From assembly GCA_001557505.1 (NCBI GenBank), contig LSAX01000005.1, positions 1 through 64,000 on the forward strand: a stretch of DNA of 64,000 nucleotides, read 5' to 3'. Made by a program: the position numbers and the translations under genes. Below, one piece after another: positions 1-64,000 of the stretch. The DNA is from Reticulascus tulasneorum (Eukaryota > Ascomycota > Sordariomycetes > Glomerellales > Reticulascaceae). The number at the start of each line of letters is the position of its first letter. Position 1 is the first letter of the stretch. The notes beneath the pieces are model-generated. The model searched no databases. It was not told the origin of the DNA and worked only from the letters and a program-made list of their open reading frames with translations.

Positions 1-118
1 CCCTAACCCTAACCCTAACCCTAACCCTAACCCTAACCCTAACCCTAACCCTAACCCTAACCCTAACCCTAACCCTAAAATAACCCTAATTAACCCTAAA
101 CTAAACTAACCCTAACCC
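1..118. repeat. Telomere repeat array (CCCTAA)n
   Basis: The first 78 bases are an uninterrupted run of CCCTAA, the C-rich strand of the TTAGGG telomere used by most filamentous fungi. It then becomes degenerate (aaaataaccctaatt, aaactaaactaaccctaaccc) up to about base 118. The orientation places the chromosome end at base 1 and the centromere to the right. The degenerate units probably mark the junction with subtelomeric DNA. Confidence 0.98.
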
Positions 119-1345
119 TTATCTTCACGTATAAGAGATATCTACGATTTATCAAAAGTTTATCTTAATATTTCCATAGGTATGTTATATATATATATAC
201 TCTGTATACAGCTTTAGAAACTAAAAACGATTATTAATATTTATAATAAACGGTAAGCCTATCTTAGCTTTTTTTTTAACTTGATAATATTCTTCGTGTT
301 ATTAATAGATAAACTAGTATATTATCTTATATATTTAAAACTTATTTTATTAACGGCGTTCGTTTGGAATATATAAAAATATCTAGTTATAATCTCTCTG
401 ATTAGGTCTGATTAGTTCTTTTATAATATAGATCCGCTTTCAGGTATTATTAAAATTAACCTAGGCCAGGTCATTTCATAGTTATACTACTATAACTACT
501 AAACATTTTAACATATATAACCTAATATAATATATTAAAATGGTAATATCTTAGCTATCTAGATAGCTACGTAAACGTAGAAGGTGTTTTATCTCTGATT
601 AGGGATAAATAGATCTAATGGTGTAATTAAGGCTTTCGTAAGGTAAAGATTTATAAATTTATGATTTTATAAGATAACTTAACAATGTGAATTTGACGGT
701 ATCGCGAGGTATGCTTACGAGCGTGCCTCCGAACGTGTTAATAAAAGCTACGAAAATAACTAAATATAGAAAAGACTGATGATTAACACGTGCGTAAGTA
801 CGTGTTTAGGCCTGATCAGGCCAGCTATGATGGGTTCATGGTAAAACGTATTCACTTTGCCCTACCTGGTTTTAGTATTTACTATTTAACTCCTAAATAT
901 CAAATTTTTCACTCTTACCGGCCTTTCTTATATCATTATAAAGCCTTATATATTTATTTCTAACTTATTACCTAAGCACCTGTTTTCCTTCTATAATCTA
1001 GAGTCACCATCATAAGTTTTCTTAGCAATGGTCCCACCTGTTGTTAAACTTTATTAGGTTAAGAAGCAAGCTAACTATTTCATACGATCCAGCAGTTCTG
1101 ATATAACAAGATTGCAGAAATAGTAAGGTGATACTTCGTATGATCATTGAAGGTAATCATCGCTCTATTATAACGTGCCTTGGGGTCAATGGCAGGTCTG
1201 ACTATATCAAAGGAGTTAAATGAACCGCCAGGGGACAATGCCTAGCGGAAATACTAGCACAGCTCTATGACGAAGAACTCATATCGGGCGGGAGTCGTTC
1301 AACATTTTCTCAGCCATACGTGACTTTTTAATTCGCATCGAAGTC
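119..1345. other. AT-rich subtelomeric spacer
   Basis: No gene is visible. The stretch is mostly A and T with many stops in all frames, as in the RIP-degraded blocks further in. Positions about 885-1010 resemble, in reverse complement, positions about 14945-15065, so at least part of it is a dispersed subtelomeric repeat. Composition becomes more balanced after about 1150. Confidence 0.7.
885..1010 (+). repeat. Subtelomeric repeat copy 1 (inverted partner at 14.9 kb)
   Basis: Segments such as aaatatcaaatttttca, then a cttatatattta motif, then acctaagcacctgttttcc recur in the same order, with many C/T and G/A differences, on the opposite strand at about 14945-15065. The order and spacing are kept over more than 100 bases, which low complexity alone does not explain. 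The differences are mostly transitions, as expected of RIP. Confidence 0.65.
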
Positions 1346-1645
1346 ACACATGCGACCATATCACTTCATTGTTAGTCCGTACCAAGCCAGAACTAGGATG
1401 GCTGGCCGAATTAGGACCAAATGTGACTTTGCTAGACCAGGCACCAGTGCGGGACTCAGCAGGGGACTGCCCTGCCGCCAACCGCTTGGGCTCATCTTCC
1501 CTGGCTGCCTGCAGCTGTCTGGCTACTTCTCTGCTATAAGATGCTGCTTTTTCTCGCAGGAGACTGAAATCTCATTCTGGTCAGTTCCTGTCCATTAATC
1601 GAGCAATCTTCCTTCCAAAACCCACCGGGCTTCACTTCAGACACG

Positions 1646-3310
1646 ATGCCTCTGAACTTCGGACTGCTTCAAGGATGGGTCTGGAACATGCCCGGAACAA
1701 CGGTGCAAGCCAGGAACTTGATATTGAGTCGCAATTCATTAATTGATGGCACAGAGAACGACGTATGGACATACATCTCATACCTATACGTGTTGTGCGC
1801 CTTGAGTGGCGAGAAAGAAGCAGGAGACGGCTTACTGCAGGCTTTCTTTGAGGCGAGTCCAACCTCGTGGACAGACTCTCCTCGCATGATCCAGGAACTC
1901 GAGCTGATATGGCACTATTCGGGCTCGCGGCCAGCCAATCTGCCCTGGGAAGACCCGAAAGACCCCAATATGAAGGACAAGGCCCGAAGCTTAGTTGATG
2001 AAGCCATGAAGCCTGAGTTCGAAATTACCGATCCGGGGTTCTTCCGGCTGCATAAATGGACAGCGACAGAATAGATACAAAGCAGTGACCACAGCGACTA
2101 TCCAAGCAACCAGAACCACAAGCCGATCACTGCCGATTATAACCCCCATTCCTGGCGCGAGTCCGACGATGAGTGGACCTACGCGATTTGCGCTAGGCTG
2201 CTGTGCCAGGTGCCGGAAGGTGGGGTCGCGAGTCGAGAGGCAGTTGAGGAGGCGTTTGAGGCGGCCGACGCGTTGTTTACGAAGCTCCCCAAAAGCGTGG
2301 CACTGGATCATTCGAGTGAGCCGGGGCCGGTTTGGTACAAGCCGGCCTGGCGCAAGTTCCCACTCGAAATATACTTTCTCCTTGCGATGAATCTGGGAAA
2401 ACGAGAGGTGGCGAAAGGGGCGCTTAACCTGGCATATTCGACGGACGTGTGGTGTCTCATGAGCTTCTTGAGCCTGCCAGGGGTTTACGAGTTGATCTTT
2501 GATGACGCTGCTGAGCCGAATAACATCAACAAACCGCTGGATCCTGCCAAAACGGCCAGGGCCATCGACACGATCAAAGCAGCACTCCATGCTCGTAAGC
2601 GCCGGGATGAGCTGGGCGATCCTTTTGTTGACATGCCGTGGTCAGATTTGCTGCGCCGCTTTTCTGAGGCGGCGTTTTTGACCCAGACGGATGTGGAGGA
2701 TGAGGACGAAGTGAAAGAGCCTCCCGAAAGCCCGGCCTATTTTCTCCTGCCGCCTCTCTCGCCCGAGGAAATTGCAGCAGAGGAGGCCAGACTCGGCCCC
2801 ATCCCGCAGGACATCAAAGATATGTCTCTCGTGGCGCGCGGGTTCAGAGGCGGCTGGCACTTCGCCGGCGGGGGGTTCCCGGGTATACAGGACCTCTGGG
2901 TGGAGGATGTAGAGAGCCATATTCATTGCTTGAGTATCGACTCACCCGAGACCAAGGCCACGCGGACGATGCAGATGCCTGATGGGAGTATTCAGACAAT
3001 GACCTCCACTACTATAAGCATCGGCGTTGGGGTGACCGAAGAGAACAGGACCAACGCGGGTAACTGTTGGGTTGGCAGCGGAACAGTGGAGAACGACGAC
3101 TTTGTACACGTCGTCTGCCCGCCGGAAGCTTGGAAGAACATTAAGGGGGGGGAAGCGAAGGAAGGGGAATATCGTATTTTTTATTACTCTCATTGGACTG
3201 ATGGTCCTGAAAATGACGAGTCTCACTGCATAAGGGATTGGATTATAGAAATGACGAAGAGTATGGAAGATCAACTAGACATTGAGCGGCTAGAGCGGGA
3301 GGATTGCTAA
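1646..3310 (+). pseudogene. Hypothetical protein, 555-codon frame with one in-frame TAG
   Basis: This is the first gene-like frame from the telomere. From the ATG at 1646 the same frame stays open to the TAA ending at 3310, except for one TAG at 2072-2074 (codon 143). The text after the stop keeps a protein-like composition (Trp, His, Asp and Pro rich) up to the 366 residues from 2210 onward, so the two parts belong to one gene. I found no frame-keeping GT..AG intron that removes the TAG. The sequence is soluble and acidic, with no signal peptide or membrane segment and a Trp/His-rich C-terminal half. I do not recognise the family. It is either a young pseudogene (CAG to TAG is a RIP-type change), a site of stop readthrough, or a sequencing error. 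A shorter product could also start inside the second part. Confidence 0.6.
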
Positions 3311-4274
3311 GCAACGAGAAAACAGTAACATGGCAATAATCTTCTATATCTTGCATATGAGTAAGCTACCTTGTCAAAAAGGGGGTTGTAAACATTAACA
3401 CCAGATATTTGCTAGTTGCTATTAACCCTATCTATCGTTAGTCACATTAAGTAACCCCGTCCTTATGAGAGAAGGTTGACTCGAGTTTTTTTATGTCTGC
3501 GATATGCCTGCTGGGCGCCCAGCATCGCCGTGGCCAAGACGGATTATACAATGATATTGTATAACGGCAATATTGACTACACTGGAATGGTTCATATCTT
3601 ACTTGGAGAGAACTTTAAAGAGCATTCGCTGGTGCGGAGACGAGGTGCACAAAACCATATCCAGCTCATCTCCAGTCAATCGCCTTGAATCTGTCCCAAT
3701 CCAATGGCCAGTTTTTATCAAACGTTACTCCCTGACAAGAAGCTAGAATGAATAGGGAACCTTCGACGCAGAATTAACTGTGGTCGCTTCTTTGTTTGTG
3801 ACTTCATGATGCTCATGTGTTGAGTAGGTGGCTAGCCACTTTTTGGATGGTTGTAGCCTGCGTTCCCCGCATACTCCCGCCCTACATTCTGGCAAATCAC
3901 AAGAGGCCATCGACTGGCAAATGCACTTAATCCTTCCGTACCCTAGGAACCAATAACGTGGTGTTACAGCGATGGGCAGTGCCCTGCCAACTGCTGCGCC
4001 ACAATATACCGGCCAATATCGTCACTTGGCATGCGTGGAGTGGTTGGTACAGGGCTGCAGCAGAAAACACACATAATTACTCCGGCACTCCACGATCCGA
4101 TGCCCCCGGTACGATCTGCTTGATCGCGGCGCAACTTGAACATAATATGAGGAGACATTCTCCGTGCGGACAGACCCCATTATAAATCTTCATCCTCAGC
4201 TCAGATTAGAGTTCCAGCTATTGAGAAAACACTATAGCAAATCTATCCTTGGACTCGTCAATAGATTTTCGAAA
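3311..4274. other. Intergenic, no gene seen
   Basis: Only short, compositionally random frames occur here. The start of the next gene was placed at 4275. An in-frame ATG at 4164 would add 37 residues that look like 5' leader sequence. Confidence 0.6.
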
Positions 4275-5214
4275 ATGCCTGCCGCCACTTCGGTCTCCCA
4301 GTTTATCATCAGCAATCTTGGCCCTCTGACTACCACCTATACCGCGCCGGCGTCATGTGTTGGCGACTTGAACGGCATCCTCCTTGGCCGCTCTACGTCT
4401 CCATCCATTGCACAATGGAACACTGATTGCAAGAAGCCCACGCCGTCTGTAGATTGCATTCCTTCGGCCAGTCAGATCAACAGCTACTTCAGCGTGATGG
4501 GTGACTCGCCTCTGGCCACCTACTTCATCGGGTACCATTCGCCCGGCGTCATCTGTCCGAGTGCCTGGACCACGGCCGGCGAAGCCACGAAGGACGCCGC
4601 TGGTGCGGTCTCATCTAACGGCGCATTCAACGCAACGGTCACCTTCCTTCCTTCTTTCCCGGCTTATAACCCGCCTCCAAATGTCTTCATTGCCGCTCTC
4701 GATCCCGGCGAGAAGGCGATCCTATGCTGCCCCAGGTATGCAGCTCCCTGGTCCACCTCGATGTGTGAAGTCCTAGTTGCTAACTGAGATAAGCGCCTAT
4801 ATCGCCGCGCAGGATGGTGAGTGCTATTCTGTCGTCCCGGACTTCAAGGTGACCTTCGGCTGCGCCCGAAAAGTAGCCACCAATGTCTACTCCCAAGTTA
4901 CGGCAACATTCAGTATAGGCGGCAGCCTAGTCACGGCTGATATCCTTACAATTACGAATACCGCAAAACTAACGTCCACGGAGTTTGTAACTCTCGAACC
5001 GAGCGAGCTTTCAACCTACGTCGGCGTGAAGGTTTTACCAATGGTTACTTTGGTACAGCGCGCAGGGGACACGACATCGCCGAGCCCGTCGACATCCACC
5101 GGTTCCGGGAGTTCGTCCAAGCCTGGCCAAGGCGGCTGGAAGGGTGTCGTAGCAGTCATGGCTGCCTGGGCTGTTAGTGCTCTTTTTGGTGCCACTCTCA
5201 TGGTACCGCTGTGA
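4275..5214 (+). CDS. Surface-type protein, cysteine-containing ectodomain with C-terminal membrane anchor
   Basis: Two exons, 4275-4735 and 4794-5214, separated by a 58-bp intron (donor gtatgc, branch CTAAC, acceptor ataag), give 293 residues. The N-terminus carries an NLGPLTTTYTAPASC-type block that I associate with a family of fungal cell-surface hypothetical proteins. There follow several Cys pairs (VDC, VIC, ILCC, GEC, FGC), then a Ser/Thr/Pro/Gly-rich stalk (about residues 245-265), then a short hydrophobic C-terminal segment (about 270-290, VVAVMAAWAVSALFGATLMV). No classical signal peptide is seen at this start. An upstream ATG at 4164 also lacks one, so targeting may use the C-terminal anchor. 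Function is unknown. Confidence 0.75.
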
Positions 5215-5964
5215 ATAGCATGAACTCTAACGATGTGCTCTCGGGAATGCTCCGAGACCGTGTCTCAGTCATGATCCTGATTTGGCCGTTGCGAGTCTGA
5301 ATTATATCTGCTGGGCGTATAACCCTACCTAGTCATCTGGTACATACCTAGCCGCTGATGTATATTAATCTAAATATCATGTTGAATTCGTTTTGAATCA
5401 CTAAGCAGAGAGTTCTACCCTTTGAGCAGGCTACTTGTCAATATTCTTATGAAGATTTCCACTCTATCGCATTCGGTTATCCGGTACAACATCCACACAC
5501 ATCCTCGCAATATCATAGCCGATCTTGTTTTCCGTAGGCCCTCCCTATTGTAACGTGGTGCCCTGCCATCGAGCTTCATAAGCTCCAACAGCTGAAGCCG
5601 GGTATGCCCAGGATTCCGTCCGCATCACTGTGCATTTTAATCGCCTCGTCAGACACCTGATATTTTTCTTGCATATCGGAGACTGCAAGGCCTTCGGGAT
5701 TCATGCAGAGGTTGCTCCCGTACTGGAAGCCCGAGGAGCGGAGAGACATTGTTTATCTGTATCGGACGGACTCCATCATTCAGCACTGAAGAAAGCACTA
5801 CTTCGTACCAGGAGAAGGCGGATGAGAATCTGGATGACAAGGCTTGCTTAAGAGCATTCGACACTGTGGGCATGGTTATTCTGATTCTGATTTGCCAGTC
5901 TACTATTACTAAGTCTATACTCTAAAATCTAGCTAACTAAAAACATAAGCGCGGTGGGGCGGGC
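5215..5964. other. Intergenic, no gene seen
   Basis: No frame with convincing protein composition. The stretch leads into the minisatellite. Confidence 0.55.
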
Positions 5965-7235
5965 TTCTCGGAGAAACTGACAGAGTTGGCTGATGGATGG
6001 TTGATATGACGGGCTGACTGTAAGAGCTGGTTGATGGATGGTCGATATGACGAGCTGACGAGCTGGCAAGCTGATTGCAAGAGTTGGCCGACGGGACGGT
6101 TGCTTGCTAGGATGGTCGATATGACGACCTGACTGCAACAGTTGGCCGATGGATGGTCGATGTGACGAGCTGATCGTAAGAGCTGGCCGTTGGATGGTTG
6201 CTTGCTAGGATCATTGGTATGACGAGCTGACTGGAAGAGTTGATATGACAAGCTGTCTGCAAGAGTTGGCCGATAGGACGGTTGCTTGCTAGGATGGTTG
6301 ATATGACGGGCTGGTTGCAAGAGTTGGCCGATTGATGGCTGGTTGACTTGCTAGGATGGTTGACATGACGAGCTGACTGTAAGAGCTGTTTGATGGATGG
6401 TCGATATGACGAGCAGACGAGCTGACAAGCCGATTGTAAGAGTTAGCCGATGGGATGGTTGCTTGGCTTGCAGGATGTTCGATAGGACAAGCTGAATGCG
6501 GGAGGTTGTCAATGGGACGGTTGCTTGACTTTCTGGATGGTCGTTGTCACGAGCTGGCCACAAGAGTCGGCTGATGCATGGTCGATATGACCAGCTGACT
6601 GTAAGAGTTGGCCGATGGATGGTTGCTTGACTTGCGGATGGTTGATATGATGAGTTGACTGCAAGAGTTGGCCGATAGATGGCTACTTGATTTGCTAAGG
6701 TGGTGATTATGACGAGCTGACTGTAAGAGCTGGTCGATGGATGGTCGATTGATGATCGATGTGACGAGCTGACTGCTAGAGTTGATCAATGGATGGTCGA
6801 TATGACGAGCTGATTGTAAGAGCTGGCCGATAGGATGGCTGCTTGACCTGCCAGGGTGGTTGACGTGACAAGCTGGCTGACTGCAAGAGTTGATATGACA
6901 AGCTGACTGTAAGAGCTGGTCGATGAATGGTCGATTGATGATCGATGTGACGAGCTGACTGCTAGAGTTGATCAATGGATGGTCGATATGACGAGCTGAT
7001 TGTAAGAGCTGGCCGATGGGATGGCTGCTTGACCTGCCAGGATGGTTGATATGACAAGCTGATTGCGAGAGTTGGTCAATCGGACGAGCTGACTGTAAGA
7101 GCTGGCCGATGGGATGGCTGCTTGATCTGCCAGGATGGTTGACATGACAAGCTGACTGCGAGAGTTGGTCAATCGGACGGTTGCTTGACTTGCTAGATGG
7201 TCGGTGTGACGAGCTGACTATAAGAGCTGGTCGGA
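5965..7235. repeat. Degenerate minisatellite, about 1.3 kb
   Basis: The whole stretch is built from a few recombined motifs: gatatgacgagctgactg, taagagctggccgatgg and gatggttgcttgacttgc. They recur dozens of times with small changes and variable order. Higher-order units can be seen, for example the segment at about 6725-6850 repeats almost exactly at about 6915-7035. The motifs are G-rich on the plus strand and leave long open frames on the minus strand, giving repetitive peptides (LVISTIH-like). These are by-products of repeat structure, not credible genes. No other copy lies in the window. Confidence 0.9.
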
Positions 7236-7546
7236 CAGCTATGTGGTCTTGAATTGCGCTGAAAGAATGTACCGTACTGAGATGCCACTCCGTTGTCTAT
7301 GTCTGTTAGCAAACACTCCGACCAACTTGAAGAGGAGATCCCCTTACATTGCTATTGTAGCTATGCATGATTTCCCCTGCTTAGCTCATCGGCGACCAGC
7401 TCGATGAGGAACACCCATCCACGACGGTGACGTGAGGGGGACGGATGGGATAAGAATAGTTGAGCATTAGGGGGTAACATGAAGGTGATAACAAATTGCC
7501 AAAAAAAAAAAAGAGAACACACACAGACCAACAAGGAGGAGATAAC

Positions 7547-7921
7547 TTATGCTTGGGACTCATGTCCCCCCCAGTTGCTCCATCTCGTCGCCCGGCCTTC
7601 GGCCCACTCAGCCAAGACTTTGGCCTCCCTGGCCACGGCCCGAAGCACCGCGGCCACCCCCCGACCCAACCGGCGGCGTAACTGGTCATTCCACACCCAC
7701 GACCACCCATCCCACCACCCCCACCACCACCCCTCCTCCCACCACCCGCTCCGGCCAAGCCAAAGCCAAACCACGAACACCAACGCCGACCACCACCCTT
7801 GCACCGCGGCCACCAGCCGCCCCCCTCCGGCCAATTGCCACACCCGTTTCACCACGACCCAAGCGAGAAGCCCCACCCATAAGGCAATCGGGAGCCCCCA
7901 TTCGTAAGCGAGCGCCGCCAA
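7547..7921 (-). CDS. Possible small Trp-rich membrane protein
   Basis: The minus strand carries 124 codons from ATG to stop. The N-terminal 25 residues are hydrophobic and end in Lys-Arg, like a signal anchor. A second hydrophobic segment, then a Trp/Gly-rich middle, and an Arg/Ala amphipathic C-terminus follow. The surrounding DNA is strongly strand-biased (plus strand almost all C and A with few G from about 7560 to 7900). That alone creates Trp, Val and Gly codons on the minus strand, so the frame could be a composition artefact. The plus strand is open as well. I do not recognise a family, and confidence is low. Confidence 0.28.
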   Translation of the reverse strand: MAALAYEWGLPIALWVGLLAWVVVKRVWQLAGGGRLVAAVQGWWSALVFVVWLWLGRSGWWEEGWWWGWWDGWSWVWNDQLRRRLGRGVAAVLRAVAREAKVLAEWAEGRATRWSNWGGHESQA

Positions 7922-7982
7922 GACGCTTTGTGTGATTGGTACGTCTGTTCAAGAGTCCATTAGCCATTGTCCTTTCTGCCAA

Positions 7983-8769
7983 TAGCGGAGTGAGTTTGCA
8001 AAGAGGAGAGAATCAGTGTGTCAGGTGAACCGGGATCATGTGAGAAGAGAACTAGGGAACATCTGTCAAGTTCAAGAAGCCTTGCGGGAATGGGCCAGAG
8101 ATAAAAGAAGAGGACTGTTCCGTGGGCTGCTGAATACTATCAAGCAGGCCAGCTAGTGTTTGGGAGGGCGAGTGAGCATTGATGAGGAGGGTGGAAAGTC
8201 TGTTGTATGGACAAAGGTGCCCTGGAAGGTCTTGGATGTCTAGAGAGACAGCAACACACGATGTATGGAGAGACTGGATGCTGCGAAGACTGGAGAGAGA
8301 AATGGGATACGTACGCCAAGGCATTTGGTTGTTTGATTAAAGAGAAGAGGAGAAAAGTTTCCAGACGGTGTGCCGTCGCTGATTTGGATACCATCCGACA
8401 TTATGACGGTCTTGGAAAGAACCAACCCTCCATGCCCCCCATTGCCCGCGACAGGTACATAGGACCTCATCCAAACGTTAAACTCACCCAGGCAAGAAGC
8501 ATACGAGCAGTTTTTGCAGGCAAGATACGCAGAAGGGAAGCAACGGTAAGGAGGTCTGCCGGCAATGTCCTTCTTGACTGGCCGCGGCGCACAAGAGTTG
8601 AATGGCCAAGAGCGGGCCAATGACACGGCACCCGTCTAAAATTGACGACGATCAGCAAATCCTCAAATCGATAGATTGCTGGACAAGAAGCAAAAACTCT
8701 ACCAATAATAAAAGTTATATCACAGCTTCCTGTCCAGTAGATTCGTGTCGGTAAGCGTAGTCCTCCTTC
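7983..8769. other. Intergenic, no gene seen
   Basis: Overlapping frames of 60-140 codons exist on both strands (for example plus 8207-8623 and minus 8240-8626), but neither has a recognisable domain or a clear advantage over the other. Confidence 0.5.
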
Positions 8770-9879
8770 TTAGATGCTGTGTCTTCTCATGACCTTGATG
8801 AGCCCAACGGGGGCCCGGGGAGAGTACGGGGGCGGATTAATTGCAATCGCATTCGTTCGACTCTGCTGGACAGTCGACAACTCCCAACGGCTATAATCCG
8901 TCATGGCGGCGACAGGCAGATTGTACTGGGCCGCAATGGTCTTGGCGGTGTGAATCATCGCTTTCCTCCTCTCGCCGCCCTTGACAAAACGTGGAATAAG
9001 GAAATGGATATCGACGGAGAGCTTCCGCATCAAGCGATCCGGTCCTCTGGTATCAATTTCACTTATTAATTCCTGCATAATGCCAGTATAACCTGTCCAC
9101 CCTTTTTCGTGGTCTTCGTCACCAAGCTGTCGGTGGTGTGTGTGATAGTGGTAGAGCATAATCGCAACATCGGAGACATCCATTTCCAAGAATGAATGAG
9201 AAGACGCCAGCAGATGTAGAAAGCATGCAATGGATCTCAAGACGCGTTTTTCGGGGATACGAGCATGTCTGCAGCAATGTACAATATCGGCCAAGTGCTT
9301 ACAGAAGGGACCAATCCCGGGCGATACTTGTCGCCGATATCTAGTGGTTGAGAACCACAACGTCCCAGACAGCGGATATACCCCAATGGAATAGTCCACT
9401 AAGAGCATTTGCTCCAGAAGATCCGATACCCCAAGAAACATTTTGTAAGCGCCATAAGAAGGACAGACAAAGTCAAATGATATGCTGGCTGCTTCTGGTT
9501 TTGGGATACCGCTACATTCTTGGTCATACAGGATTGACGCCACGGCCTGGAATGCTGGTCTCTCCATCTCCCGTTCGAAGGTCCATGCGCAGAAATGGCT
9601 CACAGATTCCCCTTCATGGTGAATACCTGTTCGGATATGCTGGAGAGCTCTTGTCCACGCAGGGCTGGTTGGAACCTGGAGGTAGGCCGCGCACTCTGGC
9701 CTCTCGGGCCGCAAAACACAAGTAGTCCATCGTCTAGGCAACCCGGAGAGGCAGAAATTCGAGAGCAGTTCAATGTCGGTGTTGTCATCACTGCTTACCG
9801 TCTGGTCTTTCTCAGAGGTGGAAGAGATCATCGTGAAGAGGGCCGAGGTAATGGGGTAATAGGTCCGTGATATTTGCAA
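8770..9879 (-). CDS. Hypothetical protein, 369 residues
   Basis: A single long frame with balanced composition. The ATG at 9879 is taken as the start, but the second Met (residue 17, before an SSTSEKDQ stretch) could be the real one. There is no signal peptide or clear membrane helix. The middle is rich in His, Cys and Tyr, and the C-terminus has an NPPPYSP element that fits a PPxY ligand for WW domains, as found in ubiquitin-ligase adaptors. I do not recognise the family. Gene density around it is low, with 1.6 kb of non-coding DNA upstream. Confidence 0.65.
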   Translation of the reverse strand: MQISRTYYPITSALFTMISSTSEKDQTVSSDDNTDIELLSNFCLSGLPRRWTTCVLRPERPECAAYLQVPTSPAWTRALQHIRTGIHHEGESVSHFCAWTFEREMERPAFQAVASILYDQECSGIPKPEAASISFDFVCPSYGAYKMFLGVSDLLEQMLLVDYSIGVYPLSGTLWFSTTRYRRQVSPGIGPFCKHLADIVHCCRHARIPEKRVLRSIACFLHLLASSHSFLEMDVSDVAIMLYHYHTHHRQLGDEDHEKGWTGYTGIMQELISEIDTRGPDRLMRKLSVDIHFLIPRFVKGGERRKAMIHTAKTIAAQYNLPVAAMTDYSRWELSTVQQSRTNAIAINPPPYSPRAPVGLIKVMRRHSI

Positions 9880-11486
9880 CTGCGCGTAGGTGGAGACGTT
9901 TGTCTTGACTAGCCCGACATGGAACAGAACACCGAACCTTTCAAGTTAAGAACTGGCAGAAAAGGATCGAAAAGTTGGATCCTGCCGAGTAAAGTGTAGT
10001 CAGTCGGAAGACTTTTCATTCTCATCCGTCGTGTCTGAGGTAAAATAATTATCGTAGAAAGATGGAGAGAGCTGGGAGTTGGGACGATGAATGGGGCGGT
10101 ATAGATTTATATAGTAATCAGTTCTGGGCAATTTCGGTTTTAACTTTCGGTTAGACCTCCGCACATATTTAGTTTGAAGAGACTCGAATAACTTGCTATG
10201 GACCCATGAAGCGGTTACTCATGGGTCGGATCCATCTAAACATCACGGTGGTCTCGGCACCACCGAAAGAGTGGATTCAAGTTGGAATTTTAATAGTGAG
10301 CTTCAAATACGTCTTCACGAGGCGTGATGGAACTGCCTGGTTGGTCTTCCCACGAAGTACCTTGCGTAATCTGCCTACGAGGCTGCAAACCAAGAGAATG
10401 GCGAGTTTCTTGAGCTAGCAACTATCGTGTCTGCCTATCCCCATATTGATATTACTGGCTCGGATATGACTCTGACTACCTGGTACCTGTGCTGCTTTAA
10501 ATGAGACGAAGAATTGATTATGGTCACTCTCAAGTTCTTGCGTTTAATAGACCTTCAACTCGGTATCCGTGCCATCTACATAGCACACAGCAGCTCCTGG
10601 CACTACTCACTATATCGGTGTAGATGTGTGGCTGTCGGTCCTGCGTGTTTTAAATACACACACTTCGGATAGGGTGGTAGTGATGTTAATCTGTATTACT
10701 TACATAACTAGTACTATCATGATCATGATATAAGGAGCATCACAAATGGCAAATGGTGTTTTAACAGCAAGGTTTTTATGAACCTGGGGACATTGAATGT
10801 TGGATTCACGATAAGGTTTATAAGAACCCGGGAAAATTGAATGCTGATTCACGATAAGGTTTGCTAGAAGTCGGGGAATTAAGCAGCTAATTTCGAATCT
10901 ATGTGATCTTGGTATTAAAAATCTTACTGGATTGTTCTTGGCCTTTAAGTCTAAGCACGGCACCTTTACTGTTGTGGCTCAACGTCGTGTATGGCAAGAG
11001 TAGCTTCGATTCCTCATGGTATGGTCAGGGCATTGCAAACGGATATTAGACCGGGAAGGTCCCTGATTAAGGAATACCACATTCTAAGACGCGAGGCACT
11101 GACGGGCGGCGACAGTGATGACATTGATTCCACAAATCTAGTCCGCTGGGATACGTGCTCGCTTTTCCGTCGACATTGGTTATTCTGTAGCTTTTAACAT
11201 ACTAAAGATGGCACAGTTGTAAGGTCGATGCCACGAATGCCCCAAATGGGAACTTGACGTAGTAGAAGATAAACCCATTTAATCTCTTCGATTCTCACTA
11301 TCTCTCTATGTAGCGTCTACATTGACTACGGAAACCCATAGCACAGATCGGTTCGCAAGTCCATAATCTCGGACAAATCGCCATAACGACATTTGACAGG
11401 CCTTATCACAGGAACCCCTAGGGAATACCGGTTGTGCAATGATCTGGCTCCAGCACAAGCATGCCATGATTGCCGCGCGTGGCCCG
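9880..11486. other. Intergenic 1.6 kb
   Basis: No credible gene. The stretch holds a short tandem repeat at 10769-10890, listed separately, and several short unlinked frames. Confidence 0.55.
10769..10890. repeat. Short tandem repeat, about 44 bp unit, 2.7 copies
   Basis: Units beginning aaggttt start at 10769, 10813 and 10856. Each is followed by a gaacc-gggga-like core, a ttgaatg element and gattcacgat. The third unit is diverged and incomplete. Confidence 0.7.
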
Positions 11487-12230
11487 TTAGATTTGCGCGA
11501 GGCCGCCATCGACGGCGACCTCGCTGGCAGTCATGAAGCTGCTGTCCTGGGACGCGAGAAAGGCAGCCACCGCCCCAATTTCCGCCGGGTCGGCCATTCG
11601 TTTGAGCGGATTGAGCGAGGCGAAGAGCTTCATGCCCTCTTCGCCTAAAGCTTCCTTTGCGAGCTCGGTCGCCGTCGACGCGGGCGACAGCACGTTTACC
11701 CGGATGCCGGTGCCCTTCAGGTCCTCCGCCCAAGTCCGCGCGAGGTTACGCACGGCTGCCTTGCTCGCGCCGTAAAGGCTAAATGCCGGGGAGCCAGTGG
11801 TACCGGCGCTCGATCCGGTCAGGATGATCGAGCCCCCTTGGCCCATCAGCGGCAGCGCCTTCTGGACCGTGAAAATCGAACCTTTCACGTTGGTGTCGAG
11901 GATTTCGTCGCAGTGCTCGACGGTAATCTCGCCAAGCAGAAGCTGGCTTCCCGTGCCGGCATTGGCGAAGACGATGTCGAGGGTTCCGCGCTCGGCCTTC
12001 ACCGCCGCGTAGAGGCGGTCGAGGTCGGCCAGATCGGAGACCGAGCCCTTCACCGCGCGGGCATTAGGCCCGAGGTCGGCTAGAGCGGCGTCGAGCGCTT
12101 CCTGTCGGCGACCGAAGATGAAGACGAAGGCGCCCTCCTCGATGAAACGCTTTGCCGCTGCGCGGCCGATGCCGGTAGCCCCGCCGGTGATAACGGCGGT
12201 CTTTCCACTCAGTCTAGTCATATTGTGCAT
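11487..12230 (-). CDS. SDR-family NAD(P)-dependent oxidoreductase, bacterial-looking
   Basis: The 247-residue product is a classical short-chain dehydrogenase/reductase. The cofactor-binding TGGATGIG motif is at residues 15-22, Arg-Arg at 41-42 after beta-2 suggests NADP(H), NAG is at 90-92, the structural Asn is in DTN at 114, and the catalytic triad is Ser140 (or Ser141), Tyr153 and Lys157 (YGASK). The C-terminal DGG matches family ends. Length is typical. The substrate cannot be told from sequence. The gene has no intron and is clearly richer in G and C than both flanks, with many gcc, gcg and gtc codons. Overall wording resembles proteobacterial SDRs more than fungal ones, so horizontal transfer is likely. 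The upstream region (12240-12420) is AT-rich and could serve as a fungal promoter. Confidence 0.92.
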   Translation of the reverse strand: MHNMTRLSGKTAVITGGATGIGRAAAKRFIEEGAFVFIFGRRQEALDAALADLGPNARAVKGSVSDLADLDRLYAAVKAERGTLDIVFANAGTGSQLLLGEITVEHCDEILDTNVKGSIFTVQKALPLMGQGGSIILTGSSAGTTGSPAFSLYGASKAAVRNLARTWAEDLKGTGIRVNVLSPASTATELAKEALGEEGMKLFASLNPLKRMADPAEIGAVAAFLASQDSSFMTASEVAVDGGLAQI

Positions 12231-13565
12231 ATTTTGTTAGAGTTGCACGGAAGCTGTTTGTTCCGTAGAGTTCTCGTAAGCTATTGTTCTGTATAGTTCT
12301 CGTATTTGATTTTGCTAGAGGAGAGGCCTTGCGGACACATATATATACATAATGTAGAACACTAGAATACCTGATTGCCTTGAGAATATAAATCCTGCTT
12401 TATAATAATCGAACCTGCGAACGAATTATAAATCGAAAATGACGTCAATATTAATATCACGGGCAGGATTGTCGCCGCTCCGAAGAAATGGAACGGAGCG
12501 GAGGAAAAGCTCGTACGCAGTTTGCCCTCAGATCTCTCACATCCATCGCCATTTACATAGTATCTCACTGTTGTGTCGTGATATTGTGGAACTCTTAGAG
12601 CCAGAGAACCTCGTCGTATGTGGGTTCTTGGGCTTGAAACGCATCACAGAGAGGCTTGATGCTTGCTCGACGATGATAAATGGGAACTGGACCCATCATC
12701 ATCGTGCCAGCCACAAAATGCCCGATAGAATCCTTCGGTGGGTGCCTGCTGCAGGCGGGAGTTCTTGTATGAGCTCTAGCTCTTGTGACACACAGATAAT
12801 GTGGATGTGATTCGCTCCTAAAAATTGCGGCAGCCCTCACATACTTTCTTTGTGTAGATCCTGACGAGGTTGGCGGGCTCTACGAGATACCGCTTCAGGC
12901 CGCTCCCCGAAGGGGACGGTGATGTCATTGGCCTGCTTCTACTAAGAGCAGCCAAGCCTCATATCGACTTTTGCGAAAGTGCTCCAGCAGAAGCAAGCCG
13001 GGCGCCTGCTTCGAATTATCGAAATTCAGGAGCTAATGTTGCCCGAAATCTGCTCACTAGTAGTGCGGGGGTGCCGTTGTACACTGATATTCGTCCTCTT
13101 GCGTGAGATATGATTTATGACCGAAAACGAGTGCAGCCTCCAGTGGCTCCAAGGCATTAGAACGCCTATTGGCCGACTCGCATTCGGTCGGGTTTGGTTT
13201 GGTTGTTCAACTTCGCTCCCGCTTCAGCTATACGACAAGAACATAATTGTCTCGAATACGATTACGGCATCACCCTGTTCCTGCCACTAATATACTAACA
13301 CGCCCTATCTACAAGACATTGGCGTGCAGACAAGCCAGGGCACTTTGTCGGTTCGTACTCGGAATAGTTGCATCTCTCATCAGGGAGGATAACCAATTTG
13401 TGTATTGTGAACAGTCCGCTAAACAAAGTATATATATTGGCGACGTCCCCGTCCTTTCCTGCCAGTCCGAGCAACAACCTACCGAAACTATCTTCTTCGT
13501 ACTTCTTCGTACTTCTTCCAGCCTTATTGTCAGTAAACGTAACTGAGTGACGCACGAACCTACTC
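12231..13565. other. Intergenic 1.3 kb, probable divergent promoter region
   Basis: Lies between the divergent SDR and cupredoxin genes. Small frames at 12439-12810 and 12870-13106 show no family features. Confidence 0.5.
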
Positions 13566-14309
13566 ATGACTCTCATCAGCAAACTCGCCGCCGGCCTAGT
13601 TGTCGCAGCCACTTTCACAAGTGCCAAAACTATCCGGATCGACTCTATCGACATGGCTTTTGTTCCTGAGACTGTTACTGCCGGCGCCGGTGATGTCCTC
13701 GAGTTCCATTTCCTTCCGCACAATCACAGTGTCGTCATGGGTGACTTTGAAAACCCTTGCCTGCCGGCCAAACCAGGCGGGTTTTTCTCTGGCTTCTTGC
13801 CAGTCAGCGAAGGCGAGCATGTGAGTCTTCGTTTCGTGTCCCGGTGACCACGTACAACCTTAACCAGTGCTCATGCTCTTGGGGACGAGCAAGGTGTGTC
13901 AATCTTGAAAGGACACTTGGGCTAACAATCTCCGCATCAGCCCCTGGCATTCCAAGTCACAATCAACGACACCAACCCCTTGGTATTCTACTGTTCCCAG
14001 AATTTTCACAGCCACTGCCAAAGTGGCATGGTTGGCGTGGTCAATCCAACAAACGAAACGCTCCTCACTAAATACAAGGATGGGGCCGCAGCTCTCATGG
14101 CTGCCGTGTCGCCGCCAGAGGTCTTTGGCGGTGTTCTCGTTGCCTCAAATACGGCTGCCACCTCGTCTTCATCGTCGGTGGCAGGCCCGTCAAGAACCTC
14201 GACAGCTCCTTCGCAGACATCATCCACCGCTACTGGCGCGGGAGAGACGACCAAAGCTTATGTCGGGGTTTGTTTTGCAGCTGCCATTGCCGCATTGCTG
14301 CTCGGTTAA
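13566..14309 (+). CDS. GPI-anchored extracellular cupredoxin-like serine-rich protein
   Basis: Exons 13566-13820 and 13941-14309 flank a 120-bp intron (donor gtgagt, CTAAC branch, acceptor catcag) and give 207 residues. Order: signal peptide (1-20, ending TSA|K); cupredoxin domain with candidate copper ligands His54 (in PHNHS), Cys103, His110 and Met115 (the CSQNFHSHCQSGM block), and a probable disulfide Cys65-Cys111; Ser/Thr-rich stalk (about 155-185); hydrophobic tail (about 190-207) typical of a GPI signal. The family is common on fungal cell walls and is often annotated as extracellular serine-rich protein. A role in copper binding or redox at the wall is inferred. All four ligands are present. 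Confidence 0.9.
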
Positions 14310-14660
14310 ACATGTAAGCACGTCTCATCGTCGCAGGCGGATGTCGGCGGGATGCACGGTTGGATTTCCCACTTTAGGAGCGCCGCCTAAAATGGGCGAT
14401 GTGAAGCAAGCAATTGAAACGTCGCGATGCGCTTCGGTGGTAGAGGGTGCAAGAGAGTGATTTTGTTCTATATACCGGGCTGGCAAGACTCAAATGATAC
14501 AATTAAAGGCATGAACTCGTTTTGCGTCAAGCTGCACTGTCTTTGGGGCTTGATAGCAGAGCCTCGACCTCTAACATTAGTTATCGTTATAAACGTGGTT
14601 TATAGGTTTTTTTTGTATAGTGGGAATAAGGTTTGGTCCGTACATCAGAAACGTCGTTTA
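14310..14660. other. Intergenic, transition to AT-rich block
   Basis: No gene seen. Base composition falls to very AT-rich within about 200 bases after 14600. Confidence 0.5.
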
Positions 14661-14944
14661 TAAGTTAACTCCAACCCTACCAAACCTATATACATAGAGC
14701 CCTAAATCATTTAAAATAGGTTAAAACAAACTAAGAACTATGGCCTAACTGATCTCCTAAGCGTTAGCCCATTTGATTACGTTGAATATTAAGTTTTATA
14801 CATTGATTTGTTTATAATGTTAATATACGTAGAGGCCTACGTACATTTGTTAGTATTTAGGTAACTAACATAAAATTTTTATTGAATTGCGAAAGCAAAT
14901 AAAAGAATATACTAAAAGATGTCCGTTTTAATATGATTATATTA

Positions 14945-15065
14945 ATATATTATAAAGGGAAAATAGATGCTTAGGTAGTAGGTTAGAAGTAAATATATAA
15001 GCTTTATAATAATATGGGAAGGACTAGTAAGAATGAAAAATTTGATATTTGGGAATTAAATGGTA
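14945..15065 (-). repeat. Subtelomeric repeat copy 2 (inverted partner of 885-1010)
   Basis: Read on the minus strand it gives aatatcaaatttttcattctta and, further on, acctaagcatctattttcc, in the same order as at 885-1010. The differences are mostly transitions. Confidence 0.65.
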
Positions 15066-15331
15066 AATATCCTGCCCGTTAAGGCTAATTATTCAGTCTT
15101 AGACGATCTAAGGTAGTTAAATTATTAACGAATAATCTATTTAGTATAATAAGTTAGATTAGACTTATAAGCTAAATATAACTAATCTTATATTTTTATT
15201 AATTATCTAGGACTTTATTTTATAATGATATAATTAATATTGGTTATCTATTTAATTATATATATAATAATATCTAAATATTATAAAGTTAAAATTATAG
15301 ATTTTTATATAAAAAATAATATTTAATAAGG

Positions 15332-16788
15332 GAATTAATAAGGACGTTACACCAAATTGATTAGGACGTTATAACCTTAAAGACGTTACACTTTTAACCT
15401 TCCTTATTAGTTAGAAACTTTGTTAGCCTGCTAACTTATCTTACCAAAGGCGGTGAAACATTTATCCTTAACAATCAGCCTCTAAGCAAATTCTAACGTG
15501 GTGATATACAGCCTTTCATACCTATAAATATGAAAGATGGCTTTATAACGTTTACGTAAATTGTAATATGTAAGTATTATTTATAAGTATAAAAGGTAAG
15601 CTTATAACGGTGCTTACGTTAATTATAATATGTAAGTTGTAATATGTAAGTATTTATAAATTAAAATCTTTATTTATTAAGTATATTAATTAAATATAAC
15701 TAGATAATTCTATCTTTCTACGATTACGTTATTCTTTAGTTATTACTTTTTACTATGATAGACCTTATTTATATTAATATTACCTCTTTATCGCTTAATA
15801 TCTCTTATTATGATTATAATCTCTATATACTTAGCTAAGTCTTATATTTACTTATTTATACCTTAATAGTCTTCTTATATCTAAATGTTAACGTTTTTCT
15901 TTGGTTAGACTAACTATCTTATGGCTGGCTGGCTTTATTAGCCTAGCAGACGGCTAGAATTATCTTATTTAGACTTCTAAGTAGTCATCTTCGACGTTTA
16001 GCTTAGCTATCTAGAGGTTGACTAATTAGAAATAAATAATTCTAACGTTAACTTTTAACTATTAAAATTATATTTATAAATAATAACTAGATATTATTCT
16101 TTAATCGCCTACGAAGGTTGGTAATAATCTTTAGGTCTAAGATCTGCCGATATATGTTTATATTAGTAAGCTCTCATAGATATTATTATAGATAAACATC
16201 TTACTTAACAAAAAGCATTTTAATTATAAATACCTTATAAACTTTATGAAAGTAAAAGATATTAAGCTTAATTAATATAATATAATCTTTATCATAAACT
16301 CTTAGGTTTTCTAATTAGAGATTTGTTAAATTTAGAACACCTTTAAGTGTTTTTTAATATTACTTTATAATTAAGATAAGTCCTTTTTAAGATATTATAT
16401 TACATAAACCGCCTAGATATTCTACGTTTTTCCTTTAGTATTCTTAAGTTATAAAGATTTTATCTTATATATATTCTTAATAAAAACTCCTCTCTTAATT
16501 GTTAAATATATCTTAGATAGTTTTAACTAGGTAGTATAAATAGTTTATATCGTTAAGAAGATAACTTTTAATGTTATTATTATTAGTTTTTGTTTTAGAT
16601 GTTATTTAAATGTTAAAATTATGATATTTCTAGATAAAATAACGAGCTTATTATGCTTTTATGAATATATATATGTTATAAATATATATAATAATTATGG
16701 TTTAATTATCAAACTTGGTATATAGTAATACTTAGGCCTTTTCGTAGTCTTTTTTAGTCTTAATAAGTATTATAAGCTTTTATAATAT
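15332..16788 (-). mobile_element. MULE-2, 3' half of transposase with terminal repeat (RIP-degraded)
   Basis: Starts with a terminal repeat (15332-15420; gaattaataaggacgtta...) that is near-identical to the start of the element at 37634. On the minus strand, about 16100-16780 aligns by eye with the last third of the transposase of element A (motifs like KTIQDIFNNQE against KTIQDILTNQE), with stops at former Gln and Trp codons. It ends abruptly at 16788, where element A is inserted. Its missing 5' half matches the element at 37634-39705. Re-inverting the intervening 19.5 kb would rejoin the halves into one MULE of about 3.5 kb with inverted ends. Confidence 0.7.
16781..16788 (+). repeat. Half of target-site duplication TATAATAT (left flank of element A)
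   Basis: Does not match the right flank of A (TATACCTA). It is the exact reverse complement of the left flank of element B (ATATTATA at 39698-39705). Confidence 0.75.
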
Positions 16789-16879
16789 GGTAATTAATAA
16801 GGATGAATATTAAATCATTATAGACGAGTATATCTTAAAGATGAATATATAATAGGCCCTTCTGATTAGCCTAATTTTT
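16789..16879 (+). repeat. Left terminal inverted repeat of element A
   Basis: Matches the reverse complement of 20140-20230 along its length: ggNaattNataNgg, three GACGAGTA-type motifs, then ggcccttctgattagccta. Differences are mainly C/T or G/A. Confidence 0.85.
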
Positions 16880-19800
16880 ATTGTTAATATAGTTTATATT
16901 TTTCTTTTCTGCCGTTTTTTCTAATAGCTAGTTAGCTAATTACCTTAATTAATTAGTTTTATTAATTAACGTAATAACTTTTAAAGTTTAACCTACTATT
17001 TATAACCAAACTAATTATTTATAACCAAACCAACTTATATATAACTTCTTCTCTTATATAATATATTATCTACGATAATAGTTAATCTATAACCTAATTA
17101 CCTCTACCACTTCGATCTATTTTAAAGTTATTCTAAATACCTTTTTTAATATAACCTTCTTTAAAATCTAATTAATATATTCAAATTAAAAACCTTAAAA
17201 ATAGACTATCTTTTAAGACTAACTCTAAAAGTATATTTAGAAATAAACTATTAACTTCTAATATTATGATTAATATAAATAAATATTATAATATAAACGA
17301 TTATTTTACGTTTAATAATGTTTTTATAGCTTTTTTATAATGTTTTATAATTTAGCCGTAACTTTATAGATTTTAAGGACTTAATTAAGATCTTTTAAAT
17401 TTATAATATTTAAAGATCTACTTTAAGAATAAATTTAGAGGTTTATAAGTAGGTATATAATAAAATTAAACGTTTATTTTAAGCTTAGATAAGTTTGAAT
17501 ATATATTATAATAAGAAGTAATAAAGAGAGAGCTTCTCTTACTTAATATTAAAATTAAAAAGTTCTAATTAGTTATAACCTTTATATAGAAGGTTTTTAA
17601 GAAAGACTAAGAGTTAATAGCTAAAGTAGAATATAACGTTAAAATAGCTTAGAAATTATAAAAATAGGCGAAGTTTTAGTAAAAGAGATAAGGATATAGT
17701 TCTTTTATTAATATATCCTCTCCGTCTTAAGTTATATTATCTTTAATATTCTTATTATTAAATATAAAACTTTTTAATATTAATAAAAAGATCTTTAATC
17801 TTCTAATCTTTAGAAACTTAGCTAATATTATATAGGTTCTCTAAGATTAAGTTAACATATTTATAAAATTATATAATTATGATATGATTAGGTATATAAG
17901 TAATAACTAGAAAATAAAAACCTATATTAAGAAATATTAATATATCTTCTAATATGATCATTTTAGTTAATTAAAAATATCTAGAAATATTAATATTTAT
18001 AAACAAAAGTCTTAAAAATATAGTTATAAATAAAAGCTTATTATTAAGGTTTTTACGAAAAACGATAAACGGTAGACGTTACGAATATTCTTTTAACTAA
18101 AATATAATTAATATAATTATAAACTTAGCCTAACTTTATTTATATATTTAGTTTATTACAAACTAACTAATCTTATTAAGATAATAATTAAGTTTATAAG
18201 TTAATAAGTTAGTATTTAAATATATAATATTATTAATATTATAAAAGATAAGTTTCCGGACTTAGTATATATTATATAAGATATCTATAATATTAAGATT
18301 ATTATAATTTATAATAAGCTTAATAATTTTAACTTAATAATTATTTTAATTAAGTTTTTTAATAAGAAGAAGGTTTTATATATTAAGAAATAAGATATTA
18401 ATAGCCCTTATCGTTTACTTGGTTTAATATAAACGTTTTTATATTATATATGAATATAAAGACGTTATCTAGAGGTTATTAATTTTAATAATATTTATAA
18501 AACTAACCGTTTTAAACTTTTACTTTTCTAGGTTATTAATTAGATTTATTTAAGATCTATTTTTAATATAGTTTTTAATCTAATTAATAATAAAAAGTTA
18601 AAAGGCTTTTAGTTCTTAATAAATAATATTTAATAACTAATTAGCTAATATAAGATCTAGCTACTTAATATACTTATTATAGACTTCGACGATTAGATAA
18701 GATCTATATTTATTATTAAATTTCCTAATATTTAATAATAATTTTATATTTATTATATTAACTTTAATATATCGCTAAACGTTAAAAAGAAATAGGTTAG
18801 GCCTAAATAAGGTAATAATGATAAAGATAATTAGGAGCTAGATCGTAATTATATAATTAGCTAACTAACTAAATTAGTTATTTTATTTATGATTCTTAAT
18901 TATCTTTAAGACGTTCTTCAGATATAGAATATCTATAATATTCGTAAAGATTAAAGCTAAGTATGATAAAGCTTAGATAAAGTTATATAATAAGTTTAAA
19001 AACTAGGTTATGATTTTATTATATTTATAAAAGACTTATATATTTATATAAGAGTAATAAGCTAAATATTTTATTAAGAAATATTAAAACTTCGGTATTA
19101 AGATAATATCTAAGACGAAGGTTAATAATAATAATATTAAAAATTATCTTCTTAATAAGATATCTAGCTTATATAAATTAGTTAAGACTATCTAAGATAT
19201 ATTAACTAATTAAGAAAATAAGTTTCTCTAAGCTTATAAAAATAATAAGGTGTTAATAATATATTAATATTTTAATATTATATATCTTAGTTAACTTTTT
19301 CTAATAATTTCCTCTAAAAGGTTTAATCTAATTGTTAAAAAATACTAGAAAGCTATGTTTATTATCTTAACTAGTTTGAACGTTAAGCTATAAAAGATTA
19401 ATCTTTATATAGAAAAGCTATATATTATATTAATTAAGCTTAGGGTTTTATATTATTATAAGATTTTAGAAAAGCTTAAATCTAATATTCTATTATTATA
19501 ATTAGAAATCTATCTATATTAATATTTAAGAATATCGTAGTTTAAAAACTAATATCTTTAGATATTAGACCTAAATATTACGATCTACCTTTACAGACGC
19601 TTTAAGGTTAATACCTTTTGACTTATATTAATATATCTAGATTTTAAAATACCTACTCTTTAATATATAAATCTTATATAAGATTCCTAACCGGTTATCC
19701 TGTCTTAAATAAACGCTTGATGTCCTAGGCGACCGAAAGGAAGCTAGAATTAGAAAAGCGTTCTTAATATAAATAATATGATAAATATATATATAACTAA

Positions 19801-20139
19801 ATAAAGGTTATAACTAAATATACGGAGATAAAGGTCATAATAAGAGATAAATAATAATAAGGTGGAGATATTACCGGCCCCGCGTTAAATAAGATCATCT
19901 CTCTGGTAAGATTAATAAGTAATAAGGTCTAGGTTAATAACTATATTGTTAGAGATATGTATTATAATTAATATATAGAAACTTAAATAATATTAAGTTA
20001 CATTCTATGCTAATTTACGTTATTTCGTATATACTAATTAGCGTAAAATGATTAAGTAGTTTTTCAAATTTAGAGTTAAGTATAAAAGTTAGCAATTGTT
20101 AAAATAGATATTCTTACCGCTTTGGCAAACAGCTATCAG

Positions 20140-20230
20140 AAAAATTAGGCTAATCAGAAGGGCTTGTTATATACTCGTCCCTAAGATGTACTCGTCCGTA
20201 GTGATTTGGTACTCGTCCCTATCAATTGCC
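20140..20230 (-). repeat. Right terminal inverted repeat of element A
   Basis: The best-preserved end. Three direct copies of GGACGAGTA (minus strand) are spaced about 20 bases apart, near the edge where RIP effects fade into normal DNA. Confidence 0.85.
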
Positions 20231-20238
20231 TATACCTA
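20231..20238 (+). repeat. Half of target-site duplication TATACCTA (right flank of element A)
   Basis: Exact reverse complement of TAGGTATA, which follows element B at 43147-43154, and unlike the left flank of A. Confidence 0.8.
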
Positions 20239-21288
20239 CACATCAAAATATCATAAAACTCGTTTAGTTAAACATACTATTCAACCATTTGTCATACCCA
20301 AGACCTAGCCGTGCCAGAACACCACATGACTAGGTTAGAGTACCCTAGATGTCCTTGTTAGGCATCTCGCTCAGACTTTGTCATACCTGCAAGTAATGGG
20401 AAAACGCCTGTCCAAATCAGCCAGAAGGAATGACATGGGCAACAGTTAGCAAGTTGGCGTTCATTGGCGGCGGAAACACTTCTGCGACCGCTCCTTCGGC
20501 GGGTATAATTGGCGTATCAGGATCCATTCGGCGGGTGAAGCAGCTAGACGTTGGCACCACACGTGCTTCATCTAGCAAGCTAAGTTTCGAGATCAGTTCC
20601 GTAAGACAGGCTGCAACTTATTCCCAAAGGTGCCTTGGCTGGACGAGCAAAATGACCATGCAAACCTTCACATCTGTATTAAATAATAATCCGCAACTGA
20701 GCTGATACATTCTACTTGGCCAAGGGTTCAGAGGGTTATTCGTAAGAACCGTCGCGAAATTCGAGGAAGTGGGGACTCGTACTGCCTTAAATCTCGGGCA
20801 GATCCGTCCAAGCCCAACTGCCCTATCCTCGCGCCAATTATGGCGCGAGCTTCGCCCAGATTGCCGGGGGAAAGGAAGGCTAGACCTAGATCGCGACCGG
20901 CGTTGGTTCATAGCGAGGATTCAAGGATCACGGAGGAAAAATAAGAGTTCTCCGGACATGGCCGCCCCCCCACCTACCTGTGAGGCTGTAAGCCAAATGC
21001 GGGGAAATAGACGTCTCATCTTTGGCGCGCTTGGAGTAACGGCTATACCCCCGGTAATCTCTGCGGCGACCCAACCTTTGGAGAGTTCTCTCTGTCCGGT
21101 GTTTCGGGGGATCCAACCCCGCCTTGTTAACCGTAGGTAACCCAGGACCCGTCAACCACGCCCGTCTGAATCCAACCACATCACCGGCTGCAACGTATAG
21201 AGCGGGACCAGCTGCGTGCCGCCACAGCCGTTATCTGAACTACACTCACGTCGATGCTCGGTGCCTCTATCGGCGCACCGAAAGGGCA
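20239..21288. other. Intergenic, no gene seen
   Basis: Normal base composition. It contains several frames of 80-120 codons on both strands without family features. It probably holds the promoter and leader of the next gene. Confidence 0.5.
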
Positions 21289-23749
21289 ATGAATGGGGAT
21301 ACAGCGCGGAAGCTACAATGTTCGCTATGTCAGCGAATGTTCAGGCGCACCGAACACCTACAGAGGCATGAGCGATCGCGTATGTGTTTTCCTCCCCAAT
21401 TGTGACATCATTATCACACGCGGCTCTGCTAACCGCGTCCATAATACAGACCGCAATGAGAAGCCCTTCTCCTGTAGTCATTGTAATGCTAGCTTCACGC
21501 GGAAGGATCTGGTCAAGGTTCACACCATGCGGCACCACAAAGATCTCTTGCCCAATGAGAATCCATACCCGTCTCTCGAGAATGTGCCCCCCGGTGATCA
21601 GTCCTTCGATGCGTTCTACCGACAAGATCAGAGTCCTTTGATGTGGATGCCTTCAGGACACGAAGGACGTTATGGAGAGCGTCTCAGCTTGGGCAATATG
21701 TTTGCGACTCCTGACATCAACCTTTTGCAAGATATTGCGGACGAAGCCCCTGGCGCCATGTCAGCCGACTTGGGGAGTGGAGACGATAGAGTTAGTCTAT
21801 CCGAAACGCTGCCACCGAATCTAGCTGCTCCTAGGACATCTCTAGGAACCTCGGAGCCTATTCCACTGAACTATGAGAACTCCTGGCGGGGCTCTTTCGA
21901 TGTCTCGGAAGCCAAAAGGAGACAGATTGCCGAGGTGATTGCACTGACAACCCATCTGGTGAGCAACGTTTAATAACGCTTCAGCAAAAAGCAGTGATCT
22001 GAAGGCTAACATCCCATCACAGACGCAAGCAGAAGGTGATATGACTCTTCCGTCTTGTATGGCGTTCCGCCGCTTCACCGCCGCCTATTTTGAAGTTTTC
22101 TCCACCAGCTTGCCCTGCGTTCACAGTCCGACTTGGTACGGAGACGAACAGCAACCGGCCCTCTTACTTGCCGTTGCCGCCATTGGCGCGGGAACATGCG
22201 GTAAGATTGCACTCAGCTTAGCTCTTCATCGCATGGCTCAGTCATGTCTATGGAACCATGTAAGCTGTCTGTGAGCCAATCCGCCTCCACGGGTTTTTGA
22301 CAGGGTCTTTAAGCTCCACCTATGCCATTTCAACCCAGATGGACAACCGCTCTGGGTTGCTCAAGCTCTCCTGCTCGTCATGATATTTGGAACATACAGC
22401 GGGGAACCGGCTGTAGTTAAAGAAGTGCTCCCATTTCAGGTGATCCTGGCTAGCGTATGTTCACTGCTAGTCGCTCCAGCGCATGAACTGCTTATGCTGA
22501 CGATACCCGCGCAGATTGTGCGATCTCGGCAGTTCACCCGAGGCTCTGGGGCTATCGAAAAGCAGCTTCCGCAAATGTCTTGGGAAACATGGATTGATAA
22601 CGAGTCGCGAGTCAGGTTTGTCATACCGATGGGTGAACTTGCGTAGCTATCGCTATCACGCAACGACAACTAATCCTACATATATAGGACAGCATTCGCA
22701 GTATACGTGTATTTCAGTCAACTCAGCCTTGTCCATAACCTACCCTTTCCGCTGGTCAACTCCGAGATCGATGCGGATCTTCCTTCGAGTGAAGAGGAAT
22801 GGCATGCTGCGACTTTGGAAACATGGAGTCGTATCCGAGAACAAGCAGCACCCCATCCTGTTCGGTTTAGAGACTCATTAAAACTTATTAGCGACCAGGA
22901 TGCAGTGTCTGTCGGATATACCCCTTTTGGCGCCATTGTCATGCTTCATGCCACCCTGCAGTACATGTGGCATATTCGTCAGTGCAATCACGGCAAGCCA
23001 GTATTAGCTCAAACCAACTACCTCGAACGCATCTTACATAGATGGGAAGCCATGACAGATATCGGCTTGCGACAAGGGCATCTTAGTAATAAAGCGCTCC
23101 CCCGGGCGTTGGAGCTTGATGGAAAGGCGTTGCTTCAGTCTGCCTACTTTGCACTTTATACAAATATGACTTACTCGACACTTCGGTTTCTCGACCTAGA
23201 CGCCGACGGTATGCAAGCAGCAATCCAAGCCTTTGTCGAGACCGTTCCCAGATCACAATTCACCAGCAGAGCCGCCTTACACAGCCTCGACGTCCTTCTA
23301 GTGATATCCAACGACGGCTTCATGTGGACCAATAAAATCATGACGGGTGCTTCCAGTTTTCAGTTCCACATCATCTCCTCGTTACGATGCTGTTAGTCTG
23401 CCTAGAATACTCCCAACTTGGCTTTGGCGCCAACTGATAATCCCTAGGCTTATACTTGAGTAAATGGCTCGAAAAGCTTTACTCCGCCGACGCCACTAGT
23501 TGGACAATTGACGAAGAACAAGTCATAGCTTTGACGAAGACTACCGTGCAGGAGATCGACATCGACCAAGAATACTTCGAGTTACCCCTGCATATACAGC
23601 TCCTTTTTGCATGGTGCTGCATTTTCAGGAGTGCGAGCCAATTTGGAATTGCACCCGCCTTTGTCCATGCTGTTTGCAGATATGCAGACCAGCTAAAAGG
23701 AAATAAATCGTTAGGAGACACACAGCTTCTCGGACTAATGGATAGGTAG
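21289..23749 (+). CDS. C2H2 zinc-finger / Fungal_trans transcription factor (two junctions uncertain)
   Basis: Predicted nuclear regulator. Exon 1 (21289-21379) encodes finger 1 (CSLCQRMFRRTEHLQRH). A 70-bp intron with a CTAAC branch leads to exon 2 (21450-21958), which has the linker RNEKPF and finger 2 (CSHCNASFTRKDLVKVH). Exon 3 starts at 22023. Further exons are near 22304-22439, 22515-22615, 22688-about 23300 and about 23449-23749. They encode the helical Fungal_trans domain (PF04082-like): FRRFTAAYFEVF, LLAVAAIGAG, SWETWIDNESRVRTAFAVYVY, and NLPFPLV. Two joints do not work cleanly. Between 22259 and 22304 the natural 44-bp intron breaks the frame and only a 33-bp intron keeps it. Near 23300-23370 the frame shifts before the LLVCLEYSQ stretch. 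The gene may be damaged, or I may have misread these joints. Confidence 0.75.
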
Positions 23750-24906
23750 AATCTGGGAATCAAAATATGCAGTTTGTTCGATTGTGCTAGTGTCATCAAA
23801 ACAGGATCACGGATGTTATAAACTGGATATCGAAATTTTGGAGGCTGTATAGGAGCATATGTGCATAGATTATAGTCAGGGATCGGTTGTCGTTTGCTGT
23901 AGCTGGCAAATGTCCCGGGTGTATGGTGGCTAGATATCATGTAACTTGGCGTCGAGCGGACCAACCTACAAAATCAGCTCCAAATTCGGCACGATTTTGT
24001 GTCGATATGCCGATGTTAAATTCCTCTTTTCCCCTCGCTGTCCAATCTTTTGCGCTGAGCAACGTCGAAAGCTTAGCCTTGTGAATGGTTTGTACATATG
24101 TCAAGCCAACAATGAAGGGCCGAGCTGGACCAGGTGAGATTCATCTCGCATATCTTGATGTTGACGACTGTGACAATGGCTTTAGGCATTATTTGGACAA
24201 ATCCAATCCACATCGCTGCCTATGCTGTTGATGAGCTCCCTGATGATTCTCCCGCCATAATCGTATGAGCTTACATGTGGTGTTCCACTTGGCGAATGTG
24301 GTCAAATATCTTCTATAGAAATCATAATATCATTAGTAACCTAGAATTAGATGATTCAGTGTACTAGGCTACCATTACAATATCTTTAATATATATTATT
24401 TTATATTTTTATTTTTTTTAGTAGATATTCTGTAATTTGATATTATATCTAGCTAGATGCAAAAGAACTAGATATAGCCCTTATGAAAAAGTAGGTTTTA
24501 GACCTCTTCTTATATAAATCGAAATTGATATAGCCTTATATCTGCTAGGACTATATGATAGGTCTAGGCCTACCTTACCATACTTTTAACAGAAAGATAT
24601 CCAAATAACAAATAATAAGTAACAACTAGCAGCAACGTTTGACCTATTCCGTCATACTCGTTCCGTCACATATTTATGGTAATCCAGATATGAGATTATG
24701 TAAAGATTACTTTGTATAGACACAGACTAAGGTCCTGAGTAATGTTCTTACGAATAGCCTATTTATGCCCGCACTTCTAGGTCGAATTAGGCTATTTAGC
24801 CAGCTCGTTCTCGTTGATATCTACATCATCCGCAAAATTTGCATCGCACGGTCCGTCTTTTGGAAGATCCTCTTATCAAGATTGCTCAACCAACGAAGTT
24901 GCCAAC
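23750..24906. other. Intergenic 1.15 kb with an AT-rich patch
   Basis: No gene seen. About 24300-24600 is AT-rich and may be a short RIP-degraded repeat remnant. Its internal word gaactagatatagcccttatgaa has no obvious partner in this window. Confidence 0.5.
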
Positions 24907-26881
24907 ATGCAGCAGTCGGTCCTTACGCTTGTCTGTACTACATGTCTTGGATTATGGTTGGCCCTGACCGCCGCTTTGGAATGCCGCACGCCAGGACCGA
25001 GCTTTCCTTACCCGCACCTCGCGGATTCAGGGAGCTTTGCAAGCTCGGCGCACGATTTCACTAAAATGCTGGATGCTGCAATTGAGGGAAGCATAAAAGC
25101 TGGCTGGGAGGTTTCCAATGTATCATTCTCTATTGGAATAGTTTCCCGGGACCAACCCAGTGCCGATGTACCGATTTGGGAGTATCATCATCGGGGGTCA
25201 AACAATGTAAACGGCACCAAAGCCATCGACAGGCACTCTCAGTATCTTATTGGATCTATTTCAAAAGCCATCACAGTCGCAGTACTCTTGCGAAGTGGAG
25301 TGGACATCGACCAACCGATCACCAAGCTTCTTCCGGTTCTTGGTGATTCTCCATCACACATCTCATGGGACCTAATTACACTGCGCGCTTTAGCATCGCA
25401 CTTATCTGGCATCCCACCAAATTGTAGGTAGCTTCAGACAGGTTACTGTCGTTCATTGATACTAGTGGGTTTCGAACGATTGCTGATAGACTGAAGATGG
25501 CTTCTCGGAGTATTATTATTTCAAGGACTTCTTCGAGTACCTAGGCTTTCCTCGTATAAAGAACGAAGATTACTTGAAGTGTGATGTTATCAGCTTGAAC
25601 GAGGGCTGTACTAAACAGGGTATATAGTCCAGCCTCTCCTGTCTTGTAGTGTCATGGGAACAAGGGACAGCGCTGACAGATGCACCAGAGTATCTACAAG
25701 TTTTCAAAGAAATAAACGCGATAGCACCACCTATGGAACGACCAATCTACTCTAACATTGCATTTACTCTGCTAATGTACGCCCTCGGGGAACAAACCAA
25801 TAAAACCTACACCGAGCTACTTGAAGAATTCCTTACCAACAGCTTCAACATGACTGACACCTATCCAAGCCCGGGCAATTACGATCAAGCTGTAATCCCT
25901 TCTATTGACAATAACTGGGGATCCTCCTACTCCGAAGGGGCCCCAGGAGGTGGTCTTGTCTCTACGATCGCGGACCTTTCCATATTCATACATTCTATAC
26001 TTACTCGCACAATTTTCGAGACTGAATCTGCAGTTTATGAATGGCTCCAACCAAGAAGCTTCACTGGCGGCCCACATACTTTGTTCGGCATGCCATGGGA
26101 GATTTTTCGTCCACCACCAGAGACAATATTTTCAGAGCACAGCTCTGCGAAAGGAACCGGGCGTACACTGAACATCGTCATGAAAGATGGCGTTGCTTTC
26201 GGATATCACGCGCGGATAGCAATGGTGGACGAATATGGTTTCGGTTTCGCCATCCTGACAGCTGGAGACCCTCGGGCTCGAGAAATCCTTGGCAATGCCA
26301 TTCTGAAAACGTTCATTCCCGCCATTGATGACGCAGCAAAAGAGCAAACTAAGGAGCTAGGATACGTTGGATCTTTCGTCGACGCGTGCGGTAACGTTTC
26401 TTTCAACGCAACCTTGGTCGTGGACGAAACGAGTCTGGTTCTAGAATCCTTAAGCCGAAACGGCTTCAACATGATTGACTCGTTGATCATTGTTTTCGCT
26501 GTTAGCTGTGGCATACTGATTCCTGGCAATATTCCCGGCTTGCCACTCCGGCTTTATCCGACTCAAATCTCCACAGAATCCACATGGCAAGGCCGGGCCG
26601 TCACGATGGAAGAATGGCGCCTCGCCTGGAACGCAAGCCTGGATACGAACTCGGAATTACCTGGTCAAGACATTGGCGGCTATGACTGTCGAGCTTGGGA
26701 AACTATCGACTGGATATACTTTGGAAACGAAGCGATAGACAAGTTTGTTTTCGTGAAGGATTCAACGACAGGCGAAGTGCTTGGGCTCGATGTCCCATTT
26801 CTAAGAAGCAACGGGACGTCTGACTTGGTTTGTTGGCAAGATATCGAATATCTACCGAGGGAGTCGATAAGGGAGACATGA
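24907..26881 (+). CDS. Secreted beta-lactamase-like serine hydrolase
   Basis: Three exons: 24907-25423, 25497-25619 and 25680-26881. The introns are 73 and 60 bp and all phases agree, giving 613 residues. A signal peptide covers about residues 1-25 (hydrophobic, ending LTAALEC). The beta-lactamase / penicillin-binding-protein fold (PF00144) is shown by the nucleophile motif Ser117-Ile-Ser-Lys120 (SxxK), by RHSQYLIGS before it, by Tyr237-Ser-Asn239 (the YxN motif) and by the GAPGGGLVSTIADLSIF helix. The last 200 residues match the extra C-terminal domain seen in long fungal members. Such proteins are secreted hydrolases or amidases of unknown substrate and are often near secondary-metabolite or subtelomeric genes. 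Both active-site motifs are intact, so activity is plausible. The third motif (KTG-like) is not clear to me. Confidence 0.88.
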
Positions 26882-28294
26882 CGGAGGATAGTGAAATGGT
26901 TATGCTAGGACTCATTTGCCACTAAGTGCAATGAGAGTCATCTCGTCAGATCGAGTTATATTGATAAGGAGGCTGTTCAACAGGATAGTCGCTTATTGAC
27001 GTCTTCTTCACGTGCTTAATTGGTGCTGATGTGGCAATGAAAGTTGGCTGGCCGATGATGCCGGTAGGAGTGTGAAAGGGCTGATGGAGAACTTTCAGGC
27101 TAAACAATTAGTGGCCGAGCCTCTAGGTCAACTGAAAGACGCCTGCCATTCTATGTATCCATGCCTCAGGCTTGAGTGGCTTGAGGCGAGTCTTTGGATG
27201 CCTGGGCACTTGCCAGATTCGCCTCCAGCACCACCTATCGTGATATGTCCACACAGAGATTCTACCGAACCAAAGGAAAAGAACCAAGCTAGATCTCAGA
27301 AGCTAGCTCCCAAAACAAAGTCAGCTTCAAAGACCAAACTAGCCTGGTGCTAGAGCCAGCTCGACTTCCAGGGTCCGCTCGGCCTTTAGAACCTAGCTTG
27401 GTTTCTAGTGTCAGCTCATCTGTTTAAACCCGGCTTGGTTTCTAGAGCTAGCTTTCAAAGTCAAGCTGGCTGGAACAAAAGAGTAATAGTTCTCTTCAAT
27501 CCACTCTTTGATGAATATGTCCAGATTGTAGGTGGCAGAGCCTAATTACATAGCCATATGGGCCAGGCACGGTAAGTCGACGCTTATGGCTTATCCCCTC
27601 GAGTGCGAGAGGACGCCGCGGGCCACTGATGTACTCGCCCCGCACCATGCTCGCGCTAGAATCCGTTATTGCCAGCGGCAGAGGCTCTACAAATTAGTGT
27701 CTAGTGCTCTATAACTTCCGGGAATAACATGGTCCTTCAGTGGTTAAGCCCGCTAAATGCCCTGTAGCATTGATTGACAAGCTTGTAATTGGCTAATATC
27801 CCTGTTTGGTACCTCAGCGGCGTCCTCTCGCACTCGAGGGGATAGTCTTCAATCTTGCTGCCTAGCCGAGGGGCATGATTCCAAGGAGAGCGGTCACCAA
27901 AAGAATTGTCTGTGCGCCGCCAAGGGCGATCCTCCCAAAATGGACATTCTGATGACGTGCCCCTGCATGAAACACAAAGGAATCCGCAGGGCTCCCCACC
28001 GTTGGCCGATCTCTACTGACAGGCCGAACCTAGCTACTCTCGCATTGTCTGTGCCACGCCGCCCCTTTTTGATGAAACCTGGCGCTTCAGTCGGTGGCGG
28101 CTTAACAGAAAAGGCTCCCGAGAAGGGCGCGATAGTGTCGTCGGGACGTGGACGATAAGCTTGGACGATGGCGTGCACATCGGTGCTTGAAAGCCTTTGA
28201 GCTCTCCATCGACCAACACTTTCATTCATCCGCTTCTTCACAGTTTGTCCTTCCAGAAGCCTCAGGGAACCCTCTTCCCTCTGGGACCAACCAC
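26882..28294. other. Intergenic 1.4 kb
   Basis: No credible gene. About 27290-27480 contains loose repeats of gctagctt and cttggttt words. A perfect 27-bp inverted repeat is at 27593/27817. Confidence 0.5.
27593..27843. repeat. Perfect 27-bp inverted repeat with 197-bp loop
   Basis: Positions 27593-27619 and 27817-27843 are exact reverse complements (core ctcgagtgcgagagg). The 251-bp unit could be a tiny MITE-like element or the stem of a large hairpin. No flanking duplication was recognised. Confidence 0.85.
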
Positions 28295-29640
28295 ATGGAT
28301 AATCGCGTATTTCGCTTCTTTCATCCGCCAGGAGGTGTGTTTGAGCCTCCGTCATCCGTCCGGAATCACAATGACGCTCAACTGATACTGTACGAGCATA
28401 GGACAGAAGGAGGACCGCGTTGACAAACGGCGGGCGCAAGTTCGGCAAGCCCAACGGTACGCGCTTACACAACTTGCAAGTATCTGCTAACGCAGCTCAT
28501 CGCCCCGCCAGGTCGTACCGCGAGCGTAAGGACCACTACACAAAGTCCCTAGAGACCGAGGTCGCCCAACTCCGGGCCAACGAGACCAGTCTACTGCAGG
28601 AGGCCACAGCCCTCCGCTATGTTGTACATGCACTCAAGAGGCTCCTGGTCGACAGTGGAATAAATGTTCCCGCCGATCTAGATAACGGCGGAGCAATACA
28701 CGAGGCAGACAGGGAACCAACCAGCTCTCCAGAATGCAGCGGCGTCTTTGCAAATAGCAGACTCCGGCTCCGTGCGCCGGGGGCGGACGCCCCTCTTGGA
28801 GCTTACTGCGGAAGTAGCCCAACCACTACCACGCAGGGTTTCGGAGTGAATTCCGCATCGTCCAGCTCACCGCAATCATCGAGCGACTACTGCTTGGTCG
28901 AGTGCCCGGGCGATGTGCCCCGTCTCCCAGAATACCAGAGTTCGATCGGACACCACACACAACGCCCGCTGCCACAGCTCAAAATCCCAACTACTCCTGT
29001 TGTGTCGCGTAGTGGGAACACTCGCTTGGGTGATATCGATACCACGTCAGTGGGCATGGAGTTTGTATTGGCGTAAGCACTTCTGGCCCAAATCTTAGCA
29101 CAAGGATGACAAGAGACGTTGGAATGGTCAGCGATATCGACCATATTGGGATTGCACTGACGCTGTACCCTAGCCTCGAAGCCCCTTGTTTAGGACACAT
29201 TACCGGCGATCCCAAGAATCCACACTTACCGGGTGGGCACGCACTGACGAGCTCTTCACACCTGCTGCTCGCCTCTACCCCCTCATCACAGATCGCGCGC
29301 GCCGCAACGCCTCCCACATCGTATCGGATAGCGCCCGCCACGCTCCTAGATCGCCTACTGGCGCTCTCCTCGGACCTGAGCTTTGACGGCGAGCTCACTC
29401 CTGTCCAGGCGTGGCATCACATTCGATACCAGCCGCAGTTTGGCGGGCTGGAAGTAGAGAGGCTACGAACGCTGATAGAGAAGTTGGCGGTGGGCGTCAA
29501 ATGCCATGGGTACGATTTACGTTGACAATCTCACGGGAGTGTCGCCCGCTAACACTGGTGACAGATTCGGAGCCGTGGTGGACCGGACCATCTTTGAGAA
29601 CCTAGTGTTTGAGGCATTTGTGGTCGGTCGCCTGTTTTGA
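28295..29640 (+). CDS. bZIP transcription factor
   Basis: Four exons (28295-28336, 28402-29072, 29174-29509, 29565-29640) keep the frame throughout and give 374 residues. The basic region (about 26-58) holds TNGGRKFGKPN and ARSYRERKD. The zipper has leucines exactly seven apart: 64, 71, 78, 85, 92. The C-terminal half carries blocks I associate with a fungal bZIP family (EAPCLGHI, GGHALT, DGELTPVQAWHHIR, FGGLEVERL, VKCHGFGAVVDR). The last intron (55 bp) has a perfect CTAAC branch. The basic region departs from the usual N-x7-R spacing (NAAHRPARSYR), which may change DNA preference. The first exon of 14 residues is the weakest part of the model. Targets are unknown. Confidence 0.82.
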
Positions 29641-29853
29641 TGTGTTGGAGGAAACAGGCAGACGAGTTATAAACATAACACTCATATTGGATTCTATATA
29701 ATTGTCTCTATCAGAAGAAAGGTTTCTTGCAGCCTCAGCTATTCCTCTTAAGCCAATCCGTGTAGTGAACGTTTCCAAGTCTAATCACATCCAGACCTGC
29801 CAGATGCCAGGTATAATACTCGACTCACCATCCAGCCTGCCGCGAAGACGCTT

Positions 29854-31145
29854 TTACAAAAGAACCGCCATACCCTGAGCCCGCCGCCCCGCCAATACGC
29901 TGAGAGAGAAGTGCTGAAGCATCACCGCTGAGCGCGCGCCGCCCGACACGTCGACCACGGTGACCGCCGCGTCAGTTGTGCCGTTGCCGGGGGACAGGGC
30001 GTAGATGAAGTTCCCTGCGGCTCGCAGGTCGATCAGTCCCGGGTCGTCGTTGGCGGACAGATCGAGCTCCGAGAGTATGCTGGCGTCCTCCGTGCTCATC
30101 TCCACAAGCCGGTTGACCCCTACGTCGGTCACAAACGCCGTACCTGTAGCAGGCGAGATGGTCACCCAGCACGTCGCCACCTGGCCGCCAACCTCACCCC
30201 TCGCCAAGGTGGTCGCCTCAAGACTTATCGGGTCGACGGCCAGGACGGCGGCGCCGAACGCCGCGTCCGTCACAAACACATTCGAGGTGCCGGGGATCGC
30301 CTGCGAGCCGAAGAGCACAACGGTGCCCTCGGGCGTGCTGCGCGTGTCGGTTTTGGCGAGAACCATGGTCGCTGCCCTGCCGGCGACCGTCCGCTCGACG
30401 GCAAAGGCCGATAAAAAGCCCGTCTTGTTGGCTGCGGGGTCGCCCTTGACCGTGGTAAAGAGAACTGACTCGTCGGCTGAAAAGAAGCTCTGCGATACCG
30501 TGTTGGTGGGCCCGACGGGTGGTGTTGTTTGGACGAGGTCAAATGGTCGCAGCCCGTCCATGGGGGCCAGTCCAGATTTGGAGAAGCTGCTGCACGAGAT
30601 GCCGGCAAGTGCACCGGTCATGCCTACACATACAAGTTTGTTTTTTATCGACGCGGTGACTGTGTTGGGAAATTCGCCGGGAAGCGAAACGGGCGCTCCA
30701 ACCAGGACCAGCTGGGTTGGATCGGATGCGGATATGGCCAGCATGCTCAGGGTGTTCGAGCCGGCGTTGACTGCAAAGATGAGCTGCAAGGTATCAGTAC
30801 GGTACAGTTGTCGACGGGATATCAACTAACACCTCCTGCGACGGTCAGAGCTGATTGGCCAACCAACGCATCCGGAGTCGCGGGCTGCCCCGCCGCGTTG
30901 AGTGTTACGGAGCCAGCACCACCCGTGCAGGTTATGGTCCCGTTGGAAAGTGTGCCGTCGGCACCGATCGGTAGCGAGACTACTGCGTTGACCTCATCGT
31001 TGGTGAGGAAGTAGATTGCCCTGCCCTTGCTAGCAGTTGGCTTCTCGCCTTGTTTCTGAGGTTTGCAGGACGGTCGGCAGGTTACCTCTTGTGCCAGCGA
31101 GAAGAATACCGAGACTAGAACGCAAAGGTGAAGGAAGGAAGGCAT
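29854..31145 (-). CDS. Secreted 3-carboxymuconate cyclase-like beta-propeller protein
   Basis: Exon 1 is 31145-30831 and exon 2 is 30783-29854, with a 47-bp intron (donor gttagt). The product has 414 residues. A signal peptide covers about 1-21 (MPSFLHLCVLVSVFFSLAQEV). The mature part begins with a short Lys-rich stretch and then AIYFLTNDEVNAVVSLPIG, GALTVAGG-type and FAVNAGSNTLSMLAI blocks typical of seven-bladed lactonase/carboxymuconate-cyclase-like propellers (PF10282 group). Related fungal proteins are abundant secreted or wall glycoproteins such as Sporothrix Gp70. Whether any cyclise muconate is doubtful. The gene is compact and apparently intact. Its neighbour, the bZIP gene, converges on it with about 210 bp between stops. 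Confidence 0.85.
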
Positions 31146-31815
31146 TTTGTCGGTAGCGATAGAGACCAAAACTAGTTGAAGAAGCTGAAGGTGTCCGAGG
31201 TCTACTAAAATGATTGAAGAGAAGGAATGAATACGAAATTCTTTCACAAAGACTAGGCGAGTGGACACCTTTTATTTCCACTCGACTGAATTTCATTCTC
31301 TTATATCAACGCGATACCAAGGGCCACTGGCGACTTTTCGTAGGATACATGGTCGCGGGGTCTCAAGGTTTGGTAACCTGTACAACAGTGCAACGCGATT
31401 CACAAACTGGTCAGAGTAGCCGGCCTTGGAGACGATCCTGATTGGTTGTAATCATGGTCAAAGGCGGCCCCACACTCGTTCTAGTCCGAAAACGGGAATT
31501 CTGATTAGAATACAGGGGCCTCAGTCATGAAACCGAAACTGGGTTTCGACGCCTTGGGGACGGGACGATTTCTGCCCTCAACGGTCGAGCAGATTCCAGG
31601 CACACAGCGAGTAAAAAACCCAATGTGGGTGTTGGAGGTCGTTAGCTGTCAAAATACACAATGTTCGGCTCATGGGATGAGTGATCGTGATTTCCTATTT
31701 AGGCTACCGCCGTCCACAGCCATAGGCGCCCTCGCCTCTAGCGTTTCGTCCGGGTGCATTTGCCGCGCTATTGCTCAGGATTATGAGATGAGTCACCTGA
31801 ATTAGGAAATTTCGA
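31146..31815. other. Intergenic, no gene seen
   Basis: Upstream region of the propeller gene. No convincing frame. Confidence 0.5.
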
Positions 31816-32274
31816 TTACATTTTGCGAGCCATAGATTCAGATGAAATCGGCGTACCGGCTCCTCGGCTCAGTGGTAGAACGGGCTCAGCGAGGTGTCGG
31901 TACGTATCGACGGTCGCCGCTGCTGAGGCCATGACTATGTACTGAAGACACATGGGCGGCAGCATGTGTGGAGGGAGCCGCACGGCTGCTTTGTAGCTCG
32001 CCTGGTGGAGCATAATCGCACCGGCGTGGACATTTTGGAAATATAGGTCGAGCGGCACGTCAAGTTGGTAGCTAATTTGCTCCTTTGGTGCTATATAGCA
32101 GCTTATGTTGTCATATAGTACATCGATGAGATCGAAGAAAGGGAGTTGCTCAAAGAGGCCTAGGTCGATCGACTGATCTGTTGACGGTTGCGGAATACTA
32201 GGTGCTTTTAGACCAGTCAGTGGGGTTTGTCTGAATGACATGTCTTGCTGAAACGATAAAGGACCAACGCCCAA
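31816..32274 (-). pseudogene. Fragment of a Zn-cluster-type transcription factor (Fungal_trans part)
   Basis: The frame reads FFDLIDVLYDN...FQNVHAGAIMLHQASY.AA.RLPPHMLPPMCLQYIVMASAAA..DTYRHLAEP. This matches the start of the Fungal_trans domain in Zn2Cys6 regulators (there HP/FPLLH, RPPHMRPPLCLRYA and KYRHLAEPFYERAR). Downstream the frame slips after the AEP block, and the rest of the domain is absent. Further upstream on the same strand, about 32445-32500, VRELEEQIGRLR could be its coiled coil in another frame, but no Cys6 cluster is visible. It is best read as a decayed remnant. Confidence 0.5.
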
Positions 32275-33075
32275 GGTCGATGCCTTGTAGGGGAGGAGAG
32301 AGTGCCCCTTTGGGATTGTGATGGCCCGAGGCTGGTTCTTCGACCTGGTCAGTATTGAGGTTGGCTCGGGGAGGTTCTTGAGCCACTCTGTAAGTGTAGC
32401 TTTGTATCATTCAACTCTTCCGCAGGTAGTCATAAAGCTAGGCAGTTTCTAAGCCTACCTATTTGTTCCTCGAGTTCCCGCACTGTCAACCATTCGCTCG
32501 CAGTCGCGATCCAGCAAGACGTGCGGGAAGGAATAGAGCCAGGAGAATTCATCAGCATTCGCTACGGTTTCAGCCCTGGCTAAATTGGAAGGCGAAAGCG
32601 GGTTTCTGCAGTCCCTTACCATTCAAGGTTTCTCAGCCGCCTGCTTCAGTTCAAACTCCCAGCAGAGTAGCAGTCGCTTGTCTCTTACTCAAATAGATCC
32701 TCCCGCCTCTGCCGCAGTTCCTAGTTTGTCTGCACCACATGAAGCAATTGATGTTTCCCTTTACTACAAATGGTGGCTGATACGGAGGCGATTGCATGAG
32801 TTAATCAGAACAATTCTAACCTATGGTTTGAGTAGAACTGGCCACCTCCCGATAAGTATATAGATTGGCTGCTCTCCCATAAGTACGTGCTTAAACCCTT
32901 TCTTAACTCCACGACAAGCAGAGCATTCCAAATGTCCAAGTTCACACATAACTTACACCTGAGAAACTACCCTTCAAGAAACCACACGAACAGCCAGCCA
33001 AAAATGGTATGTATCACCTGCAGAGTCTTCGTCCGAAAGTTAACACGCCAGCCAAGACCAACAACTAGTATTGCA
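32275..33075. other. Intergenic, possible remnant of the upstream part of the decayed regulator
   Basis: No intact gene. See the preceding fragment for the possible coiled-coil trace near 32445-32500 on the minus strand. Confidence 0.4.
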
Positions 33076-33543
33076 ATGTTACTCGCACTCGCCTTCGGCG
33101 CCAGCGCTGTTCCCCTGTAGGTACTCGACGCTGACGTCATTTCAAGAAACGTCAACGGGACCAAAGTGCTGGAGGCCAGAGTTTTTGAGTACCTATACCA
33201 ATGGGAATGCGTCTCTGGCGGCGCCGGCGGTAGTACGGCTCTCAAGTGGATCCATGGCGGCTTCAACCGCGTCTTCGGCGGTGCAGCACCCAACATAGCC
33301 AAGGACCAGTGCTATGTTGCCGAATGCGGCGGCCTCCACTTTGCCGTTTGTAATTTTTCGTGCTGCACTCGAAAGGAGATCTCCAACGTTCGCAACGTCG
33401 CCAAGGACCGTGACTTACACAATGGAGACGAGTGCATGACCTCCCCCCAGCCAGCCGGAGGGGGCGATTCATATATCAGATACTACTTTGGAACGGGAAC
33501 TCTATATTTCGGCAGTATTAAACTTAACACACGATACTGTTAA
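33076..33543 (+). CDS. Cysteine-rich small secreted protein (effector-like)
   Basis: The ATG at 33076 opens a hydrophobic leader (LLALAFGASAVPL). In the same frame a TAG follows at 33118, then an open frame to 33543. A 63-bp intron (donor gtaggt at 33117, acceptor ggccag) removes the stop and keeps the frame. It gives about 134 residues with a mature part starting near VFEYLYQWEC. The mature part has eight cysteines (WEC, QC, AEC, AVC, SCC, DEC, RYC), consistent with four disulfides. It has Gly-rich loops and no known domain. Size, leader and Cys content fit a secreted effector or antimicrobial-type protein. The leader is short, and an upstream ATG (33004) would add a basic N-region. Function is unknown. 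Confidence 0.6.
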
Positions 33544-34760
33544 GCGTTGCGGCGGCTCTATAATATATGTTGGTGTTGTTTGACGCGAGCAGACGAATAG
33601 CTTCTTTTTCATATAGACAATCATTTACGGACATTCGCAAATAACAGAACTACTTGGCAAACCCTTTGAAATCGTTGACTAAGCAAAAGGGACATGGGTT
33701 GTTACAGAAGAAACTACGCAGGTTAGCTAGGTGCTCAGGTTGGCTGTGCGAAGCTTAGAGGGTAGAGATTTGTATATGGTCTCATTCAAAGCCTTTATTA
33801 GATGTAATCTCATCTCTTATGACCATGTAGCTTGAGCAGCAGGTACGTCTACCTCCCCTAGTTCCCATTTTGCCGCTTGAACTTGAACACGATCAATTTT
33901 ATCACGTTAAGTGCTATATTCCCATTGTCCTGCAGAACCCAGTCGAAGATATCACAGGCTGGGTCGCCGGAAGGTGCATGTCGGCGATAAAGCCGGTAAT
34001 GGCTCTGCGGGCATCGGGGTCACTGTCGGCATACTCGCGCCAGCCCTTGGCCAGGATGAAGGAAAGATCATTATTACGAAACGTTTTGTAAATGCCATTC
34101 CATTGGAAGCCTGGCCATCGTGTGGAAGCATCTTGACCACGGCGCCAAATCCGGCGAGGATGGCAGTAGGATGCTCGAGTGCGTTGTGTGGCTTGAGCGT
34201 TCTGCCCTGGTGGAGCTGCTGCTGGAGAGGGACTTCAGGATGCCAGGTATAGGCCAAGGGCCCTAGAGTTTGCCATGGACGAGGGTTTGGAATCTATGGT
34301 AGACCTCCGCAGCGATGGGTTGACTAACAATTTTGGCTTAGTGCAAAAGATTCCCACACATTGTTTACGCCGTAATTTCATTTTTGAAGCCTTAGACACT
34401 AAGGCCACCAGTGGATGGAGACCACTTTATGCGGTACACCCAGCTTAATGCCTCTGGTGTCTGAGCAAAGATAGTTGTCACTCTGGAACCAGATCTGGGA
34501 CCAGAGACAAACAGATCAAGCTCTTGGTCAAGCACCACTTAAGGCTCAGCAATCGAGACAACTATATTATCTATATAGACGGAGGATCAACGGATTCGTA
34601 GTGGTCGAAGGAAGCTGTACTCATCACAAGATTTCCTTAAAGTACTGCCTAACTGCATTAAGCTAATAGTGACAAAACTCAACAAATAACCTAGGTGAGA
34701 CCACCTTTTATGTGTCTGTGCACCAGAGAATGGACTTGTCAATAAACTGCACACTTGGTT
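33544..34760. other. Intergenic 1.2 kb
   Basis: A minus-strand stretch near 33950-34050 reads ILAKGWREYADSDPDARRAITGFIAD, which looks protein-like but is not continued by a proper frame. It may be a remnant of a lost gene. Nothing else was recognised. Confidence 0.4.
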
Positions 34761-36095
34761 CTAAGCTAACGCCATTCTTATTGGGCCTGTGACTGGGTCA
34801 GCGATATTGAGAGTGCACATCCACACCTTTCCAGAATTAACACCAATGGCTATGGTTCTACCCGACACGATCGAACATCCTGGCCGATACTCAAATGGTA
34901 ACCGTACTATATTCTTTGATTTCCATGTTATCCACTCTCCATCTGGACTCAAACCAATACCTTGATATTGCGGATTTCGAGGTTCTATGCTGAAGGCTGG
35001 TACACTCGAAGTTGATACTGTATTAAGGGCAACTGTACCAATATCAGTGTAAAGATTTGAGCTTGTAGTGTCGAATGATATCTTTTTGAGACTTCTCCCA
35101 AGATTGAGCATCTGCAGGCACACGCCGCTGCTAGTGTCCGAGATCCATACTGTGCCGTCGTCGAATCCTGAGGCAAGCTGAGTTGAGTCATGGGAGAAGG
35201 CGACCGAATGTCCACTATAGCCCTCGAGCCTCTGCAGGCACACGCTACTACCGGCATCCCATATTCGTATTGTACAGTCCTCCGATACTGACGCGAGCCG
35301 GGTCGAGTCGTGTGAGAAGACTACTGACCAAACAGCTCCTTCATGTCCCTCGAACTCTGCTAGGCACTCGCCACTGCCGGTATCCCAGGTCCGTATAGTA
35401 CAATCGTTCGATGCTGACGCGAGCTGTGTCGAGTCGTGTGAGAAGACTACTGACCAAACAGCTCCTTTATGTCCCTCGAACTCTGCTAGGCACTCGAACT
35501 CTGCTAGGCACTCGCCACTGCCGGTATCCCAGGTCCGTATAGTATGGTCCTGCGATGCTACCGCGAGCTGTGTCGAGTCATGTGAGAAGACAACTGACGT
35601 GGCGGAGCGATCGTTGCCTTTAAGCGTTGCTAGGCACTCGCCACTGCCTGTATCCCAGATCCGCACCGCGCCTTCGAATGAAGCCGACGCGAGCCGCGTC
35701 AAGTCGTGTGAAAAGGTCACTGACCAGACCGCCTCGTGCCCCTCGAGCGTCGCCTGATACTCGCTGCTACTAGCATCCCAGATCCGTACAGTATTGTCGA
35801 ACGACGCCGACGCGAGATATGTCGAGTTGTGTGAGAAAGTTACTGACAAGACGGTACCGCTGTGGCCTTCGAGCTTTGATAGGCACTTTCCGCTTCTGGC
35901 ATCCCAGATCCATACCCTGCCATCTGACGATCCCGATGCCAGACGGGTAGAGTCGTGTGAGAAGGCCACTGACCAGTACTGCACGTTGTGGCCCTTAAGA
36001 GTCACTAGGCATTCGCCGCTGCAAGCATCGCAAATATATATAGCGGCGTCTGGCGACCTGAACGCGAGCCTTGTTGAGTCATGTGAGAAAGCCAT
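34761..36095 (-). CDS. WD40-repeat protein, probably the C-terminal half of a truncated NACHT-WD40 receptor
   Basis: The frame of 444 codons starts directly inside WD repeats (MAFSHDSTRLA) and has at least seven units. Each unit has the pattern GHxxxVxSVxFSHDSTxLASxSxDxTIRxWDxxSGECL. Several are near-identical at protein and DNA level, as in fungal NLR-type (NACHT/HET) receptors whose repeats evolve together. A tandem 18-bp copy at about 35480-35515 doubles the residues ECLAEF. The last 130 residues form a non-canonical blade region. Upstream of the first Met the sequence turns within 30 bases into the AT-rich RIP block, so the N-terminal NACHT or effector part is missing. It could be expressed as a short protein but is more likely a truncated allele. 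Confidence 0.75.
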   Translation of the reverse strand: MAFSHDSTRLAFRSPDAAIYICDACSGECLVTLKGHNVQYWSVAFSHDSTRLASGSSDGRVWIWDARSGKCLSKLEGHSGTVLSVTFSHNSTYLASASFDNTVRIWDASSSEYQATLEGHEAVWSVTFSHDLTRLASASFEGAVRIWDTGSGECLATLKGNDRSATSVVFSHDSTQLAVASQDHTIRTWDTGSGECLAEFECLAEFEGHKGAVWSVVFSHDSTQLASASNDCTIRTWDTGSGECLAEFEGHEGAVWSVVFSHDSTRLASVSEDCTIRIWDAGSSVCLQRLEGYSGHSVAFSHDSTQLASGFDDGTVWISDTSSGVCLQMLNLGRSLKKISFDTTSSNLYTDIGTVALNTVSTSSVPAFSIEPRNPQYQGIGLSPDGEWITWKSKNIVRLPFEYRPGCSIVSGRTIAIGVNSGKVWMCTLNIADPVTGPIRMALA

Positions 36096-37633
36096 AGAGT
36101 TAATTAGTCTAACACTATATAACAGGTAGGTAGATTTATATAAGGAGATTAGTAATTTAGTCTTATAAGTAATATAAGAAAGCTTAGACTAGGTCGTATG
36201 AACAACATAGCAAACTACTTAATATAAGGTTATTAGCCATGTTACGTTATATAAGATCAACCGCTAATTACTTAATATTAAGCTAAGACGGCTTTTTAAT
36301 AACTAGTTAGATGAAAATACCATCATACGATATATAAACATATAGAAGAAAGTCATAAGCTACCTTTTCTAGATAGTAACCTCTATATACGAAGAAGAAT
36401 AATTCTATTTATTAATAAACGATAAAACCTCAGCCTTTAGAGCTCTTATTAAGCTAATTAGAAATCCTTAATCAAGCTAGATAGAAAGAATTAAAGTTAA
36501 TATCAATTAGATATTAATCAACTTAATTATATAACTCTTCAAACATCTTATCCTAAATAACCTATATATTAACATCTTAATTAACGTATTTACAATTATA
36601 AAGACTAATAAGAAAGGCGGTTAGGTAGATATATTTAATTATATATTAATCTACTTAATAATAATCAAAATAAGAAAAATAGTTATTATATAGTAGTTAG
36701 TCTTAGAAGATATAAAGGCTGGTATGAAATTAGATAAGATATTTGCTATTATATAATATAAAGTTTAATAATTTTTAGTAATTATATTATCAAGCTAAGG
36801 TTTAACCTTTTTCAACTAGATATTCGACATACGTTCATATAGACTAAAGATCTAATATTTAACATTAATAATAAGATATATATTCTAAGTAAGCTTAGAG
36901 GTTATATACGATAAAATTAGATTTTTAATAAACGGTCTAAATAAAATATTATATTGCTTTGTTAGAAAGCTTAGTTATATAATGGCCATCTTATTATTCA
37001 TCAAAATAGATAATTAATAACTACTTATCAACTAAGCCAAAATATAAGATAATATTAATAACAAAAAACCAGGATTTTCTTTTACAGATGACTTATGAAA
37101 TGATTAGATAGCTAATAAGTAGAAATAAATTATATAACAGATTATTAAGAACGAATAGTTATAAAGATAATAGTTATCTAATAATGATAAATATCTAATA
37201 TATTATATAAGGATAATTAAGGTTTATAAAAAGGTACTTAATAGTTTTTATAAGAGGTTGTTTATGGTTATATATATACTAAAAAGGCAACCAGTTTATA
37301 CGATAAAGATATTTAGACTTTAGATAATAAATACTTTATATAATAGGTTTTAAAACATCTTTATATAAAATGGTCTAATATGTTTTATTATTACATATTA
37401 TAAAAACTATTAGAATATAAAAATTATTAAGATTATCTATTGGTTTTTACCTTAGATAGTAAAACTAGATAAGATAAAATAAATACGTTTTACTATAGAC
37501 CTATTATAGCTAGCCTAATTAGGCTTAGATATATGCTTACATATATATTGATTATTAATCTTTTTTATATTTAGTTATTTTTATAGTTTTTATTAACACG
37601 TTTGGAAGTATATTCGCAAGCATATTTCATAAA
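36096..37633. other. RIP-degraded AT-rich sequence, possible helicase-like remnant
   Basis: No intact frame. Around 37370-37450 (plus) the translation through stops gives ICFIITYYKNY..IKIIKIIYWFLP. This weakly recalls the VFVTRYHKGY...KIIHRYLPREVGEL block of fungal telomere-linked helicase genes. The likeness is short and interrupted, so the assignment is tentative. Confidence 0.3.
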
Positions 37634-39705
37634 GAATTAATAAGGACGTTATACTAAATTGATTAGAACGTTATAACCTTAGGGACGTTACATTTTTAGC
37701 CTTCTTTATTAGCTAGAAACTTACTTGTTAGTATATATAATACGTATTACTAATTCTACCGTTGTTAAGTAACTGCTTATTAATTCGTTAATTTAGACGT
37801 ATTAATTATATACGATCTTTTCTATTTTACCTTTTATACTTATAAGTATAAGAGGCTGTATACCTTATAGGTATGAAAGCTTATATATATGCCTTCTTAA
37901 GATATAATTATTATTAATATAGGTCGTTAATGAAGCCTAATTATCTTATTTAATAACTCTTTTGAATAGCTGATATTAATAAACTTAGAACGATTGTTAA
38001 TAAGCTTTCAGCTTTAATAAGAAGAATGGTAATATCATATTAATGGCCTAGGAAGTATATCTGACGAATGGTTTAAGGTATATTACCTTTTTAGACCTAA
38101 TGATATAATAAATAATAAGATTTTAGGTATTTAATAATATAAATTAGATATCTATATTAAGAATGAATATTATATATTAATATATTAACTAAGTTAATAA
38201 CTTTAGTATATTAATATCTTTATTTTAAAACTAATTAAGATATAAGATTAGTAATATCCTAGCTAATAGAGATATGACCTTATAGATTAGACTATTTTAT
38301 TAATAACCTATTAGTTTGTTAAAATAGACCTAGATCTTACCGTAATATTCGTTTTAAGTTATAAATAACAACGTCTTAAGGAAGAGAACGATTGTTAATT
38401 ATAGCTAAGTTAAATATATTTTTTATTATAATCGATAATAACTTCTTTCTTATTTAACATCTTTGCTTAGGTAAGAGAAGAATAATAATATAACCTATCT
38501 GATATTAGCTTAAGATCTAACGTTATTAGCTTAATCTTAAATTTATTAATTCTTAATAACTTAGCTTTATCTCTTAACGTTCTTTTCGTTAAAGTTAACA
38601 AATTTGTAAAACCTTATAATTTTAATATTATTAAGGCTAATAATATAATTTGGCCAGGATAATAAAGCTAATATATTTTCTAATATAATCGATATAGAAC
38701 CTCTTAGTAAGGTAGAGATATTAGCTTTTAGAAACGAAGATCTTAGAAATCTAGGTGTTTATAGAAGATTGTTGCTAAATCTTTACCGGAGAATAATTTC
38801 TAATAGACATTAAAATATTTCTTAGATATAAAGCATTAAGAATATAACTATATACCTAATACCGACGTTATAACCTATCTAACTTATTGAAAACTTATTA
38901 GTCTAATAAAAACGACCATCAGATTAACTAGTTAATAGATTAGTATTTATATATAATATGTTAATAACATTATATAATATTAATTCTCTAATTTGGTTTT
39001 CATATTAAAGGACTTCTATAATGTTTATATTTATATTAGTTAAGAGATATTAAGCAATTATAATCTTACTGTTATATTGATTAAGTTGTTTAATAAGAAG
39101 GAAATACTTTATATTATTAAATAAGATAAAGATAAGTTTGACCATTTGGTTAGACTAATATAGACCTTTCTATATTATGTTTAGATGTGGAACCATTTCT
39201 TAGAGGTGATTAATATTAATAATATATATAATATAAACCGTTTTAAGTTACTATTATTCTAAGTTATTAGACAAACCTACCTAAAGACTGTTTATAACGC
39301 TATATTCGGACTAATTAATAATAAAAAGCTTAAAGGATTTTAATTTCTTATTAAGAGCTTATATACATTGTTTAACTAATATGATATCTAACTACTTAAC
39401 GTTATTATTAATGATTATGATAAACAGATAAAAGTAGCCTTTAAGTTAGAATTCTTAGATATTTAGTAATAACTTTATATCCATCATATCAATTTAAACG
39501 TAATATTATAATTAAAACGGAAATAGAGATATATTATTATTAATAACGATAACAACGAGGAAAGTAATAATATTATACCAGATATTATACTTAACTAAAA
39601 AGATTATTACTTAATATAAAACTCTTAAAGTTAAGAACAACCACTTACCTTAGACAACTTGCTTCCATTTATACTTTATAATTATTATAAAATATTTATA
39701 TTATA
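37634..39705 (+). mobile_element. MULE-2, terminal repeat and 5' half of transposase (RIP-degraded)
   Basis: Begins with the same 89-bp terminal repeat as 15332-15420, including GGACGTTA-type motifs. The plus strand shows a second, distinct MULE transposase through stops: NIYNINRFKLLLFQVI (D1 region) near 39220 and NDYDKQIK.AFKLEFLDI then two former Gln then LYIHHIN near 39410-39500. The sequence stops at 39705 where element B starts. Its missing 3' half is at 15332-16788. Confidence 0.75.
39698..39705 (+). repeat. Half of target-site duplication ATATTATA (left flank of element B)
   Basis: Exact reverse complement of TATAATAT at 16781-16788, and different from the right flank of B. Confidence 0.75.
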
Positions 39706-42700
39706 GGTAATTAATAAGGATGAGTACTAAATCATTACGGACGAGTATATCTTAAGGATAAGTATATAATAGGCCTTTCTGATTAGCTTAATTTTTCTAA
39801 TAGTTATTTGTTAAAGCGGTAAGAATATCTGCTTTAATAATTACTAATTTTTATACCTAATTTTAAATTTGAAAAACTACTTAATCATTTTACGTTAATT
39901 AGTATATATGAAATAACGTAAATTAGTATAAAATATAACTTAATATTATTTAAATTTTTATATATTAATTATAATATATATCTTTAATAATATAGTTATT
40001 AACTTAGACCTTATTATTTATTAATTTTACTAGAGAGATAATCTTATCTAACATAAGGTTAGTAATATTTCCGCCTTATTGTTATTTATCTTTTATTATG
40101 ACTTTTATCTTTATATATTTAGTTATAACTTCTGTTTAGTTATATACGTACTTATCATATTATTTATATTAAGAACATTTTTCTAATTTTAGCTTCTTTT
40201 TAGTTATCTAGGACGTTAAGCGTTTATTTAAGATAAGATAACTGGTTAAGAATCTTATATAAGATTTATATGTTAAGGAGTAAGTACTTTAAAATCTAGA
40301 TATGTTAATATAGGTTAAGAAGTATTAGCCTTAGGACGTCTGTGAAGGTAAGTCGTAATATTTAGGTTTAATATCTAAAGATATTAGTTTTTAGATTATA
40401 ATATTCTTAAATATTAACGTAAATAGATTTTTAATTATAATAATAAAATATTAGATTTAAGCTTTTCTAAAATCTTATAATAATATAGAACCTTAAGCTT
40501 AATTAATATAATATATAACTTTTCTATATAAAGACTAATCTTTTATAGCTTAACGTTTAAGCTAGTTAGGATAATAAATATAACTTTTTAATATTCTTTA
40601 ACGATTAGACTAAGCCTTTTAGAAGAAATCATTAGAAAAAGTTAATTAAGATATATAATATTAAAATATTAATATATTATTAACACCTTATTATTTTTAT
40701 AAACTTAGAGAAATTTATCTTCTTAATTAATTAATATATTTTAGATAGCCTTAATTAATTTATATAAGCTAAATATCTTATTAAGAAGATAATTTTTAAT
40801 ATTATTATTATTAACCTCCGTCTTAGATATTATCTTAATATTAAAGTTCTAATATTTCTTAATAAAATACCTAACTTATTATTTTTATATAAATATATAA
40901 GTTTTCTATAAATATAGTAAAATTATGATTTAGCCTTTAAACCTATTATATAACTTTATTTAAGCTTTATTATGTTTAGCTTTAATCTTTATGAATATTA
41001 TAGATTTTTATATCTAAAAAATATCTTAAAGATAATTAAGAATTATAAATAGAATAACTAATTTAGTTAATTAGCTAATTATATAATTATGATCTAACTT
41101 TTAATTATCTTCGTCGTTATTACTTTATTTAGGCCTAATTTATTTCTTTTTAACGTTTAACGATATATTAAAGTTAATATGATAAATATAAAGTTATTAT
41201 TAAACGTTAAGAAATTTAGTAATAAATATAAATCTTATCTAATTATTAAAGTTTATAATAAATATATTAAGTAGTTAGATCTTATGTTAGTTAATTAGTT
41301 ATTAAATATTATTTATTAAAAACTAAAAACTTTCTAACCTTTTATTATTAATTAGACTAAAAACTATATTAAAAATAGATTTTAAATAAGTTTAGCTAAT
41401 AATCTAGAAAAATAAAAGTTTAAAATGGTTAGTTTTATAGATATTATTAAGGTTAATAACCTCTAAATAATATCTCTATATTTATATATAATATAAAAAC
41501 GTTTATATTAAACTAAGTAAACGATAAAGGTTATTAATATCTTATTTCTTAATATATAAGACCTTCTTCTTATTAAAAAGTTTAATTAAAATAGCTATTA
41601 AGTTAAGATTATTAAGCTTATCATAGATCATAATAACCTTAATATTATAAATATCTTATATAATATATATTAAGTCTAGAAATTTATCTTTTATAATATT
41701 AATAATATTATATATTTAAATACTAACTTATTAACTTATAAACTTAATTATTATCTTAATAAGACTAATTAGTTTATAATAGACTAAGTATATAGATAAA
41801 GTTAAGCTAAATTTATAATTATATTAATTATATTTTAATTAAGAAAATATTTATAATATCTACTGTTTATCGTTTTTCATAAGAGCCTTAATAATAAGCT
41901 TTTATTTATAACTATATTTCTAAGATTTTTATTTATAAATATTAATATTTCTAAATATTTTTAATTAACTAAAATGATTATATTAAAAGATATATTAGCG
42001 TTTCTTAATATAAGTTTTTATTTTCTAATTATTATTTATATACCTAACTATATTATAATTATATAATTTTATAAATATATTAACCTAATCTTAGAAAGCT
42101 TATATAATATTAGCTAAGTTTTTAAAGATTAGAAGATTAAAGATCTTTTTATTAATATTAGAAAGTTTTATATTTAATAATAAGAATATTAAGGATAATA
42201 TAGCTTAAGGTAAAAAAGATATATTAGCAAAAAAGCTATATCTTTATCTTTCTCGTTAAGATTTCACTTATTTTTATAACTTCTAAGTTATTTTAACGTT
42301 ATATTTTATTTTAATCGTTAATTCTTAATCTTTCTTGAAAACCTTTTATATAAAGGTTATAACTAATTAGAACTCTTTGATTTTAATATTAAGCAGGAGA
42401 AGTTTTCTTTTTATCGTTTCTCGTTACGATATACGTTTAAATTCGTCTAAGCTTAAAATAAATATTTGATTTTATTATATACTTACCTATAAACTTCTAA
42501 ACTTATTCTTAAAGTAGATCTTTAAATATTATAAATTTAAAAGATCTTAATTAAGTCTTTAAAATTTATAAGATTATAACTAAATTATAAAATATTATAA
42601 AAAGGTTATAAAAATATTATTAAATGTAAAATAATTATTTATATTATAATATTTGCTTATATTAGTTATAATATTAAAGGTTAACAGTTTACTTCTAAGT

Positions 42701-43146
42701 ATATTTTTAGAGTTAGTCTTAAAAGATAATCTACTTTCGAGGTCTTTAATTAGAATATATTAGTTAAGTTTCAAAAAAGGTTATATTAAAGAAAGTATTT
42801 AAAATAACTTTAAGATAGATCGAAGCGGCAGAGGTAATTAAGTTATAGATTAACCGTCGTTATAGGTAATATATTATATAAGAGAGGAAGCTATATATAA
42901 GTTAGTTTAGTTATAAATAGTTAATTTAGTTGTAAATAGTAGGTTAAACTTTAAAAATTATTATGTTAATTAGTAAAACTAATTGACTAAGGTAATTAGC
43001 TAACTAGCTATTAGAAAAAGCGGCAAAAAAGAAAAGTATGAACCGTATTAACAATAAAAATTAGGCCAATCAGAAAGGCCTATCATATATTTGTCCCTAA
43101 GATATACTCGTCCGTAATGATTTGGTACTCGTCCTTATCAATTGCC
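39706..43146 (-). mobile_element. Element B: Hop-like MULE transposon, inverted copy of element A, RIP-inactivated
   Basis: 3441 bp against 3442 bp for A, in the opposite orientation. The left end (39706 onward) is the counterpart of A's right end, including the aagcggtaagaatatct subterminal stretch. The right end (about 42840-43146) is the counterpart of A's left end, including gcggcaaaaaagaaaag and the cgaagcggcagaggtaatta segment. Internal blocks such as 40200-40400 and 19560-19740 align as reverse complements. The transposase on the minus strand is full of stops. Confidence 0.85.
43056..43146 (-). repeat. Right terminal inverted repeat of element B
   Basis: On the minus strand it reads ggcaattgataaggacgag and then two further GACGAGTA/GACAAATA-type motifs and ggcctttctgattggccta, matching both ends of A. 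Confidence 0.85.
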
Positions 43147-44837
43147 TAGGTATAAACCACAGGATTCCCGTAGTTGATTAAACATTTTTAATTCGAGGTT
43201 TTCTTTGAATTTCTCAAGTCCATCAACCTCAATTTCAAAGCCTGTTATGGGATGTTAGCAGTAAATACATAGCATTGTTTAATGTGGAACGAATATTCAC
43301 CTTTACCAATTGCTCCAATTGTGATACTGTTACCCCTTCCTGCATTCAACTTCAACTGAATAGCAACCGAGCTGCGTTGCCCTGCATTCGAGTTGAGAAT
43401 CGAAATGTTAACCGCAGGTTGGTCATTGGCAATAACGTAAGCATCTCCATCTGGGACTCAAGTATTATCAAGCGTGCAGGTATCCGGTGCTATTGTAACA
43501 TGTACCCTGGGATTCATTGGTTTTGTAATGCAGGCGGAACCACTGCTGAGAACCGCTGCCATGTATGTTGCGGAAAACGACTTTGTTTGGGCCAGTAACT
43601 GCGAGAACGCGTCAGTAGAACGGCACCATAATGAAATCGGCTCTTGGGGTACCTTGATGAACTGAGCGCAAGCTACGACAAGAGGCACAATTTCTGACAG
43701 CTTTTTTTCTGATCAGCACTTCAATAATAACGTCGAGTTGTATGATCAGTGAGACTTACGCGACGTCAACCACCAACGGAAGCCAAACATAAGTCGACCC
43801 AAGTCCACCATCCGAAACCCAGCGGTCACCCATGTAGATGTGAGTTGTTTTACCACAGCCTTTGATAGCCAATTCATGAGTGTTCTGTGATTGATATGTG
43901 TTTGTTGACGGGGTAGCAATATCGGTGCCTCCTATCCACGGACCGCTGGTAGAGTTTGCCCAGTACACCTTATTGGGATTGTGACGATAGCCTGTCTTGC
44001 CAGAGACGATCATAAAATATATACCACCCTCCTTTAACATCCCGGGAGCTTCAAGTGCTCCTGACTCTTATCTGAGTATTAGTAGTTTTACTAACGAATG
44101 GTATCCAAAGACATACGTAGAACTGAAACTCGAGTTCCCAAAGTTCCGTTGGGGAAAACTGTGTTCACCTGCACGGTGTTGGACGCGGCGCTTGTGAGAA
44201 CATACCATATGTCTAACAATTATATGGGTTAGAAGACAATCATTTCGTGGATTGCCTTTGCTTACTTGTATCTTCGTCGAGGAAGATGCCCGTGCCGGAG
44301 TGGGTGAGATTGTTGGGAGGTAGGCCAGTTTTGGCGACCTTTTGATATGGACCATCGATTTGAGGCGAGTCAAGAGTGAGTACTAAACGGCTTTGTTGGC
44401 CATACAACTATACAGCAGCACCAATTAGATATGACCCATGGAATCTGGAATCAGGCTAGGATATGTATAAAGAAGTTGTCGTTTGGTTGGGCGATTTTCG
44501 GCCTCCACACTTGCGTGAAGGATGGCGCAATGTGCCCAACTTTGGCCCAGTTCAAAAGGTCACTCGACGAATAAAGTGTGGGCGGGACATCTAGAACTCT
44601 GTTAAGGCCAGGTATTGTTTGGTCTGACTTGGTGCTTCACTCACCGCCGTATTGCGAAGCATTGCCAGCTCGGTTATGGCCAATCCAGTAAAAGATGTTG
44701 CCACGTTGTAAGATTTGGCCCCCATGAGCATCAATCTCATTCCCTTCTGTGTCATACCAGACCGCGCCGGAAGCGATCCAGGATACACCAAGGACATTGG
44801 TTGATGCAAGTAGGAACAAGAGTATATCTCGAAACAT
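43138..44837 (-). pseudogene. Secreted GH43-family glycosidase with CBM35-like domain, carrying lesions
   Basis: The start at 44837 gives a signal peptide (MFRDILLFLLASTNVLG) and EIDAHGGQILQRGNIFYWIG, the hallmark opening of fungal GH43 galactan-galactosidase-like enzymes. Exons I can join in frame: 44837-44645, 44596-44266, 44212-44117, 44060-43760, 43693-43653, 43598-43506, 43450-43307, 43241-43138. Later blocks include YSSSDLLNW, HSGTGIFLDEDT, LEAPGMLKEGGIYFMIVSGKTGY and a C-terminal CBM35-like module (ANCASC, VVFRNIHGSGSQQWFRLHY, NSITIGAIG). In exon 2 a 7-bp tandem duplication (44439-44452) and two stops, TGA at 44451-44453 and TAG at 44408-44410, break the frame. Both stops fit C-to-T changes of CGA and CAG. 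The reading frame now ends inside the end repeat of element B. The substrate is inferred as galactan or arabinogalactan side chains. Confidence 0.75.
43147..43154 (+). repeat. Half of target-site duplication TAGGTATA (right flank of element B)
   Basis: Exact reverse complement of TATACCTA at 20231-20238. It lies in non-RIP sequence with normal base mix, so the match carries more weight than the AT-only pair. Confidence 0.8.
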
Positions 44838-46467
44838 CTTAGGGGATTAACAAGCCAATCAGACAACTAACTCAGGCCACTCGGAGTTGGTGACAGTCAT
44901 TAGCAGGTATTAGCATTCTCGGTCTGCTCAGTACCTTATCTTATATGAAGCACAAGTCAGGATGCTCGGGGGCCGGGGGAGGTTGGTGCGCGTGGTATAG
45001 CTTGTAAAGCAAAAGAAATAGATGACCTCAATGGTGGACTTGATGTTATGGCATAATTATTCCGAAGACTGCTTCCAATCTCTTACCCTTTGTCGGAACT
45101 GATCTCTACAAACATATCAACAATAGAACAAAAGGTACTGCCAACTTCCCCATACCAAATGTAAGCCTATCTACCCTGAAGGACTGTTCAATGAAAGTAT
45201 GAAGGGTCGTACATGGCAATTGGGGAAAGTGAAACTAGTATCCTTGGCGCACGAACTAGGCCACTGGGGAAAGCAGTCATGTCTGCCCGAAATCTAGATG
45301 CCAAACACGGCATACCCCTTGAAGATGGTGTCTTACGTGGCGAACTTGATACGTAGCATGCAAATGCAGTGAAGGAGGAACACTAGCTGATTTAAAAATC
45401 TACCCCATCGATCTCATCGAATCTCAATTACCCCATCGACCCCAGGGCTGTACCCCATCGACCCCATCGACCCATCCAGCCTAGCCTGGTCTATACTCAA
45501 CAACCGTGGCTATCTCATGACCCCGCTTAGCAGGTAAAGGACCTTAGGCAGCAAGACCCTCAAGTCTCGGGGTCAGCTCTTCCATTTTTGTAAAGCTCAC
45601 TTGATGGCACGTAAGTCGTTGCATTTGCCCAGAGCGAGGCTCATATGTATGGTCTCGTGGCTGGCTTCTAGTTCGGTTTTAAACAACTGGTCCGAAGACA
45701 AATGGAGAGGGTCATCGCAAGATGCAAGCCAGGCATGACTCGGTACAAAAGCCATCTCGGTCCATGTTTTACCGATGGCGAGTCGTCCAGTCTACAGCCA
45801 TAATTGAGAAATTTCGACTTGGTGATAATTTCCCCGAGGCTGAGCTGAGCTGAACCAACCCTGCGCGACTCAAGATTGCTCCGTTTGGACCCTGGTTGTC
45901 CTACCGGTGCCCTGGACCGTCTATCGCGATGCTGGAATGCCGGAATGCATTGCCTTAGCTGCTGTGAATCTGCGACTCCCGGTAAAGAGTGGGCCGAAGG
46001 TGGGGGGCGATTGATAGACCCCATGGGGATAATGCGGGGGAGCGCACTATGTTAGGTTAGCTCTCGCCGCAGAACGTTGGCACATACCACCAAGTGATCT
46101 GCGTGCTGCGCTCTGCGCCCGCCAGTTAACATCAGCAGAGTTTGCCTAGATTGTTAGCTCCCCGAAGAACCCACACACACCTTTTCCGGGGGACCATCAT
46201 CTGACTGTTGTGCGCTGTTACAAGAGAGCTTCGTGCATAATAGACCGAGTTACTATTGCAGTTTGGCAAGTGGGCACCATATTGTCTACCTTGGCACAAG
46301 AGACATGGATGCACGAACGGACCATTCCGTTGGGACCAACAGATCTGAACGCAACATGCATATCTACGCCCCGTTCCCTCCCCCCTCGACTCACTCTGTC
46401 TTCCTCTCGATCCACCACCAACATCTCTTCATTCGTAGCACATTATCCAGATTCCACTACCGAAAAT
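44838..46467. other. Intergenic 1.6 kb, promoter region between GH43 and the sugar transporter
   Basis: No convincing gene. About 45400-45475 contains four to five loose copies of taccccatcga(cc). The two genes are divergent, so shared control is possible. Confidence 0.5.
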
Positions 46468-48249
46468 ATGAATGTCGGTGAGACCAAGGATCAACCAAGG
46501 TCTGCCGGGCATGTTGAACATGGAGGATACAACGCCCAGGTCGACCTTATCGAAGCTGCGGTAGTCGCCAGCGACGAAGAAGCCAGCATCCCTCGCAAGG
46601 AGCTTTTTTCACGGTACTGGCCAGGCGTGGTCTTCAGTATGCTTCTTAGCATGGCGTTGATCATGGAGGGCATGGACGTCGGCCTGATCAACAACTTTTT
46701 CGCACAGGAAGCCTACCTGAAAAAGTTTGGCTGGCCCGACGCCAACGGCAAGCAGCATGTTCCAGCTTCGTGGCAATCGGCAATCAGCAACGGCAACAGT
46801 CTTGGCAGCATCATGGGTCTCTTGTTAAACGGCTACCTGCAGTCCCGTTTTGGGTCTCGTAAGGTGTACATGGGCGCCATGGTGCTGATGGGTGGCACGA
46901 TCTTCGCCCTCTTCTTTGCCGTCAATGTTCAGATGCTCTTCGCGGCCAATATTCTGTGTGGCATCCCGTGGGGCATCTTCCAGACCCTGACTACCGCCTA
47001 CGCGGCCGAGATTTGTCCCGCAGCTATGCGCGGATATCTCACGGCGTGGGTGTCAATGTGCTGGGGCGCCGGCTCGTTCCTGGCTGCTGGTGTCCTGCGT
47101 GGATCCCTGGAAATCGAGGGAGACCTGTCGTGGAGGATCCCGTACGCCCTGCAATGGGTCTGGGTTGTGCCCCTGTTCTGCGTCGCTTTTTTCGCGCCGG
47201 AAAGCCCCTGGTACCTCATCCGCCGCGGCCGCATCGTTGATGCTGAGAAATCTCTCCGCCGTCTTGCACGTAAGGACTTTTATACCGAGCAAACCATGGC
47301 CCAAACGCTGGCTCTTATGAAGCACACCAACGAGATGGAAAAGGTCGAGGCAGCGGCCGCTAGCTACCGCGACTGTTTCCGTGGCACAAACTTACGCCGT
47401 ACTGGCATTGTCTGTATGGCCTGGATCATTCAGATTCTTAACGGCCAGTCTGTCACCTCCTATGCCGCTATATTCCTACGATCGGCTGGTATGCCCGCAG
47501 TTCAGTCTTTCAACTTCAGCATGGGCATCCAGTCGGTTAACATTGTGTGCACGGGCATCGCTATTGTGTTCATGGGCTCCGTTGGACGTCGCGTTTTCTT
47601 CTTCTGGGGGTCGGCGATCATCGGCCTTGCCATGCTGATCATCGGCATCCTAGGCTTCGTTCCGGGAAAAAGCAATGTCTCTATAGCCGTGGCCGTCGTC
47701 ATGATCATCGTCCAAATCACCTTCAAAACATCGCTGGGCCCTACGACGTACGTCATCGTGTCCGAGGCCTCTGCTACTCGAATCCGAGCTCAAACGATTG
47801 TCCTCGGTCGCGCCGTCTACGTAGTGGGCCAGATCATCGTATCGCAGCTCAACCCACGCATGCTGAACTCCAGCAGTGACGCCTGGAACTGGGGCGCGAA
47901 GGCGGGTCTGTTCTACTTTGGCCTTTGCTGTATCTGGGCCGTGTGGATATTCTTCTTTCTGCCCGAGACGAAGAACCGTAGCTTTGCCGATTTGGATTAC
48001 CTCTTTCAGAAGAAGACTCCGGCGCGCAAATTTACTTCGACTCCTATTGATCGTAAGTTGCCCTCCTTATCAACGTTAACGCATGATATATTTTCCGATC
48101 CCATCGTTGATTATAGGTGAACGAGTTTCGCTGACATTTGACGCAACACAGTGTTTGAGATTACGCCTGCCAACAACAGCGCGCAGAAGCTTAACGAGGA
48201 CGAAGATAAGAAGGGTGTCAGCGAGGTCCAGGTAGAGAGACGAGTATAA
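46468..48249 (+). CDS. MFS sugar transporter, maltose/alpha-glucoside permease type
   Basis: Exon 1 46468-48052 and exon 2 48152-48249 (99-bp intron, donor gtaagt, acceptor acacag) give 560 residues. The start at 46468 was chosen because the longer upstream frame is Ser/Thr-rich leader. About twelve hydrophobic helices follow a cytosolic N-terminus of 55 residues. Sugar-porter motifs are present: GSRK after helix 2, PESPWYLIRRGR near residue 245, and GRR near residue 370, then PETKNRSFADLDYLF at the end. The overall pattern (MLLSMALIMEGMDVGLINNFFAQ, SWQSAISNGNSLGSIMGLLLNG) matches the fungal MAL-type proton symporters. The neighbours are wall-polysaccharide hydrolases, so it may import oligosaccharides they release. 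It appears intact. Confidence 0.92.
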
Positions 48250-49791
48250 CTCGCAATCCAATGTTCCATGAAGGGCGAACAGAGGTATACGGCCATGATG
48301 TGGCCGTTGGGCCAACGTTGAAGTAGACTGCTCGTGTTGTATTGACTATAGGCTCGCAAATAAATCTGTGTCCGGCATAACCACGATATTGTCTAACGAG
48401 CTACACTGGTGACCAAGCCGAGATGTTAAACATGTAGTTGACCATGTAAACCGCACTTTCCATGGTTCGAGAGAGTTGGTGCTACAAATGTACTAAGAGA
48501 AAGGGAACCACTTCCGCAGGGAAGTAGAGAGTTAACTGCTACCACAGCCACTCGGTCAATGTTATGGCAATGGCGTAGTAGCTGTTGGAGGTAGCTGAGG
48601 CTCTGTCAAATGGTAGGGGAGCTCTGTGGATGAGAAAAGGATCTACTGAAAGGGAATCTCCGCCTCGCGTTATGAGGAAGCAATATGACAGCCGCCTAGT
48701 CTGCCAGGCTATCGAGATAAGTAAAGACCATTCCCGCAGGGTCAAATCACAGAACTCTGACGGCCCTATTGGATAGAAAACGTAGACGGCACCGGCCGTG
48801 AATACTAATTCGCAATGGCAAAACTTGTCTAGCGGATGGCTTTCCCGCACTAATGGACAGGGTGCCCCCTTTGGGCATGAACTGGCGACTATCCACCAGT
48901 AATACTGCAGTATTCCGGCCATTTTCTGGATTGCATAGACAAATCTCTCATCCCTCTTGGAACGGGCATAAGGATGCGGGGTTCATCGCGACATCTTTCA
49001 CCGAGCTAAATAAACCCAATAATCGTACCGCCGAGTGAGGTCTGAGCCGGAATGTGAAAATTCCTATCAAATATCCTTCTGTTCCGATTTCACTCTAGGC
49101 CCGACTACTGCATTTCAGATCCGTCTAGCTGATGCTACATCATCCATACCATTGCCTTCAATTGTCATTCGTGCAATAAGAGTTTTCATGAAGACAATTC
49201 CGATAATGTCCTGCACAAGAGCCTGGTGGGAAAAGTTCGCTTGGCAGGCAGCTCAATAGCTCCACCAATCACCCCTTACGCGTAATATCTAATGGGCAAT
49301 TGTGTACAACCAAACAAGAGGTGTGTCCTTGGTAGTGTCATGGTGTGGATTTATGCGATCAACGAGTTGGGGAGGAGGCGGGGAAGTGGGCCTACTTGTT
49401 GGGGAAGTGGAGTTGTGCAGCTTCATTCAGAATGGCACAGTGAATCGAGAAAAACAAAACACGGCCACTCCTCTCCCCCGATTTGTATGAGCCAGCAGGC
49501 GCGGCGCGTTTTTATGTTTTCGATCCACTCGCGTAGTCACCAGGCCTTATGCCGTTACTCGTTAGGGTCATTTCACAATCGCTGGCGAACCCTCGGAGTG
49601 GGGAAGCAGTGCGTGACGAGATCGATCCCGAGTCTCCAACACATGGTGTGGAGTAAAAGTGCGTCAAGGAGGATTTCCCCTAAATGACGACACCTTTAGC
49701 ATGCCCGTACTACTCCTTTCTCAAAGCTATGTCGTGAAACATCTCCTGACGCCTTAGATCTGTCTCTCACAATCACCTCGAGATCTTCACG
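48250..49791. other. Intergenic 1.5 kb
   Basis: No credible gene. It lies between the transporter stop and the GH115 start and probably contains the GH115 promoter. Confidence 0.5.
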
Positions 49792-52700
49792 ATGTTCGAC
49801 CCTTTATTTGTCAACTTTACCCCCAGCAATGACTACCTAAATCTGCGTGGTCTTCCCATTTTGGTAGACACAGACGACTACGAAGGCGTACAAATTGCCC
49901 TTGGAAACCTGGTCAATGATCTCGAGAAGGTTACAGGGCAAAAGCCGGCGGTTTGGAGAAATCACATCGGACACACTCCTGGAGAAGGGCTGATTGTGCT
50001 TGGGAGTCTTACGAAGTCCAGGTTCCTGCGAGAGCTGGCGGAGACTGACTCGATCAGCTTTGAAAGGACTCGAGGAAAATGGGAATCCTTCCAAACCAGT
50101 GTCCAAATTTGTCCATGGCCATCTGCAGGTCGAATGCTGGTCATTGCGGGAAGTGACCAGCGAGGCACCATTTTCGGTGCTTACACCTTGTCCGAACAGA
50201 TCGGAGTGTCACCGTATGAACAGAGCTAGAACCATACCAATACAGCTTGCTAATGCTACAACAGCTGGTACTGGTGGGCAGATGTACCTATTCAACGTCG
50301 AGAAAATGTCTTTGCTCTTGCCGCGCCGACCCATCATGGTGAGCCAAGCGTGAAGTATCGCGGCTTGTTTATCAACGATGAGGCCCCTGCCTTAACTGAT
50401 TGGGTCCATGAGAAATTCGGACCTGCGTATAATTCAGCCTTCTACGCAAAGTTTTTCGAGCTTCTTCTACGAATGAAGGTGAGACCTAGGTGGTTCGTGT
50501 CGTCTTTCTGGGCTGACTTGCTCTCGAGGCCAATTTCTTTTGGCCTGCAATGTGGTCGGGCTATCCAGAACCTGGCAGCAGTTTCTTTGCGGATGACCCA
50601 AGAAACCAAAAGACAGCGGAGGCGTATGGTGTCGTGGTATCTACTTCTCACCACGAGCCAATGCAGCGCTCCACGACTGAATGGCGCAGAGACGGGAAGG
50701 GCCCCTGGGCGTGGGAGGAGAATAAGAAGAACATCACCGAGTTTTTTGAATTCGGGGTTGAGCGCTCTAAACCCTATGAGTCAATTTTTACGCTAGGTAT
50801 GCGCGGAGAGGGGGATGGGACTATCGATTGCATCGATCCGCAAGTCACTCTGACAGATATCATTGCAACTCAGCGAAGGATAATCCAAAATGTCTACGGA
50901 AAGCCGGATGGAGTGCCACGTAAGGCTGCTAATCTTTTTTTTCCTCTTCTAATGGATATGATCCACTGATTCGTTGCAGAGCTCATGGCCCTATACAAAG
51001 AGGTCCAAGAGTATTATGAGAACGGGCTAGAAATCCCGCAGGATGTTACGTTGCTTTTTGCAGACGACAACTTTGGCAACATTCGACGACTGCCTACCAC
51101 CGAAGAAAGCAAGCGCCCAGGAGGAGCCGGAGTCAGTTGTTCATTCTGCGGACCTAGAATATGTTACTGATAGTAGACAGATATATTATCATCTTGAGTA
51201 TGTAGGCTCGCCACGAAGCTACAAGTGGCTCAACTCGAATGCATGCGTAACGCTTCCCCAGCGTCCCCTATTCACTGATTGTACGCTTATATCAGTCACA
51301 GGGCAAGATTCAAAAAGAGCTGCAGACCACATACGATAGAGGGGCGAGGAAAATATGGATATTTAACGTAGGTGACATCAAGCCTCAGGAAATGCCAGCG
51401 ACATTGGCCTTAGCGCTCGCCTGGAACATCCATAGCGTACCGAGCCCGAAATCGTTGGATTCGTACTTCTCAACATACAGTGCGCGGGAGTTTGGCCCTG
51501 AGCATGCCGATGAGATATCTATACTACTTCAAGGACATGACCGCCTCATGGCGCTTCGCCGACATGAGCACATTGAGCCTGACACATTTTCTGTGCTTCA
51601 CTACCGAGAAGCAGATACAATAGTTGCAGAGTATAGAGCTCTAGAGAAAATGGCGAGTGCTCTGCTAGATGCCTTGGAGGAAATCTACAAGGCGGCATTC
51701 TTCCAGCTTGTTTTACACCCCATCATGGCCTCACGAATCTATACAGAGTTGCAGGTGACTAGAGCAAAGAACCATCTATATGGGCTACAGCGAAGGAACA
51801 CCACAAACCATTATGCGCAACGAGCGCTCGCTTTATTTGACGAGGACTGGGCGCTTTCGGATCAGTATCACAACAGCCCTTGGACGGGAGATAAATGGAA
51901 CCACATCATGCAACAGCCGCACTATGGGTACGTTCCCAATGATTGGCATGCCCCGACACGAGACTTGATCAGCGGCATCAGTTTCATCCAGCGGCGTCAA
52001 AATTCGAGCCGCATTGTCGGTCAAATGGGGATCGCGGTAGAAGGACATGCTGGAATCAGGCCGGGACTAATAAATGAGGAGAGCGACCGCACACAGCCTT
52101 CAAGAGGCGAGCTAGCCCAAGGACTGGCCATACCCTCCATGTGCCCGTATGGAGTTTCCAGTCGTTATTTCGAGATCTACACTCGGGGTACCCCGGTTGT
52201 GGAATGGACAACCAGCATTTCTCATGACTGGGCTAAACTGTCTCATATCAATGGGAAATTGTCTCCTGATGACCAAGAAGATCAACGCGTCGAGATTACT
52301 ATTGACTGGCCAAAAGTACCAGAAAACTTCCAAGAAACTGTTCAGATTGACATCCGATCCGTCGGTGGCGACTATGAGCAAGTTCACCTTCCCGTTATCA
52401 ACCGCTCTGTGCCAGAAGACTTTTACGGGTTCGTGGAATCGGATGGATATGTCGCTGTTGCGGTTGGAGCACTTCCGCCGACCAATACACAACAACCCTT
52501 CTACCAACATTTTCCATTTATTGGTCGAACTTCTTTAGGAGGTATTGGCCTTACCAGAGGGGCGGCGCAACCTGTCCCGTTTCTAGAATATCCCACCTAT
52601 ACCTTTTCCGAGCCGCCAGACGTCACCATAACTCTTTACTTCACCACGGTTTTGGAGTCTAATCCTGAGAGCCTGCTTTCTTACGATATTGCAATCGATG

Positions 52701-52963
52701 ACCTTGCGCCACAAACAATGCTCCTGCTTGAGACGCTTAACAAGGGTGACTTGCCTGTCGGATGGGACACTGCCACACAAGATGGGGTCTGGAAGCGGCA
52801 GCACTCGTATTCAGGCTTCAAGGCTGGATTTCACAGGATTCTATTTCGGCCTCTGAGCGAAGGTCTTATTTTGGAGAAGGTAGTACTGGACTTGGGTGGT
52901 GTACGCGAAAGCTATCTAGGACCGACACCGAGCCATTTAGTTGGGGTTTGCAACCTACATTGA
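49792..52963 (+). CDS. GH115 xylan alpha-1,2-glucuronidase-like protein
   Basis: Six exons (49792-50213, 50265-50478, 50529-50919, 50980-51131, 51181-51246, 51302-52963) with introns of 49-60 bp join in frame to 968 residues, the usual size for GH115. Family blocks (PF15979) occur in order: IVLGSLTKSRF, RGTIFGAYTLSEQIGVSPWYWWADVP, KYRGLFINDEAPALTDW, NFFWPAMW, STSHHEPMQR, FTLGMRGEGDG, LFADDNFGNIRRLP, YYHLEYVGSPRSYKWLN, IWIFNVGDIKPQE. The C-terminal third matches the accessory C-terminal region of the family. These enzymes remove (methyl)glucuronic acid from glucuronoxylan. No signal peptide is visible at this start, so it may be intracellular or the true first exon may be upstream. All junctions are clean, which suggests a functional gene. 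Confidence 0.93.
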
Positions 52964-53900
52964 TCGTGTCAATATTTTGATGTTTCAAGACACAATCAGA
53001 CTTGGTATACTGAGCTGACAGACTGAGGTTAGAACAATACAAGAACTGTCGTACCCTGTTGCTTTCCATCCTCGTGAGCTGCCTAGACTTTACGGACTCG
53101 GAAGCTGTTTTTACAGTAGTCGATGAGCTGTTACTAAGTATTCCTCATGCCAACTGACCACTCCAATGCATCAAGCAGCAATCTTACCCAAGTTAAAATG
53201 CTAGATAAACTTTATAGTGTGCTGTTCCATACATATTGCTATGATTGCAGTGACTCCAAGGCTGTCCAGCGCAAGCATACCTCGCGCAACTGTACGTTCC
53301 AATCGAATTAGTATGGGTTTGATTAGACAAGGGCTCAATTCAGCGGCGGGACACCACCTCCAAGGGTCTACCAACACTCGATAGACTAATGGTCGGCCGA
53401 ATACGAACGAATCGTAGCTCGCTTGTGGGTTTGTATCGGGATAGAAAGAGGTGGAGAGGAGACTCATGTCCCCAGCTTTGAAATCTCTGATTGGAAACGG
53501 CCTTCACAACCTGCCCGAGAAGTACATGAGCGTGTAACTATCCGGGGAGCCACTCTAACAGTGGAGTAGTGGCTTTGGGGTTCTTGTGGGGTTGGCTACT
53601 TAGATCCACCTGATAACCCCTCTAGGTTAGCTTACCCCAACGGCACTCACAGCTAGCGGCCATAATTCATACTGAAAAGCATCTCGTTCGACGTAAAAAC
53701 ATATTTATGGCGACTCCCTCAACACGTGCCAAGTTCGATCAGGTCTCAGGCACAACTCCGTCAATAATACGACGGAGGTATTGTTTTCCAATCCCAGGTT
53801 TGAGAATACAATCTTGCAGGGAAAGTTCGATTCCATCTTTAGGAGCCGCAAAATAATTTCTGTCCTTGGACTGGCCAGAATTATTCAACGCATTAGTAAA
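52964..53900. other. Intergenic 0.9 kb
   Basis: No gene seen. An upstream extension of the next frame (53781-53900) is open but leader-like. Confidence 0.5.
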
Positions 53901-56524
<2,624 letters not shown>

Positions 56525-56621
56525 AGTGCACATAGTCAGACTGTTGTGTTGGGTCATGGTATGTTTTGCGGACGTAGAAAACAAGAAAGTAATACGCCTC
56601 ACGATTTACATGAATACATCC

Positions 56622-57244
56622 TTATTCACTACCAAGGTCTTTCGCGGTGAATCTTGTCAGACAACGGAACTTTCGAAACCCGAAACGGAAAACGACCCCT
56701 TCCACACAACTAAAGTCGCCTTGAGGGAAAACAATGCAGTTTCCGTATGTGTTGCCATCCACTTCAATGTCACGAGTCAGTGAAATATCAACCAAATGCG
56801 CAGTAAGAAGGTTCGAGAGTGCTTACATCCTACCATAGTCCAGCCGCGATCCTTATACAAAGCTGTCTCAAGATATCAATTATGTCATGAAGTGCCTAGG
56901 GAGTTGCTAATATGGTTGTACTTACTCCAATGATAAACAGGAGGAGTGCCGTGGAAGTTCATCTCTAGTTGATCAATGTTGCCCGGAGGTGGGCTGTAGT
57001 CACAACCACTTCCTTTGCACCGCACACCTTGTTTTGTCCCGCTTACATCGCTCTTGGATTCCCACATTGGGTTTCTCCGGGACAATTCGCAATTTCCCTG
57101 GGCCTCGAAGACCTGCCACATTTTTCTATCATATCCAATTATATCATCAATGACAATATAATGGACCATATAAATGTCAAAGTTGGCAATAACCAGTGGT
57201 AAGAGAGCCATCCACGAGGCGATCCCTACCAGGGTGATTTTCAT
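56622..57244 (-). CDS. Small secreted protein of a widespread fungal family
   Basis: Three exons (57244-56926, 56862-56827, 56761-56622) with 63- and 65-bp introns join in frame to 164 residues. The signal peptide is MKITLVGIASWMALLPLVIA. The mature part has NFDIYMV, the KWQ.FEA-like WQVFEAQGNCE, DVSGTKQGVRCKGSGCD, IDQLEMNFHGTPPVYHWTLYKDRG, DGNTYGNCIVFP and KFRCLTRFTA. I associate this block order with a common family of small secreted proteins of plant- and soil-associated ascomycetes. Function is unknown. Six or more Cys are conserved. The stop lies 98 bp from the end of the GH2 remnant, tail to tail. Confidence 0.82.
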
Positions 57245-57360
57245 TTTGTCTGGGCAGATGCGAAGAAAGATGTATGGGAGAAGGTGTTCTGGTTGCTTGA
57301 TTCGGGAGCTCCGAATCCAGCGAGAGATACCAACGGCCATTATTTATATTTATCCTCACC

Positions 57361-57775
57361 CAAGTTTCATGTTTGACTCGTAGACTGGCATATACGGCTT
57401 ACGAATTAGTATGCAGCATTCGTAAATAGGCCCTCTTTGCGTCAATAGTCAACCTGTCGACGTCGTAAGTAAAAAAATCCCCCCCCTTCCCCGAGTACTG
57501 GCATGCTAAGCACCTCAGTTCCATAAGCCCTTCGCAACCATCGCATTCTGCAAATGGCACAAAATCCCCCCAAGTTGTGTGTTTGACTCGTAAGTTAGCA
57601 GATACGCCTCAGAGATTAGTATGCAACATTCGTAAATAGGTCGTCTTGGCGTCAATAGTCAACCTGTTGACGTCGTAAGTCAAAAATTCCCCTCCCTTCC
57701 CCTAGTACAGGTATACAAAAGCAACCCAGTTCCATAGCCCCCTCGCAACCATCTCGTTCTACAAAACGGCATACG
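57361..57775. repeat. Direct tandem duplication, 210-bp period
   Basis: Positions from about 57361 and from about 57571 run in parallel: gtttgactcgta, attagtatgca(g/a)cattcgtaaatagg, gcgtcaatagtcaacctgt, gacgtcgtaagt, then a C-rich tract, agtac and cagttccata. The two copies are about 80-85 percent alike by eye. No frame runs through either copy. Confidence 0.85.
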
Positions 57776-59000
57776 TGCGACTCTTAAACAAGATTTCCCA
57801 CACGTTAGTCAAATAGAATAAACCAGTGTGCTGCGAATCCTTAAAGTGGGACATTTCCCCTAATCTGTGGCCTGACCAATATCTGCAACCGCCGTAACTT
57901 TTATACGAACTGTCATGCGAGACTGAAAGCTTCTAGCCGTATGTCCCGAAACTTGCTGGTAAAGTCATCAGATTGGCAGGTCGAGCAGTATCGCACTTTT
58001 CGACTCAAAAAGATTCAAAGAGCTACTGCTGTACAAAAAATAAAATTTAGGGACGTGGTTTGGGACCAAGTACAACTTCGCAAGGTCTTTGATCAAAATC
58101 GTACATACTTGTTATCTAGAGATGTAACTGCGACGATTAAAAGATTTCAACGCCACCCATCACGCTAACGAAGGATTTCCAGCCCAGTAACGCACTTTGC
58201 GGCTGTGTCAGGGAATTTGACCAGGATGTTTATACCGTTTATACCGTAAGAACATGGTTAACCAGTTGTTCTTTGCGAGTATAGTACGAGGGATCTTTAT
58301 GCGTTCCATTCTACCAAGTGAACGGATCGCACATACGAGATGTGGGCGATGTATGTCGCAGCGAACTTTTATTGCTTGTGTTATTCAGGTGATCGCCAGT
58401 ACACTAAAAGCTCTCCCACTCGCGAATAAAAATGCGATCTAGTTGTTGGAAATGGGCACAAAAGTACCGTAATTGATTTCAGAAAGAGCCTATTAAGCAA
58501 TCTTTCTGTGAAAGAAGGAAAGTTTTACTTATTAGTCACGGAGTATACCAGCGACAGCATTTCGTCACGTTGAAGAAGACGTAATAATGGTGTCGCAAAC
58601 CCACTGCCATCACCTTGTTCTAACGTTTCACCAGGCTGTGCCCGCGTCGAATCTGCTGCAGCCCGTCCTCCGTACGCCTGTAAGAACAATACATATTATC
58701 ACGAAACTTATCAGGGTATCCACTGTCCTCCCCTTCACTTGTCTTCACGGCGGTTCCTACACTGCCATGCCTTATAACCCCTCTTAGAGGGCTTCGCGGG
58801 TTTCTTCGTCTTGGATTTCCCCCCCAATGCTGCTAAGGCATAGGTAATGGTAGACCTCGTACTCCGCGGCCTGGATGCGCACCGTCCTAACTAAATGTTC
58901 GTGAATGATTCTAAAGTCTTGGGGAAAAGGGTTTGATCTTACCGGCTGAGGGCAGACGAGGGAATTCCTTGTCGTTATCCTTCACAAGACGTCCCTCATT
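57776..59000. other. Intergenic 1.2 kb
   Basis: A 75-codon frame at 57941-58168 is basic but unrecognised. Nothing else is supported. Confidence 0.45.
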
Positions 59001-59980
59001 TTAGGATACGTTGATCTTCATGACCACGACTCTCCTCCCGTCCTGGACTGTCTCCGCGTAGTACTCTTTGCTCCTACGCATTCGCTCAACCCTGCGCCGC
59101 ATGTACATATGCCAGTTTGCGACGTTCGCAGAGGTTGCAGTCAAGAACACGTGAGCGTAATACTGGCGATACGGTAAGTCGAAGCTCCGGACTAGGTAAA
59201 CATCAGCGTGGCTGTCGTTCTTGAGATACTTGAGGACCCAGAGGCTTTGAAATGCGGTGGTGGGCGATGCGGCTTTGGTAGCACCTGCCGAAATCCAGAT
59301 ATACTGGATGAATGTCTCTTCCATGACATGTGTAACCCTCGGGCCAATGGTGAGGCGCACAAACTTGTTGGAATACAGATGCGATTGCGGGCTTAGCGTG
59401 TTGAATCCCAGTAGAGACCGGCGTATTTTCGATCGAGCTTCCCGGATCTCGTCTGCAAGGTCATCGATTGTGGGCTTCACTCGCGCTCTGCCGCTTCCTC
59501 GGGCTGAGATGCAGTTGACCTGCGATCCGCAACTCCTGACGAAGGTTGATGGAGCTCTCGACATCGAAAACTTCCATCCAAGGGCCACTGGTGGTCCGCC
59601 TGGGTGTGCAAAGCTGGACACGTTGCCCCCGTTACTGGCACTCGTCCGCAAGACCTCCACGACTTGTCCCGTCCGGAGCCTCGTTTCCACTGGCTGACTT
59701 CGGACAGTCCAATGACATGGGCTCTTTTTCGACCACTTCTTCGTTGGTGGCACACTGTAACATCAAAATCGGCGTCTTTTCTGCCTCCAATCCCTTTATG
59801 GGAAACAACCAGACTATCGATTCCTTTTTGGGGCCGTTTAGTCCGCTCTTTTTGTGCGATACAGGGGTTCGGCTCGCGCAAGGCATGCTTCTTGTCAGCG
59901 CCAGTCTTGTCGTACTTGGATGATGATGAGCTGGGCTCATCCTGCGCCCTCGGTTTCTTCGTCTTTGCTTTCCTTCCCAT
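59001..59980 (-). CDS. Hypothetical protein, exon structure unresolved
   Basis: The minus strand begins with MGRKAKTKKPRAQDEPSSSSSKYDK at 59980. It then seems to pass through a second frame (VWLFPIKGLEAEKTPILMLQC, VVEKEPMSLDCP; about 59900-59700). From about 59650 to the stop at 59001 it uses a third frame (PPVALGWKFSMSRAPSTF, PTIDDLADEIREARSKIRR, basic C-terminus). Each part has protein-like composition, but I could not place the introns with confidence. The N-terminal Lys-rich stretch suggests a nuclear protein. The family is not recognised. Confidence 0.4.
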
Positions 59981-61018
59981 CTCAAACACGCATCGTAGAC
60001 GTGTGTGCCTCGGGGGAGTAGATGAGAGGGGGAATTGCTGGAAGTTGAAATCTACAGGACACATTGAAGAAACGAGATCGGACTAATAAGGGTTTGCATT
60101 TTGATATATTCGCACACCAGCGCCGGGAGCATTAGCGAGGTATCCGGTTCGCCTCATTTTTGCCTTGTCTACCCATGTGGCCAACGTTGGCGGTGTTAAC
60201 TGGGCGTTGGGGCCAGCGATGGTCAAGGGTCCGAAGCTACAAGGAGTTGTGGCCTCTGCGGACACCTAATCAGTTGGACGTGGGCTTGCAGATTGTAAAA
60301 TGTCGTGGAAAATGCGTCATTTTCCAGCCTATTACGGCTTGAGAAGATTTAGGCGAAACGCCTCCCTGCGGAATTGACGCGTACTTGAAAGTCACCGCCT
60401 CTTGTGGTCGGATGTCTTCCAATTGTCCCTACCTGAAAATGGTGAATCGTGCACATATATTTGGAGAGAATGGCCATCCCGCTTCTCTCGAGCTTCTTTG
60501 TCTCCTCACCTAAAGGAGATTTTTTCTTGTGTCTTTGTTGATTTCTTTGGCACGCCTGACTCTTCGGAGCTAGATGGTGAGGTTACCCCCAATACTGCCA
60601 GTGGCCGAACAGGACTGCAACGATGGTTGCAGGCTCAAGCTAATTGTCGGAATAGTGTTTGTGATTTTGTCTTTGCCATTTACCACTCGCTCTTAGCCCA
60701 GATAGCCGCTTGCGAAGCACCCTGCCGGAGGGTCTTTCGTCGTCGTCATAATGGTCCACTACTGTCCACACGTGCACGGCTTTTTGCTCGGCGGGCCATG
60801 CCAACCTTGTAAGTCTAACAATCTTCTTAACCAGTACCCACACACCTCGACTTCGTATCAGATGCCCGGCTCGTTTTGCGCATCCATCATCCCACCTTGG
60901 CCGCTCCCAGTGAAAGCCCCCTCCCCACTTTGGGAGCCAGAGACCGTCAACTGGTCCAGCCCCAACCCACTGGGAGTTGCATCCCCAACCCTGTTCTGTT
61001 GCACCTGGCAGTGTTTCA
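59981..61018. other. Intergenic, possible undetected exons
   Basis: Several overlapping frames on both strands; none preferred. Upstream exons of the zinc-finger gene at 61019 could lie here. Confidence 0.35.
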
Positions 61019-61762
61019 ATGCATGAAATCTCCGATGTTTCTGGGACGGGAGCGGGGCGGGCGGGTGCGGGTGTCCAAACAACCTGGGGACACTGTGACA
61101 ATGCTCAAGAATCGCAATTCGTGCCGTCCGAACTCAGTCCCAGCCGTGGACTGGACTTGGACGTAACGGAGCTTGTCCTACAGAGCCCCCTCAGCTGGTA
61201 TGCCTACAATCCTGTGACAATCCCAGGAATAGATCAGAGTCTGGACCGCATGTTCTACGCTTCACCCGTTGGTCCGAGTTCGTACAATGACAACAGTGGC
61301 AACCAGTCACCCTCGCAATTGCCCGAGGTACACTGTTTCGAACCAGCGGTTGGAAACCCGATCTTGATCCCGGCCCTTCCTTCCAAGACCTGCCCACACT
61401 GCCGCAAGCTCTTCAAGATCAAGGGCAGGCTCAGGTGCGTTTGCCATCTGCACCACATGCAGAGACTCCATTTATCGGAAGGAAACTGATAGCATTATAG
61501 CCGTCACGTCCGGGAATGCTCGAAAAAAGTCAAGAATCCCATCGTCTGCGCACACTGCAACATGACTTTCACCACCGCTAAAGACCGCAAGCGGCACTAT
61601 GATACAGGGGCTTGTCCCAACGAGAAACCTAGCCAAATAATTGCTTGCGCATGCGGACGGACGTACGCTAGGGAAGATGGGCTCAATCGACACATTCGGA
61701 TCCAGTTTTCAAGATCGGATGGCTTAGAACACCATGATGCTCCGGTTGGCCGAAGCATCTGA
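61019..61762 (+). CDS. C2H2-type zinc-finger protein
   Basis: Exons 61019-61434 and 61501-61762 flank a 66-bp intron and give 225 residues. The first 120 residues are Ser/Pro/Asn-rich and acidic, as in activation regions. Fingers: CPHCRKLFKIKGRLSRHVREC (split by the intron), CAHCNMTFTTAKDRKRHYDTGAC, and a shortened CACGRTYAREDGLNRH. Fingers 1 and 2 use Cys rather than His as the last ligand. It is probably a nuclear DNA-binding protein. The C-terminal 20 residues after finger 3 may be mis-spliced, and earlier exons may exist upstream. Confidence 0.65.
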
Positions 61763-62729
61763 TATGCGGTCGACGGGGGGATGGCTCCCGTTTTGTCCCT
61801 GATCTCCGAGACGCCGGTCCAGCTGCGATCCTATGGATTCTCTAGTCGGTTGTTCAAAGCCAGGCGCATCGGGAGTCTGTGGTCTCGCCAAGCTGATCGC
61901 CCATAGAGGGGCGTCATCAGCAGGGGATGGCGGATCGCGAAACTTACCAAAAATTTGGTCAGCTTGGCGAGATTGAAGTTTAAGTATTTACAAGGTTGAC
62001 GTGCGAATCCGCTTGCAACGTCGAGGGGCCATTGTGATGGTATTTTAGGGACTTGTGGCTATCTGGGCTAAGAGCAAAGTTTGGTCGATAGGTAACTTCG
62101 CGAAAGTTGTCAAGGCTGAGCAAGGAACTGCGGCCAAACATCCATTCATTATGAAACACTGCTTCTATGAAATATTGCTTCTTTGAATAGTGAGGTCCTT
62201 AAACGTAGTCTGAACGAGCCTTCTGGCAATATCGGGTGAGTTTTGGAAGCTGATGAGCTAGAGCAGGAACGCCCATCTCGTAATAGACGCCTCCACGAAT
62301 GGCGTAGGGCAGCAATGACAGAATCGAACGCTAGCGGGGAGTTTGGTAAAGTTCAAGTTTGTGGAGAGCTGCAGTCCCAACTCAAGTGGAGTGAGGCACA
62401 GGAAGACCAAATTTGAACTTCACGTTCGTGCACGGGCCATGGCAAGTCTGCAGAGTGTCCAAAATATCATGTTGACACGGAAATGCTTCGTGACAGAGCA
62501 TCTTAGTACTCTTATGGGTAAATGGATTTTGACTGGCTGATAGTGGTGATGTAAGGTGTAAGTCTGATCTGAGTGTCGCGGCCAAGGCATGCAACCTGTG
62601 TGACTCCGGCTAATAAATCTATTGGGATGACCGATTCCGGAGGGTAGCAGCTATTCAGGCGATTTCAGGTTGCTAATCTGGAAAAAGAGTCTTATTTCCT
62701 GCCGAAGTGAGATGCCAGAATACTTCTTT
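61763..62729. other. Intergenic, no gene seen
   Basis: Short frames only. Confidence 0.5.
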
Positions 62730-64000
62730 TCAGCAATTACCGCTGCCTCTGGCGGCATCTTGCCATATTCTTTCCAACACAAGCTCCCCATCAGAGCCTG
62801 GGATCTGTAGCCATTCAATCTTCTCAAGCACTTCTTTAGCAGCCTCCCATTCAGGCACCCATGTCGCTTGCTGCCGTTTATATAGCTGTCCCTTATACCA
62901 AACTGCCAACTTAGACATTTCCCTCCGCCCTCTGTCGTCTTCGCTAACATTTTCAGCAACTGTTTCAACGGCAGAACTCGAGCAAGCAACGGTAAGCGCG
63001 TAGGCTCCTATTACAACCCTCCAAAGCCACAGCTCCTCAGTGTCGGCTTCGCGTGCGTATTCGGCCTTGACTCGTACCCAGTCAAGTAACCAGCTAAGGA
63101 GGTCGGCATTTCCCGACCCACCGGGCATCCATACGCCATCGAAGAAGATGATATTCAGATAAAGGTAGCCCGCTGTAGCCCAGGCGGCGGATGTATTGGG
63201 TAGGAGTTTAGGGGTAAGGTATCTGTTGTATGACGGAATGCAGGCCGGTACGATTTCTTTATTTGTTTTAATCTCACCGTCATCATCATTGAAACGACAG
63301 TAGAAGCGCATTGAGAACCCGTCCTCTTGGTTAGCCTTCCTTGCTGCTGCCATAAAACTCCCGATTCTATGCAAGAAAATATCAGCATGAAGATGGTGAG
63401 TAGAAACTGAATACAGAACTTGCATGAGCATTAAGTGTTGTGAGATCTGCCGATATGACTGGTAATGATGCCTCTCGGCGGGTTCTGCCTGTTCAAAAAC
63501 CTTGTTGAGACCATCAAGGTGTACTTGCGAGGCCGCGATCTCACCAATCCCTGCCTATTGAGGGCTCAGTTAGTATACTCAAAACCATAAATCTTACGTT
63601 CAATGCATAGTCGCAATTTGGAAAACAGTTCGTCAATCATACCTCTGCGAAAGAGAGACTGTTAATAGCCTCGACAATGCCCCTCTTGGAAGTCGGCGTT
63701 AACTCAGAGATTGACTTGTTGACGGCGCGGATGATCTCAAGCTTGTGAAAGAGGTAAGTCTCTTCTACGTCCTCGTACGAGCCACGAACCCACGAGTAAT
63801 GCATTGCCGCCATTACCAGGCCATTGTGATAGCAGACAGGGTCTGGTGTCAGAAGACCATGGCTGCCAAACAACCATGGTGTTAGTTGATTGTACTCCTA
63901 GCCGTCCACCGCGCATCCCTGATGGGACTGGGTATCGCTTACACGTATTCAGATGGCGCTCTGGTCTGAGACAAGAACCGGAAGCGGTTGACTGCAACTA
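62730..64000 (-). CDS. Transcription-factor-like protein, C-terminal part (runs off the window)
   Basis: The visible exons are 64000-63945 (partial), 63897-63643 and 63554-62730. The introns are 47 and 88 bp; the second has a CTAAC branch. They give about 378 residues. The composition and blocks (EYNQLTPWLFGSHG, YHNGLVMAAMHYSWV, EIAASQVHLDGL, RQISQHLMLMQVLYS, WLLDWVRVKAEY, GAYALTVACSSS) resemble the helical regulatory domain found behind Zn2Cys6 clusters in fungal factors (PF11951-like). The N-terminal DNA-binding part would lie beyond base 64000, so the class is inferred. The visible part shows no lesion. Confidence 0.65.

Follow-up and report, generated by a model that had tools for sequence, protein, structure and literature searches.

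The subtelomere of Reticulascus tulasneorum examined here raises two questions: whether 19.5 kb of DNA lying between two inverted copies of a MULE has been flipped, and if so, whether crossover between the copies or the transposase itself flipped it. The window (a stretch of 64,000 nucleotides) is the start of contig C17 in a genome of 42.8 Mb in 35 contigs, and its position 1 is a chromosome end, given the telomeric CCCTAA repeats at 1 to 119 on the plus strand (20.7 copies of a 6-bp unit by Tandem Repeats Finder). Two AT-rich blocks, at ∼15 to 20 kb and 36 to 43 kb, have 14 to 26% GC in all 12 of 12 1-kb steps, compared with mostly 43 to 61% in the DNA around both, and each block contains one MULE copy. 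An LTR-like repeat adjoins the telomere (120 to 878); elsewhere it forms at least 10 copy pairs ∼14 kb apart on the same strand, a spacing that suggests a long element with direct terminal repeats. A degenerate tandem array occupies 5982 to 7232 (overlapping periods of 26 to 186 bp, strong GC skew), and the top protein match of a sugar transporter at 46210 to 48120 was from Truncatella angustata (85% identity over 83% of the query). An Rfam scan of the window returned nothing at the gathering score.

The two MULE copies, A (16789 to 20230, plus strand) and B (39706 to 43146, minus strand), are both decayed. They had been described in the first-pass annotation as inverted copies of near-equal length, and indeed they align over 3440 bp at 87.9% identity in inverted orientation. 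Terminal inverted repeats of ∼91 bp are 81% identical within A and 89% identical within B, and the MULE transposase domain PF10551 was found in both above its cutoff of 27.6 bits (A: 18475 to 18762, 42.3 bits; B: 41173 to 41460, 35.6 bits). The features by which MULEs are recognized are present in A and B, namely PF10551, long terminal inverted repeats and an 8-bp duplication (the last in crosswise pairing only). The domain also occurs in a further element, MULE-2, whose right half carries it at 39206 to 39496 (50.8 bits). Stops interrupt PF10551 in A (11), B (11) and MULE-2 (7), leaving no open transposase gene, and all three are MULE relics rather than autonomous copies. In a genome search with A, which gave 41 rows altogether, the full-length matches were A itself and B, the others being shorter and diverged, and a genome-wide search with a 32-base terminal-repeat pattern (RIP-type states and up to 2 mismatches allowed) gave four matches, 4 of 4 being ends of A and B. 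So the A/B family has two recognizable full copies in the 42.8-Mb genome, DNA counts being lower bounds.

Almost all divergence between the copies is of one kind: the 417 differences comprise 414 transitions, 2 transversions and 1 one-base gap, so A and B would have been almost identical before RIP-like decay. Low (CA+TG)/(AC+GT) and high TA/AT ratios are generally read as signs of RIP. The former was 0.27 and 0.26 in the two copies compared with 1.18 in the gene island between them, and the latter 1.31 and 1.30 compared with 0.82; depletion of CpA/TpG was strong in A and B and absent from the island. The most common context among visible differences was CpT, not CpA (226 of 414), as would be expected with CpA almost exhausted. 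By these measures, the 88% identity of A and B reflects RIP-like decay. Terminal repeats adjoining MULE-2 were decayed at 18 and 15 of 41 sites, and those adjoining unique DNA at 3 and 7 of 41. As flanks move with ends, this neighbor-dependent decay fits decay either before or after a flip.

The flanks of the two copies were compared at lengths of 3 to 20 bp. In place, the neighbors of A share no match longer than 3 bp, and the neighbors of B share none. Paired crosswise, each set of flanks is identical over exactly 8 bp and no further, in agreement with the first-pass annotation, which had reported perfect 8-bp pairs. Duplication 1, TATAATAT, lies to the left of A (16781 to 16788, plus strand) and is the reverse complement of 39698 to 39705 to the left of B, where its inverted second copy (minus strand) reads ATATTATA on the plus strand. 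Duplication 2, TATACCTA, lies to the right of A (20231 to 20238, plus strand) and is the reverse complement of 43147 to 43154 to the right of B, its inverted second copy (minus strand) reading TAGGTATA on the plus strand. The four flanks are thus exchanged just as a flip of the interval demands. The possibility, raised earlier, that the ends were mis-set and each copy is flanked by normal 9- to 11-bp duplications was looked for at the same lengths, and no such duplications were found. Both duplications start with TATA. One random 8-mer match has a probability of 3.8 × 10−4 in AT-rich DNA and 1.65 × 10−5 in host DNA, or 4.8 × 10−3 if TATA is imposed as the start of the right-hand target.

At the left-hand site, the flip is required by data independent of the duplications, namely a paralog on contig C1 and the ends of MULE-2. 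The left half of MULE-2 (15330 to 16788, plus strand) has its terminal repeat at 15330 and ends at A; the right half (37632 to 39705, minus strand, including duplication 1) has its terminal repeat at 37632 and ends at B. These repeats now lie on the same strand, so that a flip turns them into inverted ends, and their pattern occurs in the genome at just these two places and once on C4 with 2 mismatches. Searched separately, the halves landed on adjoining stretches of C1 that overlap by 8 bp (15722 to 16788 on C1:2021100-2022173, 81% identity, plus strand; 39368 to 39705 on C1:2022166-2022503, minus strand). When the two flanks were joined with a single duplication, they gave one C1 alignment of 1407 columns at 80.6% identity, with small gaps elsewhere, none at the junction, and a single TATAATAT. 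This diverged MULE-2 copy without A is an unoccupied paralog of the left-hand site, and with the alignment gapless at the junction the donor site shows no deletion or duplication. B aligns through the MULE-2 junction (positions 1164 to 2623 of MULE-2, 66%; junction after 1459), as does another C1 element (positions 1224 to 2101, 64.5%), and A aligns to MULE-2 as collinear pieces flanking that junction. To judge from these alignments, MULE-2 was formerly continuous across the site where its halves now end at A and B. At the right-hand site, a genome search with each flank returned only that flank itself, and no reading frame was seen by eye to cross the junction of the joined flanks; as each flank matches only itself, the case at this site is the 8-bp match.

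Together, the exchanged duplications and the C1 paralog, which spans the predicted junction without A, strongly support an inversion. The segment at 20231 to 39705 (19,475 bp, no strand assigned; genes to ∼36.1 kb, then repeats) is almost certainly inverted relative to an earlier order, and the central claim of the first-pass annotation is upheld. The earlier order would have been the subtelomeric repeat S, the left half of MULE-2, a MULE copy, the right half of MULE-2, an LTR-like piece, the gene segment in flipped orientation, a second MULE copy and the right flank.

Crossover between inverted copies is a textbook, general and well-documented route to an inversion, and recombination between the two copies was the cause first proposed. 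Two inverted and then nearly identical MULE copies would have been in place, one in MULE-2 (with duplication TATAATAT) and the other 19.5 kb away (with duplication TATACCTA); these would have paired and crossed over within the chromosome, flipping the interval, and RIP-like mutation would then have decayed both. Inverted copies at both breakpoints and exchanged duplications speak for this route. That only two recognizable full copies exist, both at breakpoints, is not something that crossover requires, and it counts against it. We put the chance that crossover between two preexisting copies caused the inversion at about even. Of the original proposal, the fit of the map to a crossover stands, but hybrid-element insertion gives the same exchanged duplications, and the following tests did not separate the two routes.

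To map a crossover, the decayed copy was scored at each of the 414 transitions along the element (2000 shuffles). The share decayed in A steps at position 492, from 0.71 to 0.36 (as extreme in 0 of 2000 shuffles), and falls again beyond position 3000 (10 of 67); the decayed strand changes at position 418 in B (21 of 2000 shuffles), with no such change in A (1538 of 2000). These steps were not taken to prove a crossover, the pattern tracking the neighbors of the ends. Alignment of A with B in search of a crossover point, a check proposed at the outset, found none within positions 501 to 3000, where the share decayed in A shows no shift (782 of 2000 shuffles as extreme). Among columns of the terminal repeats, 6 informative ones group the ends by neighbor, 2 by copy and 1 by element side, and 13 are singletons. 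The two repeats facing MULE-2 share 12 decayed sites compared with 9.2 expected (nominal P = 0.0006; P = 0.034 once 40 sites are stratified by context, five pairs tested), and the two ends of B share 6 compared with 3.7 expected (P = 0.049, five pairs tested). The sign of Galileo-like chimerism in the terminal repeats was not decisive, its P value having risen from 0.0006 to 0.034 after context stratification.

The main alternative is that a single action of the MULE transposase produced the second copy together with the inversion and the exchanged duplications, by hybrid-element insertion or a replicative equivalent. A lone MULE would have resided in MULE-2; once it was replicated, its two sister copies would each have contributed one end to a joint insertion 19.5 kb away, flipping the DNA between, with RIP decaying the pair afterwards. 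The map predicted by our derivation of this event equals the observed map exactly. According to Delprat et al., hybrid-element insertion in which both copies occupy a single site has an outcome strikingly like that of ectopic recombination but leaves copies that are identical rather than chimeric (PMC2775673). Copies identical at birth are thus predicted, and beyond the 414 transitions A and B differ only by the 2 transversions and the one-base gap, although near-identity at birth would also be expected of recent independent copies. A two-copy family at the breakpoints is expected too, and all 4 of 4 matches to the terminal-repeat pattern are these ends. Two copies nearly identical at birth fit both routes and are predicted more directly by a single event. 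The mismatched flanks of MULE-2 (see below) could be another such accident, and RIP would probably leave similar copies little time to recombine. Against this, the excess sharing between the repeats facing MULE-2 (12 decayed sites compared with 9.2, P = 0.034) leans weakly towards chimeric copies, but the ends of B show excess sharing too, five pairs were tested, and RIP edge effects can produce such sharing. Nor is a MULE known to us to have inverted DNA in a single step, within a non-exhaustive search. In favor of the single event, a fungal case of alternative transposition has been recorded, that of impala in Fusarium (cited in PMC8225341). A transposase-driven origin is thus a serious contender, to which we would give a little less than an even chance.

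An assembler that crossed between A and B, creating exchanged duplications absent from the organism, is a very unlikely source of the pattern. A flip made within the two copies during assembly would leave identical signs, but A and B differ in 417 of 3442 columns with a longest identical run of 81 bp, the contigs inspected measure 2.4 to 5.3 Mb, and telomere repeats open 5 of the 6 contig starts listed; large contigs with telomeric starts suggest a long-read assembly. Least credible, and largely refuted, is the absence of any inversion (two unrelated insertions whose flanks match through chance or a target preference, and a MULE-2 whose halves are separate fragments): TATA at the start of both duplications makes target preference possible and the outer flanks of MULE-2 are unmatched, but the C1 empty site accounts for duplication 1 independently, a second 8-bp match by chance has a probability of 1.65 × 10−5 in host DNA and 4.8 × 10−3 even with TATA forced, the MULE-2 terminal-repeat pattern is confined to these two places and the one 2-mismatch match on C4, and a mosquito MULE with 8- to 9-bp duplications, tested elsewhere, showed no apparent sequence preference in the data presented (PMC5225508).

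Inversion of the A/B interval leaves one feature of MULE-2 unexplained by itself. The first-pass annotation held that the flip makes MULE-2 whole, and this is so for its interior, continuous in the C1 paralog, and for its inverted ends; its outer flanks, however, remain unmatched even when the interval is flipped, and the rejoined element is not a clean insertion. On the left, its end cuts the subtelomeric repeat S (14948 to 15329, plus strand; genome copies compared), and 4 of the 4 S copies listed (C3, C2, C34 and C1) run past the cut point; no continuation of S beyond the cut was found within the window. On the right, MULE-2 cuts an LTR-like repeat (37453 to 37631, minus strand; copies aligned), which has 32 other genome matches, one of them at 710 to 881 of the window. 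The unmatched flanks point to further rearrangement besides the A/B inversion. The simplest account would be a deletion at MULE-2, separate from that inversion, perhaps through recombination between two MULE-2 copies or through aberrant transposition. Should the A/B inversion be transposase-driven, these flanks could be the trace of a similar accident in this subtelomere. A second piece of S lies near this telomere (876 to 1000). The S at 14948 to 15329 is inverted relative to that piece and to the S copies close to the starts of C1, C2, C3, C15, C32 and C34, as though an earlier rearrangement had struck this subtelomere.

The gene-bearing part of the inverted segment spans ∼20.2 to 36.1 kb, the segment also holding the right half of MULE-2 and the LTR-like piece. 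Six genes had been named there from the reading frames. Two of these identifications hold above Pfam cutoffs, beta-lactamase (PF00144, in both frames, 24814 to 25431 and 25649 to 26881) and WD40 (34761 to 36095, strong). The C2H2 regulator (21293 to 21973, E = 0.0019) and the bZIP factor (PF00170, 28420 to 29076, 25.7 bits with a cutoff of 27.6) fall below theirs, as does a Fungal_trans match at 22707 to 23396 (E = 0.017). No Pfam match was obtained for the frames taken as the propeller gene (29854 to 30825 and 30822 to 31268) or for the two candidate effector-like frames (31816 to 32274 and 33166 to 33543). The WD40 reading frame begins at the edge of an AT-rich block and contains similar 126-bp tandem repeats (35221 to 35598, 88% matches), resembling in this respect fast-evolving fungal WD40/NLR genes. 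A minus-strand gene ending at 43245, presumably a glycoside hydrolase by its appearance, found no Pfam support for that assignment in four pieces.

Inversions with exchanged target duplications are already known, and this one is unusually well supported from one genome. Galileo inversions of Drosophila buzzatii, 2z3 for example, are bounded as here by two inverted cut-and-paste transposon copies whose target duplications have been exchanged; for Galileo, sequencing extended to the uninverted chromosomes and showed the copies to be chimeric, whereas here the flip is read from a single genome, and the element is a fungal MULE with RIP-like decay bounding a 19.5-kb segment (as far as Galileo is described in PMC2775673). 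P-element hybrid-element insertion and Ac/Ds alternative transposition, in which transposase makes an inversion in one event, likewise leave element copies at both breakpoints (as outlined in PMC2775673 and PMC8225341). Reversed-ends transposition of two Ac copies, in contrast to the present locus, loses the intervening fragment and has matching duplications at the new junctions in the accounts given there (PMC2775673, PMC8225341); the single-site, sister-chromatid form of transposition would fit here, not the reversed-ends form. Hop-type ascomycete MULEs are reported with 8- to 11-bp duplications and, in one subgroup, terminal repeats of 85 to 99 bp; A and B resemble them in the MULE transposase domain, the ∼91-bp terminal repeats and the 8-bp duplication, and differ in being decayed (PMC6446971, for the elements treated there). 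Among the literature matches listed, none reported an inversion in a fungus with MULE copies at its ends and exchanged duplications; most subscription journals lay outside the search, and no priority is claimed. One paper reportedly links deletions in citrus to MULE activation (PMC4334395).

A past inversion can thus be established from a single genome where exchanged duplications occur together with an unoccupied paralog of the donor site, and the locus offers a case in which sister strains could tell crossover from transposase-driven inversion. In a RIP-competent fungus, crossover would need two similar copies to last until pairing, whereas a single transposition event would make the copy and the inversion together. 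If this latter reading is true, the locus would represent a hybrid-element inversion that a fungal MULE made in nature.
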